NCBI GenBank assembly: GCA_039680605.1
Contig: JBDKTA010000027.1
Span: forward strand, 1-64,000
Direction of reading: 5' to 3'
DNA length: 64,000 bases
Source: Planctomycetaceae bacterium
GTDB lineage: Bacteria > Planctomycetota > Phycisphaerae > SM23-33
Shown here: piece by piece, positions 1 to 64,000 of the stretch
How the letters are laid out: every line of letters begins with the position of its first letter
How positions within the stretch are numbered: the stretch's first letter is position 1
The notes under the pieces: model-generated
What the model was told of the DNA's origin: nothing
Databases searched by the model: none
Seen by the model: only the letters and a program-made list of their open reading frames with translations
Position numbers and translations under genes: made by a program

Positions 1-189
1 GCTGATCGGATCCAAAACAAGTGAAAAGACCCTTTTGGGGTAGCAGAATGCCGCCATTGCACCGCCATTCCTGCACAAATCGACCGAAAATAATCTGCAT
101 AAATCTATAACTGCGGAAGTTGGGCTAGCCCGCTTGTGCGGGATAGCGTACTGCGATAGAACTAACACACTTATTGGCTCGGACAAACT
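1..189. other. Non-coding left edge of window
   Basis: No convincing gene is visible here. A short dyad, AGCCCGC...GCGGGAT, lies near 127-145, about 45 bases before the first gene, and could be a hairpin in its leader. I see no clear promoter and no strong Shine-Dalgarno sequence. Confidence 0.4.
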
Positions 190-708
190 ATGACTGCTTG
201 GTTTGGAAAGCTCACCCTTATTACGGCCTTGGCGTCTTTGGCGCCCTCGATTGCCATAGGCCCTGATTCGGCGACGGCTGCCAAGGCGATCTTCTGTTCG
301 CTGGCCGTTGCGTTGTTGCTGGCGGCGATGCTGAAGTGGTTGATCGTGTCGCTGACGGTGAGGCCGTCCGGTGCGGGCAACCCGCTTCCTTACTTGATCC
401 TTGCGCTGATCGAGGCGGCGTGCATCTGGGTTTCATTCTCCGTTGAGCAGTACATTCCCAGGCGCTTCTGGCCCTGGCAAGAGGGCCGTCTCGCCGCCGA
501 GATGCCCCTGTACGTGATCTTCATAATCTTGGCGATAACCCCAAACTGGTTCGTCATCCGCTGGCAGTTCGTCAAGGCGCGCAAGAATGTGGGGAAGATC
601 TCATTCCTTTACGGCGCCGGCCTTGCGATGGTCGTGCTCGTGATCATCGAGGTTCTGGGCGCGCCGCTGGTCGACACCTTCTACGGATACTTTTTCCGCG
701 GCGGCTAG
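190..708 (+). CDS. Small multi-pass membrane protein, unknown function
   Basis: I do not recognise the family. The 172-residue product is strongly hydrophobic, with about five likely membrane segments at residues 8-24, 32-57, 66-83, 104-124 and 137-160. Short basic or tryptophan-rich loops separate them, for example RRFWPW near residue 91. No catalytic motif is visible. The ATG start has only a weak ribosome binding site, but the frame is open, compositionally normal and long for chance. It converges with the next gene: its TAG ends at 708 and the opposing TAA begins at 710, so there is no room for a terminator outside coding DNA. A cytoplasmic-membrane location is inferred from hydropathy only. 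Confidence 0.7.
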   Translation: MTAWFGKLTLITALASLAPSIAIGPDSATAAKAIFCSLAVALLLAAMLKWLIVSLTVRPSGAGNPLPYLILALIEAACIWVSFSVEQYIPRRFWPWQEGRLAAEMPLYVIFIILAITPNWFVIRWQFVKARKNVGKISFLYGAGLAMVVLVIIEVLGAPLVDTFYGYFFRGG

Positions 709-709
709 C

Positions 710-1795
710 TTAGTCCGGGGCATTTTCCAGGGGGCGGCAGCTCAGGCACTGCTCGACGGACAGGCCGCAGGTGGCCATCAGGCGCGCGGGGCTCTCAGGC
801 TGGCACGTGCGGTCGGAGAGGTACATCACGTCGAGCACGGCCTGGTTGAGCAGGTTTTCCCACGCCGAGCACTGGTACTTCGGCGCGTCGGCGATGACGG
901 CGCGGGCGAAGGCCTCCACCTGGCGGCGGAAGAGCTCCATCGGCGGCGACTGGTCGACGACGCTGTTGAGCACGTTGCCGTCCGCGTCGCGCAGCAGGCA
1001 GTTCTGGCTGTCGGCCTTGAGCGACCCCTCTCGCCCATGCACCGACAACTCTTCGCTGACCGGGCCCGACGAGCGCGTCGTGACGACGCTGGCCATGCAG
1101 CCGTTGGCATATTGCAGCACGGTCGCGGCGGTGTCGTCGGTGTCGTATACGGGGCGGGGCTGATCGTCGCAGCGCGTGGCGTACGCGCGGTTGCCCCCGG
1201 CACAGCGGCAGAAGACTTCCTCAGGCAGGCCCAGCATCCACGTCAGCAGGTCGACGCAGTGGTATCCCAGTTCGAGCAGCGCCCCGCCGCCGGCCGTCGC
1301 CCGGTCGCCGCGCCAGCCCAGGTCCGGACCCCAGTTGAACAGGTAATGCGTGCGCGCCAGGAAGACCTGTCCCAGGCGGGCGCGCACCTGCGCGGCCCGG
1401 CGGTAGCTCGTGCGGAACCGCCACTGCGTGCCGACGGCGAACTTGAGCTTGGCCTGGCTCATCCGCTCGACCAGCACGTGAGCCTCGCTGAGACTGCGGG
1501 CCAGGGGCAACTCCTTCCAGACGTGGATCCCGCGCTCGGCGCAGGCCATGACGATATCGACTGCCGCCGCCGGCGGCACGGCCAGATACACCGCCCGAGG
1601 ACGCGCCTCGGCCAGCAGGCGGCGGTTGTCCGTAAACGCGGCGACGCGGTACTCTCTGCCGGCGCGTTCGGCCGTCAGCGGGTCGCGATCGGCCACCCCG
1701 ACCACCTGCGTCAAGTCGCCGGCCTGCAGCGCTTCGAGCATGATTCGCCCGAACCCGCCCATGCCGATGACCGCGACTGGAAGCTTTTCCTGCAT
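710..1795 (-). CDS. Gfo/Idh/MocA family oxidoreductase
   Basis: This is a predicted NAD(P)-dependent dehydrogenase of 361 residues, the usual length for the family, which typically oxidises or reduces sugars, inositols or their derivatives. The N-terminal Rossmann fold shows the dinucleotide motif GMGGFG at about residues 11-16. The segment that usually reads EKP appears here as KELPLA near residue 95, a variation seen in some subgroups. The C-terminal half (from about residue 125) fits the alpha/beta substrate domain, with GGGALLELGYH around residue 170 containing the His expected in the active site. There is no signal peptide, so it should be cytoplasmic. It is a single gene, preceded by a palindromic repeat and a broken hicB. 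The substrate cannot be predicted. Confidence 0.88.
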   Translation of the reverse strand: MQEKLPVAVIGMGGFGRIMLEALQAGDLTQVVGVADRDPLTAERAGREYRVAAFTDNRRLLAEARPRAVYLAVPPAAAVDIVMACAERGIHVWKELPLARSLSEAHVLVERMSQAKLKFAVGTQWRFRTSYRRAAQVRARLGQVFLARTHYLFNWGPDLGWRGDRATAGGGALLELGYHCVDLLTWMLGLPEEVFCRCAGGNRAYATRCDDQPRPVYDTDDTAATVLQYANGCMASVVTTRSSGPVSEELSVHGREGSLKADSQNCLLRDADGNVLNSVVDQSPPMELFRRQVEAFARAVIADAPKYQCSAWENLLNQAVLDVMYLSDRTCQPESPARLMATCGLSVEQCLSCRPLENAPD

Positions 1796-1843
1796 GCCCC
1801 GAGCCTAGCGGCGATTGCGGGGGATTGTCAAGATGCTGCCGCA

Positions 1844-1868
1844 GTGGCACAGCCTTTCCAGGCTGTGA
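1844..1868. repeat. TGGCACAG-family palindromic repeat, single copy
   Basis: CACAGCCT and AGGCTGTG (1848-1867) form an 8-bp stem around a TTCC loop, with GTGG before it. The same sequence occurs as facing pairs at 32376-32440 and 45046-45130. It abuts the point where the repaired hicB frame would stop. Confidence 0.75.
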
Positions 1869-2077
1869 CTAACCCACGTCTTGATAGAGAGCAGGACGGT
1901 AGCGCGGAGGGGGAATGGGCCTGCCCGCCTCGCGGGCGGCTTCAAGCCATGCGGCCTTTCGGCCAGAGCCTCCTGTGGACCATTGCCAAAGGCCGAGCAG
2001 GAATCCAGGTCTGGAATATCGGCAATATAACCGCCGTCGGATTCGCTGTAGAAGATGTTAATGTGGTAATCGCTCAT
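1869..2077 (-). pseudogene. Frameshifted HicB-family antitoxin
   Basis: The first 40 residues read as a normal HicB N-terminus (DGGYIADIPDL, then EALAE). The frame then breaks: the expected C-terminus (AAWLEAAREAG, then RPIPPPRY) lies in another frame directly downstream, from about 1955 to a TAG at 1869-1871. Only two bases separate the last good codon (1958-1960) from the resumed frame, which fits loss of about 13 bp encoding a VERAK-like linker. HicB proteins are antitoxins of the HicA mRNA interferase, with an RNase-H-like fold and often a DNA-binding tail. No HicA gene is adjacent, so this looks like a dead orphan. As written, the frame continues to 1805 through the palindromic repeat and gives an unrelated tail. 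A sequencing error is the main alternative. Confidence 0.75.
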
Positions 2078-2097
2078 GATCGGTTCTTCATCTGAAG

Positions 2098-2103
2098 ATT
2101 ATA
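2098..2103 (-). promoter_or_regulatory. Possible -10 box for hicB remnant
   Basis: On the minus strand TATAAT occurs about 20 bases upstream of the hicB start at 2077, in the short gap after the preceding gene. No good -35 box is visible, so this is tentative. Confidence 0.3.
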
Positions 2104-2111
2104 ATCGACCG

Positions 2112-3587
2112 TCACGGTTTCCTCGCCGGGGTTGTCGGCGGGGCGAGTTTCTGGAGCACCTCGGGCGGGGCGATGTAGATCAGGCCGTCTCTGACGGCGT
2201 AGTCGATGGCCCCGGGCGGGGCGGCCTCGACCAGCGCCAGCCGCAGCGCGATGCGATTGGGCACGTTGCGCAATTCCAACGTCACCGGCGACGTGCGGGA
2301 GATATCCATCCGCCGCAGCGCCCGCCAGTCCATGAAGATGTTGGCGCCCGCAGACTCGCGCAGAAAAATCATCACCGCCTGCAACTCGGTCTTGTTGAAA
2401 TTGAACTCCGGAAAATCCGCTCCAAGTTTCTCGACCACCGCCCGATCAGCCGCCGTTGCGCCACGCTCGGGCCCCGCCCGCAGGCGTGAGGCGATGGCTG
2501 CCGCCGCCTCCGACGACGAGACGATCACAACGCCGGCGGCAATGTCATAGGTGGCTGTCCCGGCCGGAGCGGCCGCCGACAGCGCCAGCACCATCGCCAC
2601 GCGAACCGGAACGTTTTCAAGCTTGATGTTGACGGGCGTGTCGGGCGTGATGCCCGCCTTCTTCAGACCCCGCCAGTCCACGTACAGGTTGGCGGCGCTG
2701 GTCTTGCGGAAGAACTCCATCAGCGTCCCGAGGCGCGCCTCGGGCAGGTTCATCGACGGCACCAGCGCCGTCAGGGCACGCACGGCGGCGGTGTCGGCTT
2801 TGCCTTGCGGCCGCGGGCGGTGCTGCAGGTCCTGGCTCAGCCGCCCGAGCAACTCGGCCGACGTGACCACGACCACCCCGCCGCTGACTCCATAGGCGAG
2901 CTTGCCAGCCGCCGCCTCGGCCAGCGTCATCGACAGTCCCGCCGCCACGGTCGTGTCTCTCCGCTGGAGCGTAATGAGCGTATCGCCCGTGGCGCCGGCC
3001 TTCTTGAGCGCCCGCCAGTCGACAAAGACGTTCACCCCGGCCGTGCTGCGGAAGAACTCGATGGCATCGACGAGCTTGAACCGCTCGAAGGTCAACACCG
3101 GCAGGGAGGCCTGGAGCTTCTTAAGAACCGCCTGGTCCTGCTCGCCGGTCCCGGCGGCCACAGGCTGCGTAGCCGCCGCCTCGCTGGGACGCGTCGTCGC
3201 CACCGGCGGCATCGCCTTGAGCGCCGCCGGCGTGCCCACCACCACGCTCGTGCCGTGGACGACGTACTCGACTTCCCCAGGCCCCGCTGCCGCCGCCAGC
3301 ACCAGCCGCAGCGCCTGGGCGATCGTGACCTTCTTCAAGTGCAGCGTCACCGGCGTGCTCCGCAGCACCTCGACCGCCGTCAGCGATCTCCAGTCGACGC
3401 TGATTCCGACATCCGCCGCCTGCGCCAGAAACGCCACCGCATCGGCCAGCGCCACTTCGTCAAAATCCACCGTCGGCAGCACCACCGCCAACCGAGTCTG
3501 CACCGCGGCCTCATTCGCCGGCGGAGCAGCTAAGGCGACATTGGCCCAGGCTATCGCACATACCGCGATCAGTCCCATTTTGTGCAT
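2112..3587 (-). CDS. Exported protein with four STN-like repeats
   Basis: This 491-residue protein has a signal peptide (MHKMGLIAVCAIAW, cleaved after ALA) followed by four repeats of about 100 residues. Each repeat has the pattern F-x-E-x-x-L-x-D/A-A-x-x-F-L, then VDWRSL or VDWRGL, then TPVTLHLKKV, then QALRLVL, then YVV...VVVGT. That is the pattern of secretin/TonB short N-terminal (STN, N0-like) domains, as in PilQ and GspD. No secretin beta-domain follows. The start at 3587 is preferred over 3602 because AAGGA lies six bases upstream of it. The protein lies 18 bp after its paralogue at 3606-5189 and is probably co-transcribed with it. A periplasmic scaffold or binding role is only a guess. 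Confidence 0.8.
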   Translation of the reverse strand: MHKMGLIAVCAIAWANVALAAPPANEAAVQTRLAVVLPTVDFDEVALADAVAFLAQAADVGISVDWRSLTAVEVLRSTPVTLHLKKVTIAQALRLVLAAAAGPGEVEYVVHGTSVVVGTPAALKAMPPVATTRPSEAAATQPVAAGTGEQDQAVLKKLQASLPVLTFERFKLVDAIEFFRSTAGVNVFVDWRALKKAGATGDTLITLQRRDTTVAAGLSMTLAEAAAGKLAYGVSGGVVVVTSAELLGRLSQDLQHRPRPQGKADTAAVRALTALVPSMNLPEARLGTLMEFFRKTSAANLYVDWRGLKKAGITPDTPVNIKLENVPVRVAMVLALSAAAPAGTATYDIAAGVVIVSSSEAAAAIASRLRAGPERGATAADRAVVEKLGADFPEFNFNKTELQAVMIFLRESAGANIFMDWRALRRMDISRTSPVTLELRNVPNRIALRLALVEAAPPGAIDYAVRDGLIYIAPPEVLQKLAPPTTPARKP

Positions 3588-3605
3588 GATGAATCCTTTC
3601 ATCCG

Positions 3606-5189
3606 TCATTTCGGCTTTGGTACGGAAAGAATAACCTTTCCGTTCTCGATTCGGTACGTCAGGCCCTTGCCTTGGCCGGCACTGTCGAGGATGAGCGTCA
3701 GCGCCGTATGGAGAGAGACGTCGGTTCCAATATCAACTGTTACAGTCGCCGCGCGAGGAAGGGTGCTCTTCTCTGACAGCCGTTTGCTAAAGAATCCGAT
3801 TCCGACGGCATGGAGGGATGCCAGATCTGGAGAGATATCCACCTTGCTCAGATCCCGGATAAGACCAATGGAATCGTCCAGTTCAATTCCTTGAAGCTCA
3901 ATTCCAGGCAAATTGCCAGGCTTGTTTTGGGCCAGCCACTTCAGGTGTTCCTTCTCAAGAGCGGCCTCCATCATTCTCTTGGCCAGCGGCTCATCCGCGG
4001 GCTGGGCGGCGACGGGAGGCGTTTCAATCTGCTTTGTCAGCCGCTTGGCATCGTCGCAAGTGGAGACAATGACAACTCCGTCGGCGATTTCGTAGCCCAG
4101 TGATTCCTCACCGGCAACGTCTTTGAGACACACCAGCAAGCCTTGATGAACGGTCACGCCGCGCACGTGGACATTGACCGGGGTGCTCCTGCTGATCCCG
4201 GCTTGCGACAGGGCGTGCCAGTTCACGTAAATATCCTGGCCGCTGACATCCCGCATGAATTGAATTACATCCTCGAGTTCGATATCGTCAAACTTCAGTT
4301 CCTTAATCCGCTGCTCCAGCTTCCCGCGGACAGCGGCGTTGCGCGGTGTGCCACTGGCGGCCATCGGAGAAGACTCCAGCATCGCTGATATCTTCTTAAG
4401 CTCTCTGGGCGTAGAAATGACAATCACGCCGCCGGCGACGACGTAATCCAAAGGCGGGTCGACCTGGGCGGCTTCCAGACATAGAAGAATTGCCTGGTGA
4501 AGCGTGACATCCTGAAGATGCACGGTGACAGGCGCCGAGGCCCTCCTAAGGGCGCTGCGGGACACGTAGATGTTTTGGCCGCTGATGTCCCGCATGAACT
4601 GGATGATGTCTTTCAATTCGATGCCGTCGAAATTGAGTTCCTTGATGCGCTGCTGGATGGCGTCGCTAACCGCCTTGTTGCGAGGAGTGTCTTTGGCGAC
4701 TCCTGGAGCCGTTTCCATCATCGCCACCATTTTCTCAGCATCTTCAGCCGTCGAGATGATGATCTTCCCGTCGGCGATCCTGTAGGCAAGGGGGCCGCGG
4801 ACGTTTGTTGCATTAGCCAGACACAATTCGAGGCATCGCCGGACGGTCATATCCTCTTCATGGAACGTTACGGTCGATCCCTGCTTTCCCATGCCAACTT
4901 TGGACAGCTCGCCCCATCGCACGTAGATGTTCAGCCCGGTTGCACCCTGGATGAACTGGATCACATCCTTGAACTCGATCTCTTCGAAATCCAGCTTCTT
5001 GATATTCTGATCAAGAGCCTCGAGGGCACGCGCGTTTCGGGAAACCTCAGTCGTAGCCCGCGTGGCGCTTTGCGGGGGCTGGACTTGCTTCCGCACCTCC
5101 GGACCGCATCCCCACAGACACATCACGCTAGCCATGATCACAGGAGTTCGCGCCACGCACTTGTTCAGCGGTCGTTTCACGAGTATCAT
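3606..5189 (-). CDS. Lipoprotein with four STN-like repeats
   Basis: This 527-residue paralogue of the next gene carries a lipoprotein signal: a basic N-region (MILVKRPLNK), a hydrophobic stretch, and the lipobox LWGC near residue 28. Three closely similar STN/N0-like repeats follow, with signatures FKDVIQFIQGATG, LKDIIQFMRDISG and LEDVIQFMRDVSG, each then NIYV or DIYV, a PVTVHL strand, a helix ending in LLCLE, and a terminal VIVIST strand. A fourth, more diverged copy ends the protein. There is no secretin pore domain and no TonB box. It shares a 72-bp divergent promoter region with the MoxR gene. Membrane anchoring is well supported by the lipobox; the molecular function is unknown. Confidence 0.82.
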   Translation of the reverse strand: MILVKRPLNKCVARTPVIMASVMCLWGCGPEVRKQVQPPQSATRATTEVSRNARALEALDQNIKKLDFEEIEFKDVIQFIQGATGLNIYVRWGELSKVGMGKQGSTVTFHEEDMTVRRCLELCLANATNVRGPLAYRIADGKIIISTAEDAEKMVAMMETAPGVAKDTPRNKAVSDAIQQRIKELNFDGIELKDIIQFMRDISGQNIYVSRSALRRASAPVTVHLQDVTLHQAILLCLEAAQVDPPLDYVVAGGVIVISTPRELKKISAMLESSPMAASGTPRNAAVRGKLEQRIKELKFDDIELEDVIQFMRDVSGQDIYVNWHALSQAGISRSTPVNVHVRGVTVHQGLLVCLKDVAGEESLGYEIADGVVIVSTCDDAKRLTKQIETPPVAAQPADEPLAKRMMEAALEKEHLKWLAQNKPGNLPGIELQGIELDDSIGLIRDLSKVDISPDLASLHAVGIGFFSKRLSEKSTLPRAATVTVDIGTDVSLHTALTLILDSAGQGKGLTYRIENGKVILSVPKPK

Positions 5190-5202
5190 CTTTCAGGCGG
5201 CA

Positions 5203-5218
5203 GGTACAGTATTGTACC
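5203..5218. promoter_or_regulatory. Dyad in divergent intergenic region
   Basis: GGTACA-GTAT-TGTACC forms a six-base dyad between the divergent STN lipoprotein gene and the MoxR gene, only 72 bp apart. Its position suggests an operator serving both, but no binding protein is identified. Confidence 0.4.
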
Positions 5219-5261
5219 GCTACGGCGGCCGCATTAGAAGAAACGCACCCCCGAGGCGCTT

Positions 5262-6331
<1,070 letters not shown>

Positions 6332-6332
<1 letters not shown>

Positions 6333-6449
6333 AAAGTTGGGACGCTTACCACTTTCGTTTCGCGGCGATGCGATGGATAATCCCGGCAGTAAGATCACAA
6401 AGACGCAACGCTTCAACGGCAGACGAAAGTGGTAAGCGTCCCAACTTTC
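6332..6449. repeat. Long inverted repeat between MoxR and beta-helix genes
   Basis: A 27-bp arm (6332-6358, beginning GAAAGTTGGGACGC) is repeated as its exact reverse complement at 6423-6449, around a 64-bp centre. The left arm starts on the last base of the MoxR stop codon. The right arm ends directly before the ribosome binding site (AAGGA) of the next gene. It resembles a pair of inverted REP units (REPIN-like). Confidence 0.9.
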
Positions 6450-6462
6450 TAAGGAACCAAAC

Positions 6463-8025
6463 GTGGCCAAGACCAAAACCAAAACGCTGTCCCCTTCGGT
6501 GCTGCTGCCCAACGGCAAGCCTTTCTTGACCTGGCAGCCGGTGCTGACGTTCTCAAGGACGCTCTACGTGGATGGCCGCGCAGCGCATGCCAGCGACGAC
6601 AACGCCGGCACCGAAGCCCAGCCGCTGCGCACGGTATCGCGGGCGGCGGAGCTGCTCGAGCCCGGCCAGCGGGTGCTGGTGGCCCGCGGCGTCTATCGCG
6701 AGCGGATCGTCCCGGCCCGCGGCGGATCGGCTGCCGACAAGATGATCGGCTACCAGGCCGCCCCCGGGGCGGCGGTCGTGCTCAAGGGCTCGCGCGTGGT
6801 CAAGGGCACGTGGAAGAAGGCCGGGCGCTCCGGCGGCGTGTGGGTCACAAAACTGCCGGCTGAGTGGTTCGCTCCGGACGACAACCCGTTCACCACGCCG
6901 AACATCTCCGCCAAGCAGTTCGACATCATGCCCTGGGCCGAGGGCTATCGCGGCACGCTGCCGTACAGCCTGCCGTGCGGGCTGGTGTTCCAGAACGGAA
7001 AGCGCCTGGTGCAGGTGGCCAAGCGCGGCGACCTTGCTAAGGCCGCGGGCACATACTGGGTGGGCGAGGGCGGCAAGAGCCTGTACGTTCGGCCGTTCGG
7101 GGGGCTCAGCCCGGACGTGGCCATGATGGAGATCACGACGCAGGGGCAGATTCTCGCCCCGCGCGAGATGGGGCTGGGGTTCGTGCAGGTGTGCGGGTTT
7201 ACGATCGAGCAGGTGGGCAATTGCTTCCCGATGCCGCAGTACGGGGCCGTTTCGCCGACTCGCGGGCACCATTGGCTCGTCGAGGGCAACATCATCCGCC
7301 AGTGCAACGGGATCGCCCTGGATATCGGCAACCAGCACCCGACGCTGCCTCAGCCGGCGATCAAGCCCGCCCGGCACATCGTGCGCGGCAACGTCGTGAC
7401 CGACTGCGGCGTCTGCGGCGTGCAGGGCCTGGGCACGTACAACTGCCTGATCGAAGACAATTATTTCAAGGGCAACGCCTTCCATGACGTCGAGGTGTAC
7501 TTCGAGACGGCCTCGATCAAGACGCACTTCACCACCGACACGCTGATCCGCCGCAACCGCGTGCTGCGCACGCTGCACGGGTCAGGCATCTGGATCGACG
7601 CCAACAACGTCAACTCGCGCATTACCGAGAATGTCGTCGTGGACACGAGCACGATGTTCGGCGGGATCTTCGTCGAGATTTCGGACAAGACCAACATGGT
7701 CGACCGCAACGTCGTCTGGAACACCAAAGGCGCCGGCCTCTACGAGCACGACTGCGGCAGCCAGATCTTCAGCGCCAACTTCGTCGGCCGCACCAAAGGC
7801 CCGGCCATGTGGTTCCGCGGCGCCGTGACCGGCCGCAAACTCGGCGACAAACCCATCGCCGACATGAATCACACGATCACCGGCAACATCCTCTTCGCCA
7901 ACAAGCAGGGCATCAACGCCCCGCTGGAAAAGCAGAAGCTAGTGGCCAACAATTTAAGCGAAGGCATCGAGGCCCAGTTCAACCGCAAGGACCTCACGCT
8001 GACCTGGTACAAGAGAGACGCTTGA
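6463..8025 (+). CDS. Right-handed parallel beta-helix protein
   Basis: The protein has 520 residues and starts at GTG with AAGGA placed correctly upstream. The segment LYVDGRAAHASDDNAGT near residues 30-46, followed by EAQPLRTVSRAAELLEPGQRVLV, is the DUF1565-like entry to pectate-lyase-type beta helices. The middle and C-terminal parts repeat short strands ending in N (VEGNII, VRGNVV, IEDNYF, IRRNRV, ITENVVVD, VDRNVVW, ITGNIL), typical of beta-helix rungs. Such proteins are polysaccharide lyases, hydrolases or epimerases. I cannot locate a catalytic site with confidence. No signal peptide is visible, which is unusual for an extracellular polysaccharide enzyme. Confidence 0.85.
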   Translation: MAKTKTKTLSPSVLLPNGKPFLTWQPVLTFSRTLYVDGRAAHASDDNAGTEAQPLRTVSRAAELLEPGQRVLVARGVYRERIVPARGGSAADKMIGYQAAPGAAVVLKGSRVVKGTWKKAGRSGGVWVTKLPAEWFAPDDNPFTTPNISAKQFDIMPWAEGYRGTLPYSLPCGLVFQNGKRLVQVAKRGDLAKAAGTYWVGEGGKSLYVRPFGGLSPDVAMMEITTQGQILAPREMGLGFVQVCGFTIEQVGNCFPMPQYGAVSPTRGHHWLVEGNIIRQCNGIALDIGNQHPTLPQPAIKPARHIVRGNVVTDCGVCGVQGLGTYNCLIEDNYFKGNAFHDVEVYFETASIKTHFTTDTLIRRNRVLRTLHGSGIWIDANNVNSRITENVVVDTSTMFGGIFVEISDKTNMVDRNVVWNTKGAGLYEHDCGSQIFSANFVGRTKGPAMWFRGAVTGRKLGDKPIADMNHTITGNILFANKQGINAPLEKQKLVANNLSEGIEAQFNRKDLTLTWYKRDA

Positions 8026-8041
8026 GACCTCATTACGAAAA

Positions 8042-11000
8042 TCAGTCGTCGAAGCTGCGCATATCCCGGTGCCGTTCTTCAATGAAGTGTCGCAGGCGGC
8101 TGATCGAGGGTTCGTCGTCGCCTGGCGAGGTGAACTTTTCGCTCAGCAGTCGGATGGCTTGAGGAAGCAGATCCTTGGCGCTGGGCGGGAGAGGGTAGTC
8201 CGCGTATCGCTGCCGTCGAAAGCGGTCGTCTTCGCGATCGAGGGCGATCTCCAGCGTCGTCTGCTGATAGCGTTCAATCAGGGCACGGGCGGGGGTTTGG
8301 GCGGCGCGGCCGCAGGCCAGCAAAGCCTCGATGGCGGCCAGTCGTTCTTCTGCCGGAAGGCTGACGACCGCTTTGCCCGCCAGTGAGGCGACGACGGCGG
8401 CCGGAACGTGCGGAGCGGCCTGGCGGACGCTCTTCCAGGTCCGCATGACGACAGCGGCGGTGGTTCCGGGGGCGCCGGGGTTCTTCAGCATCGCGACCAG
8501 GGCGGGGAGGTCTTCCCGCCGACCCGGGCCAATGGCGTTGAGGGCAGCAATGACCTCGGGGGCGCCATTGGACTTCTGGGCGATGTCCAGCAGCGCCGGC
8601 ATGGAAGGCGCCGCCGCCGGTCCCATCTGCGCCAGCGCCCTGGCAGCGACTGGAATCGAGTTGTCCACCTGATGATTGTCCTTTTTGAGCAGCCTGGCAA
8701 CGACGGCGACAAGTTGCTTCTGGACCGCCGCCGCACGACTGCCGCTATGCTCGCAATAGCACGTTGCCAGGAATGCCGCCTCCGCATCGTCACCCGACAG
8801 CAGCTTTCCGATATGCTCCATGACCTTCTGCGTATCGTGAACATCGAGCACGCTGTACAGATCGTCACTAGGATAGTAGCCTCCTGCCAGCATCTCGATG
8901 ATAACGGGAAGATACTCGGTGGTGACTATCTCCGGGCGCAGCCGAAGCGAGTCGACGCGGGAAAGCCTTTCTTTCTTGGCCAGAGCATTAATTCTGGCCG
9001 CCATCTTCACGCTGGTGGGCAGGATACTTGACAGCAGAAGCGACCCCACTTTTTTATCGTCGGGGGTGCGGTATTCTGCGGCGGCAGCCAAGGCGTCGAT
9101 GATGCTGTCGTCCGGGGGCCAAACTGCCGCAAGATACTGGAGAGATTCGGCCGCCATACGTTCGTCTTGGTTCTTCGACGCGGCGATAAGGTAATCCACG
9201 CCTTCCTTTCGCGTGGCGGCGTTGTCGGCCAACTCACGGGCGGCAGCGAAGCTTTCTCTATTCAACTCTTTCATCTTATCCCGCAGTTGGGCGATTCCCG
9301 CCGGTATCAGCGGAGGTTCAGGTTTGCAGCCGATTTTCCGCGTCAAGAGCGCCGTCTTGCACAATTCCCGGAACGCTTGACGGCAGGATGGGGAGGAGCC
9401 ATAGGCCAACTTGGAGTTGACGAGCGAGAGCACCTCCTCAGTCGCGACTTTCATGCTGACAAGCGCATTGACGGCCTCGGCCGATGTGCCATCTTCTTCG
9501 ATAACCTGTAGAACAGTTTGAGCGGCCGGGGCTCCGCCGGGCCCGAATTCCGCCAGCACTCGCATCGCCGGGTAGCGGACATTCTTATCCTTCAGCGCCT
9601 CTTGCAGCGTCTTGAGGACCTCCGGCGTCTTCGGGGCCGCTGCCAAGGCAGCCACGGCATAGCGGCGCACGTCTTCGTCGGGACTGGAGCATTGCTTAAG
9701 GATCATCGCCAGGCCCTTTGGACCGCTGGAGGCCAGCGCCTGTGCGCAGTCGCGGGACATTTCGACGCAGAAATAATTTTCGATTCCAGTTTCGGGAGTG
9801 TTCTTGTACAAGACGATCTTCAGCAGCGCCTCGTCGGCGGCGCCTTGCCCCTGCGGACCGAGGCATTCGAGTGTCTTGGCGGCAGCTCTGCACAGCTTGG
9901 GCTTGGTGGGCGAGAGGCACTTGATCAGCGCCGGAACCGCCGCCGGACCGATCAGGCTACGGACGCCGTAGTACGTTCGCTCTTCCTCCTGCTCGTTGGC
10001 GCCAAGCAGGCCCGAGACTGCCGCATAGCTGGCCAGATCTGTCTCCGCCAGCAGGACCATGGCGTCGCGGGACAGGCCAGCTTCGCGGATGACCCGCCCA
10101 TGGCGTTGCGATCCTTCATCGATGATCGCAGCGGAGATTTCCTCCTGGCTCACCCCCATCGCCCGCAAGGCCTGAACGGCCGGAATACCGATCGTTATGA
10201 TGCGCTTTTTGATCTGCGGGACGGTTCGCTTTGCCGCCGGTCCCAGCCGCCCCAGCGATTCGGCAGCGACCATCGCCTCGCCGACGTTCTTGCCGGCCAC
10301 GGCCTTCTCCAGCGCCTCGATCACCTCCGGGGTGGCCTGCCCCAGGCGCCCCAGCGCGTACAGCGCCAGCAGACGCACCTTGAACTCATCGTCGCCCAGG
10401 CGGCGCACCACAGCGCCGACGGACGAACCGGCCGCCGGACCGATGCACGCCAAAGCCGCCAGCGCCCTCAGCCGCGTCTGGGCGTCCTGCTCTTCGCTGG
10501 CCCAGACAATATTCGCCGCCCCCGCGGCGCCGCCGGCGCCCAGGCTCGCCAAGGCCTCCAGCGCATACGCTCGCGCCGGAGGCAGATCCTTGACGGCCTT
10601 GGCCAACGCCGGCGCCGCCGACGCCTCCGGCGTGCCGATGGCCATGAGCACGGCCAGGATCTGCTCGCCCAGGACGGGGCGGCGTCGGAAGTCGTCGCCG
10701 GAAGGTTGATACGCTTTAGGGTTCGCGGCGTAGTCCTTCTGGAAGAGCTCCAGCAGCTGCCCCACAAGCGGGCGGGCGGCCGGACCCATGGCCTGGGCCA
10801 CCTCGAGCAAGGCGCCGCGACCGTCGTCGCCGCCCGAGGCCAGAGCTTTGCCCAGCGGGCCGGCGGCATATTCCCCCAGGGCGACCAGGCACTTCTGCGC
10901 CTGGCGTCCGCGGACGGCTTCATCGACGGCCATCACCGCCAGGTACTTTTGAGCGGCCTTTTCGCCGGCGTCACGGGCGCCAACGGCTCGCAGCGCCGCC

Positions 11001-11698
11001 GCGGCCCGTTGAGCCACGCGCTCGTCGCTGTCGTTGGTCAAGGCGGCGATATCGTCGACCGCCGCCGCGGCGGCAGGTCCGATCCTCATCAGCGACTCCA
11101 GGGCATTGAGTCGCTGGGTGGGTTGGCCTTTGAGATGCGCCCGCAGCGGTTCCATGGCCGCGGCGCCCTGGCGCGCCAGGCAGGGCGCCGCGGCAGCGGC
11201 AACGGCCTCTCGCGGATCGCCCATCGCCGCGCCCAGCGCGCCCGCACCGCCGGGCCCGGCGTGGCCCAGGGCCCAGACGGCCAGCACGGCGTTCTTTTCA
11301 TCCGGCGCCCGCAGCAGCGTCTCGAGGGATTTGATCGCCCCGATCTGCGCCAAGGCCTTGATGGCCTGGATGCGAACGCCGTAGTCGTCGGTTCCGGCGG
11401 CGAGATATGCCAGCGGGGCGGCGGCGGCAGCGGCGGCAGGACCCATCTGCCCCAGTGCCCAGGCGGCGTTGCCGCGAACGTAGAACTGCTTGTCCTTCAA
11501 GGCCTCGACCAAGGGTCCCACAGCCGCGGCGGCCTCGCCCGGGGCGGCGCCGAGGGCGAAGGCGGCTTCCATCCGTGCGGCGTCGTCTCCGTCTTTGAGT
11601 GCTCGCATCAGTGCGGCGACGTCGGCGGCGCCCGCTGTGGCGCTGCAGATTGCGATGACGGCGGGTATCAGGCACATGCGGCAATAGGTTCTCGACAT
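8042..11698 (-). CDS. Giant exported HEAT-repeat protein
   Basis: The start chosen at 11698 gives 1218 residues with a signal peptide (MSRTYCRMCLIPAVIAICSA, ending AGAA). A longer in-frame extension to 12058 reads an arginine-rich shadow of the upstream gene and is rejected. The rest is alpha-helical HEAT / PBS-lyase-type repeats of about 35-40 residues, with recurring LGQMGPAAAAA, LARIGP, ALAALA and DDEFKVRLLALYALGRLG-type helices. HEAT solenoids act as protein-binding scaffolds; no enzymatic domain is seen. It lies 43 bp downstream of the related 1304-residue gene and is probably in the same operon. Partner and location beyond export are unknown. Confidence 0.85.
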   Translation of the reverse strand: MSRTYCRMCLIPAVIAICSATAGAADVAALMRALKDGDDAARMEAAFALGAAPGEAAAAVGPLVEALKDKQFYVRGNAAWALGQMGPAAAAAAAPLAYLAAGTDDYGVRIQAIKALAQIGAIKSLETLLRAPDEKNAVLAVWALGHAGPGGAGALGAAMGDPREAVAAAAAPCLARQGAAAMEPLRAHLKGQPTQRLNALESLMRIGPAAAAAVDDIAALTNDSDERVAQRAAAALRAVGARDAGEKAAQKYLAVMAVDEAVRGRQAQKCLVALGEYAAGPLGKALASGGDDGRGALLEVAQAMGPAARPLVGQLLELFQKDYAANPKAYQPSGDDFRRRPVLGEQILAVLMAIGTPEASAAPALAKAVKDLPPARAYALEALASLGAGGAAGAANIVWASEEQDAQTRLRALAALACIGPAAGSSVGAVVRRLGDDEFKVRLLALYALGRLGQATPEVIEALEKAVAGKNVGEAMVAAESLGRLGPAAKRTVPQIKKRIITIGIPAVQALRAMGVSQEEISAAIIDEGSQRHGRVIREAGLSRDAMVLLAETDLASYAAVSGLLGANEQEEERTYYGVRSLIGPAAVPALIKCLSPTKPKLCRAAAKTLECLGPQGQGAADEALLKIVLYKNTPETGIENYFCVEMSRDCAQALASSGPKGLAMILKQCSSPDEDVRRYAVAALAAAPKTPEVLKTLQEALKDKNVRYPAMRVLAEFGPGGAPAAQTVLQVIEEDGTSAEAVNALVSMKVATEEVLSLVNSKLAYGSSPSCRQAFRELCKTALLTRKIGCKPEPPLIPAGIAQLRDKMKELNRESFAAARELADNAATRKEGVDYLIAASKNQDERMAAESLQYLAAVWPPDDSIIDALAAAAEYRTPDDKKVGSLLLSSILPTSVKMAARINALAKKERLSRVDSLRLRPEIVTTEYLPVIIEMLAGGYYPSDDLYSVLDVHDTQKVMEHIGKLLSGDDAEAAFLATCYCEHSGSRAAAVQKQLVAVVARLLKKDNHQVDNSIPVAARALAQMGPAAAPSMPALLDIAQKSNGAPEVIAALNAIGPGRREDLPALVAMLKNPGAPGTTAAVVMRTWKSVRQAAPHVPAAVVASLAGKAVVSLPAEERLAAIEALLACGRAAQTPARALIERYQQTTLEIALDREDDRFRRQRYADYPLPPSAKDLLPQAIRLLSEKFTSPGDDEPSISRLRHFIEERHRDMRSFDD

Positions 11699-11741
11699 TG
11701 GCGTATCCCCTGGCAAAAGAGTTCCTGATCGCGGGCCGGTC

Positions 11742-14700
11742 TTACGGCGCCGCGTTGTTCTTGCGGATCGCGTCGGCGGCAGCGCGGCGAACCGCTTCGT
11801 TTCGGTCGGCCAAAGCCCGCTGCAAGGCTTTTCGGATATCCTCCGACGCCGGGCGAATATTGCCCAGCGCACCAATGGCCCCTTCGCGCGTGCCGGGGTC
11901 TTTGGAGTCACGGGCCAGTGCCAGAAGCGATTCAGCCGCCACGGCTGCCGATGGGCCCATCCCCGCCAGGGCGTGGGCGGCGTAGAATTGCGCCTCGCCC
12001 GACCCTTGGCGCAGGCACTGTTCCAACAGGTACACCATGCGCGGGGGCATGGGACCAAGATTAGCCACGAGTTCCGCTCGGCGCCGGGGCGGCTGGACCT
12101 GGCGCAGCGCCGCGCGGGCGGCGGCGGCCACGTCCGGCCAGCGGTCCCGCGTGGCGGCCTGAAGGGCCGGCACGGCTTTGGCGGCCGCTTCGCCCATGGC
12201 GCCGAGGATATTGGCGGCGACTTGACGCTTGCGGCCGTTGGGATCCTTCAGCAGCTTTTCCAGCGCCGGGATGACCGCCTCGCCCATCGTCACCACCCGC
12301 TCGATGCGTTCTTCGCTGTCGCGGCCCATGGGAAAGTCGGACTGGAACTGCTGGACCAATTCGGCGACGAGTTCATCGGGCGCCCCGCCGATGCTCTTGA
12401 GCGCCTCCTTGGCCAACTGGCGCACATCATCGGAACGCTTGGGCTCGGTGAGCATCTTCTGAAGTGCCGGGATAGCTTCGGCCGCTTGGGGACCGCTGTA
12501 CTTCAGCGCCCACAGGACGGCTTCGGTGCAGTCGGGCTTATCCAGATGCTTCAGCAGTTCGGGCACGGCCGCTGGTCCGCTCTTGCCAAGGATCACAAAG
12601 AAGTGCGTCGGGTGGAGCTTGCCGCTACGGTAAGCGGCCGCGAGTTGATCGATGCCCGGCTTGGCGGCTGCACCCATCGCCGCCATCGCTTGGGCCACTT
12701 TTTCGTCGATGTGTTCGTCGCTGCCGGCGGTGGCGGCGATCGCTACGGCCGCCTTGGGTTCCCGCGTGCCGGAGGTGGCCAGGGCGTCGACAATGGTATC
12801 GGGCATGTAGTAGATGGCGCTTTCTCTCGCGGCTAGGATCGCATCCAGCGCCCGCGGCGAGAAGGGTCGAATGCGCCCGAGCGTTTTGATGGCCTGAAGA
12901 TACGTGTTATCATTTTTGGCATCGGCGGCTACGGCCAGCGTCGCATTGAGGGCGGCGGAGCCCATGCTCGCCACGACAGCGGAAAGGTCATCGCCGTGGT
13001 AATCAGGGCCGCTGCGGTTCAGGATCATCGCGACGAGGTCCTTGTCGATGGGGCCGATTTGCAGCATAGACCGGGCCAGAACTTCAGACCTCCAGTCAGA
13101 GTCTCCTGAGAGAAAGATCGCCTGAAGCTGGACCATCGCTGTCCGCCCCGCCGGTCCCAGCTTGCCCAGAGAGATCACCGCCCGGGTCCTCGTGTTGGAG
13201 TCGCCTCGGTCAGCGGACAAGGCTCGGCGCAGCAGCGGTACCAGCGGTTCGCCCTGGCGCCCCACGCCCCCCAGCGACTCGACCAGCATCATCCGCGGGT
13301 GGTCTTTGAGCTGGTCGTATGTGCTTTCGATGGCTGCCACGCCCGCGGCGCCGTAGGCGACCAGGATCCTTGCCGCGGCCGAGCGTATTTCGTCGTAGGT
13401 ACCCTCCCGGTAGTCTTGCGGATTGTCGCGATGCAGCACCGACGCCAGGGCGGTAAAAGTCTGCGGCTTGGCCGCGGCCGGACCCAACGCCTTGACCGCA
13501 TCGATGGCGTAGCGCAGCGCATTGCCTTTGCCGTGCTGAAGGATCACGCACAAGCCGTTCAGATCTTTGGCGGTGCAGGGCCCGCGCTGCTTGAGGCGCC
13601 GGCGCGCGGCGTTGGCGGCGGGCTTGGCCCCGTCCAGCATCAGGACCAGTTCCTGCAATGGAAGCTGGGCCTGCTCGCCGGTTCGCGTCAAAGATTCCAG
13701 CGCCTTGAGAGCGTCGCCTCCTTCGACCCCCGGTTTGCTCAGGCGAGCGCGCAGCACCTCAAGAGCCTCCGGCGAACGAAGCTCCAGCAACGCCGCGGTC
13801 GCGGCGGCGACGACCGTCCTGTTCTCATCGTTCAGGACCGCTCCCAGAGCCGCGGGAACCGCCTTGCCCGAGGCGCCGGTGGCGCCCAACGCCGCGATCG
13901 CTCGCCAGCGGACCACCAGCGTCTTGCTGCCAAGACGTTTGAGCAGTTCGTCGACGGCCGCCGGTCCGGCGGAACCGGCCAGCAGGGCGTACGCGTCGCG
14001 GGTGAGGAGCTGCCCTTGAACGTATCTCTGGGGCAACGGCAGATCGAAGCACGCCAAGGCCGCATCGAGCGACGCCACGGCTGCGGGGCGCCCCATATCC
14101 GCCAGCGCGGCGGCGGCGGCAAGACGGATCTCCGGCGGCTGAGCGGCATCGGAAAGCAGCGCCCGCAGGTCGCCGGCGGTAGCGGCGGCGCCGGGTCCCA
14201 TCAGCCTCAGCGCGTCGGCGCCGATCTGCCGGGCGGCACGGTTGTTGCTTTTAAGAAGCGACCGCGCCTCGTCGAGGGCGCCACTGCCCTGCCGCCCCAG
14301 CGCCCGGCTCAATGGCTCAGAGGGTTCGGCGGCCCCTTGCGCCACGCCAGCCAGCGCCCGCGCCGCCTGCGGATCATAGAGGCCGATATTCGCGATCGCT
14401 TCAATGGCCGAATCGCGATGGTTCTCGTTCTTGAGGCTCTCGACCAGCGCCGGCAGGGCTGGAGCGGCCGCCGCGTCCAGGCGGCCCAGGGTCAGCGCCG
14501 CGTATTCAGATACGCCGGAATCGCGGTCCCGCAGCGCCGTTCCCAAGGCCAGAACATATGTGGCCGGCACAGGCTTGGCCCAGTTCAGCGTCGAGGCGGC
14601 CTCGCGGCGAACCCTGCTGTCGGGATCCTTCAAGGCCTGAACCAGAACCTCCGCCGCCTCAGGCCCCAAGTCCGCCAGGCGTGAAAACCAATGAGCGGCC

Positions 14701-15656
14701 AGACGCCGACGCTCGGTCGGCACAGAGGGAGAAAGATAATGCTTCGCCACGGCCACAAACGCCCCCGCCGCTTCGGCAAAGGAAGGCTGCCCGTTTGATT
14801 CGGCCATAACATCGAACAGCTCCCCGTCTTTCAACCCTTTGATGAACGCCTCGGCGCCCCCGTCGAAGCTTGAACCGGTCTGGGCGAACGTCATCAGAGC
14901 CTGCAACTTGACCTGAGCCTGGCTGCTGCTGGCCATCTCCGTCAACCGCGGCGTGATCTGCGGGGCGAACTGCCACGCGCACAAGGCCCGCACGCAACCG
15001 GGACGGAAACAGAATGTTTCCTCCGCCGCATCGAGCAGCAGCGGGATGGCCACCCCAGACCCCTTGGGGCCAATCCGCGCCAGCGTCGCGCCGGCGGCGT
15101 CCTTGAGGTCCTCTTCATTGATGCCCCATGACGCAGCCAGGATGGTGGGCACCGCCGGCGCGGCCTTGTCGCCCAGACGCCCCAGGATCCTCATCGCCAG
15201 AACATAGCACTCGCGCTGCAGTTGCACCGGCTGATATGAAGTCTGCAGCACCGCTTCCATCGGCTCCAGCAGCGACTCATCGGCGGCGCCGGTTTCATCT
15301 ATCGCCCGCAGGATGTCGCTATGGCGAGGCCCCTCGGGCAGCTCCAGTGCTTCAACGAGCGGACCGACCCCCGCCTCGCCCATTCGCGCCAGGCCGCGAA
15401 TGGCCTTAAAGGTGATGATCGGCGCGTCGTCCCGTAAGGCGTGCGCCAGCGCCGCCGCCACGTCAGGGCCGGGCTTCATGGCCGCCAGAGCCTCTACTGC
15501 GCGCTGGCGATCCGCCACATAAGGCGAATCCAGGCACAAGCGATACAACTGCAGCGCCTCCCGGTCAGAGCCGGGCGACGGGCGGCTCGCCTGCGCCCGC
15601 GCCGAGATGCTGATGCATGCTATTGCCAGCACGATGATCAGAACGTGTCGATTCAT
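11742..15656 (-). CDS. Giant exported HEAT-repeat protein
   Basis: This is a 1304-residue protein starting at 15656 with a clear signal peptide (MNRHVLIIVLAIACISISA, then RAQA). A longer frame to 15917 is rejected because the added 87 residues precede the signal peptide. The mature part is almost entirely HEAT/armadillo-like repeats, for example VGPLVEALELPEG, AVPTILAASW and GKAVPAALGAVLND, with the GP and GKAV turn motifs typical of bacterial HEAT/PBS-lyase repeats. It is the first gene of a two-gene operon with the 1218-residue homologue. A third, unexported homologue lies at 48198-49946. A scaffold or sensor role at the cell envelope is possible but not shown. Confidence 0.85.
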   Translation of the reverse strand: MNRHVLIIVLAIACISISARAQASRPSPGSDREALQLYRLCLDSPYVADRQRAVEALAAMKPGPDVAAALAHALRDDAPIITFKAIRGLARMGEAGVGPLVEALELPEGPRHSDILRAIDETGAADESLLEPMEAVLQTSYQPVQLQRECYVLAMRILGRLGDKAAPAVPTILAASWGINEEDLKDAAGATLARIGPKGSGVAIPLLLDAAEETFCFRPGCVRALCAWQFAPQITPRLTEMASSSQAQVKLQALMTFAQTGSSFDGGAEAFIKGLKDGELFDVMAESNGQPSFAEAAGAFVAVAKHYLSPSVPTERRRLAAHWFSRLADLGPEAAEVLVQALKDPDSRVRREAASTLNWAKPVPATYVLALGTALRDRDSGVSEYAALTLGRLDAAAAPALPALVESLKNENHRDSAIEAIANIGLYDPQAARALAGVAQGAAEPSEPLSRALGRQGSGALDEARSLLKSNNRAARQIGADALRLMGPGAAATAGDLRALLSDAAQPPEIRLAAAAALADMGRPAAVASLDAALACFDLPLPQRYVQGQLLTRDAYALLAGSAGPAAVDELLKRLGSKTLVVRWRAIAALGATGASGKAVPAALGAVLNDENRTVVAAATAALLELRSPEALEVLRARLSKPGVEGGDALKALESLTRTGEQAQLPLQELVLMLDGAKPAANAARRRLKQRGPCTAKDLNGLCVILQHGKGNALRYAIDAVKALGPAAAKPQTFTALASVLHRDNPQDYREGTYDEIRSAAARILVAYGAAGVAAIESTYDQLKDHPRMMLVESLGGVGRQGEPLVPLLRRALSADRGDSNTRTRAVISLGKLGPAGRTAMVQLQAIFLSGDSDWRSEVLARSMLQIGPIDKDLVAMILNRSGPDYHGDDLSAVVASMGSAALNATLAVAADAKNDNTYLQAIKTLGRIRPFSPRALDAILAARESAIYYMPDTIVDALATSGTREPKAAVAIAATAGSDEHIDEKVAQAMAAMGAAAKPGIDQLAAAYRSGKLHPTHFFVILGKSGPAAVPELLKHLDKPDCTEAVLWALKYSGPQAAEAIPALQKMLTEPKRSDDVRQLAKEALKSIGGAPDELVAELVQQFQSDFPMGRDSEERIERVVTMGEAVIPALEKLLKDPNGRKRQVAANILGAMGEAAAKAVPALQAATRDRWPDVAAAARAALRQVQPPRRRAELVANLGPMPPRMVYLLEQCLRQGSGEAQFYAAHALAGMGPSAAVAAESLLALARDSKDPGTREGAIGALGNIRPASEDIRKALQRALADRNEAVRRAAADAIRKNNAAP

Positions 15657-15849
15657 GGTCGGCCCCTGAATACCTGTTCGGCCACAACGGCTTTGACATA
15701 TGCGTCTTTCACAAATGGACCCCAAACGAACGACGGAATTGTACGTCCGCCCGCGGCGGGCGGCAATAGGACTCACTTTGGAATTTCGCGCCGGGGCGGG
15801 TTCTGTTATGCTGGAAGGTTCGCTGCCGCATGCGACGAAGGACGTTTGG

Positions 15850-17850
15850 ATGACCGCCCGCGCCATCATCATGGGTTTGATCGGAGCCCTTTTTATCGGG
15901 ACCATTGGGTACTTCAACGACCAGGTCCCGCGGGTGAACTATTTCGTCGGCAACCACTTCCCCATCATCGTCTTCTTCCCCCTGGTGCTGGTGGCGCTGC
16001 TCAATCCGCTGCTGCGGCGGTTCAAAGTCACAGCCGCCGAAATGGCCGTGGCGGCGGCGCTGATGCTGGTGGCGTGCAACATCCCCGGCTCAGGCATGCT
16101 GCGGTTCTGGTCTCGCAACGTCGCCATGCCCGTCCACGCCTACCGCTCGCAGCCGGACTGGCAGAAGGGCCATGTGCTCGACCGCGTGCATCCGGCGATG
16201 CTCACCAACGGCGGCGTCTATGACGACGCGGTCAACCAGAAGCTGCTGACCGGCGGGAGCTCGGTGCCTTGGGCGGCATGGGAAAAACCCATCAGCGTCT
16301 GGGGGCCGATCATCGCCCTGGTCGCCATCGCGTCGATCTGCATGGCCCTGGTGGTGCATCGAACGTGGTCCCGGCACGATCGCCTGCCCTATCCGATCGC
16401 GCAACTGGCCGAGTCGATGATCGAGGCCGGCCGCGGCGGCAGCGGGTCCATCTTCTCCAGCAAGCTCTTCTGGCTCGGCGCCTGCATCGTGCTGGGCATC
16501 CACCTGGTTAACGGCGCCAATCTCTGGGCCGACAACCGGCTGATCAACATCCCCTTGAGCCTCAACATCAACGACATCTTCACGCTCTTCAGCGAAAAAG
16601 GCGTGGTCTGGGGATACTGGGCGGTCGGGTGGCCGTACGGGCAACTGGTCATCTGGCCCACCGCGCTGGCCTTTGCGTGCTTTGTGGCCAGCGACGTCAG
16701 TTTCGCCCTGGGCATCTCGCCGCTGGCGCTGACGGCCGTGACGACAGTGCTGTTCGGGATGGGCCTGCCCACCAGCGCCAGCACGATGGATGGCGGGATC
16801 TTTCCCTGGGCTCACGCGGGCAGTTTTTTCGCCATTGCCCTGGTGCTGGTGTACCTGGGGCGCCGCAACTACTGGCACATCGCCCGCCAGGCGATCACAT
16901 TCATGCCCAGCCGCGAGTCGCGCCCATACGAGGCGTGGGCCTTTCGCGGCCTGGTCGTGGCGGTCGCGGCGCTGGTGCTGCTGCTGTCACACCTGGGGCT
17001 GAGTTGGCCATTCGCCATTCTCGTCATCGTCATGATCCTGACAGCTTTCCTGGTGATGGCCAGGATCAACGCCGAGTCCGGTCTGATCCTGATGGAAACG
17101 TGGTGGCAGCCGATCTCGGTGCTGATGGGGCTCTTCGGCATTAAGGCGCTGGGCCTGGGCAACTACGCCATCATCGCCATGCTGGGCCTGCAGTTCACCA
17201 TCAACGCCCGCGAGTGCCTGATGCCCCTGGCTGTCAACGCCGTTCGCATCTGCGACATGCACCGCGTCTCGCCCGGGCGCGTGGGCCTGGGCGGGTCGGC
17301 GGCCTTCGTGCTCGTGCTGGCGGCGGCGATCCCCTTCAGCCTGTTCGTGGACTACAAGTACGGTCTGCAAAAGGGCGAGTCGTTCCCCGTCCGCAGCGCC
17401 CCTCAGCGCAACTTCAGCAACGTCGCCCTCAATTACAATCGCATGTCTTCCGAAGATCGCCTCGCCAGCGATTCGTTCTCTCCCCTGCAGCGAATCTCCG
17501 AGATGACGCCCAACAGGAACTGCCTGGCGGCGATGGCGGCGGGAATGGTCGTCGTGCTCGTCATCTCCGCCCTTCGCATGCGGTTCACGTGGTGGCCGCT
17601 GCACCCGATTCTGTTCCTCTTCTGGGGCACCTGGGCGATGGGGGCCTTCGCCTTCTCGTTCCTGGTCGGATGGACCCTGAAATTGGCTGCCTCGCGCTTC
17701 GGTGTCCGCCACGCGACTCTCAAAACATTCATGATCGGCGTGATCGCCGGCGACCTGACCGGCGGGGCCCTCTGGATGATCGTCGGGGCGATCTACTGGG
17801 CCATCACCGGCGAAGCCCCGAAACGCTATCTCGTCTTCCCCGGCGGATGA
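15850..17850 (+). CDS. DUF6785-type polytopic membrane protein
   Basis: The start at 15850 is chosen over 15700 because GAAGGA lies seven bases upstream and the shortened 666-residue product opens directly with a membrane helix (IIMGLIGALFIGTIGYF). About twelve to fourteen hydrophobic helices follow. Family-like features include WGPIIALVAI, the loop RHDRLPYPIAQLAESM near residue 180, and ARINAESGLILMETWW near residue 405. I recognise it as the DUF6785/DUF6784 type found mainly in planctomycetes and relatives, which resembles oligopeptide-transporter-like proteins. Substrate and mechanism are unknown. It is divergent from the HEAT operon and upstream of an esterase gene. Confidence 0.78.
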   Translation: MTARAIIMGLIGALFIGTIGYFNDQVPRVNYFVGNHFPIIVFFPLVLVALLNPLLRRFKVTAAEMAVAAALMLVACNIPGSGMLRFWSRNVAMPVHAYRSQPDWQKGHVLDRVHPAMLTNGGVYDDAVNQKLLTGGSSVPWAAWEKPISVWGPIIALVAIASICMALVVHRTWSRHDRLPYPIAQLAESMIEAGRGGSGSIFSSKLFWLGACIVLGIHLVNGANLWADNRLINIPLSLNINDIFTLFSEKGVVWGYWAVGWPYGQLVIWPTALAFACFVASDVSFALGISPLALTAVTTVLFGMGLPTSASTMDGGIFPWAHAGSFFAIALVLVYLGRRNYWHIARQAITFMPSRESRPYEAWAFRGLVVAVAALVLLLSHLGLSWPFAILVIVMILTAFLVMARINAESGLILMETWWQPISVLMGLFGIKALGLGNYAIIAMLGLQFTINARECLMPLAVNAVRICDMHRVSPGRVGLGGSAAFVLVLAAAIPFSLFVDYKYGLQKGESFPVRSAPQRNFSNVALNYNRMSSEDRLASDSFSPLQRISEMTPNRNCLAAMAAGMVVVLVISALRMRFTWWPLHPILFLFWGTWAMGAFAFSFLVGWTLKLAASRFGVRHATLKTFMIGVIAGDLTGGALWMIVGAIYWAITGEAPKRYLVFPGG

Positions 17851-17857
17851 AAACACC

Positions 17858-17957
17858 GGATGATTGGATGATTGGATGGTTGGATGGTTGGATGGTTGGG
17901 TACATGACCAGAGTCTTGTTTTTTCATCCATCCACCCATCCATTCATCCACGCATCC
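17858..17957. repeat. GGATGG/CCATCC inverted low-complexity element
   Basis: Runs of GGATGATT and GGATGGTT on the left face CATCCATCCACC-type runs on the right, so the transcript could fold into a long imperfect hairpin. It fills the gap between the DUF6785 stop (17850) and the esterase gene. Similar elements occur at 22808-22869 and inside 29368-29542. Confidence 0.85.
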
Positions 17958-18022
17958 GTTTCACTCCTGTCTCGTAACAAGGCGCCTTTGGCCGGGTTAA
18001 AGTCTGCCAGAAAGGGCTTGCC

Positions 18023-19375
18023 ATGAACTATCGCTCAATCGCGCGTACTGCCGCTGGTCTGTTTATCCTTCTTGCCGCCGCACCGGTTTGGGCCGGCGTG
18101 AACTTCGCCGGCGTCTTCGGCGACAACATGGTGCTTCAGTGCGACCTGCCGGTGAACGTCTGGGGCGGCGGGGCCGCCGCCGGCGAAAAGGTCACCGTCA
18201 CCTTCGCCGAGCAGTCTAAGACCGCTGAGGCGGACAAGGACGGCAACTGGAAGGTCACGCTCGACAAGCTCGCCGCCAGCGACAAGGGCGCCGAGCTCAA
18301 AGCGATCAGCGGAGACGGCGCCGCCGTCGTCAAGGACGTGCTGGTGGGCGAGGTGTGGGTCGGCTCGGGGCAGTCGAACATGTACCTCGAGATGAAGAGC
18401 ATCTGGAGCAAAGACCGCTGGACCAAGTTCATCGGCGAGACGGACTTCCCGAACATTCGCCTGAACAACATCCGCCCGAACAAGGGGCGCGGGTGGCAGC
18501 CGTGCAATCGCGGCAGCGTGGCAACGTTCTCCGGATGCGGGTTCTACTTCGCCCGCAATCTGCACCAGGAACTCAAGGTGCCCGTCGGCATCGTCGTCGC
18601 TTCGGTGGGCGGAGCCTTCATCGAAGAGTGGATGCCCGACGGAAAGCACTACGGCATGATCCAGCCGCTGACCGGCATGACCATCCGCGGCGTGATCTGG
18701 TACCAGGGCGAGGCCAACGCCATCGAACGCAAAGACGGCATGAAGTACCTCGACAAGCACCAGAAACTCATCGAGGCGTGGCGCAAGGCTTGGGGCCGCC
18801 CGGATCTGCCTTTCCACTTCGTGCAGATCGTCCCCTGCTCGGTGAAGCTGTACCGCGCGGAGGAACTAGCCAAGCTCTGGCAAGCCCAGCGCGTGACGCT
18901 GGCCAAGGTCCCCAACACCGGGATGGCTATCTGCACCGACCTGTGCTCCGACGGCATGGCCAACATCCACCCGCGAAACAAGTGGGACGTCGGCAGGCGT
19001 CTGGCCTTGTCCGCCCTGCACCAGGCGTATGGTAAAAAGGACCTCGTCTACAGCGGCCCGCTGTACAAGAGCATGGAGATCAAGGGCAGCGAGGCCGTCG
19101 TGAGCTTCGACCTGTGCAACTCGGCCAGCCTGGCGATCCGCCCCAAGAGCGGCGAAGAGCTGAGTTGGTTCGAGATCGCCGGCGCTGACGGCAAGTTCGT
19201 CAAGGCCGTCGCGAAGATCAGCCCCGACGGCAAGAGCGTGATCGTCTCAGCCCCCGAGGTCAAGGAACCGGCCAATGTCCGCTTCGGCTGGGATAACGCT
19301 GCCGTGCCGAATCTGACCAACAAAGAAGGGCTGCCCGCATCGCCATTCTCGACCGAGAAAGAATACAACCCGTAG
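18023..19375 (+). CDS. Sialate O-acetylesterase-like SGNH hydrolase
   Basis: This 450-residue exported esterase has a signal peptide ending VWA at residue 24. The beta-sandwich-like start (FAGVFGDNMVLQ, then LPVNVWG) is diagnostic of the family. The catalytic block GSGQSNM places the serine nucleophile at residue 118, IRGVIWYQGEAN is the second hallmark, and the Asp-His pair is probably in the NIHPRNK region. Such enzymes remove O-acetyl groups from sialic acids or other acetylated sugars, which exposes glycans to hydrolases. The protein is somewhat shorter than typical members because the region between SVGG and the YQGE motif is compact. It sits between two inverted repeat elements. Confidence 0.88.
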   Translation: MNYRSIARTAAGLFILLAAAPVWAGVNFAGVFGDNMVLQCDLPVNVWGGGAAAGEKVTVTFAEQSKTAEADKDGNWKVTLDKLAASDKGAELKAISGDGAAVVKDVLVGEVWVGSGQSNMYLEMKSIWSKDRWTKFIGETDFPNIRLNNIRPNKGRGWQPCNRGSVATFSGCGFYFARNLHQELKVPVGIVVASVGGAFIEEWMPDGKHYGMIQPLTGMTIRGVIWYQGEANAIERKDGMKYLDKHQKLIEAWRKAWGRPDLPFHFVQIVPCSVKLYRAEELAKLWQAQRVTLAKVPNTGMAICTDLCSDGMANIHPRNKWDVGRRLALSALHQAYGKKDLVYSGPLYKSMEIKGSEAVVSFDLCNSASLAIRPKSGEELSWFEIAGADGKFVKAVAKISPDGKSVIVSAPEVKEPANVRFGWDNAAVPNLTNKEGLPASPFSTEKEYNP

Positions 19376-19392
19376 CAGCCGGTATAAACCAA

Positions 19393-19479
19393 AACCGACG
19401 ACGAGGACGAGGACGACGAGGAGGACGAAGTGAGCTCTCCCAGCCGTACTCGTCCTCGTCCTCGTCCTCGTCGTCGGTT
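19393..19479. repeat. GACGAG/CTCGTC inverted low-complexity element
   Basis: A purine-rich arm (AACCGACGACGAGG and onward) faces its reverse complement (ending CGTCGTCGGTT). About 24 consecutive bases match around a short centre containing GAGCTC. It lies 17 bp after the esterase stop codon and just before a promoter. Confidence 0.85.
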
Positions 19480-19504
19480 GTTCGTTTTTCATAAATACGA
19501 GCTA

Positions 19505-19533
19505 TTGACACTCGCGGGCAGCGGGGTGTTAAT
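19505..19533 (+). promoter_or_regulatory. Sigma-70-like promoter of the UROD operon
   Basis: TTGACA (19505-19510) is a perfect -35 box, followed after 17 bp by GTTAAT (19528-19533, four of six matches to TATAAT). Transcription would start about 17 bases before the ATG at 19557. Confidence 0.55.
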
Positions 19534-19556
19534 ACCCCCTTCACGCTGGCAGGCCA

Positions 19557-20648
19557 ATGATGCAGAAAATGACAAGCAAGGAGCGGATCGTTGCCGCTCT
19601 GGAGGGGCAGCCCACCGACCGCACTCCCTGGTCGCCGTTCCTGGCGTACGTGTGGGAACATTTCCCCAAGGAAATCCAGGAACTGGGTCAGCCCGAGTTC
19701 CTGCGCCGCGTCGGGGCCGACCCCATGTGGCGCGGCGCCGGCGGGCCGGTCCAGGGCAGCGGGCCCAGCGAGATCGAGTACCGCTCGTTCGAGGAGAACG
19801 GCGTCAACATCACCGTCATCGAGACCCCGGTCGGCTCGGTGCGAAGCGGCTACAAGCCCAGCCCGCAGGGCAACACGTCGTTCCTCGTCGAGCACGCGCT
19901 GAAGAAGGAAGAAGACTTCAAGGTCTGGCTCTGGATCGAAGAGCGTCAGAAGTACGTCTATAACGACCAGTACGTCAAAGACCACCTTGCCGGCGCCGGG
20001 GGCGAGGGGCTCACCATCGGCATGCTCATCCCCCGCTGCAAGAGCGCGTACCAGAGCATGGTCGAGCACCTGGTCGGCACCGAAGAACTCGTCTACGCCG
20101 GCGTGGACTACCCGCAAACCGTCAAGACCCTGTGGCAGCAGATGGTCGCCAACGACCTTGAGGCCGTTCGCCTCGCCTGCCAATGCGAGGACCTGACGTA
20201 CTTCCTGACCTGGGAAGACAGCGGCACGCAGAATTATTCGCCCACGCAGTACGACCAGTTCATCGGCAGCGAGATCGGACAGTGGTGCGACATCATGGCC
20301 GCGGCGGGCAAGAAGTACGTCCAGCACGCCTGCGGGAACGTCAAGGCGCTGATCAAGCGGATGGTGGCCCACGGCACAAGCGTGATCGAAAGCATCTCGC
20401 CGCCGCCGACGGGCGACATCTCCATCGCCGACGCCCGCCGGGCAATGGGCAACCGCATGGGCATCATCGGCGGCATCGAGCCGACGATGTTCCTCAACCT
20501 GAGCATCGAGCAGCTCGAACCCTACGTGCGCGGCGTGATCGCCGACGCGGCCGGCGGGCCTTTTGTGCTGGCTAACTCCGACTCCTGCCCGCCCGGCGTG
20601 ACCATGGAAAAGTTCAAGCTCGTCGGCGACATCGTTCGAAACCCCTGA
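19557..20648 (+). CDS. Uroporphyrinogen decarboxylase family protein
   Basis: This 363-residue TIM-barrel protein has the URO-D family opening KERIVAALEGQPTDRTPW. The middle holds YVQHACGNV at about residue 260, and the end has ANSDSCPPGV followed by MEKFKLVGD. It is not expected to be the true heme enzyme: it sits among sugar-oxidoreductase genes, and the heme-type N-terminus is absent. Relatives (MtaA, CmuA and others) transfer methyl groups between corrinoid proteins and thiols. No corrinoid-protein gene is visible nearby, so a methyltransferase role remains inference. It is the first gene of the 19557-23841 operon, 16 bp before the next gene. ATG 19557, 19560 and 19569 are all possible starts. 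Confidence 0.82.
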   Translation: MMQKMTSKERIVAALEGQPTDRTPWSPFLAYVWEHFPKEIQELGQPEFLRRVGADPMWRGAGGPVQGSGPSEIEYRSFEENGVNITVIETPVGSVRSGYKPSPQGNTSFLVEHALKKEEDFKVWLWIEERQKYVYNDQYVKDHLAGAGGEGLTIGMLIPRCKSAYQSMVEHLVGTEELVYAGVDYPQTVKTLWQQMVANDLEAVRLACQCEDLTYFLTWEDSGTQNYSPTQYDQFIGSEIGQWCDIMAAAGKKYVQHACGNVKALIKRMVAHGTSVIESISPPPTGDISIADARRAMGNRMGIIGGIEPTMFLNLSIEQLEPYVRGVIADAAGGPFVLANSDSCPPGVTMEKFKLVGDIVRNP

Positions 20649-20664
20649 GCCGCTGGAAATCACA

Positions 20665-21753
20665 ATGTACGACATCGCCTCACGCGAACACATCGACGCC
20701 GCACGCGACCGCCTGACCACCTGGTGGAACGGCGGCGACATCGGCCGACCCGCCCTGCTGCTGTCCTACCCGCGCGAGAAGCCCCTGCCCGAGTTCGAAA
20801 AGCCCATCGAAACCCCGCCGGGCGTCACGGCAGGAAATTACACGGTGAAGGATTACGCCTTCCGGGCGGCCGTCGGTCCGGTATGGGCGGCGGGCGGCTG
20901 CTACGCCGCCGAGGCGTTGCCGACCGTCAGCCCGGACCTGGCGCCCAACTGCCTGGCGCTGTATCTGGGGTGCAAGGGCGTCGAGGGCACCGGCACCGTC
21001 TGGTGCGAACCGACCATCGCCTCGCCCGAGACGGCGGCGTTCAAGGCTGATCTGGAGAACAACTTCTACTGGAACTTCACCATGCGCCTGACGAAGGAGT
21101 GGCTGGCGCGCGGGAAGAACCGCTGGTTCATTGGCTTTCCGGACCTGATCGAGGGCCTGGATACGCTGGCGGCTATGCGCGACACGCAGACGCTGCTGAT
21201 GGACCTGATCGAGCGGCCGCAGTGGGTCAAGGGCGCGCTGTCGCAGATCACGCGCGAGTACTTCCGCTGCTACGACGCGCTGTATGAGTTGATGAAGGAC
21301 GATCGCGGCGGCAGCTCGTTCTGGGCCTGGGCGCCGGGGCGGATGAGCAAGCTCCAGTGCGACTTCTCGGCGATGATCTCGGCAGACATGTTCAAGGAGT
21401 TCATGATGCCGGTGCTGGAGGAGATGACCGGCCGCCTGGATTACTGCATGTACCACTTCGATGGCCCGTGCGCCTTGCAGCACCACGGTCACCTGATGAG
21501 CCTCAAGAACCTGACGATGCTGCAGTGGACGCCCGGGACGGGCAACGTTCAGCCGGCGCAGCACGAGGCGTGGTTCGACCTGTATCATCGCACGATCGAG
21601 GCGGGCAAGAAGATCTACATTCACGGGGTGTCGCGCGACCGCGTGAACGCGTTCAAGCGCGAGTTCGGCGCGGGCTTCAAGCAGTTCATGTTCCCCTGCT
21701 GGGCGCCGTCGAAGAAGGAAGCGGAAGAATTCATCCGGGCCTGCGAAATGTAG
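20665..21753 (+). CDS. UROD/MetE-like TIM-barrel protein
   Basis: At 362 residues this is a diverged member of the UROD/methionine-synthase-like superfamily. It opens with HIDAARDRLTTWWNG and later has RWFIGFPDLIEGLDTLAA, and LDYCMYHFDGPCALQHH near residue 265, where a His-Asp pair and a Cys could form a metal site. The end (IHGVSRDRVNAFKREFG) resembles the superfamily's final barrel helix. It is unlike the preceding protein in sequence and is about half the size of MetE. GGAAA lies shortly upstream of the ATG. The reaction is unknown; a zinc-dependent methyl transfer or C-C bond reaction on a sugar-derived substrate is possible. Confidence 0.72.
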   Translation: MYDIASREHIDAARDRLTTWWNGGDIGRPALLLSYPREKPLPEFEKPIETPPGVTAGNYTVKDYAFRAAVGPVWAAGGCYAAEALPTVSPDLAPNCLALYLGCKGVEGTGTVWCEPTIASPETAAFKADLENNFYWNFTMRLTKEWLARGKNRWFIGFPDLIEGLDTLAAMRDTQTLLMDLIERPQWVKGALSQITREYFRCYDALYELMKDDRGGSSFWAWAPGRMSKLQCDFSAMISADMFKEFMMPVLEEMTGRLDYCMYHFDGPCALQHHGHLMSLKNLTMLQWTPGTGNVQPAQHEAWFDLYHRTIEAGKKIYIHGVSRDRVNAFKREFGAGFKQFMFPCWAPSKKEAEEFIRACEM

Positions 21754-21793
21754 CTCGTCCGGCGTTTGCCAACACTAATAGGAGCAGCACAAC

Positions 21794-22801
21794 GTGGCTA
21801 AGGAAAAGGCAGTCGTCGTCGGCGCCGGCGGTATTGCGGGCGCCTGGTTTCCCCCACTCAAGGCCGAGAAGGTCAACATTGTCGGCATCGTCGACCTCGA
21901 TGTCGAGCGAGCCAAGGCCCGCTTGAAAGACTACGAGCTCGATTGCCCCGTCGGCACCGATCTGGCCGACATGCTCAAGAAGACCCGCCCGGACTTCGTC
22001 GTCGACCTGACGATCCCCGAAGCCCACTGCGCGGTGACCTGCACCGCCCTCAAGGCCGGCTGCCACGTCATCGGCGAAAAGCCCATGGCCTCGAGCATGG
22101 CCGAAGCCCGCAAGATGTGCGCGACGGCCAAGGCGACGAAGAAGATGTACATGGTCAGCCAGTCCCGCCGCTGGCAGGGCAACGAAACGCGCGTCCGCAA
22201 GACGCTGCAGAAGAACCGCATTGGCACGCTGACGACCTTCAACTGCGACTTCTACATCGGCGCGCACTTCGGCGGCTTCCGCGACGCAATGGACAGCCCG
22301 CTGATCCTGGACATGGCGATCCACCAGTTCGACCTGGCCCGGTACATGACCGGCACCGATCCGGTGGCCGTGTACGCCAAGGAGTTCAACCCCAAGGGCT
22401 CGTGGTACAAGGGCGACGTCTCGGCGATGGCCATCTTTGAAATGACCAATGGCGTCATGTTCTGCTATCGCGGCTCGTGGTGCTCCGAAGGCTGCCACAC
22501 GAGTTGGAACGGCGACTGGCGCTTCATCGGCGACAAGGGCACGCTGCTCTACCATCACGACCAGGTGCCCACCGGGCAGGTCATCCAGAACAAGGAAGGC
22601 TTCTTCCGCCAGCTCAAGGACATCACGGCCGACGAGGCGCCGATGAAGTTCGGCGGCATGCACGGGGCGCTGCGCGAGATGCTGGCGTTCATCCGCACCG
22701 GCAAGAAACCGCAGACTGCCTGCGACGACAATATCAAGTCGCTGGCGATGGTGCATGGCGTGATCGAGTCGTCCAAGACCGGAAAGCGCGTGAAACTGTA
22801 A
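21794..22801 (+). CDS. Gfo/Idh/MocA family oxidoreductase
   Basis: This 335-residue predicted NAD(P)-dependent oxidoreductase starts at GTG with AGGAG nine bases upstream. The Rossmann fold opens AVVVGAGGIAGAW, with the dinucleotide Gly motif at residues 10-15. The conserved EKP signature is seen in GCHVIGEKPMASS near residue 95. The substrate domain contains LILDMAIHQFDLARYM at about residue 170, with the family's catalytic His position. It is third in the UROD operon and is probably cytoplasmic. It likely works with the downstream isomerase on the same sugar or polyol; the substrate is not predictable. Confidence 0.9.
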   Translation: MAKEKAVVVGAGGIAGAWFPPLKAEKVNIVGIVDLDVERAKARLKDYELDCPVGTDLADMLKKTRPDFVVDLTIPEAHCAVTCTALKAGCHVIGEKPMASSMAEARKMCATAKATKKMYMVSQSRRWQGNETRVRKTLQKNRIGTLTTFNCDFYIGAHFGGFRDAMDSPLILDMAIHQFDLARYMTGTDPVAVYAKEFNPKGSWYKGDVSAMAIFEMTNGVMFCYRGSWCSEGCHTSWNGDWRFIGDKGTLLYHHDQVPTGQVIQNKEGFFRQLKDITADEAPMKFGGMHGALREMLAFIRTGKKPQTACDDNIKSLAMVHGVIESSKTGKRVKL

Positions 22802-22807
22802 CCACCA

Positions 22808-22869
22808 GGGATGGATGGATGAATGGATGAGTGGACCAGCGCCCATCCATCCAAAACATCCATCCATCC
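22808..22869. repeat. GGATGG/CCATCC inverted low-complexity element
   Basis: GGGATGGATGGATG-type repeats face CCATCCATCC-type repeats, giving an imperfect hairpin of about 62 bp. The element starts six bases after the oxidoreductase stop and ends before the isomerase ribosome binding site (AAGGA). It lies inside an otherwise continuous operon. Confidence 0.85.
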
Positions 22870-22905
22870 GATTGAAGAACTAACTCCACAAAAAGGAACC
22901 GTTCC

Positions 22906-23841
22906 ATGGCAAAAGCAAAAACTGTTAAAGCATCCGCTCCGAAACCCTGCCCCGAAGGCATCCGTATCGGCACGCTCGCCGGCGGCGGACCCAACACCGC
23001 TGCTTACATCAAGCAGATCCTGCCTTACGGGTTCGAGTCGTTTTCGATCACGTGGTTCGGCAGCCTCGGCGGGGCCGACCTGAAGAAGATCTCCTCCGAC
23101 GTCAAGGAAACCCTGGCCGGCAGCGGGGCGGTCATCAGCTCGATCAGCTTTTTCGGAAACCCGCTGGACCCGACAGCCGGCAACTACAAGGACTCCGTCG
23201 CCGGCTGGAAGACGCTGGTGGACAACTGCCACCTGTTCGGCTGCGACCTGGTGACCGGTTTCGCCGGTCGCGTGATCAACAAGCCGATTTCCGATTCGAT
23301 GCCCGCCTACAAGAAGTTCTTCGGCGAGCTGGCCAAGCGCGCTGCCGACAAGGGCGTGCGGATCGCCTTTGAAAACTGCGACATGGGCGGCGACTGGTGG
23401 CGCGGCGACTGGAACTGCGCCCACAACCCCACCGCCTGGGACATGATGTTCAACGAAGTGCCCGCCAAGAACATCGGCCTGCAGTGGGAACCCTGCCACC
23501 AGATGGTCAGCCTGATCGACCCGATCCCGCAGCTGCGCAAGTACGCCAAGAAGGTCTTCTGCCTGCACGGCAAGGACGGCACGGTGGACTGGAACGTGGT
23601 GCGCGAGCACGGCGTTGACGGCCCGCACCAGTTCGCCTGGCACCGGACACCGGGCTTTGGCGACACGAACTGGACCGACGTGATCACGATCCTGCGGATG
23701 AACGGCTTCGTCGGCAGCATCGACATCGAAGGCTGGCACGATCCGGTGTATCGCGGCGAGCTGGAAATGACCGGCCAGGTCCGCGGCCTGAACTACCTCA
23801 AGGCCTGCCGCGGCGGCTCATACGTGCCGAATCCGAGTTAA
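22906..23841 (+). CDS. Sugar phosphate isomerase/epimerase (AP endonuclease 2 fold)
   Basis: This is a 311-residue TIM-barrel protein of the xylose-isomerase-like / IolE-type family. Visible metal-site regions are IAFENCDMGGDWW (Glu near 160), LQWEPCHQM near 200, FCLHGKDG near 223 and SIDIEGWHDP near 280, matching the Glu/Asp/His/Glu pattern that binds divalent metal. The first 20 residues are lysine- and alanine-rich and precede the barrel; this is not a classic signal peptide. AAGGA lies eight bases upstream of the ATG. It is the last gene of the operon, followed by a strong terminator, and is expected to isomerise the substrate or product of the adjacent oxidoreductase. Confidence 0.87.
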   Translation: MAKAKTVKASAPKPCPEGIRIGTLAGGGPNTAAYIKQILPYGFESFSITWFGSLGGADLKKISSDVKETLAGSGAVISSISFFGNPLDPTAGNYKDSVAGWKTLVDNCHLFGCDLVTGFAGRVINKPISDSMPAYKKFFGELAKRAADKGVRIAFENCDMGGDWWRGDWNCAHNPTAWDMMFNEVPAKNIGLQWEPCHQMVSLIDPIPQLRKYAKKVFCLHGKDGTVDWNVVREHGVDGPHQFAWHRTPGFGDTNWTDVITILRMNGFVGSIDIEGWHDPVYRGELEMTGQVRGLNYLKACRGGSYVPNPS

Positions 23842-23850
23842 CTGTGGAGT

Positions 23851-23870
23851 GCGGCAGCCAGAGCTGCCGC
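23851..23870. repeat. Short palindromic hairpin
   Basis: GCGGCAGC-CAGA-GCTGCCGC forms an eight-base perfect stem ten bases after the isomerase stop. It is followed by only TTT, so it is a weak terminator at most and may be another dispersed palindrome. Confidence 0.6.
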
Positions 23871-23886
23871 TTTGGAAGTTTTGAAC

Positions 23887-23930
23887 AGGCGGCGGGATTC
23901 TTTTGCGAGAATCCCGCCGCCTTTCCTTTG
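23887..23930 (+). terminator. Rho-independent terminator of the UROD operon
   Basis: AGGCGGCGGGATTC pairs with GAATCCCGCCGCCT around a short T-rich loop and is followed by TTCCTTTG. A 13-14-bp GC-rich stem with a pyrimidine-rich tail just after the last gene is a convincing intrinsic terminator. Confidence 0.8.
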
Positions 23931-23936
23931 ACAGTA

Positions 23937-24134
23937 GCCTGCGACAGCCAGATCATCAATCAGGCCATCGACTCGGGGCTGGATGATTTTGAAGACGCCA
24001 TCCAATTCGTCTGCGCCGTCCGATCCCGATCTGCCTACCTCGTCACGCGCAATCCCGGCCATTTCCGCAAAGCGGACATCGTCGTCGTGTCGCCTGCCGA
24101 GTTCCTGGCTGCAATCAATCCGCCAGCCGCTTGA
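23937..24134 (+). pseudogene. C-terminal remnant of a PIN-domain protein
   Basis: About 60 codons read as the end of a PIN-domain ribonuclease: SGLDDFEDAIQF carries the third acidic cluster, YLVTRNPGHF matches the usual ITRN.xxF motif, and VVVSPAEFLA matches the terminal strand. The N-terminal two thirds, with the first Asp and the Glu, are missing. Upstream in the same frame are only the terminator hairpins. With its start and two catalytic residues gone it cannot be an active toxin. It indicates an old toxin-antitoxin locus deleted at its 5' side. Confidence 0.7.
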
Positions 24135-24165
24135 GATCGTTCCAAACCGAAGACACCCTGATGGG

Positions 24166-24188
24166 CACGCACAACGGAGTTGTGCGTG
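24166..24188. repeat. Perfect 10-bp-stem hairpin
   Basis: CACGCACAAC-GGA-GTTGTGCGTG forms a perfect stem and is flanked by GGG and CCC two bases further out. It lies 15 bases upstream of the -35 box of the next gene and is probably another dispersed palindrome. Confidence 0.65.
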
Positions 24189-24202
24189 GCACCCTCGCCG
24201 CG

Positions 24203-24230
24203 TTACAACGCGCCCGCGCGTGCCTATACT
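24203..24230 (+). promoter_or_regulatory. Promoter of the DJ-1/PfpI gene
   Basis: TTACAA (24203-24208) and TATACT (24225-24230) are separated by 16 bp, a good sigma-70-like pair. The ATG follows 47 bases later, with GGAGG correctly placed. Confidence 0.6.
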
Positions 24231-24276
24231 TTCTAAGAGACAGGGGCAATAACACTCAGTAACGGAGGGAACTGCC

Positions 24277-24822
24277 ATGAAAGTTCTCATTCTGGCTGCC
24301 GATGGCGTGGAGGATCTGGAATTGTTCTACCCGCTCTACCGGTTCAAGGAACAGGGGTTCGAGGTAGATGTGGCCGGGCCCAAGGCCGGGCCGATCACCG
24401 GCAAGCATGGGTACACGATCGAGGCCGATTTGTCGTTCGACGATATTGACGCCGAGGATTATGACATGCTCTTTCTGCCCGGAGGCAAAGGGCCCGAGAC
24501 CGTGCGGCTCAGCGACAAGGCCGTCAGCGTGACGCGGCAGATGTTCGAGGCCGGCAAGTGCGTGGCGGCCATCTGCCACGGGGCGCAGATTCTCGTCTCG
24601 GCCGGCGTGATCGAGGGCAAGCGCGCGACCTGCTGGGCAGGGGTGCGCGACGACATCCGCGCCGCCGGGGCGAACTACCGCGATGAAGAAGTCGTCATCG
24701 ACGGCAACTTGATCACCAGCCGCCAGCCCGACGATCTGCCGGCGTTCTGCCGGGCGATCTTCGAGATGGTCGGCGCGGAAAGTACGGCCGCCGCTTCGGG
24801 GCGATGGTCATCGTCTCTCTAA
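24277..24822 (+). CDS. DJ-1/PfpI family protein
   Basis: This 181-residue protein has the class-I glutamine-amidotransferase-like fold of PfpI/DJ-1. The nucleophile elbow AICHGAQ places the reactive cysteine at residue 100 with His101 beside it, and the upstream motif LPGGKGPETVR matches the family. The conserved acidic residue of the DJ-1 group is likely the Glu in VEDLE (residues 11-15). Members are reported as proteases, glyoxalases or deglycases that protect against reactive carbonyls; which applies cannot be read from the sequence. The start is fixed by GGAGG upstream, and its own promoter is present. It is followed by GH130 after 25 bp and may be co-transcribed with it. Confidence 0.92.
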   Translation: MKVLILAADGVEDLELFYPLYRFKEQGFEVDVAGPKAGPITGKHGYTIEADLSFDDIDAEDYDMLFLPGGKGPETVRLSDKAVSVTRQMFEAGKCVAAICHGAQILVSAGVIEGKRATCWAGVRDDIRAAGANYRDEEVVIDGNLITSRQPDDLPAFCRAIFEMVGAESTAAASGRWSSSL

Positions 24823-24847
24823 GTCAGACTGGCGCCGGGAGGAGAGC

Positions 24848-25768
24848 ATGAAGGATTTATTTGTCCGCTCGGAACACAATCCGATTCTGACGGTTCACGA
24901 TCTGCCCGTCGACGCTGAAGCCGTCCTGAACCCCGGCGTCACGGAACAGGACGGGCAGGTCGTGCTCTTGCTGCGCGTGGAGAACGCCAACGGGTTTTCG
25001 AGCATCCACGTGGCGCGCAGTCTCAACGGCGTCACCGGTTGGAAGATCGAGAAAGAGCCCCTCTTGCGGTACGGGCAGCCCGAATGGCGCTATGAGAAGT
25101 GGGGCTGCGAAGACCCGCGCGTCACGTGGCTGGAAGACCAGCAAAGCTGGTTCATCACGTACACGGCGTATTCGCCGTCCGGGGCGGCTGTCGGATTGGC
25201 GCGCACGAAAGACTTTGCCAGCGTCGAACGCGTGGGGTTGATCTTCCCTCCCAATAACAAAGACGCGATGATCCTGCCGGGCAAGGTCGGCGACCGCTAC
25301 GCGGCGCTGCACCGCCCCGACGCCGGCGGGGGCATCGAGAACATCTGGATCGCCTACTCGCGAAATTTGGCCGACTGGGGCGAACCGCACTGCGTGCTCG
25401 AGGAAGGGCACGGTCCGGCGTGGGACGCCAACCGCATCGGCGCCGGTCCGCCGCCGCTGCTGACCGACCAGGGATGGCTGATGCTCTACCACGGCGTGAA
25501 GATGTACGGCGGCAAGTACATCTACCGCGCGGGGGCGGCCATGCTCGACCGCGACGCCCCGCACAAGGTGCTGGCCACCTCGGGCAAATGCATCTTCAAG
25601 CCCACCGAGATCTACGAGACCTCGGGCTTGATGCCCAACGTGGTCTTCCCTACCGGCACGCTGCAGCGCGGCGACGACCTCTGGATGTACTACGGGTCCG
25701 CCGACACGTGCGTGGCCCTGGCCACGGCGCGAATCAAGGACATCGTCAACTCGCTCCAGCCGCGATAG
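24848..25768 (+). CDS. Glycoside hydrolase family 130 (beta-mannoside phosphorylase type)
   Basis: This 306-residue five-bladed beta-propeller protein is typical in length for GH130. It opens with RSEHNPILT, continues with EAVLNPGV and contains GCEDPRVTWLED (residues 84-95), where the Asp is the proposed catalytic acid of the family. Other hallmarks are LYHGVK near residue 217 and NVVFPTGTL near 263. GH130 enzymes phosphorolyse or hydrolyse beta-mannosides such as mannosyl-glucose or mannobiose. The basic residues that bind phosphate cannot be assigned safely here, so phosphorylase versus hydrolase is open. No signal peptide is present, in line with cytoplasmic phosphorylases. GGAGG lies just upstream of the start. 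Confidence 0.9.
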   Translation: MKDLFVRSEHNPILTVHDLPVDAEAVLNPGVTEQDGQVVLLLRVENANGFSSIHVARSLNGVTGWKIEKEPLLRYGQPEWRYEKWGCEDPRVTWLEDQQSWFITYTAYSPSGAAVGLARTKDFASVERVGLIFPPNNKDAMILPGKVGDRYAALHRPDAGGGIENIWIAYSRNLADWGEPHCVLEEGHGPAWDANRIGAGPPPLLTDQGWLMLYHGVKMYGGKYIYRAGAAMLDRDAPHKVLATSGKCIFKPTEIYETSGLMPNVVFPTGTLQRGDDLWMYYGSADTCVALATARIKDIVNSLQPR

Positions 25769-25778
25769 CGCCGGGCGA

Positions 25779-27782
25779 TCAGCTTTCCAGGTTCAGCCAC
25801 GCCACGTCGGCGTCGGTGAGAGCCACGTTCAACGCCTCGTACGAAGGGACGCCTTCGGCGAGGGTGGCCGGGCCGACCATCGCCCACTGCGGGAACTTCT
25901 GGGCCAGCACGTACGCCAGGGCGATCGCCATCGGGTGGACGTTCTTCTTTTTGGCCATCTCGAAGCAGCGGGCCTGGCGCTTGAAGTTGTCTTCGCTGTA
26001 CCAGCAGTGCATCATGAACGGGTCGTCGGTCTTGTCCGGAGCGGCCATGCCCGGCACGAAGAACCCGCGGGCCTGGCTCGACCAGGCCAGGTTGGGCGTC
26101 TGCGTCTTGAGGTGCCAGGCGAGGTTCGTCGGTTCGCTGGCGGCCACGCATCCCGCCCAGACGGGGTTGACCATCTGCGCCAGGGAGAAGTTGTTGCTCA
26201 GGGCGGCAAAGGGCGTCTTGCCGTTCTTGGCGGCGTAGGCGTTGGCTTCTTCGAATCGCTTAATGCTCCAGTTGCTGCCGCCGAAGGCGCGCACGAGGCC
26301 CTTGCCCTTGAGCTCGTTGAGCACGTCGACGAACTCGCCAGCCGGGATCTCCGGATTGTCGCGGTGCATCATGTAAATGTCGGCATAGGGCGTGCCGACG
26401 CGTTCGAGGCTGATCATGAACTGCTCGACCAGGGCCTTGGGATTGCAGTACGGCGTGTGGGCGCCCTTGATAATGACGACGACCTGCTCGCGGATGTTGC
26501 GGTTCTTGATCCACAGGCCCAGCAGCTTTTCGGTGTTACCGCCGCCGTAGATATGAGCCGTATCAAAAGCATTGCCGCCGCGGGCGAAGAACTCGTCGAA
26601 CAGGGCTGTCGCATGGGCGATATTCTGCTGCACCATCGTGCCCATGACCAGCCGCGAGATCTTCTTGCCCACGCCGGGCAGTTCGCCGTAGGGCATCTTG
26701 TTGGGCTGGCGGGCCGCCAGCGGCAGCTTGCTGACTGTCTGGGCGTACGCCTCGACGGTTTCGCACGGATAGCTCAGGCCGATGGCGGCGCGCCACTTGT
26801 CGAGCGTGATGGCCTGGCCGAGGCTATCCGCGGGCGTCATCGCCGGCGAGGGGGCCTGACGGTTTTCGATGGCCGCGGCGGCCACATCGGCCTCGATGGC
26901 ATAGATGCCCTTGGGCACGTCGATCTCGATTTGCTGCTCGCCCTTACTATAGGAGACGAGCTTGAAGGAAACCTTGCCGGCCTCGCGACCTTGGCAGAAC
27001 CACGGGGAGGGGATCGTAATGACGCCGTCGCTGCCGTGGATGACGACCTGGTTGTCCTGGCTGAGCTGCACGCCGGTGACCAGGCGGGCGATGATGTCGT
27101 TGGGGAACCGCAGGTTGGCGACGGCCCACTCGTCGACACCGGTCTGGCCGAGGCGGCCCATGCCCTGGACGTCGATGGGTTCGGCGACGTCCTTGCCCAG
27201 CGCCGCTCCAGCGATCAGGCGCGCCATCGAGACGGTGTAGCAGCCGACGTCCAGAATGCCCCCGCCGCCCAGCGCCGGGTTCATCAGCCGGCTCTGCAGG
27301 TTGCCATAGCCGCACTGGAAGGCGAAGGCGGCGCTGATCATCTTGACCTGCCCGATGGCCCCGTCGCGGATCAGCTCGACGAGCTTGGCCGTCTGCGGGT
27401 TGCAGCGGTACATGAAGGCTTCCATCAGCAGCACGTCGTTGCGCCGGGCGGCTTCGATGATCGTCTGCACGTCGTACTGGTTCATCGCAAGCGGTTTCTC
27501 GCACAGGATGTGCTTACCGGCGTCAGCGGCTTTGACCGCCCACTCGGCGTGCATCGGGTGCGGCGTGGAGATATAGACCGCGTCGATCTCCGGATCGGCC
27601 AGCAGTTCTTCATAGCTGCCGTAGGCCTTGGGGATGCCCCACTGCTCGGCGAACTTCTTGGCCTTGTCGAGGGAGCGGCTGGCCGCGGCGACAGCCTTGC
27701 CGCTGTCGGTCTGCTTAAGCCCATGAGCAAAGGCCCCGGCAATACCGCCACACGCCAAAAGGCCCCAACGGACATTCTTCAT
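25779..27782 (-). CDS. Gfo/Idh/MocA oxidoreductase-aldo/keto reductase fusion
   Basis: This is a single 667-residue frame with two enzyme domains. Residues 1 to about 340 are a Gfo/Idh/MocA oxidoreductase: LLACGGIAGAF carries the dinucleotide motif, HILCEKPLAMN the EKP signature, and GGGGILDVGCYTVS the substrate domain. Residues about 345-667 are an aldo/keto reductase: FDTAHIYGGGNTE gives the Asp and Tyr, IIKGAH the Lys, and YMMHRDNP the His of the catalytic tetrad, followed by FGGSNWS and YVLAQKF. Both domains appear intact, so the protein could carry out two redox steps on one sugar and recycle NAD(P)H internally. AAGGA lies six bases before the start. It is cytoplasmic, with no signal peptide. 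Confidence 0.9.
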   Translation of the reverse strand: MKNVRWGLLACGGIAGAFAHGLKQTDSGKAVAAASRSLDKAKKFAEQWGIPKAYGSYEELLADPEIDAVYISTPHPMHAEWAVKAADAGKHILCEKPLAMNQYDVQTIIEAARRNDVLLMEAFMYRCNPQTAKLVELIRDGAIGQVKMISAAFAFQCGYGNLQSRLMNPALGGGGILDVGCYTVSMARLIAGAALGKDVAEPIDVQGMGRLGQTGVDEWAVANLRFPNDIIARLVTGVQLSQDNQVVIHGSDGVITIPSPWFCQGREAGKVSFKLVSYSKGEQQIEIDVPKGIYAIEADVAAAAIENRQAPSPAMTPADSLGQAITLDKWRAAIGLSYPCETVEAYAQTVSKLPLAARQPNKMPYGELPGVGKKISRLVMGTMVQQNIAHATALFDEFFARGGNAFDTAHIYGGGNTEKLLGLWIKNRNIREQVVVIIKGAHTPYCNPKALVEQFMISLERVGTPYADIYMMHRDNPEIPAGEFVDVLNELKGKGLVRAFGGSNWSIKRFEEANAYAAKNGKTPFAALSNNFSLAQMVNPVWAGCVAASEPTNLAWHLKTQTPNLAWSSQARGFFVPGMAAPDKTDDPFMMHCWYSEDNFKRQARCFEMAKKKNVHPMAIALAYVLAQKFPQWAMVGPATLAEGVPSYEALNVALTDADVAWLNLES

Positions 27783-27842
27783 GATCTATCCTTTCAGGAT
27801 GGAATGCGGGTAATGGGGAGTGTTCTACCACTGCGGAGGACG

Positions 27843-27946
27843 ATTTCCAATTTCCAATTGGCAATTTCCAATTGAAGAGCATTCGTAGGGCGATGGGCGG
27901 ACTATCTGTTGTTCAATTGGAAATTGAAAATCGGAAATTGGAAATG
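27843..27946. repeat. AATTTCC-family inverted element
   Basis: Left-arm units ATTTCCAATT face right-arm units AATTGGAAAT, around a centre containing TGTTGTTCAATTG. It begins two bases past the NtrC-type gene's TGA on that strand and ends about 60 bases before the fusion gene. A second member lies at 30978-31072. Confidence 0.88.
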
Positions 27947-27948
27947 TT

Positions 27949-29361
27949 TCACTCGATCCCCAGCTCGCGGATTTTTTTCCGCAGGGTGTTGCGGTGCAGG
28001 CCCAGCAGTTGAGCGGCGTCGGACTGGTTGCCCTGGCACTGATCGAGGGCGCGGCGGATGACGGCGGCCTCGACCGGTTCGATGGCGGCGCGATACAGAT
28101 CGCCCGCTCGGGCGTCGAGGGATTTGACGAAGGTCTCGGGCGAGCTACATGGCGACCTGCCTGCCGGCAGGCAGGCCCGCTCTTGCGTGTCGCCATGCCA
28201 CCCATCTCTCAGGGTCTGGGGCAGGTGTTCGAGCAGGATCGGTCCGGCGCCGGCAAGGGCGACGGCGTGCTCGATGGCGTTCTTGAGTTCCCGCACGTTT
28301 CCGGGCCAGGGGTAAGCCTCGAGCGCCGCGGCGGCTGCGGCGTCGAGACCTTGGGAGGCTCCGCCGTTGGCGCGGGCGGCGATGAAATGCCTCGCCAGGG
28401 GCAGGATGTCTCCCGCTCGCTGGGCGAGGGTGGGCAGTTCGATCCGCATGACCGCCAGGCGGTAGTACAAGTCGGGGCGGAAGCGTCCAGCCGCGATGGC
28501 GGCTTCGAGGTCACGATTGGTCGCGGCGATGACTCGCACGTTGAGGCTGATGGGTTTGACGGAGCCGACGCGTTCGATGGTCTGGCAGTCGAGCACGCGC
28601 AGCAGCTTGACCTGCGTTTCGGCGGGCAACTCCCCCACTTCGTCCAGGAAGAGCGTGCCGCTGTCTGCCGCTTCGAAGCGCCCCGCACGGTCGGCGTCGG
28701 CGCCGGTGAAGGCGCCTCGCACGTGGCCGAACAGCTCGCTCTCGACCAGCGGCTGGGGTAGGGCGCCGCAGTTGACAGCCACAAACGGCCCGCTGCCGCG
28801 GCGGCTGTGCGTGTGGATCGCCCGGGCGACGAGTTCCTTGCCCGTTCCGGTGGCGCCCAGGATGAGCACCGCGCCGTCGGCGGCGGCCACCAGCGCCACG
28901 CGCTTGTAGACATCCTGCATGGCCGGGGATGAACCGACCATGGCGCTGACCGGGCCGTCATGCACGACCGGCGGCTGCGGCGCGCGGCGCGAATCGAGCG
29001 CCCGCTGGGCCAGTTCGGCCGAGCGGTCCAGGTCGACCGGCTTGACGAGGTACTCGAACGCCTTGCCCCGCACCGCCCGGGTGACGGTCTCAAGCGTGCC
29101 ATAGGCGGTCATCACGATCACCCGCGCGGCCGGGTCGTCTTTCAGCAGCGACTCCAGCACATCCAGCCCGCTGCCGTCGGGCAGGCGCACATCGACAAAC
29201 ACCACGTCGGCCGGCGCGTCGCGATACGCTGCCAGCCCTCCAGCGGCTGTCGACGCCACGCGGACGCACCACCCCCGCCGCGAGAAGAACCGCTCGAATG
29301 CAAAGCAGATCGACTCTTCGTCGTCGATGATCAGCAGCGTCTTGTCGGCGTTTTGCTGCAT
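27949..29361 (-). CDS. NtrC-family sigma-54-dependent response regulator
   Basis: This 470-residue regulator activates sigma-54 promoters. The receiver domain (1-125) has the acidic pair DDEE, the phosphoacceptor Asp in VFVDVRLPDG, MTAYG and the Lys in LVKP. The AAA+ domain (about 150-385) has Walker A GATGTGKE, the sigma-54 contact loop GAFTGAD and Walker B LFLDEVGELP. The C-terminal Fis-type helix-turn-helix (about 428-470) contains NQSDAAQLLGLHRNTLRKKI. The linker at residues 389-405 is encoded by a palindromic repeat (28148-28197). The kinase at 29505-30971 precedes it on the same strand, separated by a nested repeat that may supply its weak ribosome binding site (GGTGA). It is the likely partner of that kinase. 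Confidence 0.95.
   Translation of the reverse strand: MQQNADKTLLIIDDEESICFAFERFFSRRGWCVRVASTAAGGLAAYRDAPADVVFVDVRLPDGSGLDVLESLLKDDPAARVIVMTAYGTLETVTRAVRGKAFEYLVKPVDLDRSAELAQRALDSRRAPQPPVVHDGPVSAMVGSSPAMQDVYKRVALVAAADGAVLILGATGTGKELVARAIHTHSRRGSGPFVAVNCGALPQPLVESELFGHVRGAFTGADADRAGRFEAADSGTLFLDEVGELPAETQVKLLRVLDCQTIERVGSVKPISLNVRVIAATNRDLEAAIAAGRFRPDLYYRLAVMRIELPTLAQRAGDILPLARHFIAARANGGASQGLDAAAAAALEAYPWPGNVRELKNAIEHAVALAGAGPILLEHLPQTLRDGWHGDTQERACLPAGRSPCSSPETFVKSLDARAGDLYRAAIEPVEAAVIRRALDQCQGNQSDAAQLLGLHRNTLRKKIRELGIE
28148..28197. repeat. Nested palindrome inside the NtrC-type coding sequence
   Basis: Outer arms CATGGCGAC (28148-28156) and GTCGCCATG (28189-28197) enclose a perfect 20-bp palindrome centred on CCGG (28156-28175). 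It encodes the linker residues HGD...ACLPAGR in frame between the AAA+ and DNA-binding domains, where an insertion would be tolerated. Confidence 0.8.
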
Positions 29362-29367
29362 TCTATT

Positions 29368-29542
29368 TCACCGCAGAGGTCGCAGAGATCGCCGAGAGGA
29401 AGAGGAGGAGGTTGGATGATTGGATGGAAGGATGGTTGGATGGATGATTCTCCACCCATCCACCCATCCACTCATCCATTCATCCCTTCATCCCTTCATC
29501 CTCTTCATCTCTTCTCTGCGTTCTCCGCGATCTCTGCGGTGA
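29368..29542. repeat. Nested inverted element between kinase and regulator genes
   Basis: The outer arms, TCACCGCAGAGG...GCAGAGATCGC and GCGATCTCTGCGGTGA, face each other. Inside them is a GGATGG/CCATCC element of the kind seen at 17858 and 22808. The outer right arm overlaps the last dozen codons of the kinase gene; the outer left arm ends seven bases before the regulator start. Confidence 0.88.
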
Positions 29543-30971
29543 GATCTCCCGGAAGCTCGAACCAGAACTCCGTGCCCGTTCCGGCAGGGGACGGATTATA
29601 GCCGATGCGCCCGCCGTAGCGGATGACGATCCCGCGGCAGACGTAGAGGCCCAGGCCCGCTCCGTCGCTGCGCGTCGAGACGAAGGGGTCGAAGATATCC
29701 TGCCCGGCGGCGACGACCCCCTGCCCGGTGTCGATCACGCTCAGCCGCGTCGCGCGGCCGCTTTTCGCCAGCGACAGCGTGAGCCTTCCGCCGGCGGGCA
29801 TAGCGGCCATCGCGTTGAGCACGAGATTCATGATGACCTGGCGCATGTGTCCGCTGTCGGCACGCACGGCAGGGGCCAACGTGTCATAGCGGCGCGTCAC
29901 CTCGATGCCCGCGTGTCCGCAGCGGCTTTGCAGCAGCTCGGCGACGGAGTCGGCCGGTTCGATCAGGCTGATCGGCGCCAGGGCAGCCAGGGCCTTGGCG
30001 TCGAGCGGTCCCTGCGCCTGGGCGGTCGCCAGGCCCATGAGTTCCTGGATGTACAGGTCCAGGCGTTCGATCTCGCGGCGGATTAGGGCAGCACTGCGGT
30101 CGTCGATGTTGTGCCGCGCCAGTTCGTCCTGCAACACCCGCACGTTCATGGCGATGCCCGAGAGTGGGTTGCGGATCTCATGCACCACCGAGGCGGCCAG
30201 CTTGCCCAGCGTCGCCAGGCGCTGCGAGCGGGCCAGGCTTTCGCGGGCCTGGCGGAGGCGCTCCAGCAGATGGTCGAAGGATTCGGCCAGTCTCACCAGT
30301 TCCGCCGGACCCTTGGCCATTCCAGAGGACATGGCGGCTGAGGAACGGCCGCCTGACAGGGGCGCCTCGTTATCGGCGGCGGCGGCCATTCGGTCCATCT
30401 GGGCGGCCAGACGACGGATCGGACGCGTCAGCGTCATCGACAAGGTCACCGCCAGCAGCGTGGCGGCGCCGATAGCCGGCAGCGTCGCCACGGCCATCCG
30501 ACGCGCCGCGTCGGCCTTGGCGGCGGCAAGCTGCTCAGCGGGCACGAGCAGATACAGCCGCGCCTGTTCGGCCTTGCCGTCGGGCCTCAACCGCTCGATG
30601 CGTCCGGTGCCCAGGTGGTAGGCGTCGGCGCCGAGTGTGACGGGCCCCTGCTCGGGCGCGCCGCGGCGCAGCAAGGTCTGCAGGGCCGAGGTTTCCTGCG
30701 GGCGCAGCGACGAGCCCAGCACCGCTCCGCCGTGCCCGACGGCCACCGCGTCGGCGCCGTAGATCTGCTTGAGGTGGTTCATGAGCGTGTCGCTCAGGGG
30801 CAGGTTCATGCTCGACAGGAGCCGGCAGGTGCTGTCGGCGACATCCACCAGCAGGCGTTTCTCGATGGCGTTCTGGGCCACGACGACAGCCCCCCACCCC
30901 GCCGCCAGCGCCACCGCCAGCACCAGCAGGTTGAGCGTCACGATCATGCGCGTTCGGATAGAAATCGCCAT
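29505..30971 (-). CDS. Membrane sensor histidine kinase
   Basis: The product has 488 residues if started at ATG 30971; an earlier ATG (30992) lies inside the AATTTCC repeat and is less likely. The N-terminus has one membrane helix (LNLLVLAVALAAGWGAVVV), an extracytoplasmic sensing region to about residue 165, and a second helix (LPAIGAATLLAVTLSMTL). A HAMP-like linker follows. The kinase core shows the H-box HEIRNPLSG, N-box LVLNAMAAMPAGG, and G-boxes DTGQGV and GAGLGLYVCRGI. It is NtrB-like in its core and should phosphorylate the adjacent NtrC-type regulator. Its last residues (TAEIAENAEKR) are encoded by a repeat arm shared with the nested element, so the original C-terminus may have been altered. 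Confidence 0.93.
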   Translation of the reverse strand: MAISIRTRMIVTLNLLVLAVALAAGWGAVVVAQNAIEKRLLVDVADSTCRLLSSMNLPLSDTLMNHLKQIYGADAVAVGHGGAVLGSSLRPQETSALQTLLRRGAPEQGPVTLGADAYHLGTGRIERLRPDGKAEQARLYLLVPAEQLAAAKADAARRMAVATLPAIGAATLLAVTLSMTLTRPIRRLAAQMDRMAAAADNEAPLSGGRSSAAMSSGMAKGPAELVRLAESFDHLLERLRQARESLARSQRLATLGKLAASVVHEIRNPLSGIAMNVRVLQDELARHNIDDRSAALIRREIERLDLYIQELMGLATAQAQGPLDAKALAALAPISLIEPADSVAELLQSRCGHAGIEVTRRYDTLAPAVRADSGHMRQVIMNLVLNAMAAMPAGGRLTLSLAKSGRATRLSVIDTGQGVVAAGQDIFDPFVSTRSDGAGLGLYVCRGIVIRYGGRIGYNPSPAGTGTEFWFELPGDLTAEIAENAEKR

Positions 30972-30977
30972 CGGGAC

Positions 30978-31072
30978 ATTTCCAATTTCCAATTTTCAAT
31001 TTCCAATTTGCCTGAACGCCCGCTTGGGCATCTTGTTGTTCAATTGCAAATTGGAAATTGGCAATTGGAAAT
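30978..31072. repeat. AATTTCC-family inverted element
   Basis: Arms at 30978-31010 and 31041-31072 face each other, built from ATTTCCAATT units and their complement. The centre contains TTGTTGTTCAATTG, shared with the copy at 27843-27946. On the minus strand the element starts at the TGA of the hydrolase gene and ends seven bases before the kinase start. Confidence 0.88.
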
Positions 31073-32364
31073 CATTCCAATCTCAGCAGCACGCCGTCGC
31101 CGCCGATGAGCGTCAGCGTCACCAGGTTGCCGTTGACGCTGCCGGTCCGCGCCTTGTTGCCCAGGATCGTCGCCTTGCGGACCTGCGGACCCAGCGAAAC
31201 GCTCGCCGTGCGCGCGGGCGGGTCGGGTTGGCCGTCCTGCACCGTGCGCTTGTCGACGACGAGCAGATACGCGGGCGTGGATTTGCCCGCGGCAAAATCC
31301 TCTTCGCCCATCAGCACGCCGGCCAGCAGATTCTCGTCCATACTTTCAACGATGCGATCTTCGGCCAGCGCCGGGCTGCCTTCGGGCGCGTCGTCGGCGC
31401 CCTTGGCGTGGAAGACGCCCACGCTGCGCGTGCCCAGGACGCGCGGACCGACCTCGGGCACGATATAGTCGTTGCAGTACGTCACGGCCGTCCGCACCGA
31501 GCCGCCGTCTTTCCAGACCGGTCGCTTGGAGGAGTAGGCGAAGTACCACAGCGCCTGCGCGCCGTAAGCGATCGAGCTGAAGGCCTGAAAGCGAATCTGC
31601 GAGGGCGAGAGGTCGCAGCGTTTGGCGCCCTTGCCGTCGGGATTGGTCCCGCCGTAGACAGCGAAGATCGGCCAGATGACCATGTCGTTGGCGTTGGCGT
31701 GGCGGCGGTCTTCTTCCAGTCGCTTGCAGAACTCCAACCGCTTTTTGCTCTCGGGCCATTCGTTGTTATAGCCGTACGGGTAATTCTGCGAACTGATGAT
31801 CGGCAGGGCGTCGACGACCTTGGCCTGTCCGCCGGCGTCGGGATTGTGCGACATGAAGGGGATCTGCTCCGGGCAGTTGGTCCGCATCCAGCGGCAGACG
31901 TCGATGGTGTAGTCGTGCAGGGTGCAGTTGTCGTTGACGAGGTAGCCGACCAGGGCGGCCTTGTGGCCGTACGTTTTGTGGAACCACTGAATTTCCGGCA
32001 GGTGGGCGTAACCGCCCATGTCGAACTTGCCGGTGAACCGGCCGGAGGTTTTGTCCATCACCGGCTTGAGGGCGGTGTGGATGATGACCTTGAGCCCGGT
32101 CTTCTCAGCCAGGTCGAGGATCGCCGGGCTGTCGATGAGGGTGTTGAATCCGGCGGCTTTATATCGCAGGCAGAAGTTCTCGTCGTAGTCGCTGTGGAAC
32201 GGCCACGAGCCGATGATGAATTCCTTCATCTTATATGGGGCCATGCGTTTTAGGACGGCAGGCTGCGTGGCGGGGGCGGGCGAGGTTGCCGTCTGGGCCA
32301 GGACAATCGCAGCGCCCAGCAGGACCGGGGCCATCGTCAACAAGATGCTCCACGCACTTTTCAT
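31072..32364 (-). CDS. Exported TIM-barrel-like protein, possible glycoside hydrolase
   Basis: The start at 32364 (430 residues) is chosen because it opens with a signal peptide (MKSAWSILLTMAPVLLGAAIVLAQ); a longer frame to 32628 runs back through a palindromic repeat. After a TSPAPATQP linker the sequence resembles a beta/alpha barrel: KEFIIGSWPF, FNTLIDSPAILDLAE, LKVIIHT, ALVGYLVNDN, and AFSSIAYGAQALWYFAYSS, which is reminiscent of beta-galactosidase-like families. Catalytic acids cannot be fixed, though the Asp-Asn in YLVNDN is a candidate. The last 100 residues look like a beta-sandwich domain. It is probably periplasmic or secreted. I cannot name the family; the glycosidase role is inference. 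Confidence 0.68.
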   Translation of the reverse strand: MKSAWSILLTMAPVLLGAAIVLAQTATSPAPATQPAVLKRMAPYKMKEFIIGSWPFHSDYDENFCLRYKAAGFNTLIDSPAILDLAEKTGLKVIIHTALKPVMDKTSGRFTGKFDMGGYAHLPEIQWFHKTYGHKAALVGYLVNDNCTLHDYTIDVCRWMRTNCPEQIPFMSHNPDAGGQAKVVDALPIISSQNYPYGYNNEWPESKKRLEFCKRLEEDRRHANANDMVIWPIFAVYGGTNPDGKGAKRCDLSPSQIRFQAFSSIAYGAQALWYFAYSSKRPVWKDGGSVRTAVTYCNDYIVPEVGPRVLGTRSVGVFHAKGADDAPEGSPALAEDRIVESMDENLLAGVLMGEEDFAAGKSTPAYLLVVDKRTVQDGQPDPPARTASVSLGPQVRKATILGNKARTGSVNGNLVTLTLIGGDGVLLRLE

Positions 32365-32375
32365 CCGACTCTCCC

Positions 32376-32440
32376 GTGGCACAGGCTTTGGGGCCTGAGG
32401 TCGTTCTCTATGGGACACAGCCTGGAAAGGCTGTGCCACC
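32376..32440. repeat. TGGCACAG-family facing pair
   Basis: GTGGCACAGGCTTTGGGGCC (from 32376) faces GGGACACAGCCTGG...GTGCCACC (32412-32440). The pair lies between the alpha/beta-hydrolase stop (32472) and the barrel-protein start (32364), directly upstream of the latter's likely ribosome binding site. It matches the copy at 45046-45130. Confidence 0.85.
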
Positions 32441-32471
32441 AGGGCTGTGCCGCTGATTCTACCACAGAGCG

Positions 32472-33752
32472 TCAGGGGGTGGCGGTGGGCTGCTGCTGAT
32501 TCTCGTCGTCGCCCCCTGCCGCGCCGGAGGGAACCAGATGCAGGTCGAAGAACTGGTAGATGTCCGCCAGCACGTCCGCCGAGGCGGTGACCTGGTGGCC
32601 GAGGTTGGGCGTGATCGCCTGCTTGCATTCGACGCCGGCCTTTTTCATCGCCGCGGCCATCAGCTCGACCTGGGGCCGGTGTACGTAGTCCCGCGCGCCG
32701 ACGGAGAGATAGGTCGGCGGGTCGTCGGCCGTCACATAGTACAACGCGCTGTGCTGCTCCCAGACGCTGCGGTTGGTTTTGGGGTCGCCCAGGAATCCGG
32801 CGTAGAACTCGCCGGTCTTGGGGCGTTCGTTGAGCAATCCGAGGTAATCGAGGGTTCCGGCGTTGAGCAACACGGCCTGAACGCGCGAGGAGACGTCGAG
32901 GTTGGGGCCTTGTTCGAGATCCTTGATGCCGCCGGACATTGCCGCCAAAGCCGCCTGGCTGGCGGCGTGGGAGAAACCGGTCAAGCCGATGTGATCGGCG
33001 TCGAGGTGGTACTTCTGGGCCCCGGCGCGCAGGGCGCGGATGGCGGCCTTAATGATCACCGCCACGTCGGGCATGCGATCATAGCCGACATAGCGCCGCT
33101 TGCTCATGGGGTTGTCGATCCAGGCGCCGGCGTATCCGCGGGTGAGGAAGCCTTCCACGAGCAGGTCGTTATGGATCCACTGGACGTCGTTGCCGTTGCG
33201 GTTGGCGTTGTCGCTGGCAACCTGCACCACCACTGGCGCCGGGCGCAGCGGCTTGGACGGGTAGCACACGTCCATGCAGAAGCCTTTGCCCGCCTCGCCG
33301 TAGAACTGGATGTTTCGCGCCAGGCGGTAGCCGGCAGGAATGATCCGGCAGTTGGCGTCGTCGACGCGGTGCGGGGCGAACATGCCGTTGTATCCGCGCC
33401 CGCCGCGAAGGTGGCCACGCATGAATCGCAGGTCGGGTAGAATCTGCGGCGCCACGGCCTTGGGGTCTTTGGCGTAGTCGATCGTCAGGACCACGCAGCC
33501 GTCCTTGAGCAGGTCGGCGATGACGGTCTGGTCGTCGTCCTGGGCGATGCGGGGATAGTTGAGATTTTTGAGATAGATGATGCCCGGCCAGCCCTGGCGC
33601 GGGGGCTTGCCTTCGGGCACGTATAATTCCGTGGCCAGGGCTTTGCCCACGACGCTGCTGGTCCACTGACCGGTGCGCTCGCTCTTGGGTTGGGCCTGGG
33701 CGAGCGAGACTGCCGACAGTAGCGACAAAATGACTGTCATCACTCGAATCAT
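32472..33752 (-). CDS. Exported alpha/beta hydrolase
   Basis: This 426-residue protein starts at 33752 with a signal peptide (MIRVMTVILSLLSAVSLAQA). The reading frame extends unbroken to 37547, but that part is antisense to the AsmA genes and is rejected. The alpha/beta-hydrolase core shows the strand GWPGIIYLKN, an oxyanion-type loop, the nucleophile elbow GLTGFSHAASQA (Ser about residue 255), an acid in the AGTLDYLG or GARDYVHRP region, and the catalytic His in NLGHQVTAS near residue 395. The family includes esterases, peptidases and acetyl-xylan esterase-like enzymes; the substrate is unknown. The C-terminal tail is Gly/Asp/Gln-rich and probably disordered. It is divergent from marC. Confidence 0.82.
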   Translation of the reverse strand: MIRVMTVILSLLSAVSLAQAQPKSERTGQWTSSVVGKALATELYVPEGKPPRQGWPGIIYLKNLNYPRIAQDDDQTVIADLLKDGCVVLTIDYAKDPKAVAPQILPDLRFMRGHLRGGRGYNGMFAPHRVDDANCRIIPAGYRLARNIQFYGEAGKGFCMDVCYPSKPLRPAPVVVQVASDNANRNGNDVQWIHNDLLVEGFLTRGYAGAWIDNPMSKRRYVGYDRMPDVAVIIKAAIRALRAGAQKYHLDADHIGLTGFSHAASQAALAAMSGGIKDLEQGPNLDVSSRVQAVLLNAGTLDYLGLLNERPKTGEFYAGFLGDPKTNRSVWEQHSALYYVTADDPPTYLSVGARDYVHRPQVELMAAAMKKAGVECKQAITPNLGHQVTASADVLADIYQFFDLHLVPSGAAGGDDENQQQPTATP

Positions 33753-33888
33753 ACATACACCGCGATATTGTTCAGTAACCGAAGGACTGCCGTGACCCCC
33801 AGTGTCCACAACCGCTTTGCAACTTCGTCCATCGGCTGTATCTTTAACCACCGGCGGCGGGCACGGTTCCGTGACAGGGAAAGATAGC

Positions 33889-34476
33889 ATGACGCTGTTG
33901 TCGGCGACAATCCTGCTGTTCCTGCTGATGGACCCGATGGGCAACCTCCCGATCTTCGTGGCGATTCTGGGCGACATACCGCCGCAGCGTCGCTGGAGCG
34001 TGCTGATCCGCGAGCTGATGATCTCGCTGCTGGTGCTGCTGACGTTTCTGCTGACCGGCGCGCACGTCCTGGCGGTGCTGCACATCAAGGAACCGGCGCT
34101 GAACATTTCCGGCGGCATCGTGCTGTTCCTGGTGGCGTTGCGGATGGTCTTCGCCCTCGAGGGCGACCTGCTGGGGCGCGTCGAGCACGAACCGTTCATC
34201 GTGCCGCTGGCGATTCCGCTAGTCGCCGGTCCGGCGACGATGACCATGCTGCTGATCCTGGCGACCCAGCACCCCAACCGCCTGGGCGAGTGGGTGCTGG
34301 CGCTGCTGTCGGCGTGGGCGGCCACCGCGGCCATCCTCGCCGCCAGCGAACCCATCCAGCGCCTGCTGGGGCGGCGCGGCCTCACGGTCGTCAAACGTCT
34401 TGCCGGAATGGTGCTGGTCGTGATCGCCACGCAAATGTTTCTTGATGGCGTACGACTTTTTCTTGTGCCAAAATAG
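33889..34476 (+). CDS. MarC family integral membrane protein
   Basis: The start at 33889 (195 residues) is chosen because GGGAAAG precedes it and the first helix begins at once; the earlier ATG at 33802 adds an unrelated hydrophilic stretch. Family hallmarks are FLLMDPMGNLPIF at the N-terminus, ALNISGGIVLFLVALRM in the middle, and VPLAIPLVAGPATMTMLL near residue 105. About six membrane helices are expected. MarC (UPF0056/NAAT-like) proteins are inner-membrane proteins once linked to multiple antibiotic resistance, and their substrate is not settled. It is the first gene of a same-strand cluster with two AsmA-like genes. Confidence 0.92.
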   Translation: MTLLSATILLFLLMDPMGNLPIFVAILGDIPPQRRWSVLIRELMISLLVLLTFLLTGAHVLAVLHIKEPALNISGGIVLFLVALRMVFALEGDLLGRVEHEPFIVPLAIPLVAGPATMTMLLILATQHPNRLGEWVLALLSAWAATAAILAASEPIQRLLGRRGLTVVKRLAGMVLVVIATQMFLDGVRLFLVPK

Positions 34477-34511
34477 GCTGCGGGCCCCTCGATAAGGAAT
34501 AGGATTCGTAC

Positions 34512-35180
34512 GTGAAACAACCGCTCAAGATCGCTCTGGTAGCCACGGCCGTCCTTGGCGTTGCGGCCTCGGCCCTGCTGCTGGCGCTGGACACGCTGGC
34601 GCGCCAAGGGGTCCAAAGCGGCGCCACGTACGCGCTGCAGGTTCCTGCGGCCGTCGAGTCCATGAGCATCGAACTGACCCAGGGGCGGTTGGCGCTTGAC
34701 GGCATGGTGGTGTCGAACCCCGACGGATTCCGCAGCGCCCACCTGATGCGCCTGGAGCACCTGGACTCGCAGGTCGAGCCGGCCAGCATTTTCTCCGGCA
34801 CAATGGTGCTGACGGAGTTCCGGATCAAGGGGCTGGAGATCAACATCGAGCAGTCCAGTGGCGGCCTCAACACCGACCGCGTGCTGGCGAGCCTGTCTCG
34901 CCTGGGGCGGCAAGGCCAGCAGGGCCGGAAGATCCGCCTCGACCGCGTCGTGCTCGAGGGCGTCCGGGCGAACTACTACCCTCTGGGGGCACAGCGTCCG
35001 CGCGTGATCGACGTGCCCCCGATCGAACTCAATGACGTCGCCGCCGGCAGCGGTCAGCCCGTCAGCGTGATCGTCGCGCGGATCCTGCCTGCCGTTATCG
35101 CCGCGGTGTTGAAGCAGGAACAGGCCCGGCTGGTGCCGGCATGGCTGCAGTCGTATGGCGGCAAGACCGGCAAGCAGTGA
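34512..35180 (+). CDS. AsmA-like membrane-anchored protein, short
   Basis: The 222-residue product starts at GTG with AGGA seven bases upstream. A single N-terminal membrane helix (IALVATAVLGVAASALLLAL) is followed by beta-rich sequence typical of the start of AsmA/DUF748-type proteins: VESMSIELTQGRLALDGMVVSNPDGF, then FSGTMVLTEFRIKGLEINIE and RKIRLDRVVLEGV. It lacks the long repeated body of full AsmA proteins and looks like one envelope module. It lies 36 bp after marC and 63 bp before the 1526-residue AsmA-like gene, implying co-expression. AsmA-like proteins are thought to help lipid or protein traffic across the periplasm; that role here is inference. Confidence 0.72.
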   Translation: MKQPLKIALVATAVLGVAASALLLALDTLARQGVQSGATYALQVPAAVESMSIELTQGRLALDGMVVSNPDGFRSAHLMRLEHLDSQVEPASIFSGTMVLTEFRIKGLEINIEQSSGGLNTDRVLASLSRLGRQGQQGRKIRLDRVVLEGVRANYYPLGAQRPRVIDVPPIELNDVAAGSGQPVSVIVARILPAVIAAVLKQEQARLVPAWLQSYGGKTGKQ

Positions 35181-35243
35181 CCGCCGACATCTGAAGTGGG
35201 AATTCGCACAGGCTATAGTGGCACAGACACGAGGAGGTCTGTC

Positions 35244-38200
35244 ATGGCAGAACATTCTACCAACCCCGGCGCTCACACCAACCCCTCTGACGCCCCGCGC
35301 CGCCGGAGGTGGCCGTGGATCGTGGCGGCCGTCGCGGTGCTGCTGGCGGCGCTGGTGTTTGCAGCCCCTTATCTGATCTCGACCCGCGCCGGGACGGACC
35401 TGGTCCTGCGGGCGGTCAATGATCGCATCGATCAGTCCGTCGCCGCCGACGACGTGTCGCTGACATGGCTGGGTCCGTGCCAGGCCAGCGACGTTCGCGT
35501 GGTCGACGAGCAGGGCAGGGACGTGGCTTTGGTCAAGAACGTGCAGTTGCAGAAGGGGCTGCTGGGGCTGATCTTCAGCCCGTACCGCTTCGAGAAGGCG
35601 ACCCTCACCGAGCCCCGCGTGACGGTTTATGTGGATCAACCGCGGGAGGAGGAGCCTTCCGGCAAGCTGCCGGACCTGGCGGGGCAGGTGGTCGTGATTG
35701 ACGGGCAACTGATGTTGCGCCGCCTCGACGGGCGGGCGATCGACGTGCAGCAGATCAACGCCGACTTGACGCTGAACACGCTGGACCGGATCAACGGGCG
35801 ATTCCGCGGCAGTTTGGCCTCCGGCGGCGCCGTCGGCGGAACCGTGGACCTCGATAACGTGCAGGAGGGCTTCGAAAAGGGGCTCGACCGGATCACGGGA
35901 AACTTCCAGGTCGCGACCGATCAGGGCGTGAACCTCGCCCCGCTGGTCCACTTCGCCGACGCCTCGCTGCCCTTTCAGGGAACGGCCAGCCTGCGGGCCT
36001 CGGCCGTCATGGAGCAACGAAAGATCAATGCCACGGTTCTGGCCGAAGGCAAGGCCCTGACGTCGGCGCGGCCGCAACACGGTCCCGCGCGCCCGATGGA
36101 CGTCCGCATTGAGGGCAAGGCCACCAGCGAGAACGGGCTGGCCCATGGCAACCTGGCGTTGACCAGCGGGGCGGGCACGTTCCAGGCGCAGCTTGCATAT
36201 CCGCTTAACGCCCCGCTGCCGCAGCTTTCCGGCGGCGACATCCTGTCGGCGATCTGGGGCGGGCGGCAACTCAACCTCCCTGAGCTGACGCTCAAGGCGG
36301 CGGGGACGTTTGACGTGGCGGCCCTGGCGCGCTCCGTGCCGGCGTTGCTGAACATTCAGGGCGGCGCGAAGATCACCGGCGGTTCGCTGGCGCTGAACGA
36401 CCTGTCCGTCAAGGGCGGCGCCGACGCCACCATCGCCATGCGCGCCGCCTTGACCGACTTCGCCGCCCGCGCCGAGGGCAAGACCATCACCCTGCAGCCG
36501 GTCACGCTGAACCTTGACGCGGGCCTCCAGGGCGAAAAAGGACTCCAGATCCGCCAGGGGAAGCTGGACTCCGATTTCCTCAAAGCCGCCGCCACCGGGG
36601 CCGCGACCGACATGAACCTGACCTATCGCCTCGACATAGGGCAGCTCCGCTCGCAGCTTGGCCAGGTCTTCGACCTCGGCGCCCTGCCGCAACAGGGGCT
36701 GGCCGAGGGAACCGCGGTGATGACCAAAGCCGGCGATGATCGTGTGAACCTGGAGGTGAATCTGGCGGCCCGGGATTTCCGCCGCAGCGGCGCCCCGGAC
36801 GTCCTGGTCGAGCAGGCGACGGTGCAGCAGAGCGGCCACATCCTCGTCCAGCAGCGCAGGCCCGTCGAACTGATCGTCGAACGCGGGCAGTTCGCCATCG
36901 GCCAGGACCTGGCCGCCTCCGACAGCGGTCGGTACGACTTCCGCACCGGGGCCATGCACTTCGACGTGAACGTCGCGCAGTCGCGCCTGCAGGCGCTGGC
37001 GACGCTGGCCCAGGCCCTCGCGGGCGTGGATCTGCCGCAGGTGCATGGCACCCTGGCGACCAAAGCCCGCATCACGCGCGACGCCACAGGCGTCCTCGAT
37101 GTGACGCTGGCGGACGGTTCGCTGCAGGGCGTGAAGGCGTTCGAGCAGGGACAACCCGCGCCGCCGGCGGGCATCGACGCCAGTTTCAGCGGGCAAATGA
37201 AACTGGCCGACAACCGCACCATCGCCACGATCAAGACCACCGGCGCGGCGGTCGCCCTCGATGTGGAGCTGGACTATCCCACGCGGTCGAAATGGCGCGT
37301 GTCGGCGCGGGAACTTCTGGCGGCGCTGCTGGAGGGACGTCCCTCGACCATGCCCGAGCTGCGGCTCGACGTCAAAGGCCGCGTCGATGGCACCGCCCTG
37401 GCCAAGGCGGCCCCCGCCCTGGCCGCCATGCCCGGCCAGACGGTCCTGCGCGGCGGCACGATGCAACTGGACACCTTCGCGCTGCGCGGCGGGGCGCTGC
37501 CGTCGCTCAAGGCCGACGCCAAGTTCGCCTCCGTCAGCCTGACCCACCAGGGACGGCCGATCGAGATCAAGAAAGGCACTGTCGACGTCGACATGAACAT
37601 CGAGCGCGGCGTCGGGCTCCAGATCGGCAAGGGTCTCATCGACTCTGACGCCGGGCGGGCAAGCCTGAGCGGCTCAGCGCGGAAGCTCGATGCGGTCTTT
37701 GCGATCAACGCCGCCCATGTTCCCGTAACCTTGGCCGGCGCGAGCGGGACGGCGCTGCAGTTGACCGGCGGGACGCTCAGCGGCACCGCCACGGTCGCTC
37801 GCGACGGGCAGGTGGTGGATCTGGCTCTGGCCGCCGAGGCGACCGACCTCGCCTGGCAGGAAGATGGCAAATCGAAATCGCTCGCCAAGGCCTCGATCGA
37901 GCAGACCAGCCGGCTGGAAATGAAAGATTACGATCCGCGCAAGATCACGCTGTCGCGGGCGGTGGTGCGAATTCCCGACGAACTGGTCGTCCAGGGGCAG
38001 GGATGGTACGAGTTCCGAACCGGCGCGATGGACGCCGCGGTCGATCTACAGCAGGCGAAGATCCAGACGCTGGCGTCGTGGGCCAATTCGCTGGGGATGG
38101 ATCCGGGCGCCTTGAACCGCTACTCCGGACAGTTTGCCGGAAGCGCCAAGTTATCCGCGCCCGCCAGGGGCCCGATCGTCTCCAGCGGCACGATGAATAT

Positions 38201-39824
38201 CGCGGGCCTGGCCGTCGACAATCGCCCTGTGGGCAAGGGTCCCATCAGCCTGGATTGGAATGGGCTGGAGTACGCCCGAGCCGCCAGGCGCCTGGCGGTG
38301 GCGTCGGCGACGCTTCAAAGTTCCTTCGCCAGCGCCAAAGCCACCGACCTGAACGCCTCGCTGGGGCGGCCCTTCACGCTGCAGGGCGCCGCCGACGCCA
38401 GCGCCGACCTGGCGCCGGTGATGGACGTGGTGCGTCCCCTGGCCGCCTCGGCCCGCAAAGAGGGCGGACAGCCCGCCCCGCCGCTGCAGTTGTCCGGCCG
38501 CGCCAACTGGAAGGGCCAGTTTCAAACCGTCGGACAGACCATCTCCATCGAGGGTCGCGGCGGCGTCAGCAACTTTGTCGCCGGTCAGGCTCAGCCGGTT
38601 AATATCGACTTCGACCAGATCATCGCCATCGACCGCCAGAGCGACTCGATGAACATCCGCGCCCTGAAGATCAACTCCCAGCCGGACGTCTTCACGATGA
38701 CGGCCTCGGGCACCGTTGGCAACTATACGACCGACATGAACGCCGACATCACCGGGCGGTATACCGGTTCATGGCCTTACATCATGGAACTGCTCAAGCA
38801 GTTCGCCCCGGAGGTGGAACGGGAACTGGCAGTAACGGGCCAGACGCGTGGCGATTTCTTCATTCGCGGCCCCATCAACAAGCCCGGCGCCCAGCCGGGG
38901 TGGCGCGACCTGTCGGCGCAGACCACCGTCTCCTGGCGGTCGATCAAGCTCCGCAACTTCGGCGTCACGATGGAAGAGGCGAGCATGACGCCTTCGCTCT
39001 CCGGTGGGCGCGTCGGCGTTCCCACCACGCCCGTCCCGGCGATGGACGGGCAAGTCGTGCTGGGCGGAACGGTCATGGCCGCCGGACCGGCCAACAACTA
39101 CGCCCTCCAGGGACGACACCAGGTCCTCAAGTCGCTGAAGATATCGGCCGAGTTGGGAAAGGATCTTCTGGGCCGCTTCAACCCGGTCTTCGCCGAAGCG
39201 GTCGGGATCGAAGGACGCGTCTCACTGGCGATGGAAGATTTCTACTGGCCTCTGGACAAGGCGCAGATCCGCCAGGCGCGCGGGCGCGGGGCGCTGAACC
39301 TGGCCGATCTGAAGCTGCGCGTCGGCGGACCGCTGGGCAAGCTCCTGGGGCCGCTCAACAGCGCTCTGATGCCGGCGCTGACCGACAGCGTGAACTTTGA
39401 GATTCGAGACGGGCGCATTCACTACGACAACTTCAAGCTCGTTTACGCCCGCATCTACGACGTGCGGTTTAGCGGCTCAGTCGCGTTTGTCGACGACGAA
39501 CAGGTCGACCTGGTCATGTCGCTGCCGATCACGCCCGACGTGCTGCAGCAGTTCAAGGTCGCCGGACCGATCAATGACATCTCCCGCGTCCTGGGTGAGC
39601 AGCGCGTCGAGATTCCCCTCAAAGGGACGCGATTGCATGTGATCCCGCGCCTCGAAGCGGTCAACATCCAGCCAATGATCGCCAAGGCCATGGAGCAGTT
39701 GATCAAGGAAGGCATCCTCAAAGGCGGACTGATTCCCAAGCTGCCCGAGGCCTCCCCGCGCAAACCCGGCGACTTCCTGCCGGACCTGCCCATCCCAGGA
39801 TTGGACAAGAGCAAAAATAAGTAG
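35244..39824 (+). CDS. Large AsmA-like envelope protein
   Basis: The start at 35244 is fixed by GAGGAGGT six bases upstream (1526 residues); the frame is open from 35196. One N-terminal membrane helix (WPWIVAAVAVLLAALVFAAPYLI) is followed by a very long beta-rich body with repeated amphipathic strands. Three similar segments recur (KITLQPVTLNLDAGLQGEKGLQI / IEIKKGTVDVDMNIERGVGLQI, and YDFRTGAMHFDVNVAQ / YEFRTGAMDAAVDLQQ), showing internal duplication. The C-terminal part (IRDGRIHYDNFKLVYARIYDVRFSGSVAFVDD, then ISRVLGEQRVEIPLKG) matches the AsmA/TamB-like end. It should be anchored in the inner membrane and span the periplasm. Bridge-like lipid transfer is a family hypothesis. Confidence 0.82.
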   Translation: MAEHSTNPGAHTNPSDAPRRRRWPWIVAAVAVLLAALVFAAPYLISTRAGTDLVLRAVNDRIDQSVAADDVSLTWLGPCQASDVRVVDEQGRDVALVKNVQLQKGLLGLIFSPYRFEKATLTEPRVTVYVDQPREEEPSGKLPDLAGQVVVIDGQLMLRRLDGRAIDVQQINADLTLNTLDRINGRFRGSLASGGAVGGTVDLDNVQEGFEKGLDRITGNFQVATDQGVNLAPLVHFADASLPFQGTASLRASAVMEQRKINATVLAEGKALTSARPQHGPARPMDVRIEGKATSENGLAHGNLALTSGAGTFQAQLAYPLNAPLPQLSGGDILSAIWGGRQLNLPELTLKAAGTFDVAALARSVPALLNIQGGAKITGGSLALNDLSVKGGADATIAMRAALTDFAARAEGKTITLQPVTLNLDAGLQGEKGLQIRQGKLDSDFLKAAATGAATDMNLTYRLDIGQLRSQLGQVFDLGALPQQGLAEGTAVMTKAGDDRVNLEVNLAARDFRRSGAPDVLVEQATVQQSGHILVQQRRPVELIVERGQFAIGQDLAASDSGRYDFRTGAMHFDVNVAQSRLQALATLAQALAGVDLPQVHGTLATKARITRDATGVLDVTLADGSLQGVKAFEQGQPAPPAGIDASFSGQMKLADNRTIATIKTTGAAVALDVELDYPTRSKWRVSARELLAALLEGRPSTMPELRLDVKGRVDGTALAKAAPALAAMPGQTVLRGGTMQLDTFALRGGALPSLKADAKFASVSLTHQGRPIEIKKGTVDVDMNIERGVGLQIGKGLIDSDAGRASLSGSARKLDAVFAINAAHVPVTLAGASGTALQLTGGTLSGTATVARDGQVVDLALAAEATDLAWQEDGKSKSLAKASIEQTSRLEMKDYDPRKITLSRAVVRIPDELVVQGQGWYEFRTGAMDAAVDLQQAKIQTLASWANSLGMDPGALNRYSGQFAGSAKLSAPARGPIVSSGTMNIAGLAVDNRPVGKGPISLDWNGLEYARAARRLAVASATLQSSFASAKATDLNASLGRPFTLQGAADASADLAPVMDVVRPLAASARKEGGQPAPPLQLSGRANWKGQFQTVGQTISIEGRGGVSNFVAGQAQPVNIDFDQIIAIDRQSDSMNIRALKINSQPDVFTMTASGTVGNYTTDMNADITGRYTGSWPYIMELLKQFAPEVERELAVTGQTRGDFFIRGPINKPGAQPGWRDLSAQTTVSWRSIKLRNFGVTMEEASMTPSLSGGRVGVPTTPVPAMDGQVVLGGTVMAAGPANNYALQGRHQVLKSLKISAELGKDLLGRFNPVFAEAVGIEGRVSLAMEDFYWPLDKAQIRQARGRGALNLADLKLRVGGPLGKLLGPLNSALMPALTDSVNFEIRDGRIHYDNFKLVYARIYDVRFSGSVAFVDDEQVDLVMSLPITPDVLQQFKVAGPINDISRVLGEQRVEIPLKGTRLHVIPRLEAVNIQPMIAKAMEQLIKEGILKGGLIPKLPEASPRKPGDFLPDLPIPGLDKSKNK

Positions 39825-40037
39825 GCGCGCCCGGACGTATTGGCGGCCCTTCCGATTTGCATTTGATCTTGCGTCATCGCGACAGTATCCTCGACCGAAC
39901 CCATGCGGCCGGGGGATCCTGTCACAGAGCCTTCCTGCCGCGGAGTGCGGCGGTGGCGGCGCGTGCCGCGACCGCGCTGGCTTGCAGCGGCAGGGACCCG
40001 CTGCAGGCGCCTGAGCCTGTCCCTCGGGAGTTTGAGC

Positions 40038-40760
40038 ATGTTCAGAAGCATCGTATGCGTCCTGGTTGCCCTGGCATGGATCGCCAATCCGCTCGCGGCC
40101 GAGGAGAAGAAGGCCCCCGTCAAGAAAGCGCCCGCCAAGGCCAAACTCAAGGCCGGTCTCAAGGGCGAATACGCCATCATGGCCTCGACCCTCGAATTGA
40201 CCGAGGAACAGCAGACCAAGCTGGCCGAAACCGTCAAGGCGCAGCAGTTGGCTGATGTCGAAGCGGCCAAGGCCGACAAGGCCAAAGTCGCCGACGCTCA
40301 AAAGGCCATGACCGAGGCCAAGCAGAAAAAAGACGCCGCCGCCACCGAAGCAGCCAAGAAGGCCCTCGCCGAGGCCAAGGCCGCCATCAAAACCAACAAG
40401 ACCGCTCTCGACGAAAAGCAGAAGGCGGAGATCCAGGCCCTGCTCACCGACGAGCAGAAGTCCCGCTGGATGGGGTTCACCATTTCCCGCACCGTCCTGC
40501 GCGAGATGGCGTGGGCGAAGGTGACGCCGGCGCAGAAGACCAAGATCGAAACCATCGCCATGGAAACCGCGCCCAAAATGCGCGGCGAAGGCAAGAGCGA
40601 TCAGGAGATCGTCACCGCCGTGAAGGCCTCGGCCGTCGAACTTCTCACCGATGCCCAGAAGGGCCTGGACAAATCGAAGGATGCGCCCAAGGTCAAGGGC
40701 AAGAAGAAGGACGCCGCGGAAGAGAAGAAGCCCGCTGCCAAGGCTGAGAAAGAAGAGTAA
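40038..40760 (+). CDS. Small periplasmic helical protein, Spy/CpxP-like
   Basis: The start at 40038 (240 residues) is supported by GGGAG upstream and a signal peptide (MFRSIVCVLVALAWIANPLAAE). The mature protein is very rich in Lys, Ala and Glu. An early LELTEEQQTKLAETVKAQ, and later ALLTDEQKSR and KVTPAQKTKIETIA, recall the LTxxQ-type motifs of Spy/CpxP-like proteins. The middle (residues 75-135) should form a long charged helix or coiled coil, and the end is a lysine-rich tail. A periplasmic chaperone or structural role is plausible. A strong terminator follows 28 bp after its stop. Confidence 0.65.
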   Translation: MFRSIVCVLVALAWIANPLAAEEKKAPVKKAPAKAKLKAGLKGEYAIMASTLELTEEQQTKLAETVKAQQLADVEAAKADKAKVADAQKAMTEAKQKKDAAATEAAKKALAEAKAAIKTNKTALDEKQKAEIQALLTDEQKSRWMGFTISRTVLREMAWAKVTPAQKTKIETIAMETAPKMRGEGKSDQEIVTAVKASAVELLTDAQKGLDKSKDAPKVKGKKKDAAEEKKPAAKAEKEE

Positions 40761-40787
40761 GCAAGCGACCGCGTGATCATTCACTCG

Positions 40788-40816
40788 CCGCCGGGCCTCG
40801 CGCCCGGCGGTTTTTT
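40788..40816 (+). terminator. Strong Rho-independent terminator
   Basis: CCGCCGGGC and GCCCGGCGG form a perfect nine-base stem around CTCGC, followed by six Ts (40811-40816). It ends the marC to 40760 cluster. Confidence 0.92.
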
Positions 40817-40909
40817 ATTTCGCGATGCACTACCGCAGTGCGTAGATGCAACAAGGGCCGGCTTTCGCCGACCCTTGATGACAATGTATCTTTGGTTGCA
40901 GGGACGTGA

Positions 40910-40984
40910 CTATTTCTTTTTCTTCTTGGCAACCTTCTTGGTGGTCTTCTTTGCAGCCTTCTTCGTTACTTTCTTCTTGGCCAT
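40910..40984 (-). CDS. 24-residue lysine-rich histone-H1-like mini-protein
   Basis: A very short gene reads MAKKKVTKKAAKK then TTKKVAKKKKK and a TAG stop: 24 residues, 15 of them Lys. GGAAGGAG lies eight bases upstream of the ATG, one of the best ribosome binding sites in the window, and a 7-bp hairpin (GGAGGCA-TC-TGCCTCC, 41004-41019) lies just before it. The KKAAKKTTKK pattern matches the C-terminal tails of bacterial histone-H1-like and other nucleic-acid-binding basic proteins, but no globular domain is present. It may bind DNA or RNA, or be a degenerate tail. It has its own transcription unit, divergent from the AraC gene. Translation has not been shown. Confidence 0.7.
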   Translation of the reverse strand: MAKKKVTKKAAKKTTKKVAKKKKK

Positions 40985-41388
40985 GTTACAGGCTCCTTCC
41001 CGGGGAGGCATCTGCCTCCGCTACCGCGGTAACCTCGTCTCGCGCGCCTCCACTGGCGGCTGATCGGAGGGTTCTAGACAGCAAAACAGGGCACAGATAC
41101 TTGCAACTACGCTTATAAGGCGCAAAACACGCTGGGGTTGCAAGAATAAAATCGTCTGTGCCATAAATTTCCTTACCCTCACTATCGGCATGCGCGCGCC
41201 TGGGCGCTCTGCAATTCCGCAGCCGGCGGTAGAAAATGTTTCTGCTCCCGTCGGTCGATGGCGCAGCGACTTTCAGTTTCGCCGTGGTCCAAAATTTCTT
41301 ACAATGCTCTTAGACGCCTTCGCGGCGGTCATGTGGTTCGGCGCGGCGCCCTCACCGGCGCCCCGGCCGGACAGCCAAAGGAGATGCG
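40985..41388. promoter_or_regulatory. Divergent control region with paired dyads
   Basis: This 404-bp gap separates the minus-strand lysine-rich gene and the plus-strand AraC gene. It contains GGAGGCA-TC-TGCCTCC (41004-41019), the 8-bp palindrome ACCGCGGT (41023-41030), and a two-part inverted repeat: GGCACAGA (41090-41097) with TCTGTGCC (41155-41162), and CTTGCAA (41100-41106) with TTGCAAG (41138-41144). No strong sigma-70 promoter is clear. The outer dyad could bind a regulator such as the AraC protein itself. Confidence 0.5.
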
Positions 41389-42303
41389 GTGGCTTACGTT
41401 TCGACAGCGCAAATGATGAAGTACGCCTTCTGTCCCCAGGACGAAGCCTGCCTGCTCGAAGAAGTCGATTCACTCGGTTGGGTCTCGCACGCGCAGGGAC
41501 AGATGGCCGCCGAAGGCGCCGAGTACCTGGTCCGCGACAACGGCGCCTTCCGCCTGATCTACATGGTCCGCGGCGAACAGGAATGGTCGCTGGACAAACT
41601 CGGCGTCGTCCGGCACGGCGCGGCGGCGATGCTCGTGCTGGCCCCGTCGCAGCGGTACGTGCCCATCGACGGGCGGATGTCGGCCAACGAGTTCTTCTGG
41701 CTCGACCTGCGCATGACCTCCGGCGGCGCCCTGCCCGGCGTCCCCAAAAGCCTCGGGCACGAACTCTACAGCCGCCTGAGGCAACTGGCCAACCGCCCCG
41801 TCGTCTTGCGCAGCGCCGCGCGGGACTGCTTCGAGAAAATCGTTTCCGCCCACAGCCGCCGAAAGACGTTCTCCGAACTGGCCGCACGAGCGGCGCTGCA
41901 CGATATGCTGCTGCTGATCGTCGAGACGCAGCCGACGCCGGACGGCGCCCAGACGCGCCTCTCGCCCCACGTGGCCGAGGCGCGGCGATGGATGGAAGCC
42001 AACCTCGCCGAGAACCCCAGCGTGACCGAACTGGCCGCGCACATCGGACTCAGCGCCGTCCACCTGCGAAAGAAGTTCAGCCAGGAAGTCGGCGTCAGCC
42101 CCTCGCGATACCTCGCCGAACTGCGCCTCCAGCAGGCCAAACGACTGCTGAAAGAAAAAGGCAAGTCCATCGCCGTAATCGCCTCGACCGTCGGCCTGTC
42201 CTCCGGGCAGAACTTCGCCACGTTCTTTCGCAAGTACACCGGGTTCACGCCGGCTGAATACCGAAAGCGAATCACCGAACTCGGCGACGTGGCGGGGACT
42301 TGA
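41389..42303 (+). CDS. AraC family transcriptional regulator
   Basis: The product has 304 residues and starts at GTG with AAGGAG five to six bases upstream. The N-terminal 170 residues resemble the cupin-like effector domain of AraC proteins (FRLIYMVRGEQEW, then AAMLVLAPSQRYVPI). The C-terminal 100 residues carry the double helix-turn-helix: MEANLAENPSVTELAAHIGLSAVHLRKKFSQEVGVSPSRY and the second unit ending SSGQNFATFFRKYTGFTPAEYRK, both highly typical. It is convergent with a GH95 fucosidase gene and near aldose 1-epimerase, so control of sugar utilisation is likely. The effector is unknown. Confidence 0.93.
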   Translation: MAYVSTAQMMKYAFCPQDEACLLEEVDSLGWVSHAQGQMAAEGAEYLVRDNGAFRLIYMVRGEQEWSLDKLGVVRHGAAAMLVLAPSQRYVPIDGRMSANEFFWLDLRMTSGGALPGVPKSLGHELYSRLRQLANRPVVLRSAARDCFEKIVSAHSRRKTFSELAARAALHDMLLLIVETQPTPDGAQTRLSPHVAEARRWMEANLAENPSVTELAAHIGLSAVHLRKKFSQEVGVSPSRYLAELRLQQAKRLLKEKGKSIAVIASTVGLSSGQNFATFFRKYTGFTPAEYRKRITELGDVAGT

Positions 42304-42657
42304 GAAGCAAACTCGAAATTCGAAACCCGAAGATCGAAACAAACAACAAGGGGGAAAGAAACAAAAAGCAACCGGGGAGGATTTTCAGCGGCACGTGGCA
42401 ACGCGCGGGCCGAAAGCTTGGAGACGGGGGGTGCCGTGGCGCGCAGGGCCGAAGGCCCGAAGAGCCACGATCCCCTGAACTCACGGCCTCACTGCCCCCG
42501 GTCGTGGCTGTCGGGCTTCGCCCTCCCGCCACGGCACCCCATTCGCCCACCACCACGGCACGGGTGCTTGCGTTCTTCTTCCTTGCTTCTTGTTTCTTGC
42601 TTGTTGTTCTTGTTTGTTGTTTGTTTCGGATTTCGAATTTGGGATTTCGAGTTTTCT
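42304..42657. repeat. Long nested inverted element filling a convergent gap
   Basis: The 354 bases between the AraC stop and the GH95 stop are almost entirely inverted repeat. The outer left arm has CGAAATTCGAAACCCG and GAAACAAACAACAAG; the outer right arm has CTTGTTTGTTG and TTTCGGATTTCGAATTTGGG. Inside is another pair, GGTGCCGTGGCG (near 42430) facing CGCCACGGCACC (near 42529), plus GGCCGAAGGCC-type palindromes. No protein is encoded. Confidence 0.85.
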
Positions 42658-44964
42658 TTATCTGCCCACCCTGTAACTTTTGCCCGTAGCAGTCCGGAAC
42701 GACACCAATCCCGGCGCGGCTTGGCGCACCGTGACCGGTTTGCCGTCGCAGGTGATCTTGACGGCCGCTCCCGCTCGCAGGCGACACAGGCCGCCCTGAA
42801 GCGAGCGAACCGTCGCCTGGGCGAGCTTGCCGCTCTTCCAGGCGATGTCGATCTCGAACCCGCCTCGCGCCCTCAGACCGCTCACGCTGCCGTTGGGCCA
42901 GGCCTTGGGCAAGGCCGCCAGCAGATGAATCTCACCGGCGTGGCTTTGCAGGAGCATTTCGGCCACCGCCGCCGCGGCGCCGAAATTGCCGTCGATCTGG
43001 AACGGCGGGTGCGTGTCGAAGAGATTGGGCAGCGTCTTCTCGGCCAGCAGGCGGCGGTGCAGCACGTGGGCGTGGTCGCCGTCGCACAGGCGAGCCCAGA
43101 AATTGATCTTCCACGCCAGCGACCAGCCGGTCCCGTCGTCGCCGCGGGCCTCGAGCACCTTTCGCGCCGCCGCGGCCAGCGCCGGCGTGGTCGACGGCGA
43201 AATCATCTTGCCCGGATGCAGTCCGAACAGGTGCGACGTGTGACGGTGATGCGGCTCGGCCTCGCGGTACTCGTCGACCCACTCCATGATGCGCCCGGTG
43301 GTCTTGCTGATGCGCACCGGCGCCAGGCGTTTCATCGCCTGCAGGATTTCCTTTTGCAGCGCCGCTTCGCCCTTGCCGCCCATCGCCTTGATCGCCTCCA
43401 GGCAGTTGCCGAAGAGGTCGTTGAGGATCATCAAGTCCATCGTGGCGGCGTAGGTAAAGACGGTCTGCTGCCCGTCGGGCAGGATGAAGGCGTTCTCAGG
43501 CGAGTGCGAGGGATTGGTCACCAGCCGCCCCGCCACCGGCGTGCCGGCCGGGGCCTCGACCAGCGTGTCGAGGCAGAACCGTGCGGCGCCTTTCATCAGC
43601 GGCCACGCGCGACGCGACAGGAACTGCTTGTCGCCGGTGAAGCGGTACTGCTCGTACGCGTGCTGGGCCAGCCACGCCGAACCGATGGGCCAGATGCCCC
43701 AGATGCCGTCGAAGGGCACGGCCGAGCACCACAGGTCCGTCAGATGATGCACCACCCACCCCCGCGCGCCGTAATGTACGCGAGCGGTCTTGGCGCCGGT
43801 CTTGGCCAGGTTATCCATCAGGTCGATCAGCGGAAGCTGGCACTCGATCAGGTTGCATGGGCCCGACAGCCAGTAGTTCATCTGCAGGTTGATGTTGGTG
43901 TGGAAGTCGGCGCTCCAGGGCGGCGTGAGCGAGTCGTTCCAGATTCCCTGCAGGTTCGCCGGCAGCGTGCCCGGGCGGCTGGAGGAAATCAGCAGGTAGC
44001 GGCCGTACTGAAAATGCAGCGCCGATAACTGGCTGTCGCGGGCCTTGGGATCGGCCAGGGCCTTGATGCGCTCGTCGGTGGGCAGGCGCTGGGCGTCGCT
44101 GCGCCCCAGGTCGATCTGCACGCGTCCGAACAGGCGGCGGTAGTCCTCAACGTGCGACTGGAGCAACTGGCGGAAGCTCTTGCCCGCCGCGGCTGCGAGC
44201 TGCGCCTTGCAGATCGCGTCGGGGTTGGCGGTCAGGTTCGTCGGGCTCTTGTAGTTGGTCGCGCCGGCGATCAACAGCGTGACGGCCGAGGCCTTGCGGA
44301 CCACCAGCGCGTCGCCCTTGGCCGTGACCGTGCCGCCTTCGTTGACGATGCGGACATAGGCGGCATATTTGATCCCGCGCGGATGGCAGCGCCCGCGCAG
44401 CGTCAGCGCTCCGCCGCGGATGCCCGCCTTCCACCCCTGCCCCGGCCGGGACAGCGACGCGGTGAAGTTCAGCCCGGAGGGCTTATCGCACTCGATGCGG
44501 ACGGCGATCACCTCGTCGGGCGCACTGGCCAGCGCCGTGCGGGTGAACCGCACGCCGCCGGCGCTGTAGCTGACGCTGGCGGTGGCGGTCTCGAGATCCA
44601 GCTCGCGCCGATACCCCTTGACCGGTCCGGGCAGCTCGAACGCCAGGTGTACGTCGGCCAGCGGTTGATAAGGCCGCACGCGCTCGGGAACGCCCATCAT
44701 GTTTTCCGCGGCGATCTTGCAGGCCTGACCGGGCTGATCGTCAAAGAGCAGTTGGCGCACCTTGGGCAGGGCCCTGCGGGCGCGGGGATTGTTGCGGTCG
44801 CGATTGTAGCCGTCCCAGAGCGAGTCCTCGTTGAGCTGCAGCCGCTCGATGGCGTCGCCGCCGAAGACCATCGCGCCCAGGCGGCCGTTGCCGATGGGCA
44901 GCGCCTCGACCCACTCGCGAGCCGGCTGGCGGTACCAAAGCGTCATGTCCGATGGCTGCGACAT
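42658..44964 (-). CDS. GH95 alpha-L-fucosidase-like glycoside hydrolase
   Basis: The start at ATG 44964 is supported by AAAGGA; a TTG five codons upstream is also open. The 768-residue product has the full GH95 signature: [20 protein letters not shown] then LGAMVFGG at the N-terminus, [20 protein letters not shown] in the (alpha/alpha)6 barrel near residue 410, [14 protein letters not shown] near 565, and [17 protein letters not shown] near 660. GH95 enzymes release terminal alpha-1,2-linked L-fucose, or L-galactose, by inversion. Many planctomycete and Bacteroidetes copies have a signal peptide; none is visible here, suggesting action on imported oligosaccharides. A second GH95 lies at 59544-61949. 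Confidence 0.94.
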
Positions 44965-45045
44965 TCGTCGTCCTTTCAATAAGAGCTCTCTTGGCGAGGC
45001 CTCACAGGGCGCGTATCATGCCATCGCCGCCGGGGCTTGTCCAGA

Positions 45046-45130
45046 GTGGCACAGGCTTTCCAGCCTGTGGCTCTCAGGAGCCAGGGCAGGCGGTTCACAA
45101 TGGGACACAGCCTGGAAAGGCTGTGCCACC
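45046..45130. repeat. TGGCACAG-family facing pair
   Basis: GTGGCACAGGCTTTCCAGCC (from 45046) faces GGGACACAGCCTGG...GTGCCACC (45101-45130). It lies between divergent GH95 and aldose-epimerase genes and ends nine bases before the latter's AAAGGA ribosome binding site. It is a near-identical copy of 32376-32440. Confidence 0.88.
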
Positions 45131-45148
45131 GTTACAAAGGAAAGACAC

Positions 45149-46183
45149 ATGAGCGTACGCGTCAGCGATTTCGGCAAGACATCCCAAGGCAAAACTGTTC
45201 GATTGTTTACGCTGACCAACAGCGGCGGCCTGCGGGCGCGGGTCATCACGTACGGGGCCACGCTGGTGGGCCTGGACGTGCCCGACCGCCACGGCAAGGC
45301 CGGCGACGTCACGCTGGGCTTCGACGACCTGCCCGGCTGGATGGGCAACCGCTCGTACTTCGGGGCCACCATCGGACGCTTCGGCAACCGGATCGCCCGC
45401 GGCCGATTCACGCTCGACGGCAAGATCTACACGCTGGCCGCCAACGACGGAGCCAACCATCTCCACGGCGGCACGCTGGGCTTCGACAAGGTGATCTGGG
45501 ATGCCGAGCCGATCGCGGCCGCCAATGCCGTCAAGTTCATCTACTTCAGCCGCGACGGCGAAGAGGGCTACCCCGGCAACTTGGCCGTGTCGGTGACGTA
45601 TACGCTGACCGACGCCAACGAGCTGCGGCTGGATTATGAAGCCGCCAGCGACGCCCCCACCGTCGTCAACCTGACGCACCACACCTACTGGAACCTCGCC
45701 GACGCGGGACGCTCGAGCATCCTCGACCACAAGCTGATGCTCTCGGCCGACTATTACCTGCCTGTCGGGGCCGACCTGATCCCCACAGGCCAGCTCGCGC
45801 CGGTGCTGGGGACGGCGATGGACTTCACCACGCCCCAGACGATCGGCTCGCGCATTGCCCTGGCCAAAGGCGGCTACGACCACAACTGGGTGCTCCGCGG
45901 CGCCGGCAGCGAGATCCGTCCCGCCGCCAGGCTGGAAGACCCCGCCAGCGGCCGCGTGATGGACGTCTTCACGACCGAGCCGGGCATGCAGTTCTACAGC
46001 GGCAATTTTTTGAATGACACGATCCGCGGCAAGAGCGGGACGATCTACGCCCGCCACCACGGCCTGTGCCTGGAGGCCCAGCACTACCCCGATTCGCCGA
46101 ACCAGCCAACGTTCCCGCCGGTAGTCCTGCGCGGCGGCGAAACCTACCGCCAGACAACCATACACCACTTCAGCACGCGGTAG
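45149..46183 (+). CDS. galM: Aldose 1-epimerase (galactose mutarotase)
   Basis: The start at 45149 is set by AAAGGAAAG upstream (344 residues, standard length); the frame is open from 44831 but the added part is antisense to GH95. GalM interconverts the alpha and beta anomers of aldoses. Visible family motifs are FGKTSQGK, YGATLVGLDVPDR, GATIGRFGNRIARGRFTLDG (substrate-binding region), NHLHGGTLGFDK with the conserved His, and VNLTHHTYWNLAD containing the catalytic acid His. The nucleophilic Glu is probably the Glu in GLCLEAQHYPDSPN near residue 309. It is cytoplasmic. It follows a TGGCACAG pair, and its 3' end is partly duplicated at 46598-46672. Confidence 0.95.
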   Translation: MSVRVSDFGKTSQGKTVRLFTLTNSGGLRARVITYGATLVGLDVPDRHGKAGDVTLGFDDLPGWMGNRSYFGATIGRFGNRIARGRFTLDGKIYTLAANDGANHLHGGTLGFDKVIWDAEPIAAANAVKFIYFSRDGEEGYPGNLAVSVTYTLTDANELRLDYEAASDAPTVVNLTHHTYWNLADAGRSSILDHKLMLSADYYLPVGADLIPTGQLAPVLGTAMDFTTPQTIGSRIALAKGGYDHNWVLRGAGSEIRPAARLEDPASGRVMDVFTTEPGMQFYSGNFLNDTIRGKSGTIYARHHGLCLEAQHYPDSPNQPTFPPVVLRGGETYRQTTIHHFSTR

Positions 46184-46195
46184 AATGAGGGTTCA

Positions 46196-46585
46196 ATGAC
46201 GCTGATAGAGCTCATTTTCTTTCTCTTGAATATTGGCCTTGGTGTTCTGGGGTCCATGTTCGGCGGCAAGTATTTTGGCTTGGTCGGCTACATCGGAGGC
46301 TTTATCGTCGGCGCCCTGAGCTTGTTCAGCGTCGGGACGCTTCTGGCATATCTTGAGGGCCAACTTTATAGCGGTCGTCCCGAGATCCCTCCCTGCCGGA
46401 CAGAAGGAAGCTCCGATTACCGCGTTGAGCAGTTTGAAGGGCAATGGGTGCGGAAGTGTCCCCACTGCGGCAAGCAGTATCGCAAGAAAGGCCGGCGCTT
46501 CCAGGAAGTCATGCCCGGCGGCGCCATCCGCCCGTTTCTAATCTGGCGCGCGTTTCGCGGGTGGTTTCCGGAAGAGGACGCCTAA
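46196..46585 (+). CDS. Small membrane protein with zinc-ribbon-like motif
   Basis: This is a 129-residue protein of unknown family. Residues 3-55 contain two Gly-rich membrane helices (LIELIFFLLNIGLGVLGSMFGGK and VGYIGGFIVGALSLFSVGTLLAYL). The soluble part has a CPHCGKQY knuckle near residue 85 and one more Cys (PPCRTEG, near 66), so a CXnCxxC-type metal site is possible but incomplete. It lies 12 bp after the epimerase stop and is bracketed by the true and duplicated galM ends, which suggests it arrived as an insertion. No clear ribosome binding site is seen. Confidence 0.6.
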   Translation: MTLIELIFFLLNIGLGVLGSMFGGKYFGLVGYIGGFIVGALSLFSVGTLLAYLEGQLYSGRPEIPPCRTEGSSDYRVEQFEGQWVRKCPHCGKQYRKKGRRFQEVMPGGAIRPFLIWRAFRGWFPEEDA

Positions 46586-46597
46586 GCACCCAAGCAG

Positions 46598-46672
46598 CGT
46601 TCCCCGCCGGTAGTCCTGCGCCCAAGCGAAATCTGTCGCCAGACAACCATGCACTACTTCAGTGCGCGGTAG
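46598..46672 (+). pseudogene. Duplicated 3' end of galM
   Basis: About 75 bases match the last 74 bases of the epimerase gene (46110-46183) at roughly 80-85 percent identity by eye, including CCGGTAGTCCTGCG, CGCCAGACAACCAT and GCGCGGTAG-type ends. The small membrane-protein gene lies between the two copies. It is not translated in context. It may mark the target duplication or recombination that inserted that gene. Confidence 0.8.
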
Positions 46673-46696
46673 AGTCGGTCGGTCATTCAAGTGCTG

Positions 46697-46790
46697 AGTA
46701 TTGGGCCACAGAGACACAGAAACACAGAGCAGGTTTGTTGCTTTCTATTTAGCGCCCTCTGTGACCTCTGTGTCTCTGTGGCCCAATACT
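46697..46790. repeat. CACAGAG-family inverted element
   Basis: AGTATTGGGCCACAGAGAC on the left faces its complement ending GGCCCAATACT on the right, with CACAGAG units between. The core includes GTTTGTTGCTT. It shares arms with 55688-55810. It lies after the duplicated galM end and before a toxin-antitoxin promoter. Confidence 0.9.
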
Positions 46791-46855
46791 GCTCATTTCA
46801 CGGCTGACGGAGCACTGGACGCGTGGGGAGGGCAGGTGGGTCTTCTCGGGAAAGG

Positions 46856-46894
46856 TTGTCTTGCTTAATGATAAAGTATACACTGTATGTATAC
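46856..46894 (+). promoter_or_regulatory. Promoter and operator of the AbrB-Doc operon
   Basis: The inverted repeat GTATAC-ACTGTAT-GTATAC (46876-46894) lies 17 bases before the antitoxin ATG. A possible -35 TTGTCT (46856-46861) and -10 TATACA (46877-46882) are 15 bp apart, so the dyad would overlap the -10 box. This is the standard layout for autorepression by an antitoxin or toxin-antitoxin complex. Confidence 0.55.
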
Positions 46895-46911
46895 GAAAGA
46901 GGTAAGAACGA

Positions 46912-47139
46912 ATGACCAAGACACTCATCAAGCACGGCAACAGTCTGGCCCTGGTGATCGATAAACCGATCCTGGAGATGCTGGATATTTCATCTGATAC
47001 GGCCTTGGAGGTGACCACCAACGGCGACGTGTTGATGGTTACCCCCGTTCGCGGCAAAGCACGTCAAAACAAGCTCCGCAAAGCCATTGGCAAGATCAAT
47101 CGCAGGTATGCGCCCGACCTCAAGCGGCTGGCGGAATGA
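46912..47139 (+). CDS. AbrB/MazE-type antitoxin
   Basis: This 75-residue protein has the swapped-hairpin AbrB fold: KHGNSLALVIDKPILEMLDI and ALEVTTNGDVLMVTPV are the two beta elements that form the DNA-binding dimer. The Lys/Arg-rich C-terminus (residues 46-75) would wrap the toxin. It neutralises a toxin and represses its own promoter. The next gene, three bases downstream, encodes a Doc toxin, so the pair is AbrB-Doc rather than the classical Phd-Doc. AGAGG lies about nine bases upstream of the ATG, and a GTATAC dyad overlaps the likely promoter. Confidence 0.88.
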   Translation: MTKTLIKHGNSLALVIDKPILEMLDISSDTALEVTTNGDVLMVTPVRGKARQNKLRKAIGKINRRYAPDLKRLAE

Positions 47140-47142
47140 GTC

Positions 47143-47523
47143 ATGGTCGATTTCCTTCAGCTCGACGACGTGCTGTGGCTGCACTCCGATCTGGTGGATC
47201 GCTATGGCGGCGAGCATGGGGTTCGTGATATGGGGCTGCTGGAATCCGCTCTCGCTCAGCCGAGAGCGACGTACGGCGGCAAGAGGCTACACAAGAATAT
47301 CTTCATGATGGCGGCCGCGTATCTGTTTCATGTCATTCGAAATCATCCATTTGTCGACGGCAATAAGCGCGCAGGCGCGGTTGCGGCGTTGCTTTTCCTT
47401 GACCTTAACGGCATCGAGGTTGTCGCCACAAAAGGAGCTTTATACGAGCTCACCATGGCGGTCACTACCGGGAAGGCGGACAAGGCCGCGATCGCAAAGT
47501 TCTTCCGCGCACATGTCGGATGA
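47143..47523 (+). CDS. Doc-type (Fic family) toxin
   Basis: This 126-residue toxin shows the family core HPFVDGNKRAG at residues 68-78, whose His is catalytic. Doc proteins phosphorylate elongation factor Tu and stop translation. The preceding helices (DMGLLESALAQP and AAYLFHVIRNHPF) are typical. The three-base gap to the antitoxin gene implies coupled translation. Its TGA overlaps the ATG of the next small gene (ATGA at 47520-47523), so it is also coupled downstream. All key residues appear intact, so it is probably active and needs the AbrB partner. Confidence 0.92.
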   Translation: MVDFLQLDDVLWLHSDLVDRYGGEHGVRDMGLLESALAQPRATYGGKRLHKNIFMMAAAYLFHVIRNHPFVDGNKRAGAVAALLFLDLNGIEVVATKGALYELTMAVTTGKADKAAIAKFFRAHVG

Positions 47524-47696
47524 GAAGACTGCGGGCGAGATCTCTTCAGGGAGAGGTCAAGCTTTTGCTGGAGCAGGCTGCCGGAGTCGACAAGACCGAA
47601 GTAGCCCGGGTTCTGGCTAAGTGGAAGAAGGAGTTTGCCGGAAAGAAGTTTTCGCCGGGCAGCGCGGACCTGATCCGCCAGGACCGCGACCGATGA
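47520..47696 (+). CDS. Truncated ribbon-helix-helix antitoxin (FitA/VapB-like)
   Basis: This 58-residue product reads like the C-terminal two thirds of a FitA-like antitoxin: RRLRA, then RSLQGEVKLLLEQAA (RHH helix), then FAGKKFSPGSADLIRQDRDR, the usual toxin-binding tail. Normal relatives have about 15-20 more N-terminal residues, including the DNA-contacting beta-strand, and about four residues between RRLRA and RSL; both are missing. The ATG overlaps the Doc stop and the TGA overlaps the PIN start (ATGA at 47693-47696), so the gene is translationally coupled on both sides. It could still bind its toxin without binding DNA; that is inference. Confidence 0.8.
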   Translation: MRRLRARSLQGEVKLLLEQAAGVDKTEVARVLAKWKKEFAGKKFSPGSADLIRQDRDR

Positions 47697-48118
47697 CCGC
47701 CGTGGTGCTTGATGCCAGCGTCATGGCGGCGGCCTTCTTTCAGGAAGAGCATGCGCCGGCCGCTCAACGACTGCTCCAGGGGGCCGTGGAGGTGCTGCAC
47801 GCGCCTGACTTGATTTATGCCGAGTTGGGCAATGTCATATGGAAGCGGTACTCACGCGGCGCTATTGCCCTGGAGAAGGCATCGGACCTGCTGGCCGACA
47901 TGCGTTTGGTTCCTCTGGAGATTACTCCAAGCCGGAACCTGGTCGAATCTGCACTTGAGATAGCCCTGAAGTTGAACCACTCAGTCTATGACTGCCTTTA
48001 TCTTGCCCTGGCTCTCAGCCACAACTGCGCCTTAATCACGGGCGACCAGCGTTTGATTGATCACGTCGCCCCCACCGCTTTTCGTAAGCACATCAAGTGG
48101 ATTGGGAAATTGCGTTGA
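47693..48118 (+). CDS. PIN-domain toxin (VapC/FitB-like)
   Basis: This 141-residue PIN ribonuclease has all four acidic positions visible: Asp7 (VVLDAS), Glu44 (IYAELGN), Asp100 (SVYDCLYLAL) and Asp118 (ITGDQRL). VapC-type toxins cut tRNA or rRNA. The gene overlaps the preceding truncated antitoxin by four bases, the typical order antitoxin then toxin. It is the last of four chained genes 46912-48118. It ends 79 bases before the convergent HEAT gene. It looks complete, so toxicity would have to be held by the shortened antitoxin. Confidence 0.92.
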   Translation: MTAVVLDASVMAAAFFQEEHAPAAQRLLQGAVEVLHAPDLIYAELGNVIWKRYSRGAIALEKASDLLADMRLVPLEITPSRNLVESALEIALKLNHSVYDCLYLALALSHNCALITGDQRLIDHVAPTAFRKHIKWIGKLR

Positions 48119-48197
48119 ACGTCGTTCTCCTGATTGCGGATCGGGCCGCATCCCCCCTACCCCCGGGTCCTGCCCAGTCCCAGGATCATGTTCCCTA

Positions 48198-49946
48198 TCA
48201 GTTACCCAGGCGCGCCTCTGCTTCATCCATGTCGAAACCGGGCAATCTGCCGGTTTCATGCTGACGGCGGATCAAGGCAAGCAGGCACCGGGCGGATGGT
48301 CCCACGCGCACCGCTGCGTGAGCGGCTAGTGCTCTAACTTGCTCGTCCGCATCGGTCAGCGTCTCGCGCAGAACGGGCAATTTATCCTGCACGTCCGCGA
48401 CGAGATCCAGCCAGACATCCAGCGCGATGAATCTGTTGGTGCCTTTGCCGGCTCTTATGTATTTCAGAAGGGCGGGGGCCAGAGGCGGCCATGAGAAGCG
48501 CCTGAAGGCATAGATGATATCGCTGATTGGATCTTCCTCATCGCCTTGATCCAGAGCATCCACCAGTGCCTGCGCCACTTCCGGACTGGGCGGGGTGTTA
48601 TGCCGGATCATGTTGCACAGCGAAAGCAATGCGTTGTATCGCACGTCCGGCTGATGCAGGAACGCCAGCACCGCTTGAGCCCCGGGACCGCGCGGGGCAC
48701 TGGCGTTGCCTATCGCCAGGATCAGCGGGCCGCGATGCGCGTGCCAGTGCGACTCCGTGAGCCAGTTCAGGAGATGCGGAAGTATTTCCGTTGGAGGCGG
48801 AGTGAAGTTCTCGAACGCCGCGGCCCCGCAGAGCTTGTCGGGAAACTCCGCCTGCCCGACCGTCTCAACCAGCACCTGCGGCGACTTGCAGTTGCCTATC
48901 CAGACCAGCGCACGCATTGCTGCGCGGATTACGGGCAGAGTCTGGTTCCTCCAGTCCCTCGCCAGTTCCGTCAGTGGCACCACTTCGCGGGCAGTTGTCC
49001 CCATCGCATTTGCCAGGACATCGCAGGTGGCCTGGCGGATTGCGGGATCGGGATCGCGAAGTGACGCCACAGCAGTATCTGCGGCCGGTGCAGCATCTTG
49101 GCCGAGCTCTGCCAGAGCCCTGAGCGCCGCGAGCAACTGCGGTGGTTGAGATGGCTCACAGGCCCCGGCCAGAGCCATAGCCAAACCGCCCAGCATATTG
49201 GTGGGCTTAATCCAGTCGGTACGTAGCGTATACCTGGACGAATATTCCAGCGCTTCCACCATTGCATCAAAGGATTCACACTTCTCAAGCGGCTCGGGCA
49301 TCACCGCAACGAGGTTGGCCCTGGCGGCCTCGGCGGGGCAACGTTTGGCAAGCTTCGCCAGCGCTGTCTCCGTCGCATGCGGGTAGAGGAAGTCTGGAGT
49401 GCCTCGTGCCTGCATGAGTACTTCGATTGTCTCGGACGCAGCGAAATGCCCCATCTCGCCCAGAGCCTCAATGGCCCCCTCGCGCGGGCCCTGACCGCGG
49501 TCGTCAGTCGAGGCAGCCTGGAGAAGCGCATCAATCGCGGCAGGAGATCCGATAGCCGCGAGGTCGGATGGAATGTAGATCGGTTCATGGGCCAGGCTCG
49601 GACCATGGAGCATGATGTCGCACATGTCAGGCACAGCCTCCGCAGCCGCGGGACCGATTGCCCCCAGTGCCGACAGGACATGCCGCAGGTGACGCCTGAC
49701 CTTGAGGAGTTGGATGAGCCGGGGAACCGCAATCCTGGCTGAAGGACCAATCTGCTCGATCACCATGACGGCGCGTTTAACAACTAACGGTTCAGAAGAG
49801 TCCAGTAGTTGGGTTGCCATGCAGGCCGCACGGGTCAGCCGCGATTCGGATTGGTCGGACATTAGCCGCGGGACCTGAATGTCCCGGATCACATTGTCTC
49901 GTTCCATTATATCGCGTGACTCGGTACCTGGCCAGACGCTTGCCAC
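48198..49946 (-). CDS. HEAT-repeat protein, cytoplasmic type
   Basis: This 582-residue protein starts at GTG 49946, chosen because AGGAGG lies seven bases upstream. Unlike the two giant HEAT proteins it has no signal peptide. Repeats of about 35-40 residues run throughout (IEQIGPSARIAVPRLIQLLK, LGAIGPAAAEAVPD, LRALAELGQDAAPAADTAVASL). No catalytic motif is visible. It is convergent with the toxin operon and preceded by a 414-bp gap. It may be a scaffold or binding protein for an unknown partner. Confidence 0.8.
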   Translation of the reverse strand: MASVWPGTESRDIMERDNVIRDIQVPRLMSDQSESRLTRAACMATQLLDSSEPLVVKRAVMVIEQIGPSARIAVPRLIQLLKVRRHLRHVLSALGAIGPAAAEAVPDMCDIMLHGPSLAHEPIYIPSDLAAIGSPAAIDALLQAASTDDRGQGPREGAIEALGEMGHFAASETIEVLMQARGTPDFLYPHATETALAKLAKRCPAEAARANLVAVMPEPLEKCESFDAMVEALEYSSRYTLRTDWIKPTNMLGGLAMALAGACEPSQPPQLLAALRALAELGQDAAPAADTAVASLRDPDPAIRQATCDVLANAMGTTAREVVPLTELARDWRNQTLPVIRAAMRALVWIGNCKSPQVLVETVGQAEFPDKLCGAAAFENFTPPPTEILPHLLNWLTESHWHAHRGPLILAIGNASAPRGPGAQAVLAFLHQPDVRYNALLSLCNMIRHNTPPSPEVAQALVDALDQGDEEDPISDIIYAFRRFSWPPLAPALLKYIRAGKGTNRFIALDVWLDLVADVQDKLPVLRETLTDADEQVRALAAHAAVRVGPSARCLLALIRRQHETGRLPGFDMDEAEARLGN

Positions 49947-50360
49947 ATATACTCCTCCTGGAACAGCATGTTTGCCGGCGCGGTGCGCTGCCGAACCCCG
50001 GTGTCAAAAGCTGGGGCTAAGCCCCTCTCCGGTCGGACAAAGCGAACGGGCCGGGATGCATGAACATGGTTGCATGTAACATGTTGGTCTTAATAGTGTT
50101 ATGGCCTGACGCTTCTATAAGACTATGTATACAAATGACTTGCAATCAGAGGATCCATTGATTCCTTCTGCCATCGAGGCAGCGGCTTGCCGGTTCCCGC
50201 AAAGTGCTGTGAAAAGTACAACAAAGTGCAAGGAAGTGGAATTGTGGCACAGCCCGTACCACTTCGTGGGCGGTCGATCGATACCGCCGCCGATGGCGAC
50301 CAACGGCCTCGTGGCCAGTCCCGCGACGGCTGTCTTTTCAGATTCCGGTCAGTCTGTCAG
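49947..50360. other. Intergenic region with a short direct repeat
   Basis: No gene or clear promoter was found in these 414 bases between two minus-strand genes. A direct repeat TGCATGAACATG / TGCATGTAACATG lies at 50057-50083. The region near 50090-50130 is AT-rich (ACTATGTATACAAATG) and could hold the promoter of the HEAT gene. Confidence 0.4.
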
Positions 50361-51578
50361 TTACTCGTCGGGCAGCAGGACCGGTCCGGTTTCGCCGTCG
50401 GGCTTGATGGAGGTTATCGTGAAGCGCGGGGTCTGGGCGAGCATGAAGCGCTGCTGGCTCTTGTCGGGGTTGATGTTCACGCCCATGACTCTCAGCCGCG
50501 CGTTCTTGGTATTGAGGACGGGCACCTGCCAGATGTTGGGGCCGTCGAGTTTCAGCCGCGGGATGGCCACGCTCCACGAGCGGGCGTCGTCGGGCGAGAA
50601 CTGCAGCTCGGCGTAGGTATAGTCCTTGGCGCTGGAGGGCAGCCACAGCAGCTTTCGCTCCTCAGCGCCGCGGATAGTCTGCCCGCTGGTCGGCCACCCG
50701 GGGCGCTCGCCCATGGGAGAGCCCTGGGTCTGCTGCAGCAGCGCCTCGCCGGAAACGCGATTGACGTTGGGGACCATGCCCTTGCCCGGGGCCACCGGGA
50801 TGTGCAGGATGTCGGTCAGTCCCACGCCGGTGTTTCCGGCCTTGTCCTTGGCCATGAGCCTGAAGCGGATGCCCCCGTCGGCGGCGACCTGCGGGGGCAG
50901 CTCGACGGTCATGCTTCCGGCCCAGGCGGGTCGGACCGGTAGCGTCAGGACCGGGGCGTTGTTGGGGAACTGCGCGTAGCAGATCGCCAGGCTGGTCGTA
51001 TTGGGGTCGAGGTTCGCGTCGCGGATCTCCCATCGCAGGGTGACGTTCTGCCCCACCTTGAACGTCCGGGGGATCGTGTTCTGCTCGTCGGTGAATACCG
51101 ACGGGGTCGTGCTGATCAGAATGTGCGGCGGATCACGGTCCTGCACGTAGATGCGATGGGGCATTCCCGGCGGAACGGCGCTGGTGCCCTGGTCGGGACC
51201 GACGAAGCGGACCCAGTGCTGGCCCTCGATCTCGCCCTTGAACAGAAAGTGCGACTGCTCGACGCCGAAGTAGCCCGCCTTCTCCCACGTGCGCCCGCGA
51301 GTGATCGAATACCACACCCCCACGCGCGGCACGCCGATGGGCTGATAGCCGTTGGGATGCTCGATGAAGAAGAACTCGCTGCGGGTGTAGTAGATGGGAA
51401 TCCCGTTGAGCGCTTCAACGACAGGCAGATCTTCCGTCGGCCGATAGTACAGCGGGGCGTCGTACGCCCACGGCGGAAAATCGACCTCCGGCTGCCAGTT
51501 GGGGTTCTCGTCGGGCAACGTGCAGCCGCAGAGAAAGACCGTCAGCAGCACCAGCGTCGTCGATACATGAACGCGCAT
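50361..51578 (-). CDS. Lipoprotein of unknown function
   Basis: The 405-residue product starts at 51578 with AAGG six bases upstream. The N-terminus MRVHVSTTLVLLTVFLCGC is a lipoprotein signal with lipobox L-C-G-C (Cys19). The mature part is beta-rich and resembles repeated Ig- or fibronectin-like segments (VGVWYSITRGRTWEKAGYFGV, then VRFVGPDQGTSAVPP, VTLRWEIRDANLD, FRLMAKDKAGNTG, YAELQFSPDDARSWSVAIPRL). The pattern of paired strands with W residues suggests a stress- or carbohydrate-binding surface protein, but I recognise no named family. It lies 82 bp beyond the PurQ stop on the same strand. Confidence 0.78.
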   Translation of the reverse strand: MRVHVSTTLVLLTVFLCGCTLPDENPNWQPEVDFPPWAYDAPLYYRPTEDLPVVEALNGIPIYYTRSEFFFIEHPNGYQPIGVPRVGVWYSITRGRTWEKAGYFGVEQSHFLFKGEIEGQHWVRFVGPDQGTSAVPPGMPHRIYVQDRDPPHILISTTPSVFTDEQNTIPRTFKVGQNVTLRWEIRDANLDPNTTSLAICYAQFPNNAPVLTLPVRPAWAGSMTVELPPQVAADGGIRFRLMAKDKAGNTGVGLTDILHIPVAPGKGMVPNVNRVSGEALLQQTQGSPMGERPGWPTSGQTIRGAEERKLLWLPSSAKDYTYAELQFSPDDARSWSVAIPRLKLDGPNIWQVPVLNTKNARLRVMGVNINPDKSQQRFMLAQTPRFTITSIKPDGETGPVLLPDE

Positions 51579-51660
51579 ATCTCACCTTCGAGTGCCGCCT
51601 GAGAGCGGCTATGTTCTGCAGTGAGATATCGGTAAGAAGGCGATTAAATGTTTAGAAAGC

Positions 51661-52446
51661 TTAACTTAAGTATTCGGCCGCTCGGCGGAAGAAGACCGCC
51701 CCGTCGCCGATGCCCTTGTCGCGCACGTCCTGGCGGCGCGTCCATTGCGGGTGCTGCGTCGGATCGATAAATCGCTCGGGGTGGGGCATGAGACCCATGA
51801 TGCGCCCCGTCGGGTCGCACAAGCCGGCGATGTCGTCCGTGCTGCCGTTGGGGTTGACCGGATACCCACCGCTCTGACCGGCCTCATCGACGTAGCGCAG
51901 GGGGATCTGGTCGCCGGACCTGAGCGCATCGAGGACCGACGCCTCGCGCGGGACGAACTTGCCCTCGCCGTGGGCGATGGGCAGGGCGATGATCTGCCCC
52001 TTAGGCAGGAAGACGCACTTGTCGCTGTCGGTCCGCATGTGGACCCAGCGGTCCTCGAAACGCCCGTTGTCGTTCCAGGCCAGCGTCGCGTCGCGGCCGG
52101 CGCCGGCGGGCTCGACCTTGCCCCAGGGCAGCAGCCCGGCCTTGATCATCACCTGGAACCCGTTGCAGATGCCCAGAGCGAGCTTGTCTGCCGCGACGAA
52201 ATCGTTCAGCGGTTCGGCCAGGCGATAGAGCATCTGGTTGGCCAGGATCTTGCCGGCCGCCACGTCATCGCCATAGCTGAAACCGCCCGGGATCACCAGG
52301 AACTGATAGTCTTTCAGCGCCGCGGGGTTTTCCATCAGCCGGAACACATGCACGCGATCAACGCTGAAGCCCGCCTGCTCCAGCGCGTACGTCGTCTCGC
52401 GATCACAGTTCGTTCCGGCGGCTCGTAGTACCAGTGCTTTTACCAT
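51661..52446 (-). CDS. purQ: Phosphoribosylformylglycinamidine synthase, glutaminase subunit
   Basis: This 261-residue class-I glutamine amidotransferase supplies ammonia to PurL in the fourth step of purine synthesis. Motifs are GTNCDRE, the oxyanion region VIPGGFSYGDD, the nucleophile Cys94 in LGICNGFQVM, and a C-terminal His-Pro-Glu triad element in LMPHPERF. The start overlaps the purL stop by seven bases (ATGGTAA), so the subunits are made in a fixed ratio. It is a little longer than the usual 225 residues. Confidence 0.95.
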   Translation of the reverse strand: MVKALVLRAAGTNCDRETTYALEQAGFSVDRVHVFRLMENPAALKDYQFLVIPGGFSYGDDVAAGKILANQMLYRLAEPLNDFVAADKLALGICNGFQVMIKAGLLPWGKVEPAGAGRDATLAWNDNGRFEDRWVHMRTDSDKCVFLPKGQIIALPIAHGEGKFVPREASVLDALRSGDQIPLRYVDEAGQSGGYPVNPNGSTDDIAGLCDPTGRIMGLMPHPERFIDPTQHPQWTRRQDVRDKGIGDGAVFFRRAAEYLS

Positions 52447-55400
52447 TTGAACGTCCCCTGCCAGGCGGCCTTGGCGTCAGTGATCGCAAGATCGACGACC
52501 GGGCCGGACGGGCCTTTAATAATGATGCGGCCGGTGTCGCTCACGCGGCCTAGGTCGCCGACGGGGCAGTCCTTCACCAGTCGCAGGAAGGCGTCGTACT
52601 TCTCCGGGGCCACTTCCACCAGGAACCGCCCGGCGTCTTCGGCGAAGAGCTTTGCCGCCGGCGAAGGCGTTGTCTGCGGCGCCGGCGGCACGGCGGCCAA
52701 ATCCAGTTCCACGCCCAGCCCGCCGGAGAACGCCATCTCGGCCGCAGCGACAGCCAAGCCGCCCTCGGACAAGTCGTGGCACGCGACGACTGCGCCGGCC
52801 TCAATGGCCGCCTGCAGCGCCCGCATGACAGCCAGGTTCGTCTGCATGTCCACCTGCGGAACGTCGCTGCCGCTGGCCAGGCCCAGCGTCATCAGCAGAT
52901 GGCTGCCGCCGAGGCTCTCGCCGGTGCGGCCCAGCAGAAAGAGGTAGTTGCCGGCAGCCTTGGCGTCGGCGGTGACGCAGCGGCCGACGTCGTCGATGAC
53001 GCTGATGGCCGAGATCAGCAGCGTCGGCGGGATGGCAATCGTCTCGCCCTTGTCGGTCTGGAACTCATTGTTCAGCGAATCCTTGCCCGAGATGAACGGC
53101 GTGCCGTAGGTCAGCGCCGCGTCGCGGCAGGCTTTGGCGGCCATCACAAACGAGCCCATGCGGTCGGGCTTGTTGCAGTTACCCCAGCAGAAGTTATCGA
53201 GGATGGCGGTTCGGTCGAGGTTGCCGCCGACGGAGACGATGTTGCGCAGGGCCTCGTCTACCGCGTGCAGGGCGCTGGCGTAGGGGTCCAGGTCGCCCAG
53301 GCAGGGATTCATCCCACACGACAGGGCCACGCCCTTGCGGCTGGACAGCACCGGGCGGATGACGGAGGCGTCGCCGGGCCCGTCCTCGCCCACGCCCACC
53401 AGCGGCTTGACGGCGCTGCCGCCCTGCACCTCGTGGTCGTACTGGCGGATGATCCATTCCTTGCTCGCCACGTTGGGCAAGGCCAGGATGTCCTTGAGCA
53501 CCTGCGTGTAGTCGGCCCGCGCCGGCGGGGCCGGGCTGGGACGGGTGACCTGCTCCCACACCGCGGGCTTCGTCGGGCGCGGGCAGCCCTCGTGCAGAAA
53601 TTCCATCTCCATCTCGCCGACGCTCTGGCCGTCGTAGAACAGCCGCAGCGTGCGGTTGTCGGTCCCGAAGTGGCCGATCACCGTGGCCTCGACGTCTTCG
53701 TCGGAGAAAACCTTGAGGATCGCCGCGACGTTCTCCTGCGGCACGGCCAGCACCATACGTTCCTGGGCCTCGCTGATCCAGATCTCCGAGTAGCTCAGCC
53801 CGGCGTACTTGAGCGGCACGCGGTCGAGGTACACCTCGGCGCCCGCTTCGGCGCCCATCTCGCCGACGGCGCTGGAGAGCCCGCCGGCCCCGCAGTCGGT
53901 GATGGCCGTGAACAGCCCCGCGTCACGCGCCTGCAGAATCGTGTCGAGCATCTTCTTTTCTGTGATGGCGTTGCCGATCTGAACGGCGTGCGAGAACTCC
54001 GTCTCGTGGCTGTGCGTCAATTCGCCACTGGAGAACGTCGCGCCGTGGATGCCGTCGCGTCCCGTGCGGCCGCCGACGCACACAATCGCGTCGCCCGGCG
54101 CGGGGCGGCGCTTGTCGCCCATCGATCGCGGCATGAGCCCGACCGTGCCGCAGAACACCAGCGGGTTGCCCATGTACCGCTTGTCGAAGTACACCGCGCC
54201 GTTGACGGTCGGCACGCCCATACGGTTGCCGTAGTCGCGCACGCCGCCGACGACGCCGCGCATCACGCGACGCGGATGCAGCACGCCCTTAGGCAGTTCC
54301 GAGGCCGGCAGGTCCGGCGGGCCGAAGCAGAAAATATCCGTGTTGGCCACCGGCCGCGAGCCCAGCCCCGTGCCCATCGGGTCGCGCAACACCCCGCCGA
54401 TGCCCGTGCTGGCTCCGCCGTAGGGCTCGATGGCCGAGGGGTGGTTATGCGTCTCGACCTTGAAGCACACCGCGTGCTCGTCGTCGAACTCGATCACGCC
54501 GGCATTGTCTTCGAACACACTGATGCACCAGGGCTTGTTCAGCTCCTTGGTGGCCCCGAAGATCGTGCTTTTGATCAGGTTGGGGATCTTCTCGATGGTC
54601 GCGCCGGCGGCGTCCTGGAGCTCAACGTCGCTGCGGAAGGTCTTATGCACGCAGTGCTCCGACCATGTCTGGGCGATCATCTCCAGCTCGACGTCGCTGG
54701 GCTCGCGTGCGGCCTTGCGGTAGTGGTCCTGGATGGCCTTCATCTCCGTCAGGTTCAGGAACAGGTGCCCCTCGCGCGAGAGCTTCTCCAGCGCCGCGTC
54801 GTCCAGGTTGCGGATCGGCACGGTGACGATTTCGAGCGTGTACCTATGGCCGTGAACGGCTGGGGGCGTGAAGGCCTCGAAATGCACATCCTCGATCACG
54901 GCGTTGGCCAGCAGGCTGCGGGCGATGGTCTGGCGCTGGGCCTCGGAAACCGGCCCGGCCAACTCGTACCGCCGCGCGGTGCGGACGGCTTCGATGTTGA
55001 GCCCCATGTCGGCGATGGCCTTTTCGGTGCTGGCCGCGACAGGGTCCATCACGCCGGGCTTGAGGTGCACTTCGATCAGCGCCGCGTCGCCGGCGTCGCT
55101 GGTGCCGACGTGGGCGATCTCGATCACGCGGTCGGCGAGCAGTTGGTCCGCCGCCTTCTCGACATCGTCGCGGGAAAGCTCTCCGATCAGAAAGAACAAC
55201 CGGGCAAAGCGGACCGACTGCACCGAATCGATTCCAAGCTCGGCGATCTGGTGCGCGACGCCCGCGGCGTGCGGGTCTCTCACTTCTGCCCGCGAGCGAA
55301 CCTCGACCCGATACACCGGCGTCGCGTCGGGCTGTGGCGCCTCCACCGGCGCCTGTACCGGCGCAGGCGCTGGCACGGGAGCAACCGGCGTCGCTTGCGG

Positions 55401-55571
55401 CTCGGCGTCTTTAGGCGCTGGCGCCGGAGCGACCGTCGCAGCGGGTTTGAGCTGCACCTGCGCCTGCGGCGTGCGAGTGGGCGCCTGAACATCCTTGCGT
55501 GGCGCGGCGGCGGGAGGCGCTTCCTTGCCTGCAAACAACGCTTTGATCTTCGCGATTATCCGTCCGAGCAT
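52440..55571 (-). CDS. purL: FGAM synthase large subunit with two fused PurS domains
   Basis: This 1043-residue protein catalyses the conversion of FGAR to FGAM. Residues 1-16 are an amphipathic basic helix, 17-86 an Ala/Pro-rich linker, 87-155 a PurS-like domain (RVEVRSRAEVRDP, IAELGIDSVQSVRFARLFFL), and 165-232 a second PurS-like domain (LIEVHLKPGVMDP, IADMGLNIEAVRTARRYEL, NAVIEDVHFE). From about 275 it is small-type PurL, with WSEHC, the KVETHNHPSAIEP site, a GGGLG-type loop, and STSA/SGKDSLNNEF. In small-type systems PurS is a separate dimer; here two copies are fused in cis. No stand-alone purS is nearby. The purQ gene overlaps by seven bases. Confidence 0.93.
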   Translation of the reverse strand: MLGRIIAKIKALFAGKEAPPAAAPRKDVQAPTRTPQAQVQLKPAATVAPAPAPKDAEPQATPVAPVPAPAPVQAPVEAPQPDATPVYRVEVRSRAEVRDPHAAGVAHQIAELGIDSVQSVRFARLFFLIGELSRDDVEKAADQLLADRVIEIAHVGTSDAGDAALIEVHLKPGVMDPVAASTEKAIADMGLNIEAVRTARRYELAGPVSEAQRQTIARSLLANAVIEDVHFEAFTPPAVHGHRYTLEIVTVPIRNLDDAALEKLSREGHLFLNLTEMKAIQDHYRKAAREPSDVELEMIAQTWSEHCVHKTFRSDVELQDAAGATIEKIPNLIKSTIFGATKELNKPWCISVFEDNAGVIEFDDEHAVCFKVETHNHPSAIEPYGGASTGIGGVLRDPMGTGLGSRPVANTDIFCFGPPDLPASELPKGVLHPRRVMRGVVGGVRDYGNRMGVPTVNGAVYFDKRYMGNPLVFCGTVGLMPRSMGDKRRPAPGDAIVCVGGRTGRDGIHGATFSSGELTHSHETEFSHAVQIGNAITEKKMLDTILQARDAGLFTAITDCGAGGLSSAVGEMGAEAGAEVYLDRVPLKYAGLSYSEIWISEAQERMVLAVPQENVAAILKVFSDEDVEATVIGHFGTDNRTLRLFYDGQSVGEMEMEFLHEGCPRPTKPAVWEQVTRPSPAPPARADYTQVLKDILALPNVASKEWIIRQYDHEVQGGSAVKPLVGVGEDGPGDASVIRPVLSSRKGVALSCGMNPCLGDLDPYASALHAVDEALRNIVSVGGNLDRTAILDNFCWGNCNKPDRMGSFVMAAKACRDAALTYGTPFISGKDSLNNEFQTDKGETIAIPPTLLISAISVIDDVGRCVTADAKAAGNYLFLLGRTGESLGGSHLLMTLGLASGSDVPQVDMQTNLAVMRALQAAIEAGAVVACHDLSEGGLAVAAAEMAFSGGLGVELDLAAVPPAPQTTPSPAAKLFAEDAGRFLVEVAPEKYDAFLRLVKDCPVGDLGRVSDTGRIIIKGPSGPVVDLAITDAKAAWQGTFKW

Positions 55572-55687
55572 CCCTGTGGTCCTGTCAGCAGAATGGGAAA
55601 GAGGCGATATTAGCGGCCCCGCCCCGCCCGAGCAACAGCGGATTGCACTTCATTTGTACGTCAACGGTTTCATCAGCGGCCTGTATT

Positions 55688-55810
55688 GTTGGGCCACAGA
55701 GACACAGAGAACACAGAGACAGATTGGCAATAGAGACAACAAGGAAGTGAAGTTGCTTCTGCTGTTTCAATAATTCCAACTCTGTGTTCTCTGTGCCTCT
55801 GTGGCCCAAC
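55688..55810. repeat. CACAGAG-family inverted element
   Basis: GTTGGGCCACAGAGACACAG (from 55688) faces its complement ending GAGGCCCAAC-type sequence at 55810; 31 of 32 arm positions pair. The centre holds GTTGCTTC and a short AT-rich stretch. It lies between divergent purL and GH51 genes and ends four bases before a promoter. Confidence 0.92.
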
Positions 55811-55813
55811 ATC

Positions 55814-55842
55814 TTGATTCGCCAGCCGCGCGACATCATTAT
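55814..55842 (+). promoter_or_regulatory. Promoter of GH51
   Basis: TTGATT (55814-55819) and CATTAT (55837-55842) are 17 bp apart, four to five matches each to consensus. The gene starts 27 bases further on. Confidence 0.5.
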
Positions 55843-55868
55843 TAAGAGACCAGCAATAGGAGACACTC

Positions 55869-57338
55869 GTGCCTACAAAGGTCCGCATCGACACCGACCG
55901 CCCGGCAGTCCGTTTTGACCGGATGATCTTCGGCCAGTTTCTCGAGCACTTCCACCGCCAGGTCTACGGCGGCGTCTTTGACCCGGGCAGCCCGCTGTCG
56001 GACCGGATGGGCCTGCGGCTGGACGTGATCGAGGCCCTGCGCGAGCTGCGGATCCCGATCGTCCGCTGGCCCGGCGGGTGCTTCGTCAGCGCGTATCACT
56101 GGAAGTACGGCGTGGACCCCGACCGCACGGCGGTCTTCGATAAGGCCTGGCGCGTCGAAGAGCCCAACACCTTCGGCACCGACGAGTTCGTCGCCTGGTG
56201 CCGCGCCATCGGGGCCGAGCCATACATCTGCACCAACGCCGGCACCGGCAGCGAAGAGGAGATGTCCGACTGGGTCGAGTACTGCAACGCCACGGTCGGC
56301 AAGTTCGCCGCCCAGCGCCGCGCCAACGGGCACGAGCAGCCCCACAACATCAAGTACTGGTCCATCGGCAACGAGAACTGGGGCGGGCATGAGATCGGCG
56401 CCAAAAAGGCCCCTCAGTGGGCGGCGTTGGTGGCCGAGTCGGGCAAGATGATGCTCCGCGTCGACAGCTCGATCAAGCTGCTGGCCGCAGCGCTGGCCGA
56501 GATCGACTGGACGCTGCCGCTGCTGCGAGAGGCCGGGCACCTGCTGTCGTACATCTCCATCCACAATTACTGGGACGGGCTGTGGATGAACAACGCCGTC
56601 TCCGACTACGCCACGTGCATGACTCGATCGCTGGGCCCGCAGGAGATGATCCGCAGGGCCGCCAGCATCCTCGATGTGGCGAACCTGGGAGGCAAGGTCG
56701 CCATCGCCTTCGACGAGTGGAACCTCCGCGGCTGGCACCACCCCAACCTCGGCAGCGCCGCCTTCGGCGATGTGGCCGCCCGCGACAAGAACGACCTCAA
56801 CGCGACCTACACGATGGCCGACGCGGTTTTCTCGGCGTGCTTCCTCAACGCCTGCCTGCGCAACGCCCAGACTGTGAAGATGGCGTGCATGGCCCCGGTG
56901 GTCAACGCCCGCGGGCCCCTGTTCGTACACCCCAAGGGCGTCGTGCGGCGAACGACGTTCCATGTGATGAAAATGTACTCCGACCTGCTCGAGCCCAACG
57001 TGATCGACTGCTGGTCCGGCGGCGAAACGTTCGAGCACGCGGGCCAGTCCGTGCCGGCCATCGACGCCATCGCCACGGCCGACGACGCGGGCAGGACCAT
57101 CGCCCTGGCGCTGGTCAACCGCTGCGCTGAAAAGAGCATCGCCTGCGACGTGCGCATCGCCGGCAAGGCCCTGAGCGGCACATTCGACGCCACCGTGCTG
57201 TCCGGCGACAGCCCCGACGCCTATAACGACATCGACGCCCCCAATCGCGTCACGCCGCAGAAGACGCGATTGGCTTTCGAAAACGGTTCGGTTGCGCTGA
57301 GCCCGCACAGTGTGACGATTGTTTCGGCAGCTTGTTGA
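55869..57338 (+). CDS. GH51 alpha-L-arabinofuranosidase
   Basis: The 489-residue product starts at GTG with AGGAG upstream. The N-terminal FDRMIFGQFLEHFHRQVYGGVFDPGSP and IVRWPGGCFVSAYHW are GH51 signatures. The acid/base Glu169 lies in WSIGNENWGG and the nucleophile Glu283 in AFDEWN, both retained. The enzyme would release terminal L-arabinofuranose from arabinan or arabinoxylan oligosaccharides. No signal peptide is present, so it probably acts on imported oligosaccharides, as many GH51 enzymes do. It is preceded by a CACAGAG element and a promoter and is divergent from purL. Confidence 0.95.
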   Translation: MPTKVRIDTDRPAVRFDRMIFGQFLEHFHRQVYGGVFDPGSPLSDRMGLRLDVIEALRELRIPIVRWPGGCFVSAYHWKYGVDPDRTAVFDKAWRVEEPNTFGTDEFVAWCRAIGAEPYICTNAGTGSEEEMSDWVEYCNATVGKFAAQRRANGHEQPHNIKYWSIGNENWGGHEIGAKKAPQWAALVAESGKMMLRVDSSIKLLAAALAEIDWTLPLLREAGHLLSYISIHNYWDGLWMNNAVSDYATCMTRSLGPQEMIRRAASILDVANLGGKVAIAFDEWNLRGWHHPNLGSAAFGDVAARDKNDLNATYTMADAVFSACFLNACLRNAQTVKMACMAPVVNARGPLFVHPKGVVRRTTFHVMKMYSDLLEPNVIDCWSGGETFEHAGQSVPAIDAIATADDAGRTIALALVNRCAEKSIACDVRIAGKALSGTFDATVLSGDSPDAYNDIDAPNRVTPQKTRLAFENGSVALSPHSVTIVSAAC

Positions 57339-57382
57339 CCCCGTGAGCGATTCCTATAATATGCGTGTACATGCATGTACAC
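57332..57382 (+). promoter_or_regulatory. Promoter and 18-bp palindromic operator of vapBC
   Basis: TTGTTG (57332-57337) and TATAAT (57355-57360) are 17 bp apart. Five bases later comes the perfect 18-bp palindrome GTGTACATGCATGTACAC (57365-57382), which would cover the start of transcription. GH51's stop codon overlaps the -35 box. This is ideal for autorepression by VapB or VapBC. Confidence 0.75.
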
Positions 57383-57404
57383 GTGTACCCGGGAGAATTT
57401 TGCG

Positions 57405-57632
57405 GTGGCGACCAAGACCATTACTATTGATCTAGAAGCGTATAACCGGCTTAAAGCTGTCCAGCATGCCGACGAATCCTTCAGTAGCACGATCAAGAGA
57501 GTCGTGCGCGCGCCGCTGGACCTCAAGGCCTATGCCAGGAACCTGCGTCGCTCGCCCATGAGTGCCGAGGCGATTGGCGCCGTCGAAGAGCATCTGGCCC
57601 GTCGGCATGAGCCTTCTACGAGACGCCGCTGA
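57405..57632 (+). CDS. VapB-type antitoxin
   Basis: The 75-residue product starts at GTG 57405 with GGGAG nine bases upstream; an earlier ATG at 57375 would overlap the operator. The N-terminus ATKTITIDLEAYNRLKA resembles VapB antitoxins of the DUF217-like or RHH type, with a DNA-binding strand then helix. The rest (SFSSTIKRVVR, SAEAIGAVEEHLARR) would bind and cap the toxin. Its last base overlaps the toxin ATG (TGATG). The 18-bp palindrome upstream is its likely operator. Confidence 0.82.
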   Translation: MATKTITIDLEAYNRLKAVQHADESFSSTIKRVVRAPLDLKAYARNLRRSPMSAEAIGAVEEHLARRHEPSTRRR

Positions 57633-58069
57633 TGGCCTGCTTGGACACCAGCGTGCTCCTGGACCTTGCCGGGCGAGGTGGGGCCAGAGGCGTGCGCCAA
57701 GCCATGGCGAAGCTCCGCATGCTCGTGGCGCAGGGGGAAGGTCTGGTAACGACACGGATCAGCGTAGCAGAACTGTATGTGGGTGTTTGGCGCTCGCATG
57801 ATCCCCCCCTGGAGCGAAAACGGGTGGAAGTCATCCTTGAGGGGCTCGATATTCTTGATTTTGATCAGAGGGCGGCAGACCTTTTCGGCCAGATCACGGC
57901 ACACTTGCAGCAAATCGGACGTCCGATAGGTGATCTGGATGTAATGATTGCCGCCATCTCTCTCGTCAATGGGCATCTGCTTGTGACGGGCAATGCCTCC
58001 ATTTTCTGCAAATCCCGCAGCTCGTCGTCGAGACCTATTGACCTATGGTATGCTGCCTTAGATGGATAA
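57632..58069 (+). CDS. VapC PIN toxin, apparently frameshifted near the end
   Basis: This 145-residue PIN ribonuclease keeps its four acidic positions (Asp5, Glu47, Asp101, Asp103) and the near-terminal Asn in LLVTGNAS. From about codon 123 the sequence is not family-like. One base lower the frame reads an X-F-LQIPQLVVETY ending with a TGA at 58039-58041, the typical VapC terminus (for example HFxxIPxLxxxxY). A one-base deletion near 57999-58003 explains this, and the extended tail then overlaps the HAD gene by eight bases. The change does not remove catalytic residues, but it replaces the last strand and helix, so activity is uncertain. A sequencing error is possible. Confidence 0.82.
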   Translation: MACLDTSVLLDLAGRGGARGVRQAMAKLRMLVAQGEGLVTTRISVAELYVGVWRSHDPPLERKRVEVILEGLDILDFDQRAADLFGQITAHLQQIGRPIGDLDVMIAAISLVNGHLLVTGNASIFCKSRSSSSRPIDLWYAALDG

Positions 58070-58487
58070 ATCCGTTTCATTCGATTTTGACGGCACGCTG
58101 ACGCAAATCGTCTGGAGCGAGGCTCTGGGCGTGTGGATCAACTCGCGCCGGCCCAACGAGAAGATGGTCCGCCTGCTGCGGCGCCTGGCGCAGCGCGGGT
58201 ACCAGGTACACATCGTCACGCGGCGGCGGTCTGACAGCGAGGGCGCCAGCTCGCCGACCGAAGAATGCGGCGTGGGCGAGTTCCTGCACACCCACGGGCT
58301 TGGCGGGTGCGTGACGGCTGTGCATTTCTGCGGCGACCACAGCCCCGAGGGCGACAAGACGGCCGTGCTTAAGAAGATCGCCCCGCTGCGTCACTGGGAC
58401 GACCTCGACCAGCACGTGCAGGAAGCCCGCCGAGCCGGAATCAAGGCCCGGAAAGTCCGCCGCCCGGCGGGATCGGAACGGAGTTAG
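58062..58487 (+). CDS. HAD-superfamily phosphatase-like protein
   Basis: This 141-residue protein has the HAD motif I FDFDGTLT at residues 7-14 (nucleophile Asp8, acid Asp10), VHIVTRR near residue 50 as motif II, and a Lys plus acid pair in GDKTAVLKK and HWDDLDQ as possible motifs III and IV. It is among the smallest HAD proteins, lacking an obvious cap, and could be a 5'-nucleotidase-like or sugar-phosphate phosphatase. Its TAG stop lies inside the left arm of a repeat element. It overlaps the frameshifted vapC tail by eight bases, or starts 20 bases after the repaired vapC. Confidence 0.8.
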   Translation: MDKSVSFDFDGTLTQIVWSEALGVWINSRRPNEKMVRLLRRLAQRGYQVHIVTRRRSDSEGASSPTEECGVGEFLHTHGLGGCVTAVHFCGDHSPEGDKTAVLKKIAPLRHWDDLDQHVQEARRAGIKARKVRRPAGSERS

Positions 58488-58556
58488 CGGCGGGGTTTGC
58501 CCCGCGCGGTTTCTGAGGTCGGGGAAGAAACCCGTCGAGCAAGCTCGACCGCTAAC
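58483..58556. repeat. Compound inverted element after the HAD gene
   Basis: Outer arms GTTAGCGG (58483-58490) and CCGCTAAC (58549-58556) enclose three hairpins: CGGGG-TTTG-CCCCG, GGTTTCT...AGAAACC and TCGAGC-AA-GCTCGA. The left arm contributes the TAG stop codon of the HAD gene. Confidence 0.85.
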
Positions 58557-58624
58557 AAGACAAGTGCTCCCGGCGCGGGTTAATATAGTACCGAAACGAC
58601 TGACCTTGAAAGAAGGATAGCATC

Positions 58625-59566
58625 ATGGTCCTCATCTCGCGTCGCGATGTTCTCAAGGGCGCCGCATTCGGCGCTGCCGCGGTTGTCGCGCCTTCTTGTC
58701 TTACGGAATTGGCCAAGGGCGATGGACCGGCCACGCAAGCGGCTAAGCCGCTCACCATCACGATCTTCAACACCGGCGACATGCACGACCGGTGCGGCTC
58801 GCTGCCGCGGATCGCCGGATATGTCAAGGCCGCCAAGGCCAAAGACCCCAACACGCTGCTGGTCGACGCCGGCGACGTCTGGAACGACGGCCCTTCGCCG
58901 CTGGCGGGCACGCAGGGCGAGGGGGTCGTCAGCCTGATCGAAAAGTCCGGCTACAACGCGGCCGTCACGGGCAACCACGACTACACCTACGGCAAGAAGC
59001 GCGTGCTCGAGATGTCGATGAAGTACGCCGGCTGGCCGCTGACGCTGGCCAACGTGAACTGGACCGACGCCGACAAGCCCTCGACGAAGAACATCGCCCA
59101 GTACCGCATCTTCGAGCTGCAGGGCGTCAAGGTGTGCGTCAGCGGCGGGGCGTGCCAGTACGGCAACCACGTCCACGGCGAGCCGCTGCCGCTGATCCAC
59201 GAACGTGAAGGCTACGTTAGGGTACTGCCCGAAATCCGCAAGAAGGCCGACGTGTTCGTCTTCATCTCGCACCTCTGGGACGCCTACGACCGGCGGATGA
59301 TCGCCGCCTGGGGCGACAACGCCCCCGACCTGCTCATCGGCGGACACACCCACGGGCGAACCCAATGGACGCAAGGACGCACCAGCGTCATCAAGGCCGG
59401 ATTCTGGGGCAATTGCCTGGGCCGATCCGTCATCACCTACGATCCGGCAACCAACAAAGTCACCGCCGTCAAAACCAGCGTCATGGATATCGGCGCCGAC
59501 TGGCCGGTCGATGAGGAAGTCAAAGACCTGCTGGACAAACACGTCAAAGGGCTGGAGAAGAAATAA
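58625..59566 (+). CDS. Tat-exported metallophosphoesterase
   Basis: This 313-residue calcineurin-like phosphoesterase of the 5'-nucleotidase/UshA type has a twin-arginine signal (SRRDVLKGAAFGAAAVVA, with RR at residues 6-7), implying export after folding. Metal-site motifs are GDMHDR, DAGDVWND, GNHDYTYGKK, a His in FISHLWD and GGHTHGR, all present. It should hydrolyse phosphomonoesters or diesters of nucleotides in the periplasm. AAGGA lies seven bases before the ATG. It ends tail to tail with GH95, with a 23-bp overlap in opposite strands (59544-59566). Confidence 0.93.
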   Translation: MVLISRRDVLKGAAFGAAAVVAPSCLTELAKGDGPATQAAKPLTITIFNTGDMHDRCGSLPRIAGYVKAAKAKDPNTLLVDAGDVWNDGPSPLAGTQGEGVVSLIEKSGYNAAVTGNHDYTYGKKRVLEMSMKYAGWPLTLANVNWTDADKPSTKNIAQYRIFELQGVKVCVSGGACQYGNHVHGEPLPLIHEREGYVRVLPEIRKKADVFVFISHLWDAYDRRMIAAWGDNAPDLLIGGHTHGRTQWTQGRTSVIKAGFWGNCLGRSVITYDPATNKVTAVKTSVMDIGADWPVDEEVKDLLDKHVKGLEKK

Positions 59567-61949
59567 ACTCCTCCGGGCCGATCACGCGCTGGCTGCCGGC
59601 GTCGAGAGTCAGACAGATCGTTTGGCCGGCGTATCGCACTCGGACGGGGCCGCTTCGATCGGCGTTGAGGCGGGCCTCGACGAGGCGTCCGTCGCGCCAG
59701 TCGATGTCCACCGTGACGGCCCCGCGGGTGCGCAGGCCTCGGACCGATCCGCCGGCCCAGGCGGCGGGCAGCGCCGGCAGCAGCAGCACCAGCGGAGGGT
59801 GCCCGCTCTCGTGCCGCCAGCGCGACTGCAGGAGCATCTCGGCGATTCCGGCGGAGCCGCCGAAATTGCCGTCGATCTGGAACGGCGGGTGGGCGCAAAA
59901 CAGGTTGGCGTACGAGCCGGACCCGCCGCCGGAGTAGTTCAGGGCCATGTCTCCGGCCGGCGAGAGCAGGTCGCCCAGCAGCTTGGCGGCGTGATCTCCC
60001 TCGCCCAGGCGGGCGCGGAAGTTGACCTTCCACGCCAGCGACCAACCGGTGCCGGCGTCGCCGCGGGCTTCGAGCGATCGCCGCGCCGCCGCGGCCAGCT
60101 CCGGCGTCTCGTCGGGCGTGATCTCGTCGTACGGGTGCAGGCCGTACATGTGCGAGCAATGGCGGTGATGCGGGTCGCCCTCGCCGTAGGGTTCGAGCCA
60201 TTCCTGCAGACGCCCGTCGGGGCCGACCTGGTTGGGCGCCAGGCGCCGGCGCGTGTCGGACAGCTCGCGGCGGAACTCTGCGTCAACGCCCAGGATCTCC
60301 GATGCGCGAATGCAGTTGCCAAACAGCTCCCGCAACTGCTGCATGTCGATCGTCGGACCCATGCACACGTATGCCCCGCGACCGTCGGGCAGAATGAACG
60401 CATTCTCCGGCGAGTTCGACGGGGCCGTCACCAGCCATCCGTGACGCGGTTCCTCGATGAGCATGTCGAGATAGAACCGCCCCGCCGCGGCCAGGATCGG
60501 GTACGCCCAGCGCAGGTACGCCTCGTCGAGCGTGAAGGCGTAGTGTTCCCAAAGGTGCTCGCACAGCCAGCTTGACCCGCTGACCGTGGCGCCCCAGCTT
60601 GCATGCTCGCCCGGCGAGGTGAAGCCCCACGGATTGGTGATCACGTGGGCGACCCATCCGCGGGCGTTGTAATACGCACGGGCCGTGCGGGCCCCGGGCT
60701 CCTGAAGCGACTCGATCAGCTTGAGCATCGGCTCGTGCAGCTCCGAGAGGTTGCACGCCTCGGCCGGCCAGTAGTTCATCTGCACGTTGATGTCCAGGTG
60801 CCAGTCGCCGTTCCAGGGGGTCTGGACCTGGTCGGCCCAGATGCCCTGGAGATTGGCCGGCAGGCCGCCCGGCCGCGACGACGAGATCAGCAGATATCGC
60901 CCGTACTGAAAATACAACGCCATCAGGGCCGGGTCGGACCCGCCTCGGGCCACCGCCACGAGGCGCTCGTTGGTCGGCCGCGCCGACGCCTCGACGCCGC
61001 CCTCCAGCGTCAGGCTCACGCGGCCGAAGAACCGCCGGTAGTCCGCCACGTGCGCCTCGCGCAGGGCGGCATAAATCTTCGGTGCCATGGCGGCCGTTGT
61101 CCCGCCGCCATGTCGGCGACCGCTGCAAGCGCGATCCATATCCGCCAGACTCGCCGCGAGCGGGTCATCCGTATTGCGCCCGGCGAAACCGCGGTAGTCG
61201 GTGGCGGCCGTCACCAGCAGAACGACGTCGTCGGCCCCTCGCACGTGGAGGCCGGTTTCGTCGGCATGAACGGTTCCTGCGCCGCTCAGTGCCCGCAGGC
61301 GCGCGGCATAGCGGAGGCCTTTGCCGTCAACGCCGTTATCGAGCTGGCCGCTCATGAGCAGTTGGTCGTCTGCAGCGGGCTCGACGGCGAAGCGCTCGGG
61401 ACGGTCCAGCGCCGCGTCGAAGCTGACGCTGCCCGCGCGGTCGGCCCAGATGCGGATGACGATAGTTTGGTCCGGGGCGGAGACAAACGCCTCGCGACGG
61501 AACGTCACGCCGCCGCAGCGGTACCGCACCAGCGACGTCGCCTCGGACAGGTCCAGTTGGCGGACATAATCCTCAAACGCCCCATCGTGCTGGAATCGCA
61601 GGTGCAGGCTGCCCAGCGTCTGATAGCACCCGAACGGCACCGACGCGCCGCGCCCATGGCCTGAACCGCTGCCCAGGCAGGTGAAGGCGTTCATCACCAG
61701 TTCCTGGGCCTCGATGTTGCGGCCCTGCTGGAGCAGGCGTCGGATCTCGCCCAGGCTCTGGTGGGCGCCGGGTCGGTCGGCGTCCTGGCGCGAGCCGGAC
61801 CACACGCTGTTTTCGTTGAGGACCAGGCGCTCCTGCTCGACGCCGCCGAAGACCATCGCCCCCAGCCGCCCATTGCCCAGCGGCAGGGCCTGCGTGAACT
61901 CCGTTGCCGGCTGGGCATACCACAATCGCAGATCGGGTTGCGTGCTCAT
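59544..61949 (-). CDS. GH95 alpha-L-fucosidase-like glycoside hydrolase
   Basis: The start at 61949 (801 residues) is set by AGGA seven bases upstream; the frame is open to 62063 but unsupported. Hallmarks are LWYAQPATEFTQALPLGNGR then [34 protein letters not shown] near residue 455, HHRHCSHMYGLHPYD, and [17 protein letters not shown]. It resembles the protein at 42658-44964 but is longer in the N-terminal half and diverged, so they are likely old paralogues with different linkage or substrate preference. There is no signal peptide. Its end overlaps the convergent metallophosphoesterase gene by 23 bp. Confidence 0.94.
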   Translation of the reverse strand: MSTQPDLRLWYAQPATEFTQALPLGNGRLGAMVFGGVEQERLVLNENSVWSGSRQDADRPGAHQSLGEIRRLLQQGRNIEAQELVMNAFTCLGSGSGHGRGASVPFGCYQTLGSLHLRFQHDGAFEDYVRQLDLSEATSLVRYRCGGVTFRREAFVSAPDQTIVIRIWADRAGSVSFDAALDRPERFAVEPAADDQLLMSGQLDNGVDGKGLRYAARLRALSGAGTVHADETGLHVRGADDVVLLVTAATDYRGFAGRNTDDPLAASLADMDRACSGRRHGGGTTAAMAPKIYAALREAHVADYRRFFGRVSLTLEGGVEASARPTNERLVAVARGGSDPALMALYFQYGRYLLISSSRPGGLPANLQGIWADQVQTPWNGDWHLDINVQMNYWPAEACNLSELHEPMLKLIESLQEPGARTARAYYNARGWVAHVITNPWGFTSPGEHASWGATVSGSSWLCEHLWEHYAFTLDEAYLRWAYPILAAAGRFYLDMLIEEPRHGWLVTAPSNSPENAFILPDGRGAYVCMGPTIDMQQLRELFGNCIRASEILGVDAEFRRELSDTRRRLAPNQVGPDGRLQEWLEPYGEGDPHHRHCSHMYGLHPYDEITPDETPELAAAARRSLEARGDAGTGWSLAWKVNFRARLGEGDHAAKLLGDLLSPAGDMALNYSGGGSGSYANLFCAHPPFQIDGNFGGSAGIAEMLLQSRWRHESGHPPLVLLLPALPAAWAGGSVRGLRTRGAVTVDIDWRDGRLVEARLNADRSGPVRVRYAGQTICLTLDAGSQRVIGPEEFISSPAL

Positions 61950-62035
61950 GGGAATATCCTCTGTCAGATTCAGGGCCAGCCACGATACGCCCTGCCCCCG
62001 CGCAAGGCAAGACCTCTCAACGGCGGGACCGTCAG

Positions 62036-63187
62036 CTATTCGCGCACGCGGGTGCGAACCCATCTGCGGTAGAACTGGATCGGGGGCATCTCCTGGACGT
62101 CTTTGCAGAGGCGCCTGATCTCATCTTCCTGGACCGGCACGTCGGTGGCCGGCAGACGGTTGGATACATAGATAAGCGTCAGCGGTTTGTCGAGGGGCCG
62201 CTCGACGCCGTCGATCACCAGCCCGGATCGCGTGCCCAGTTCGATATTGGATCGCGGACTTTCGCCGGCGGTTTCCAGGCGCTGCACTACGATCGCCCCC
62301 ACCTGGCCGCGGCTGTTTCTGCTGACGGACACGGAGACCTGCTCTTCGTTGCCCCAACTGCTGCTGCTCGAGACGGTGCTGATCTGGTTGTTTTGAGGTC
62401 CTGCAGAGGCAACCTTGTCAGTGGCTATCGCCAGCCCCACGCCCAGCGCCAGCCCAACAACCGTACCGGCGATGGCGATGCCGTTACGGGCGGAAACGGC
62501 ATCCGGAGCATTGGGATAGAAAGCCATGGCGTGGCGCTTCATGAGCGATGTGCTGACAAACAGCGAAACCAGCGGTGCGACGAATACCGGCAGCAACAGC
62601 AGCATTGGGATGTTTGCGGCGGGATTGAAGGATCGCATGATTCCCATCGCCCGGGCCAGCATCGCCAAATGGAAAAGGGCAACCGGCGCATACAACAGGG
62701 CGAACAGGACCAGCGTGATAGTCCATGCGGTTTGGGCCGATGGCAGCCATGCCTTGCGGCAAAGGTCGCGCATATACATGCAGAAGATCAGCATTGCGAT
62801 GAGGGTCACCAAGCTGATGAGACCCAGAGCGATATCCGCCAACGGTGCGGAGGAGCGGATAAACACGTTGCAGACGGTTTTGGCAATCTCCAGAACGCAG
62901 GCGACGAGGACAAACCACATGCCCCGCCGGTAGCTTCCGCCTGCCGGTATCGCCAGCAGGCGGCAGAGGCCTACCAGGATCAGGATTGCCCCCAGGGTGT
63001 CGTTCAGGATGTCGCAGGAGCTCGTGCGGTCTGCCCCTGTAGCCCAGAAGAGCTTGAAGTCCAGAATAACCAGCAGCCCACCCCAGAAGATCAGGCGCAG
63101 CGGCGTGACGGCCGCCGCTATCGGCAGCGTCGGCGGCGGCCGATCAGAAGTTGACGGCAGTTGTGGTGGGATTGAGGTGCCAGTCAT
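62036..63187 (-). CDS. Polytopic membrane protein, unknown function
   Basis: The start at 63187 (383 residues) is chosen for GGGAG six bases upstream. After a Pro/Ser-rich cytoplasmic N-terminus there are about seven membrane helices between residues 30 and 255 (for example LIFWGGLLVILDFKLFW, GMWFVLVACVLEIAKTV, IALGLISLVTLIAMLIFCMYM, TITLVLFALLYAPVALF, MLLLLPVFVAPLVSLFV and IAIAGTVVGLALGVGLAIAT). The soluble C-terminus has a Ser-rich stretch and a basic end. I do not recognise it. It lies between a methyltransferase and GH95 on the same strand and may be co-transcribed. Confidence 0.75.
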   Translation of the reverse strand: MTGTSIPPQLPSTSDRPPPTLPIAAAVTPLRLIFWGGLLVILDFKLFWATGADRTSSCDILNDTLGAILILVGLCRLLAIPAGGSYRRGMWFVLVACVLEIAKTVCNVFIRSSAPLADIALGLISLVTLIAMLIFCMYMRDLCRKAWLPSAQTAWTITLVLFALLYAPVALFHLAMLARAMGIMRSFNPAANIPMLLLLPVFVAPLVSLFVSTSLMKRHAMAFYPNAPDAVSARNGIAIAGTVVGLALGVGLAIATDKVASAGPQNNQISTVSSSSSWGNEEQVSVSVSRNSRGQVGAIVVQRLETAGESPRSNIELGTRSGLVIDGVERPLDKPLTLIYVSNRLPATDVPVQEDEIRRLCKDVQEMPPIQFYRRWVRTRVRE

Positions 63188-63223
63188 AAGCGTCTCCCTT
63201 CGAACCAAGCCCCGCCACCGGGC

Positions 63224-63958
63224 TTATTTGACCAAGCGAAAGAGCATGTCCCAGGTGTAGATTCCGCCGCGCAGGCCGCCGCACTCGATCCAGAGGTACG
63301 CCATGATCTTCAGGCGCAGGATCCGCCAGAGGATCGCCCGCAGCGTGCTGCGCGGGCCGCCCCAGGGGGCCGACCACTCGCGGAACTCGACTGCCGCCGG
63401 ATCGAACCCGGCTGTGCGGGCGAGCTGACGGACGCCGAAGACGGTGAAGGCGTTCTGATGCGAGATGTCCCAGTGCCGCGCGCCGCTGCCGAAAAGTGAA
63501 ACTGCATTGGGCACCTGCGCGATCAGCGCCCCGCCCGGCCGCAGCACACGGCGGCAGTCGGCCAGCACCGCCGGAAGAACGGCCGTGTCCAGGTGCTCCA
63601 GGAAACTCATCGCGAAGAAATAGTCCACCGATTCGTCCGGGCACTGCCGCAGATATTCCGCAACGTCGCTGCAAATCAGCTTAGCCGAGGTGAATTGACC
63701 GGCGGCTGCGAGCTGCTCGGGCGTGATATCCACCCCCGTCAGATCGGTGAGGCCCATCTGGCCCAGCAAGTAGAGCGTCTCCCCCCGCCCACAGCCCAGC
63801 TCGACGCACCGCGCATCGTTCGAAGCCGGCAACCACCCCTTCAACTGCCGGGCCAACCCCGTGGCCGCCCCTTCGTAATACTCGCGCGACGGCGGACGGC
63901 CGTCAACGAAAAGCTCCTCATAGTGCGGTGAGACGTGCTTGCTGAGATTGCGGTCCAT
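63224..63958 (-). CDS. Class I SAM-dependent methyltransferase
   Basis: This 244-residue methyltransferase has motif I CVELGCGRGETLYLL near residue 50, the acidic motif II LTGVDITPEQL near 75, a post-motif strand at YFFAMSFLEHLD near 112, and motif III-like RVLRPGGALIAQVPN near 137. The C-terminal 100 residues are less conserved and contain many aromatic residues, possibly contacting a lipid or sugar substrate. No target can be named. It lies 36 bp upstream of the membrane-protein gene on the same strand, and its start is 42 bp from the window edge. Confidence 0.88.
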   Translation of the reverse strand: MDRNLSKHVSPHYEELFVDGRPPSREYYEGAATGLARQLKGWLPASNDARCVELGCGRGETLYLLGQMGLTDLTGVDITPEQLAAAGQFTSAKLICSDVAEYLRQCPDESVDYFFAMSFLEHLDTAVLPAVLADCRRVLRPGGALIAQVPNAVSLFGSGARHWDISHQNAFTVFGVRQLARTAGFDPAAVEFREWSAPWGGPRSTLRAILWRILRLKIMAYLWIECGGLRGGIYTWDMLFRLVK

Positions 63959-64000
63959 GACGGAGATTCTAAACCACTATCTTGCGGCTGTCGACTTGCA
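63959..64000. other. Right edge of window
   Basis: Forty-two bases upstream of the methyltransferase gene. No complete feature is visible. Confidence 0.3.

What the first reader, a model, noticed from the sequence alone, without database searches (positions are those of the whole stretch)
1844..58556. Many unrelated inverted-repeat elements occupy intergenic gaps
At least twelve gaps hold imperfect inverted repeats from several unrelated families: TGGCACAG pairs (1844, 32376, 45046), GAAAGTTGGG (6332), GGATGG (17858, 22808), GACGAG (19393), AATTTCC (27843, 30978), CGCAGAG with nested GGATGG (29368), a 354-bp nested element (42304), CACAGAG (46697, 55688) and GTTAGCGG (58483). They share architecture rather than sequence: facing arms around a variable centre, usually starting at or near a stop codon and ending before the next ribosome binding site or promoter. 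That suggests a common process such as a REP-like transposase in trans, a template-copying mechanism, or selection for 3' end structure. This is the best candidate here for an undescribed system. The mechanism is inference.
Basis: partly seen in the sequence, partly recalled or inferred. Interest (0 to 1): 0.8.

Follow-up and report, generated by a model that had tools for sequence, protein, structure and literature searches.

The report
Palindromes left by mobile S23/GxxExxY elements
Many of the palindromes filling the gaps between genes in this bacterium look like gene-less copies of tiny mobile elements that carry one of two puzzling small genes (S23 or GxxExxY) between short-period inverted repeats, which gives these unexplained genes and repeats a shared and testable explanation.

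Summary
The palindromes are real: 87 strong inverted repeats in 864 kb of this genome, none in a Markov control. They are not one family or one process. Five of the 14 listed sites are REP-like or unassigned. The other nine have arms of degenerate tandem units, mostly 6-9 nt. Such arms also bracket two kinds of small gene elsewhere: S23/four-helix-bundle (PF05635; 54 of 69 loci) and GxxExxY PD-(D/E)XK (PF13366; 27 of 33), against 4 of 316 control genes, two of those four being GxxExxY. S23 arms mostly have 7-nt period (38 of 54; GxxExxY 0 of 27). A second set: S23 14 of 26, GxxExxY 18 of 24. For six of the 14 sites a matching gene-bearing copy lies in the same genome. In cyanobacterial plasmids about 99% identical beside the site, a 428-bp S23 element is present or absent, with a 5-bp duplication over a stop codon, so the gene-bearing unit moves. 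That gene-less copies are moved in trans by S23 or GxxExxY is inferred, no gene-less copy was caught moving, and the chemistry is unknown. Ten library searches gave no paper describing this class.

The parts
17850..17960 (.). GGATGG-family gene-less element (short-period arms)
   Evidence: sequence; arm matches S23 gene-bearing copy L237 (G000:C65:20646), score 27.5 against shuffled maximum 15.5
19387..19479 (.). GACGAG-family gene-less element, 35-nt arms, 17-nt loop
   Evidence: I4; arm matches S23 gene-bearing copy L239 (G000:C33:74145), score 34 against shuffled maximum 13
22808..22870 (.). GGATGG-family gene-less element
   Evidence: matches L237, score 18.5 against shuffled maximum 11.5
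27843..27945 (.). AATTTCC-family (7-nt period) gene-less element
   Evidence: I3; matches S23 gene-bearing copy L240 (G000:C65:6552), score 26 against 13.5; shares TGTTGTT beside the right arm with L240
29365..29545 (.). CGCAGAG-family (9-nt period) gene-less element with a GGATGG element nested in its centre (about 29405-29500)
   Evidence: (I7); outer arm matches GxxExxY gene-bearing copy L176 (G000:C22:261460), 23.5 against 13.5; inner matches S23 copy L237, 29 against 13
30978..31072 (.). AATTTCC-family gene-less element
   Evidence: I9; matches L240, 26 against 16.5
42304..42658 (.). TCGAAA-type element, 45-nt arms, no gene found inside
   Evidence: I2; both arms best match the arm of an S23 gene in relative G015 (L312: 15 against shuffled 13, 20 against 14); in G000 the right arm weakly matches S23 copy L242, 15.5 against 14
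46697..46790 (.). CACAGAG-family gene-less element, 24-nt perfect arms
   Evidence: I14; arm matches GxxExxY gene-bearing copies outside this genome (L317, Bacteroides plasmid, 18 against 12.5), none in G000 above shuffles
55687..55811 (.). CACAGAG-family gene-less element, 32-nt arms
   Evidence: I6; matches GxxExxY copy L188 (G015), 18 against 15.5; none in G000 above shuffles
1844..1867 (.). single REP-like hairpin GTGGCACAGCC...GGCTGTG (not part of the S23/GxxExxY group)
   Evidence: no match above shuffles to any gene arm compared
32376..32440 (.). pair of REP-like GTGGCACAGG hairpins
   Evidence: no match above shuffles to any gene arm compared
45046..45129 (.). pair of REP-like GTGGCACAGG hairpins, 24-nt arms
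   Evidence: I19; the same unit recurs at L026:11638, L041:8839, L054:13300
6330..6451 (.). AGTTGGGACGCTTACCACTTT inverted repeat, unassigned
   Evidence: I1; one more copy among the loci held, L065:7435
58483..58556 (.). GTTAGCGG inverted repeat with inner hairpins, unassigned
   Evidence: relatives at L044:12092, L062:13605, L041:14353 and nested inside GACGAG elements L028:16832 and L059:11316

Best explanation
The short-period-arm palindromes (9 of the 14 listed sites) are gene-less copies of two sister kinds of very small mobile element. One kind carries an S23/four-helix-bundle gene (the protein known from 23S rRNA intervening sequences). The other carries a GxxExxY PD-(D/E)XK nuclease-like gene. 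Most gene-bearing copies are bracketed by an inverted repeat (median detected arm 33 nt, 15-98) whose arms are degenerate tandem units: mostly 7 nt for S23, often about 9 nt for GxxExxY (CRCAGAG, CACGAAG, CACGAATG, CGCTGAT; also GGATTACA-, AACGGC- and CGAAC-type). Shown: the arm-gene association; that an S23 element is present or absent as one unit between its arms, in the best case with a 5-bp duplication over a stop codon; that one such element differs between plasmids by two whole units of an arm. Inferred: the protein recognises its own arm type and mobilises gene-less derivatives in trans, so that families spread in one genome and fade in the next. Guess: GxxExxY cuts DNA at or near the target; S23 works as a nucleic-acid-handling bundle with host enzymes; insertion at gene ends is tolerated and so accumulates. 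The remaining sites are REP-like or unassigned palindromes.
For: Leaving those two out (2 of 314), Fisher p = 3e-32 and 3e-49. A second set from the phylum: 18 of 24 and 14 of 26. Arm type follows protein: 7-nt period in 38 of 54 S23 and 0 of 27 GxxExxY, p = 2e-10. Same genome: six of the 14 window sites match arms of G000 gene-bearing copies L237, L239, L240, L176 above 30 shuffles. Partial genome specificity: of 104 G000 repeats, 25 match arms of G000 genes, 0 those of G008, 3 those of G010. Movement: 428-bp S23 element present in Trichormus plasmid C, absent from Nostoc linckia NIES-25, nearby flanks 99.1% and 98.8% identical, GTAAT on both sides (longer flanks 97.6/96.4%, 5-nt overlap); further filled/empty pairs, less exact, at cmr2-cmr3, nrdB-nrdA and in Aulosira. 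Unit change: the Scytonema copy is 14 bp shorter, two 7-nt units of the left arm. Derivatives: three gene-less AATTTCC copies keep TGTTGTT beside the right arm as L240 does; Nostoc C052 holds an element missing most of its gene and the right arm. Lineage-specific burst: 124 overlapping CACAGAG pattern hits in G215, 0 in two congeners. Nesting of families. Active-site pattern of a PD-(D/E)XK nuclease (GxxExxY, D-x-ExK) in 52 of 56 open-frame peptides from 61 loci.
Against: No empty site was seen for a gene-less copy: among the inserts of 30-1500 bp listed in alignments of four 50-kb plasmid stretches, only the gene-bearing S23 one had short-period arms (others of 31, 48, 94, 535 and 1263 bp did not). 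No fixed target duplication was found across GxxExxY or S23 copies as groups; the 5-bp one rests on one insertion site. Genome specificity is partial: 35 of 104 G000 repeats match arms of genes from 14 further genomes, and G008 repeats match G000 arms nearly as often as their own (6 against 8 of 44), since CRCAGAG arms are widely shared. No G000 gene-bearing copy with CACAGAG arms was found above shuffles, though the window holds two such elements (the assembly is 95% complete). 6 of 33 GxxExxY and 15 of 69 S23 loci lack a detected bracket, as do 6 of 24 and 12 of 26 in the second set (three of the 12 lie below the family cut-off). In named plasmids only 3 of 6 GxxExxY genes are bracketed. Some RNA signal exists for S23 arms (G-U 48 against A-C 29, p = 0.04), the opposite for gene-less repeats of all classes (53 against 80, p = 0.02).
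Confidence: 0.72

Rival explanations
1. The genes are cargo. Palindromes with short-period arms are moved by another enzyme (RAYT, a DDE transposase, a reverse transcriptase), and S23 or GxxExxY genes merely ride between arms.
For: Neither protein is a known transposase (recalled). The genome has 15 Y1 transposase matches, and a related family with CGCAGAG inside its ends shows YTAR duplications (11 of 18 against 54 of 306 mis-paired), which points to a DDE-type transposase for that family (inference).
Against: Arm period tracks the protein family (38 of 54 against 0 of 27) across many unrelated arm sequences, including named copies from four phyla (Cyanobacteriota, Bacteroidota, Gemmatimonadota, Pseudomonadota), which a neutral passenger would not do.
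Confidence: 0.17
2. The palindromes are kept for RNA or DNA structure at gene ends (terminators, mRNA 3' protection, RNase III sites) and arise in place by slippage and template switching, not by insertion.
For: Many sit within tens of nt of a called gene end; one arm differs by whole units and G215 arrays are of unequal length; S23 arms show a weak G-U excess (48 against 29); heptamer repeats in Xanthomonas lie near stop codons and were reported as stable between two species (PMC4692102, passages read).
Against: Filled and empty sites with a duplication; arm families shared by dozens of unlinked places; no consistent G-U excess; 5 of 40 short-period repeats lie in divergent gaps; arms bracket genes with 347-785 nt between the arms.
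Confidence: 0.06
3. Everything is the known REP/RAYT system with unusual REPs.
For: RAYT-like genes occur; 9 of 10 Y1 loci from search hits are bracketed by hairpin arms, one in L064 is not; L026:19277-19993 brackets a Y1 gene with GTGGCATGGG arms. This fits the TGGCACAG sites in style.
Against: Short-period arms mostly lack an internal hairpin and bracket S23 or GxxExxY genes, whereas the Y1 loci have hairpin arms. TGGCACAG arms did not match the two RAYT arm sets compared.
Confidence: 0.05

Closest known systems
23S rRNA intervening sequences (IVS) with S23 ORF (Leptospira, Coxiella)
   Same: Same protein family (PF05635, TIGR02436), one ORF between terminal inverted repeats; the Coxiella IVS is 428 nt with a 28-bp stem (PMC4990558, passages read), like the 428-bp insertion here. 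Mobility had been proposed there.
   Different: These lie between protein genes, not in rRNA; arms are short-period tandem units; gene-less copies are abundant; a 5-bp duplication is visible in one case.
rRNA insertion sequences of CPR bacteria with 23S_rRNA_IVP or LAGLIDADG ORFs (PMC11270868, passages read)
   Same: ORF-bearing and ORF-less forms at the same sites; IVP among the ORFs.
   Different: Restricted to rRNA genes; a word search of the main text found no 'inverted', 'palindrom' or 'intergenic'.
Heptamer repeats in Xanthomonas and Nostoc (PMC4692102) and TAACTGA repeats in Beggiatoaceae (PMC4679880)
   Same: 7-nt units, in Xanthomonas mostly four per array with 70 convergent pairs in X. 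campestris, near stop codons (passages read).
   Different: Described as quadruplex-forming or regulatory repeats; the Xanthomonas authors generally did not find them with mobile elements and found those loci stable; in Nostoc few were paired; the Beggiatoaceae sets are nearly all direct, one inverted. 'S23' and 'four helix' occur in neither text (word search).
REP/REPIN and RAYT
   Same: Small dispersed palindromes with a gene-bearing copy in the same genome; explains part of the window by style.
   Different: Arms are hairpins with heads and the gene is a Y1 transposase.
Avd of diversity-generating retroelements
   Same: Four-helix bundle related to S23 (weak NCBIfam match below its cut-off, E = 2.5e-4; homology suggested in PMC10053308, passages read).
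   Different: Avd works with a reverse transcriptase and template repeat; the elements examined hold one small gene.

Membership tests
IVS-type S23 element | S23 (PF05635) open frame inside | tested here: met
   For the gene-bearing copies: in G000 L207/L247, L237, L239, L240, L241 (partial match), L242, L245 (weak, below cut-off). The window's own elements hold no PF05635 or PF13366 match.
IVS-type S23 element | terminal inverted repeats of about 28 bp | tested here: met
   54 of 69 loci score 15 or more; 38 of these 54 with 7-nt period
IVS-type S23 element | located inside an rRNA gene | tested here: not met
   Window elements lie between protein genes; no Rfam match in the window at gathering score; annotated plasmid copies lie between CDS (where annotated)
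IVS-type S23 element | excised from RNA by RNase III | not testable with these tools
   Needs RNA data
REP/RAYT (REPIN) | arm is itself a hairpin with a conserved head | tested here: not met
   For the short-period families: no internal hairpin in most rows (a few score, window 27843 among them). Met for the TGGCACAG sites 1844, 32376, 45046.
REP/RAYT (REPIN) | Y1 transposase gene bracketed by the same arms in the genome | tested here: inconclusive
   Met for GTGGCATGGG at L026:19277; no match of TGGCACAG to two RAYT arm sets; most other Y1 copies of G000 (15 matches) were not looked at
MITE of a DDE transposon | fixed-length target duplication | tested here: not met
   No group-wide duplication for S23 or GxxExxY copies; met only for the separate YTAR family, 11 of 18
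Homing-endonuclease-like element (GxxExxY kind) | intact nuclease active-site pattern | tested here: met
   GxxExxY and D-x-ExK each in 52 of 56 open-frame peptides; TIGR04256 and PF13366 matches
Homing-endonuclease-like element (GxxExxY kind) | cleaves the empty target | not testable with these tools
   Needs an enzyme assay
Intrinsic terminator | short GC-rich hairpin followed by a T run | not tested
   Loops of 3-342 nt speak against it; no terminator scan was run

The most novel reading that the evidence does not exclude
S23 and GxxExxY proteins are the movers of two previously unrecognised classes of minimal mobile element, with no known transposase or recombinase. Each class recognises arms built of short tandem units (about 7 or 9 nt) that coevolve with the protein, inserts at gene ends, and litters genomes of several phyla with gene-less palindromes. 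The rRNA intervening sequences and the cyanobacterial and Xanthomonas heptamer repeats would be special cases, and S23 (an Avd relative) might act through an RNA or cDNA step.
Probability: 0.4. Interest if true: 0.93.

Novelty: new variant of a known kind. Interest (0 to 1): 0.82.

Why it matters
It gives a candidate explanation for four loose ends at once: the origin of 23S rRNA intervening sequences (proposed long ago to be mobile; PMC4990558), the role of GxxExxY proteins (two papers in the library searched mention the name), heptamer repeats reported separately in cyanobacteria, Xanthomonas and Beggiatoaceae, and S23 genes found in cas loci (PMC3936711, passages read), which here look like insertions between cas genes. 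It also supplies filled and empty sites at about 99% identity, so the mechanism can be tested.

Tried and rejected
One process for all families: rejected, since arms and linked genes differ.

RNA-structure selection: G-U against A-C mismatches gave GxxExxY 15/23 (p 0.26), S23 48/29 (p 0.04), and gene-less repeats of all classes in co-directional gaps of three genomes 53/80 (p 0.02, opposite sign); no consistent support. Mismatches in loci whose strand could not be told were left out of these tests (17 for GxxExxY, 29 for S23).

Target duplications for the groups as a whole: what stood out lay at shifts inside the arms, mostly dinucleotides, which self-complementary arm letters would explain (inference); no group-wide duplication outside the arms.

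Clean empty site for GxxExxY in genus g97: G163 and G090 share the insertion after a reverse transcriptase gene (PF00078); in both the nearer second arm is direct, and in G090 an inverted one follows about 90 nt on. G194 lacks the element but holds about 730 nt of other sequence there, including a DUF559 gene with hairpin arms, so it is not a clean empty site. A first alignment used the wrong strand and was redone.

Gene-less copies in plasmid alignments: no case seen. One search found no relative of the Bacteroides GxxExxY locus to compare.

DUF559 as a further carrier: three copies have hairpin-type arms (L345, L352, the G194 copy); two further loci (L344, L346) were scored with wrong coordinates at contig ends and do not count; the other six hits were not looked at. 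Left as a lead.

Organism: not named. The one genome-contig scan gave only a distant hit. Planctomycetota is likely (inference from family content), not shown.

Literature: ten searches; papers were seen as listings and passages only, none read whole. The Leptospira IVS comes from passages and recall; the STRR repeats of Calothrix from one passage and recall.

Rows dropped: loci with under 200 nt on a side (3 of 36 GxxExxY, 1 of 70 S23). Of the second set's new loci, 24 of 28 GxxExxY and 26 of 29 S23 were scored; the rest lay at contig ends; one of the 24 (L368) had been seen earlier as L138. L247 is the same gene as L207 and was counted once. The bracket search reached 320 nt from the match, so wider brackets such as L244's count as misses. 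Many further hits had no locus and were not scored.

Full report
What was checked first. A blind inverted-repeat search of the window returns nine of the 14 listed sites among its 25 longest hits, and the sequences of the others can be read directly; 1844 is a single hairpin rather than a pair. The genome (G000, 5.23 Mb in 72 contigs, 95% complete) was sampled at 864 kb: 87 inverted repeats score 17 or more, against 0 in a first-order Markov copy. The palindromes are therefore real, dense (about one per 10 kb of sample) and not confined to the window.

Two main architectures. Some arms are themselves hairpins with a head (GTGGCACAGGCTTTCCAGCCTGTG, TGGAGTGCGGCAGC..., GTAGCATGGG...), as in REP sequences. 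Others mostly have no internal hairpin but are degenerate tandem repeats of 6-9 nt: CCRCAGAGNNCRCAGAG (9), ATTTCCAATTTCC (7), CAGTAATCGGTAAC (7), GACGAG (6), GGATTAAGA (9), CACGAATGN (9). A few fit neither. The pattern CRCAGAGNNCRCAGAGNNCRCAGAG occurs 69 times in G000 and in 16 of 35 genomes of its family, with no hit for the reversed pattern. CACAGAGNNCACAGAGNNCACAGAG occurs in 42 of 294 genomes of the phylum, patchily, with two hits in all for the reversed pattern; G215 has 124 overlapping hits and two congeners none.

The gene link. Two loci of the phylum search held a small gene between arms, L137 and L138, with the GxxExxY motif (PF13366); there the nearer second arm is direct. Searching PF13366 in G000 and 20 relatives gave 30 loci, most of them bracketed by short-period arms of many different sequences. 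Three of the four G000 copies have the arms of gene-less elements in the same genome: CGCAGAG (L176), CACGAATG (L203), GGATTAAG (L199); L191 has a weak bracket that matched none. PF05635, the 23S rRNA IVP or S23 four-helix bundle, behaved the same. Its G000 copies carry GGATGG (L237), GACGAG (L239), AATTTCC (L240) and GGAATA (L241) arms, three of which are families of the window; 7 of 13 G000 S23 loci are bracketed.

Controls. With at least 200 nt on both sides, 27 of 33 GxxExxY and 54 of 69 S23 loci score 15 or more; these totals include named plasmid loci, 3 of 6 and 10 of 11. Of 316 other genes of 300-700 bp in samples of G000, G008 and G010, 4 do, and two of these four are GxxExxY genes met by chance. 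Fisher p against 2 of 314 is 3e-32 and 3e-49. A second set drawn from 59 genomes of the phylum gave 18 of 24 and 14 of 26; one of the 24 had been seen before, and three S23 misses are below the family cut-off. Arm period depends on the protein: 7 nt in 38 of 54 S23 arms and 0 of 27 GxxExxY arms, of which 11 have 9 nt and 13 no clear period. As a positive control, 9 of 10 Y1-transposase loci are bracketed by hairpin arms, as expected for RAYT; an eleventh is not (flank limit 450 nt).

The window sites one by one. Compared with all gene arms held, six of 14 sites match arms of G000 gene-bearing copies above 30 shuffles (17858, 19393, 22808, 27843, 29368 outer and inner, 30978). Three match best arms of genes in other genomes (42304, with a weak match to G000 L242 as well; 46697; 55688). 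Five match none (1844, 32376, 45046, 6332, 58483). The TGGCACAG sites look REP-like; GAAAGTTGGG has one more copy among the loci held (L065); GTTAGCGG is unassigned.

Genome specificity. Of 104 G000 repeats, 25 match arms of G000 genes, 0 those of G008 and 3 those of G010. Of 44 G008 repeats, 8 match their own genes, 6 G000 and 3 G010. Of 10 G010 repeats, 1 matches its own, 1 G008, 0 G000. Arms of genes from 14 other genomes match 35 of 104, because CRCAGAG-like arms are common. Support for trans action is thus partial.

Movement. In named plasmids the genes sit inside known gene pairs: fabD-GxxExxY-fabG (Sphingomonas, no bracket found there), nrdB-S23-nrdA (Nostoc), cmr2-S23-cmr3 (Picosynechococcus), cas6-S23-cas4 (Anabaena, Pseudanabaena). 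Related plasmids lack the element in four of five comparisons (one search found no relative). The best pair, Trichormus plasmid C against Nostoc linckia NIES-25, shows a 428-bp insertion with nearby flanks 99.1% and 98.8% identical and GTAAT on both sides; GTAAT contains the upstream stop codon. Scytonema NIES-4073 has the same insertion 14 bp shorter, by two 7-nt units; Nostoc C052 has a remnant lacking most of the gene and the right arm, the ends of the loss lying at ATATG. Other pairs are less exact. In alignments of four 50-kb plasmid stretches no gene-less copy with short-period arms was seen to differ.

Gene-less copies as derivatives. AATTTCC copies in the window (27843, 30978) and at L068 keep the TGTTGTT stretch that lies beside the right arm of L240. 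Families nest in one another: GGATGG or GGAAT inside CGCAGAG, GTTAGCGG inside GACGAG. A further family of 86-200 bp with CGCAGAG inside its ends and YTAR duplications (11 of 18, mis-paired 54 of 306) looks like an ordinary MITE that has taken in, or grown out of, such arms.

How it may work. GxxExxY peptides keep the residues of a PD-(D/E)XK nuclease in 52 of 56 cases. S23 is a four-helix bundle whose solved relatives 2gsc and 2rld are found by sequence, and it is a distant relative of Avd. The most likely scheme is that each protein acts on its own arm type, moves the whole unit, and also moves gene-less copies. The first part (the unit moves) is shown for S23; for GxxExxY it is by analogy. 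Protein action, trans mobilisation and the chemistry are inference.

Against. No group-wide duplication, no gene-less empty site, no clean empty site for GxxExxY, partial genome specificity, missing brackets in 18% to 46% of loci by set, and no CACAGAG gene-bearing copy found in G000. These leave room for the view that the genes are cargo of another mover.

Known and new. IVS elements with S23 in rRNA (PMC4990558; PMC11270868) are the closest kind. Heptamer repeats were described in Xanthomonas, Nostoc and Beggiatoaceae without this link (PMC4692102, PMC4679880; passages and word searches). Ten library searches (listed in Tried and rejected) gave no paper that ties S23 or GxxExxY to intergenic palindromes; most subscription papers and all bioRxiv preprints are outside that library. 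I file it as a new variant of a known kind (IVS-like elements) for S23, with the GxxExxY half possibly a new kind.

After checking.

Noticed in passing
L115-L133 and others (G000), for example L116, L118, L127: A MITE-like family, mostly 164-200 bp, with ends CCCGAAAACTGCATGAACC.../...GGTGAAATATCCGGG and YTAR duplications, several copies at contig ends; its autonomous transposase was not looked for.
   Followed up: partly
L334 (G194) compared with L332 and L333 (G163, G090): The gap after a reverse transcriptase gene holds a GxxExxY element in two species and a DUF559 gene (PF04480) with hairpin arms in a third; DUF559 genes L345 and L352 also have hairpin arms.
   Followed up: partly
L327, L328, L329 (cyanobacterial plasmids): S23 genes sit between cas genes, which may explain the reported presence of 23S_rRNA_IVP genes in cas loci.
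   Followed up: partly
L137:1490-1534: The upstream reading frame runs into the arm, adding a tail ATEDTETTENK to the protein; short-period arms may supply C-terminal tails elsewhere.
   Followed up: no
G215 (L145-L174): Arms of unequal length, up to about ten CACAGAG units on one side, with spacer dinucleotides (CC, GC, AG) often uniform within an arm; flanks beyond CTAG are also similar between several copies.
   Followed up: partly
L026:19277-19993: Y1-transposase (RAYT-like) gene bracketed by GTGGCATGGGCGTCTCGCCCATGC hairpins, a REP/RAYT arrangement.
   Followed up: yes
G163, places matching query 1398-1738: About ten near-identical copies of the DNA just downstream of the GxxExxY element (an IS66-type transposase gene in L137), so the element lies beside a multicopy insertion sequence there.
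   Followed up: no
window 27843, 30978; L068:5340: The TGTTGTT stretch beside the right arm is kept in gene-less copies; in L240 it lies in the leader of the S23 gene.
   Followed up: partly

Follow-up and report, generated by a model that had tools for sequence, protein, structure and literature searches.

REPINs are short inverted hairpin doublets, mostly intergenic, which occur in hundreds of copies per genome; they are associated with a chromosomal gene that has the same repeats on either side, the copies elsewhere being non-autonomous (PMC3116915). MITEs, ERIC/RU and QMITE elements are likewise small and palindromic; they overlap the 3' ends of genes, to which they add C-terminal residues, and since QMITE2 contains a REP that serves as insertion target, the nesting of such elements is already known (PMC2759123, PMC5896051). 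The Rpn (YhgA-like) proteins are small nuclease-like PD-(D/E)XK proteins that have been connected with the mobilisation or recombination of DNA (PMC5350276, PMC10327210). The hairpin described here resembles the first two systems in the respects just given; the likeness to Rpn concerns GxxExxY, a protein whose genes lie between arms of the same kind.

It lies in a window of 64,000 nucleotides (the whole stretch of DNA that was analysed) from a Planctomycetaceae bacterium, our source genome G000. The original prediction made on this window described one repeat family nested inside another and overlapping two genes. The arrangement itself is confirmed and its interpretation supported in part; what the prediction had missed is that the outer arms are also the arms of elements carrying a GxxExxY gene.

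A nested hairpin between a kinase and a regulator gene

The locus is composed of the following features (coordinates in the window, strand, description):

27949–29361, minus: NtrC-type sigma-54 response regulator gene, downstream of the element
29365–29400, plus: outer left arm, TTTCAC followed by CGCAGAGGT, CGCAGAGAT and CGCCGAG; three 9-bp units, core 29372–29396
29368–29372, minus: GGTGA at the outer end of the left arm, candidate Shine-Dalgarno, 6 nt ahead of the regulator ATG
29414–29443, plus: inner left array of GGATGRNN units, 8-bp period
29452–29501, minus: inner right array of complementary GGATGRNN units
29505–29540, minus: kinase-tail codons TAEIAENAEKR and TGA stop, within element DNA, absent from relatives
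29505–30971, minus: histidine kinase gene (HAMP, HisKA, HATPase_c), upstream of the element
29510–29545, minus: outer right arm, TCTCAC followed by CGCAGAGAT, CGCGGAGAA and CGCAGAG; core 29514–29538

The outer arms are 36 nt each, imperfect (83% complementary) and 109 nt apart. Arms and arrays together confirm the predicted arrangement, i.e. CGCAGAG-type outer arms around a full GGATG-type hairpin between the kinase and the regulator. Folded as single-stranded DNA the element reaches -55 kcal/mol, where shuffles give -28.2 ± 3.8 (z -7.1), and the transcript strand folded as RNA gives a z of -8.5; in both cases the fold is more stable than that of every shuffle. A search against Rfam returned generic miRNA-precursor matches only, below the gathering thresholds. 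The best reading of the feature is a gene-less hairpin element with a second, GGATG-type hairpin in its loop.

The end of the kinase is encoded by the repeat, as predicted: the 11 residues TAEIAENAEKR (29508–29540) and the TGA (29505–29507) all lie within the right arm or its inner extension. On the other side the left arm is indeed close ahead of the regulator start, at a spacing of six bases and not seven: GGTGA (29368–29372) is six before the ATG (29361–29359). A start further upstream is excluded because an in-frame TGA sits inside GGTGA itself. The prediction also held that the two-component pair relies on repeat DNA. The pair does carry repeat DNA, whereas dependence is not demonstrated, since the tail lies beyond HATPase_c, which ends at residue 481 of 495.

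Comparison with relatives without the element, which had been proposed as the check, bears the prediction out: neither the kinase tail nor the regulator leader seen here is present in them. In six relatives (G056, G033, G030, G018, G031, G025) the kinase stops 2–20 residues past FWFELP; with respect to this stop the regulator begins at -4 to +60 nt, with no hairpin. These relatives lack the insert, yet are too diverged to give the exact element ends at the empty site.

Both effects recur elsewhere in the genome. An unrelated HemA-like protein (element C21:16485–16630 of the genome sample described below) ends in DLTAENAENAEN, which an arm encodes in the frame that is also used for the kinase tail. 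At least three other genes begin 4–7 nt past an arm-end GGTGA; the genes with this arrangement include the regulator, a sulfatase, a YacP-like protein and a gene in L003, these product names being taken from sequence starts only. Arm-end GGTGA is a plausible candidate for the ribosome-binding site of the regulator. The locus illustrates how an element can alter a two-component pair: the kinase acquires a new C-terminus and the regulator, probably, a new signal for the start of translation, through which expression might be affected.

Other repeats are found in the window. Hairpins of another family, with 7-bp ATTTCCA/TGGAAAT units, lie at 27843–27945, just past the regulator stop, and at 30978–31072, just ahead of the kinase start, so that all three junctions of the kinase-regulator operon carry repeats. 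The longest kinase open reading frame would start at 30992 (TTG), within another repeat. A three-unit CACAGAG-type hairpin with 97% complementary arms and GGGC ends is located at 55687–55811, and a GGATG-type hairpin free of outer CGCNGAG arms at 17858–17957.

The outer arm module and recurrent nesting

The outer arm has a fixed modular make-up, in which TTCAC is followed by three 9-bp CGCNGAGNN units; the source genome has 295 exact three-unit copies. Aligned arms are conserved inward from TTCAC and the signal drops just outside, which marks a sharp module boundary. In an 849-kb sample (about 16% of the genome, from unevenly chosen contigs), runs of three CGCNGAGNN units occur 78 times, runs of two 12 times and runs of four or more never; 38 of 41 neighbouring arm pairs are convergent. 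Exact matches to CGCNGAGNNCGCNGAG number 643 genome-wide, against 7 for the reversed control, and triple GGATGR units 272, against 0 in the control. Among 397 genomes of the class the 295 three-unit arms are the top count; at least one such arm is present in 110, with a patchy distribution, including among close relatives, and control counts near zero.

The interiors between the arms vary: spacers of about 18–52 nt, an interior of ~112 nt (family X, see below), GGATG or GGAAT arrays and several other hairpins. Placed, approximately, against genes called by a simple procedure, most elements in gaps between codirectional genes are closer to the stop codon before them than to the start codon that follows; divergent gene pairs flank just 3 of the 35 intergenic elements. 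The window element has terminal inverted repeats, small size, many copies and no coding capacity, as in MITEs. No target-site duplication was seen at the window element, nor at the other gene-less elements scanned outside family X.

A test for nesting elsewhere in the genome had also been proposed, and such nesting does occur. GGA-type arrays (a looser pattern) are enclosed by outer hairpins at 10 of their 41 noncoding sites; the share of intergenic length taken up by hairpin interiors would predict 1.1, which makes the enrichment about nine-fold (P = 1e-7); for strict GGATG arrays the figure is 4 of 19 (P = 0.0015), the other 15 being free of outer hairpins. This excess over expectation indicates that nesting is real and recurrent. 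Since the two families occur apart and combine far above chance, the composite is modular. The further proposal of at least two insertion rounds is not established, as the number and order of steps are unreadable from one locus. Two other Planctomycetota MAGs show a half-composite pattern; L071 has the full hairpin, in which the inner unit is a different one.

Slippage or template switching within one palindrome, rather than insertion of one family into another, could also produce such composites. Both families are short-period, arms differ mostly at variable positions, and at these positions the arms of one element are more alike than those of other elements (0.59 vs 0.45), all of which fits. 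However, outer runs never exceed three units, inner arrays stand free at most of their sites, and several unrelated sequence families are found in the same loop. We consider this origin quite unlikely.

GxxExxY genes between periodic inverted arms

GxxExxY (TIGR04256/PF13366) is an uncharacterised nuclease-like, PD-(D/E)XK-like protein. Locus L199, retrieved for its arms, held a GxxExxY-like sequence between them, and all four GxxExxY genes of the source genome are bracketed by periodic inverted arms:

L204 (G000): GxxExxY gene between TTTCACCGCGGAGATCGCAGAGACCGCAGAG arms, the arm family of the window
L205 (G000): GxxExxY gene between weaker arms, score only 36
L206 (G000): GxxExxY gene between GGGATTA-type repeats
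L207 (G000): GxxExxY gene between arms of CACGAATGT units

Matched inverted arms, typically of three 8–10-bp units, flank 51 of 60 GxxExxY loci of Planctomycetota, nine having no detectable arms. At a matched-inverted-flank score of at least 33 the counts are 29 of 33 for the first set and 22 of 27 for the second, which was chosen after the pattern was noticed; both sets are the best-scoring loci and not random ones. For comparison, 0 of 540 shuffles reach 33 and 0.3% of 2,000 random positions of the source genome reach 34. Scores of one locus against the flank of another were excluded as a control, because the resemblance of the arms to each other inflates them. Arms share self-identity at lags of 8–10 bp.

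Arms without a gene follow the local gene-bearing type: within G354 (ACCACGAAG) and G063 (ACCATGAAG) the gene-less arms match those of the local GxxExxY locus. At the scale of genomes, GxxExxY is encoded in 32 of the 35 with at least 10 CGCNGAG arms, against 215 of the 362 others (P = 8e-5). Outside Planctomycetota, in a sample of nine loci drawn from plasmid records and one viral contig, arms are present at five (Gemmatimonadota, Bacteroidota, Alphaproteobacteria and the viral contig): Gemmatirosa, Bernardetia, Sphingomonas (between fabD and fabG), Bacteroides finegoldii (beside radA) and L243. The flank score detected none at the other four, those of Treponema, Persicobacter, Fusobacteria and Prevotella. 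GxxExxY is absent from 50,697 phage records.

In the genus of L222 a gene-bearing element lies between groEL and dnaJ in G066 and G049, while three congeners (G040, G272, G257) have only a short gap there. The same gap holds unrelated inserts in G397 and G078, and may therefore merely tolerate insertions instead of being specifically targeted; these inserts are a macro-domain-like open reading frame in L263 (G397) and another small insert in L260 (G078).

The GxxExxY orthologues of G066 and G049 give a dN/dS of about 0.07, which indicates that the protein is under purifying selection; the near-saturation of synonymous sites makes this value a rough one. Across 14 sequences E24, D64, E74-x-K76 and Q88 are invariant, residues consistent with a PD-(D/E)XK enzyme, and 12 of the 14 show weak similarity to Cas4. 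A profile search of the PDB yielded marginal RelE matches only, and the single-sequence structure model (mean pLDDT 39.5) was too poor for use.

These data also bear on a non-mobile explanation, in which the arms are host elements (stabilisers of mRNA 3' ends, or terminators) and GxxExxY is a host processor of cruciforms, e.g. like a junction-resolving nuclease. Such a function would suit elements that follow shortly after stop codons, seldom separate divergent genes and form a very stable RNA hairpin, together with a protein that is constrained and missing from the phage records searched. Against it stand a copy number that is patchy among close relatives, arm sequences that differ between genomes, a gene-bearing copy present or absent between congeners, and the lack of the window element in relatives. 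We regard it as markedly improbable.

Candidate movers and described systems

Some elements would suit a known type of transposase. Family X is an element of about 204 bp, CCCGGATATTTCAC...CAGTTTTCGGG, which contains the outer arms:

Family X copies: G000:C4:104418, 213151, 270487 and others (L133–L146, L150, L153–L165)

Most copies have matching 4-bp YTAR flanks, usually CTAR (CTAA/CTAA in four, CTAG/CTAG in others), as expected of an IS5-group insertion, and the genome has three DDE_Tnp_1 genes. An ordinary IS5-type DDE transposase may thus be possible for the family-X subset. Extended to all the hairpins, moved in trans, this explanation would make GxxExxY a passenger, or cargo picked up by the arms. 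But no transposase gene was found bracketed by arms, the DDE loci lack arm cores, and none of the three DDE_Tnp_1 genes has family-X ends. Moreover, family X is one subset and the other gene-less elements show no duplication, whereas GxxExxY is bracketed at most loci of the phylum regardless of arm sequence. As a general mover the DDE transposase therefore seems unlikely. DDE loci were also considered as the arm-bearing source and rejected, being without arms. In the sample no family-X ends enclosed a long interior such as an autonomous copy would have.

The elements might instead be REPINs moved by Y1 (RAYT) transposases, of which the genome has fifteen Y1_Tnp matches; inverted doublets, intergenic sites near stop codons and folding into hairpins are all REPIN-like traits (PMC3116915). 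Among genes other than GxxExxY, only Y1-transposase loci have matched arms, of different sequence and without the 9-bp period. The scanned RAYT loci are flanked by other GC-rich inverted repeats and not by three-unit 9-bp arms, which makes this origin very improbable. Ten Y1_Tnp loci were checked for RAYT as mover and the candidate was rejected: a single arm, at a distance of about 950 nt, was present at only two of them, and the other GC-rich repeats flank some. In L061, L063 and L064 RAYT genes lie between GC-rich inverted repeats of another design.

We favour GxxExxY itself, and think it rather probable that the window element belongs, as a gene-less MITE/REPIN-like copy, to a hairpin family associated with GxxExxY, in which the gene-bearing copies are autonomous and the protein acts on the arms. 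By analogy with REPIN/RAYT we infer that GxxExxY mobilises the arms: it would recognise their unit repeats and nick or cut there. Hairpins without the gene would be non-autonomous derivatives spreading into short intergenic gaps just past stop codons, and their loop may tolerate or attract other hairpin families, giving rise to nesting. In the window an element would have landed between the kinase and the regulator and swapped the kinase stop for arm-coded residues, the same insertion placing GGTGA in a Shine-Dalgarno position.

That arms of this kind bracket GxxExxY genes across several phyla suggests an unrecognised class of mobile DNA. Tentatively, this class could be widespread and undescribed: a PD-(D/E)XK-like GxxExxY nuclease would recognise arms of three 8–10-bp units, and hundreds of gene-less derivatives would reshape gene ends, supply tails and ribosome-binding sites and nest in each other. 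We found no published description of GxxExxY-associated hairpins in the open-access literature searched, whose text gave no match to the arm unit sequences either. Three papers there mention GxxExxY or PF13366, at least one of them in passing. GxxExxY is annotated in many genomes without a known role, for which the bracketing arms and gene-less copies now offer a testable function; the link would also provide a source for short-period hairpin repeats of bacterial genomes.

Disparities nevertheless appear with each described system. From Rpn, GxxExxY is set apart by family assignment, Rpn being PF04754, and later work treats Rpn as toxin-antitoxin defence (PMC5350276, PMC10327210). MITEs, ERIC/RU and QMITE differ from the window family in that the latter has periodic unit arms, gene-bearing copies that carry GxxExxY, and no parent insertion sequence that we could find. 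In REPIN/RAYT the REP is 16–25 nt, while each arm here has three direct units of 8–10 bp; the RAYTs of the source genome carry other flanking repeats; and the partner of the window family is a PD-(D/E)XK-like GxxExxY protein, where RAYT is a Y1 HUH transposase.

Follow-up and report, generated by a model that had tools for sequence, protein, structure and literature searches.

A probable fused dual toxin-antitoxin operon joining an AbrB-Doc module to a shortened FitAB-type vapBC pair in a planctomycete draft genome

In several toxin-antitoxin (TA) systems, the antitoxins have no DNA-binding domain and regulation is left to a separate protein. The origin of such antitoxins is seldom visible. 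In the three-component systems paaR2-paaA2-parE2 and omega-epsilon-zeta, regulation falls mainly or wholly to a different operon protein (PMC8630535, PMC4803016), and clusters of neighbouring TA pairs have been described as 'TAS islands' (PMC2701414). The composite type II system mazE-doc (tasAB) has been described and is widespread (PMC1626090). In VapBC systems, the C-terminal tail of VapB inhibits the toxin by aromatic packing and by an arginine in the active site, and FitAB behaves likewise (PMC3384007); in VapB5-VapC5, only residues 53-86 of VapB5 were modelled on VapC5 (PMC4803016). Tandem and three-component TA systems are already known; the hybrid operon presented here is a further variant, and a literature search, in which subscription journals were thinly covered, found no description of a fused operon of like kind.

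The locus lies in a window of 64,000 nucleotides, the whole stretch of DNA that was analysed, which comes from a 5.23-Mb draft genome in 72 contigs. Four genes follow one another on the + strand between 46912 and 48118 and encode an AbrB/MazE-type antitoxin, a Doc toxin, a 58-aa FitA/VapB-type antitoxin and a PIN/VapC toxin. A 3-bp gap separates abrB from doc, and ATGA overlaps connect doc to the short vapB and the short vapB to the PIN gene. The open reading frame coordinates agree with the gene order and spacing given in the first-pass annotation, and the GTATAC dyad that it had named was found at 46876-46894, 17 bp before the ATG of abrB.

46876..46894, no strand: 19-bp dyad GTATACACTGTATGTATAC, probable operator of the AbrB-Doc module, with perfect 7-bp arms and a 5-bp centre
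46896..46903, + strand: probable ribosome-binding site AAAGAGGT, read directly from the sequence
46912..47139, + strand: AbrB/MazE-type antitoxin, the partner of Doc, 75 aa (alignment with other abrB-doc antitoxins)
47143..47523, + strand: Doc toxin, 126 aa, with the Fic motif HPFVDGNKRAG (Pfam Fic, NCBIfam DOC_P1, PDB Doc 3k33)
47520..47535, + strand: putative fusion junction (comparison with the paralogue on contig C52 and with Doc relatives)
47520..47696, + strand: truncated FitA/VapB-type antitoxin, 58 aa, comprising helix B and the toxin-binding tail (family profile)
47693..48118, + strand: PIN/VapC (FitB-type) toxin, 141 aa (Pfam PIN; alignment of 23 homologues)

By its sequence, the AbrB-Doc half is an ordinary mazE-doc (tasAB) module that has kept its own conserved GTATAC operator. 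Doc passes the cut-offs of Pfam Fic (E=1.2e-19) and of NCBIfam DOC_P1, the death-on-curing family (E=1e-15), matches the Doc structure 3k33 in the PDB (E=1.1e-13), and its HPFVDGNKRAG follows the Fic-type HxFxxGNKR motif. Its C-terminus, FFRAHVG before the stop codon, aligns with the FFRSHAH and YFRAHAL that precede the stop in relatives, so the protein is complete to the natural stop of the family. As in TasA-TasB (PMC1626090), an AbrB/MazE-type antitoxin gene stands directly before doc. Its product aligns over its full length with antitoxins adjoining other Docs, while its matches to Pfam MazE_antitoxin (E=2e-4) and to TIGR02609 doc_partner (E=1.7e-4) fall under the curated cut-off of the former and the cut-off of the latter. 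Of the 14 near loci, 11, the window's included, carry the operator core TATACTNTGTGTATAC upstream of abrB at a distance of 31-36 bp (at most 4 mismatches; chance rate of 0.24% per shuffled sequence), and the conserved dyad at -33 is a candidate autoregulatory operator. Unlike TasA-TasB, the doc gene of the window has a second TA pair fused to its end. Elsewhere among the loci compared, the doc of L111 (G006:C209) has an in-frame TAG near codon 21 and is probably a pseudogene beside an intact AbrB antitoxin. A palindromic dispersed repeat (GGGCCACAGAGACACAGA ... TCTGTGTCTCTGTGGCCC) lies just upstream of the operon at 46697-46790, and also at 55689-55718 and 55780-55809; it has 27 matches in the genome, one of them, on C61, being 94% identical over 93 bp, flanking bases included.

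The second half resembles FitAB and the RHH-type VapBC systems (2h1o, 2bsq; PMC3384007) in its four-acid PIN toxin, the conserved arginine of its antitoxin tail and its ATGA overlap, but its antitoxin has neither the ribbon-helix-helix (RHH) start nor an operator. The short antitoxin matches the family profile with E=1.9e-21, covering positions 20-76 of 76 only, and compared with the 74%-identical paralogue on C52 it is without about 20 N-terminal residues, which correspond to strand 1 and at least the greater part of helix A. Among solved structures, FitA from FitAB (chains in 2h1o and 2bsq) comes nearest to it; set against these, the loss of the strand and of most or all of helix A means that the RHH dimer fold as a whole is missing. 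The first-pass annotation had reported the loss of the DNA-binding strand at the junction with doc: the strand is indeed absent, but the loss is larger than was claimed.

To judge from its homologues, the short form is derived and not the family standard. The same genome contains two more antitoxins of this family, both full-length (C52, 74% identical; C68, 53%) and each followed by a PIN gene, and 21 further homologues in relatives have a complete RHH start (MPDILIRGL or similar), that of L016 beginning one residue inside in the local alignment. A PIN gene comes directly after nearly all of these paralogues and homologues. In a scan of 397 class-level and 392 phylum-level genomes with the full-length family profile, which matched the window copy at positions 20-76 only, the only other strong N-terminally short match was G161, which borders a masked run of Ns that explains it. 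The G381 match is a fragment (positions 41-76) beginning at base 50 of the contig, and two more N-terminally short matches in the phylum, G553 and G708, are weak (E ~7e-4). All 26 other homologues, 23 from class-level relatives and 3 from viral contigs, have full or nearly full length, at about 76 aa. The possibility that relatives carry the short form as standard, which the first-pass annotation had named as a refutation, is thereby ruled out over these genomes.

A longer real start for the short antitoxin was excluded as well. No ATG, GTG or TTG lies in frame on the 5' side of 47520, where the DNA belongs to the conserved coding sequence of Doc in a different frame. A frameshift error hiding an RHH start was also ruled out, since the alignment of this stretch with Doc continues as far as the natural C-terminus. 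Searches with the short protein gave no match among plasmids and no close relative among viral contigs. On the viral contig L107 (IMGVR_UViG_3300049437_000260), positions 2001-2231 encode a full-length VapB of the window's family that is not followed by a PIN toxin and may be a phage-borne orphan antitoxin; 0.9 kb downstream of it on the same strand (3109-3723) lies an AbrB-Doc pair closely similar to that of the window.

The operator of vapB is missing together with the start of the gene. A copy of TATCATTATGATA with no more than 2 mismatches lies 34-47 bp upstream of the vapB start in 21 of the 26 full-length relatives (80 bp upstream were scanned), whereas only 0.08% of shuffled sequences contain it by chance. 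No such site precedes the short vapB of the window, where the best candidate has 7 mismatches and the end of the complete doc gene occupies the place of the operator. A sigma-70 consensus scan of 46600-48300 found no promoter-like site, not even upstream of abrB, and hence carries little weight. An independent promoter combined with a longer start, the other situation that would have spoken against the first-pass annotation, was thus not encountered: no alternative start would lengthen the second antitoxin, and no site resembling a promoter or an operator precedes it. Terminator-like matches at 47370-47994 fall inside genes and were not accepted as real. Beyond the operon, a gene for a HEAT-repeat protein (48198-49946, - strand) converges on it, and no terminator-like site was found between the two.

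The final bases of doc, GGATGA, provide the ATG of the short antitoxin. As doc is complete and homology to vapB is clear by 47535, the join is placed between the Doc stop (47523) and 47535. The MRRLRA with which the short protein begins may derive from the VRRLKA of the family through a further small internal deletion, or may be new sequence. The best reading of these alignments is that one deletion beside the stop codon of Doc joined two modules. This reading, already put forward in the first-pass annotation, is strengthened because the VapB operator and the DNA-binding part were lost together while Doc remained intact to its natural stop. In the relatives L112 and L107, doc closes with GTGA, in which a latent start codon overlaps the stop, so that a downstream reading frame would be easily captured. 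A search of viral contigs did not find the exact junction sequence.

The second module looks functional from what its sequences retain. All 15 of the 15 invariant or nearly invariant columns are kept in the remaining part of the antitoxin, which is 77% identical to the tail of the C52 paralogue, ends in LIRQDRDR and has the predicted toxin-blocking residues. The PIN toxin passes the Pfam PIN cut-off (E=1.5e-19) and has the four acidic residues of the family (in VLDAS, AELGN, VYDCLY and TGDQR) in the alignment of 23 homologues. The fused copy sits on a terminal branch of 0.26, no longer than the 0.33 of its intact sister. Between the antitoxin tails of the window and C52 copies, pairwise dN/dS comes to about 0.08, with dS near saturation; both figures include the time before the fusion. 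An ordinary branch length and such a ratio give no sign of decay. Nevertheless, as the RHH start and an own operator are two defining features of the family and both are absent, the second half is not classed as a complete VapBC member. Because the tails carry the inhibition in the solved VapBC complexes, a tail-only antitoxin is plausible, and the retained tail is predicted to silence the PIN toxin even without the RHH part.

The explanation that we consider reasonably probable is a fused dual TA operon, in which an AbrB-Doc module and a FitAB-type vapBC module were joined by deletion and the second came under the control of the first. The deletion would have removed the operator/promoter of vapBC, the vapB start and about 20 codons, leaving a vapB that begins at the ATG in the Doc stop region. 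A single transcript would then start from the GTATAC operator, repressed by AbrB (with Doc), and the overlaps do suggest co-transcription of the four genes. AbrB would neutralise Doc, and translation would be handed on by coupling, first from doc to the short vapB and then from vapB to the PIN gene. The shortened VapB would be unable to form RHH dimers or to bind DNA and would act as a neutraliser only, its tail wrapping the PIN toxin and its arginine entering the active site. Since such a protein neutralises without regulating, the level of VapC would be set by the first module, and the second module would be controlled only from the first module's promoter.

Alternatively, the short antitoxin could be a non-functional remnant, with the PIN toxin either restrained by the full-length VapB of C52 (cross-neutralisation) or poorly expressed. 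The 77% of the tail shared with that sister VapB, the 58% identity of the two PIN toxins and the placement of the window and C52 copies as mutually closest relatives (support of 0.995) are in keeping with this, and the antitoxin may depend on helix A for its stability, so that loss of the helix could destabilise the protein. Yet a remnant would hardly be expected to keep all its conserved tail residues, an open frame and an ATGA-coupled start, nor to show no added divergence relative to the intact sister, and we regard it as unlikely. It is also conceivable that the second half as a whole is silent or in decay, a recent functionless accident heading for loss, as could be suspected of a fusion seen in one genome and in none of the relatives. 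The intact PIN catalytic residues and antitoxin tail and the ordinary branch length make this quite improbable, and an active PIN toxin deprived of its antitoxin should be counter-selected.

The fused order has indeed been seen in one draft genome only. In the class sample, a comparison of coordinates found doc beside a window-type vapB in no other genome, and no PIN or RHH gene is present near 92 AbrB-Doc or Doc loci. The search for relatives with the same order and a full-length second antitoxin, which the first-pass annotation had proposed, consequently came back empty, as no other genome searched has the fused order, and the relatives compared include no second genome of the same genus. 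A chimeric contig might therefore be suspected in a 72-contig draft for whose junction no second copy was found. But the join falls within about 12 bp of the natural stop of Doc, in the right frame and forming an ATGA; the frame and the preceding A alone would arise in about 1 in 12 random joins, the position not being counted. Furthermore, the genome holds no broken-off N-terminal piece, and the paralogues, only 74% and 53% identical, are too different for a repeat-driven misjoin. Where the join lies and the frame it keeps make a chimeric contig unlikely, and we give an assembly artefact very little credence.

If the deletion-fused operon is accepted, it resembles the three-component systems in that control is proposed to lie with an operon protein other than the neutralising antitoxin. 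It differs from them in that the regulator would double as antitoxin to a further toxin, in having four genes and two toxins, and in that its origin by deletion is visible. As in the TAS islands, TA pairs of different classes adjoin each other, but the pairs are separate there, whereas those of the window share an operon through overlapping codons and one antitoxin is without self-regulation. We see about an even chance that a deletion turned two independent addiction modules into a co-regulated two-toxin operon with a 58-aa minimal neutraliser, in which the first antitoxin governs both toxins. Because both halves, their intact relatives and both operators can be identified, the step of loss and capture can be read directly here: an operator and a DNA-binding part lost together, and capture by an upstream TA operon. 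If true, this would be a route to antitoxins without DNA-binding domains and to multi-component TA operons caught in the act, and the 58-aa protein would be a natural minimal VapB that bears on whether the RHH domain is dispensable for neutralisation.
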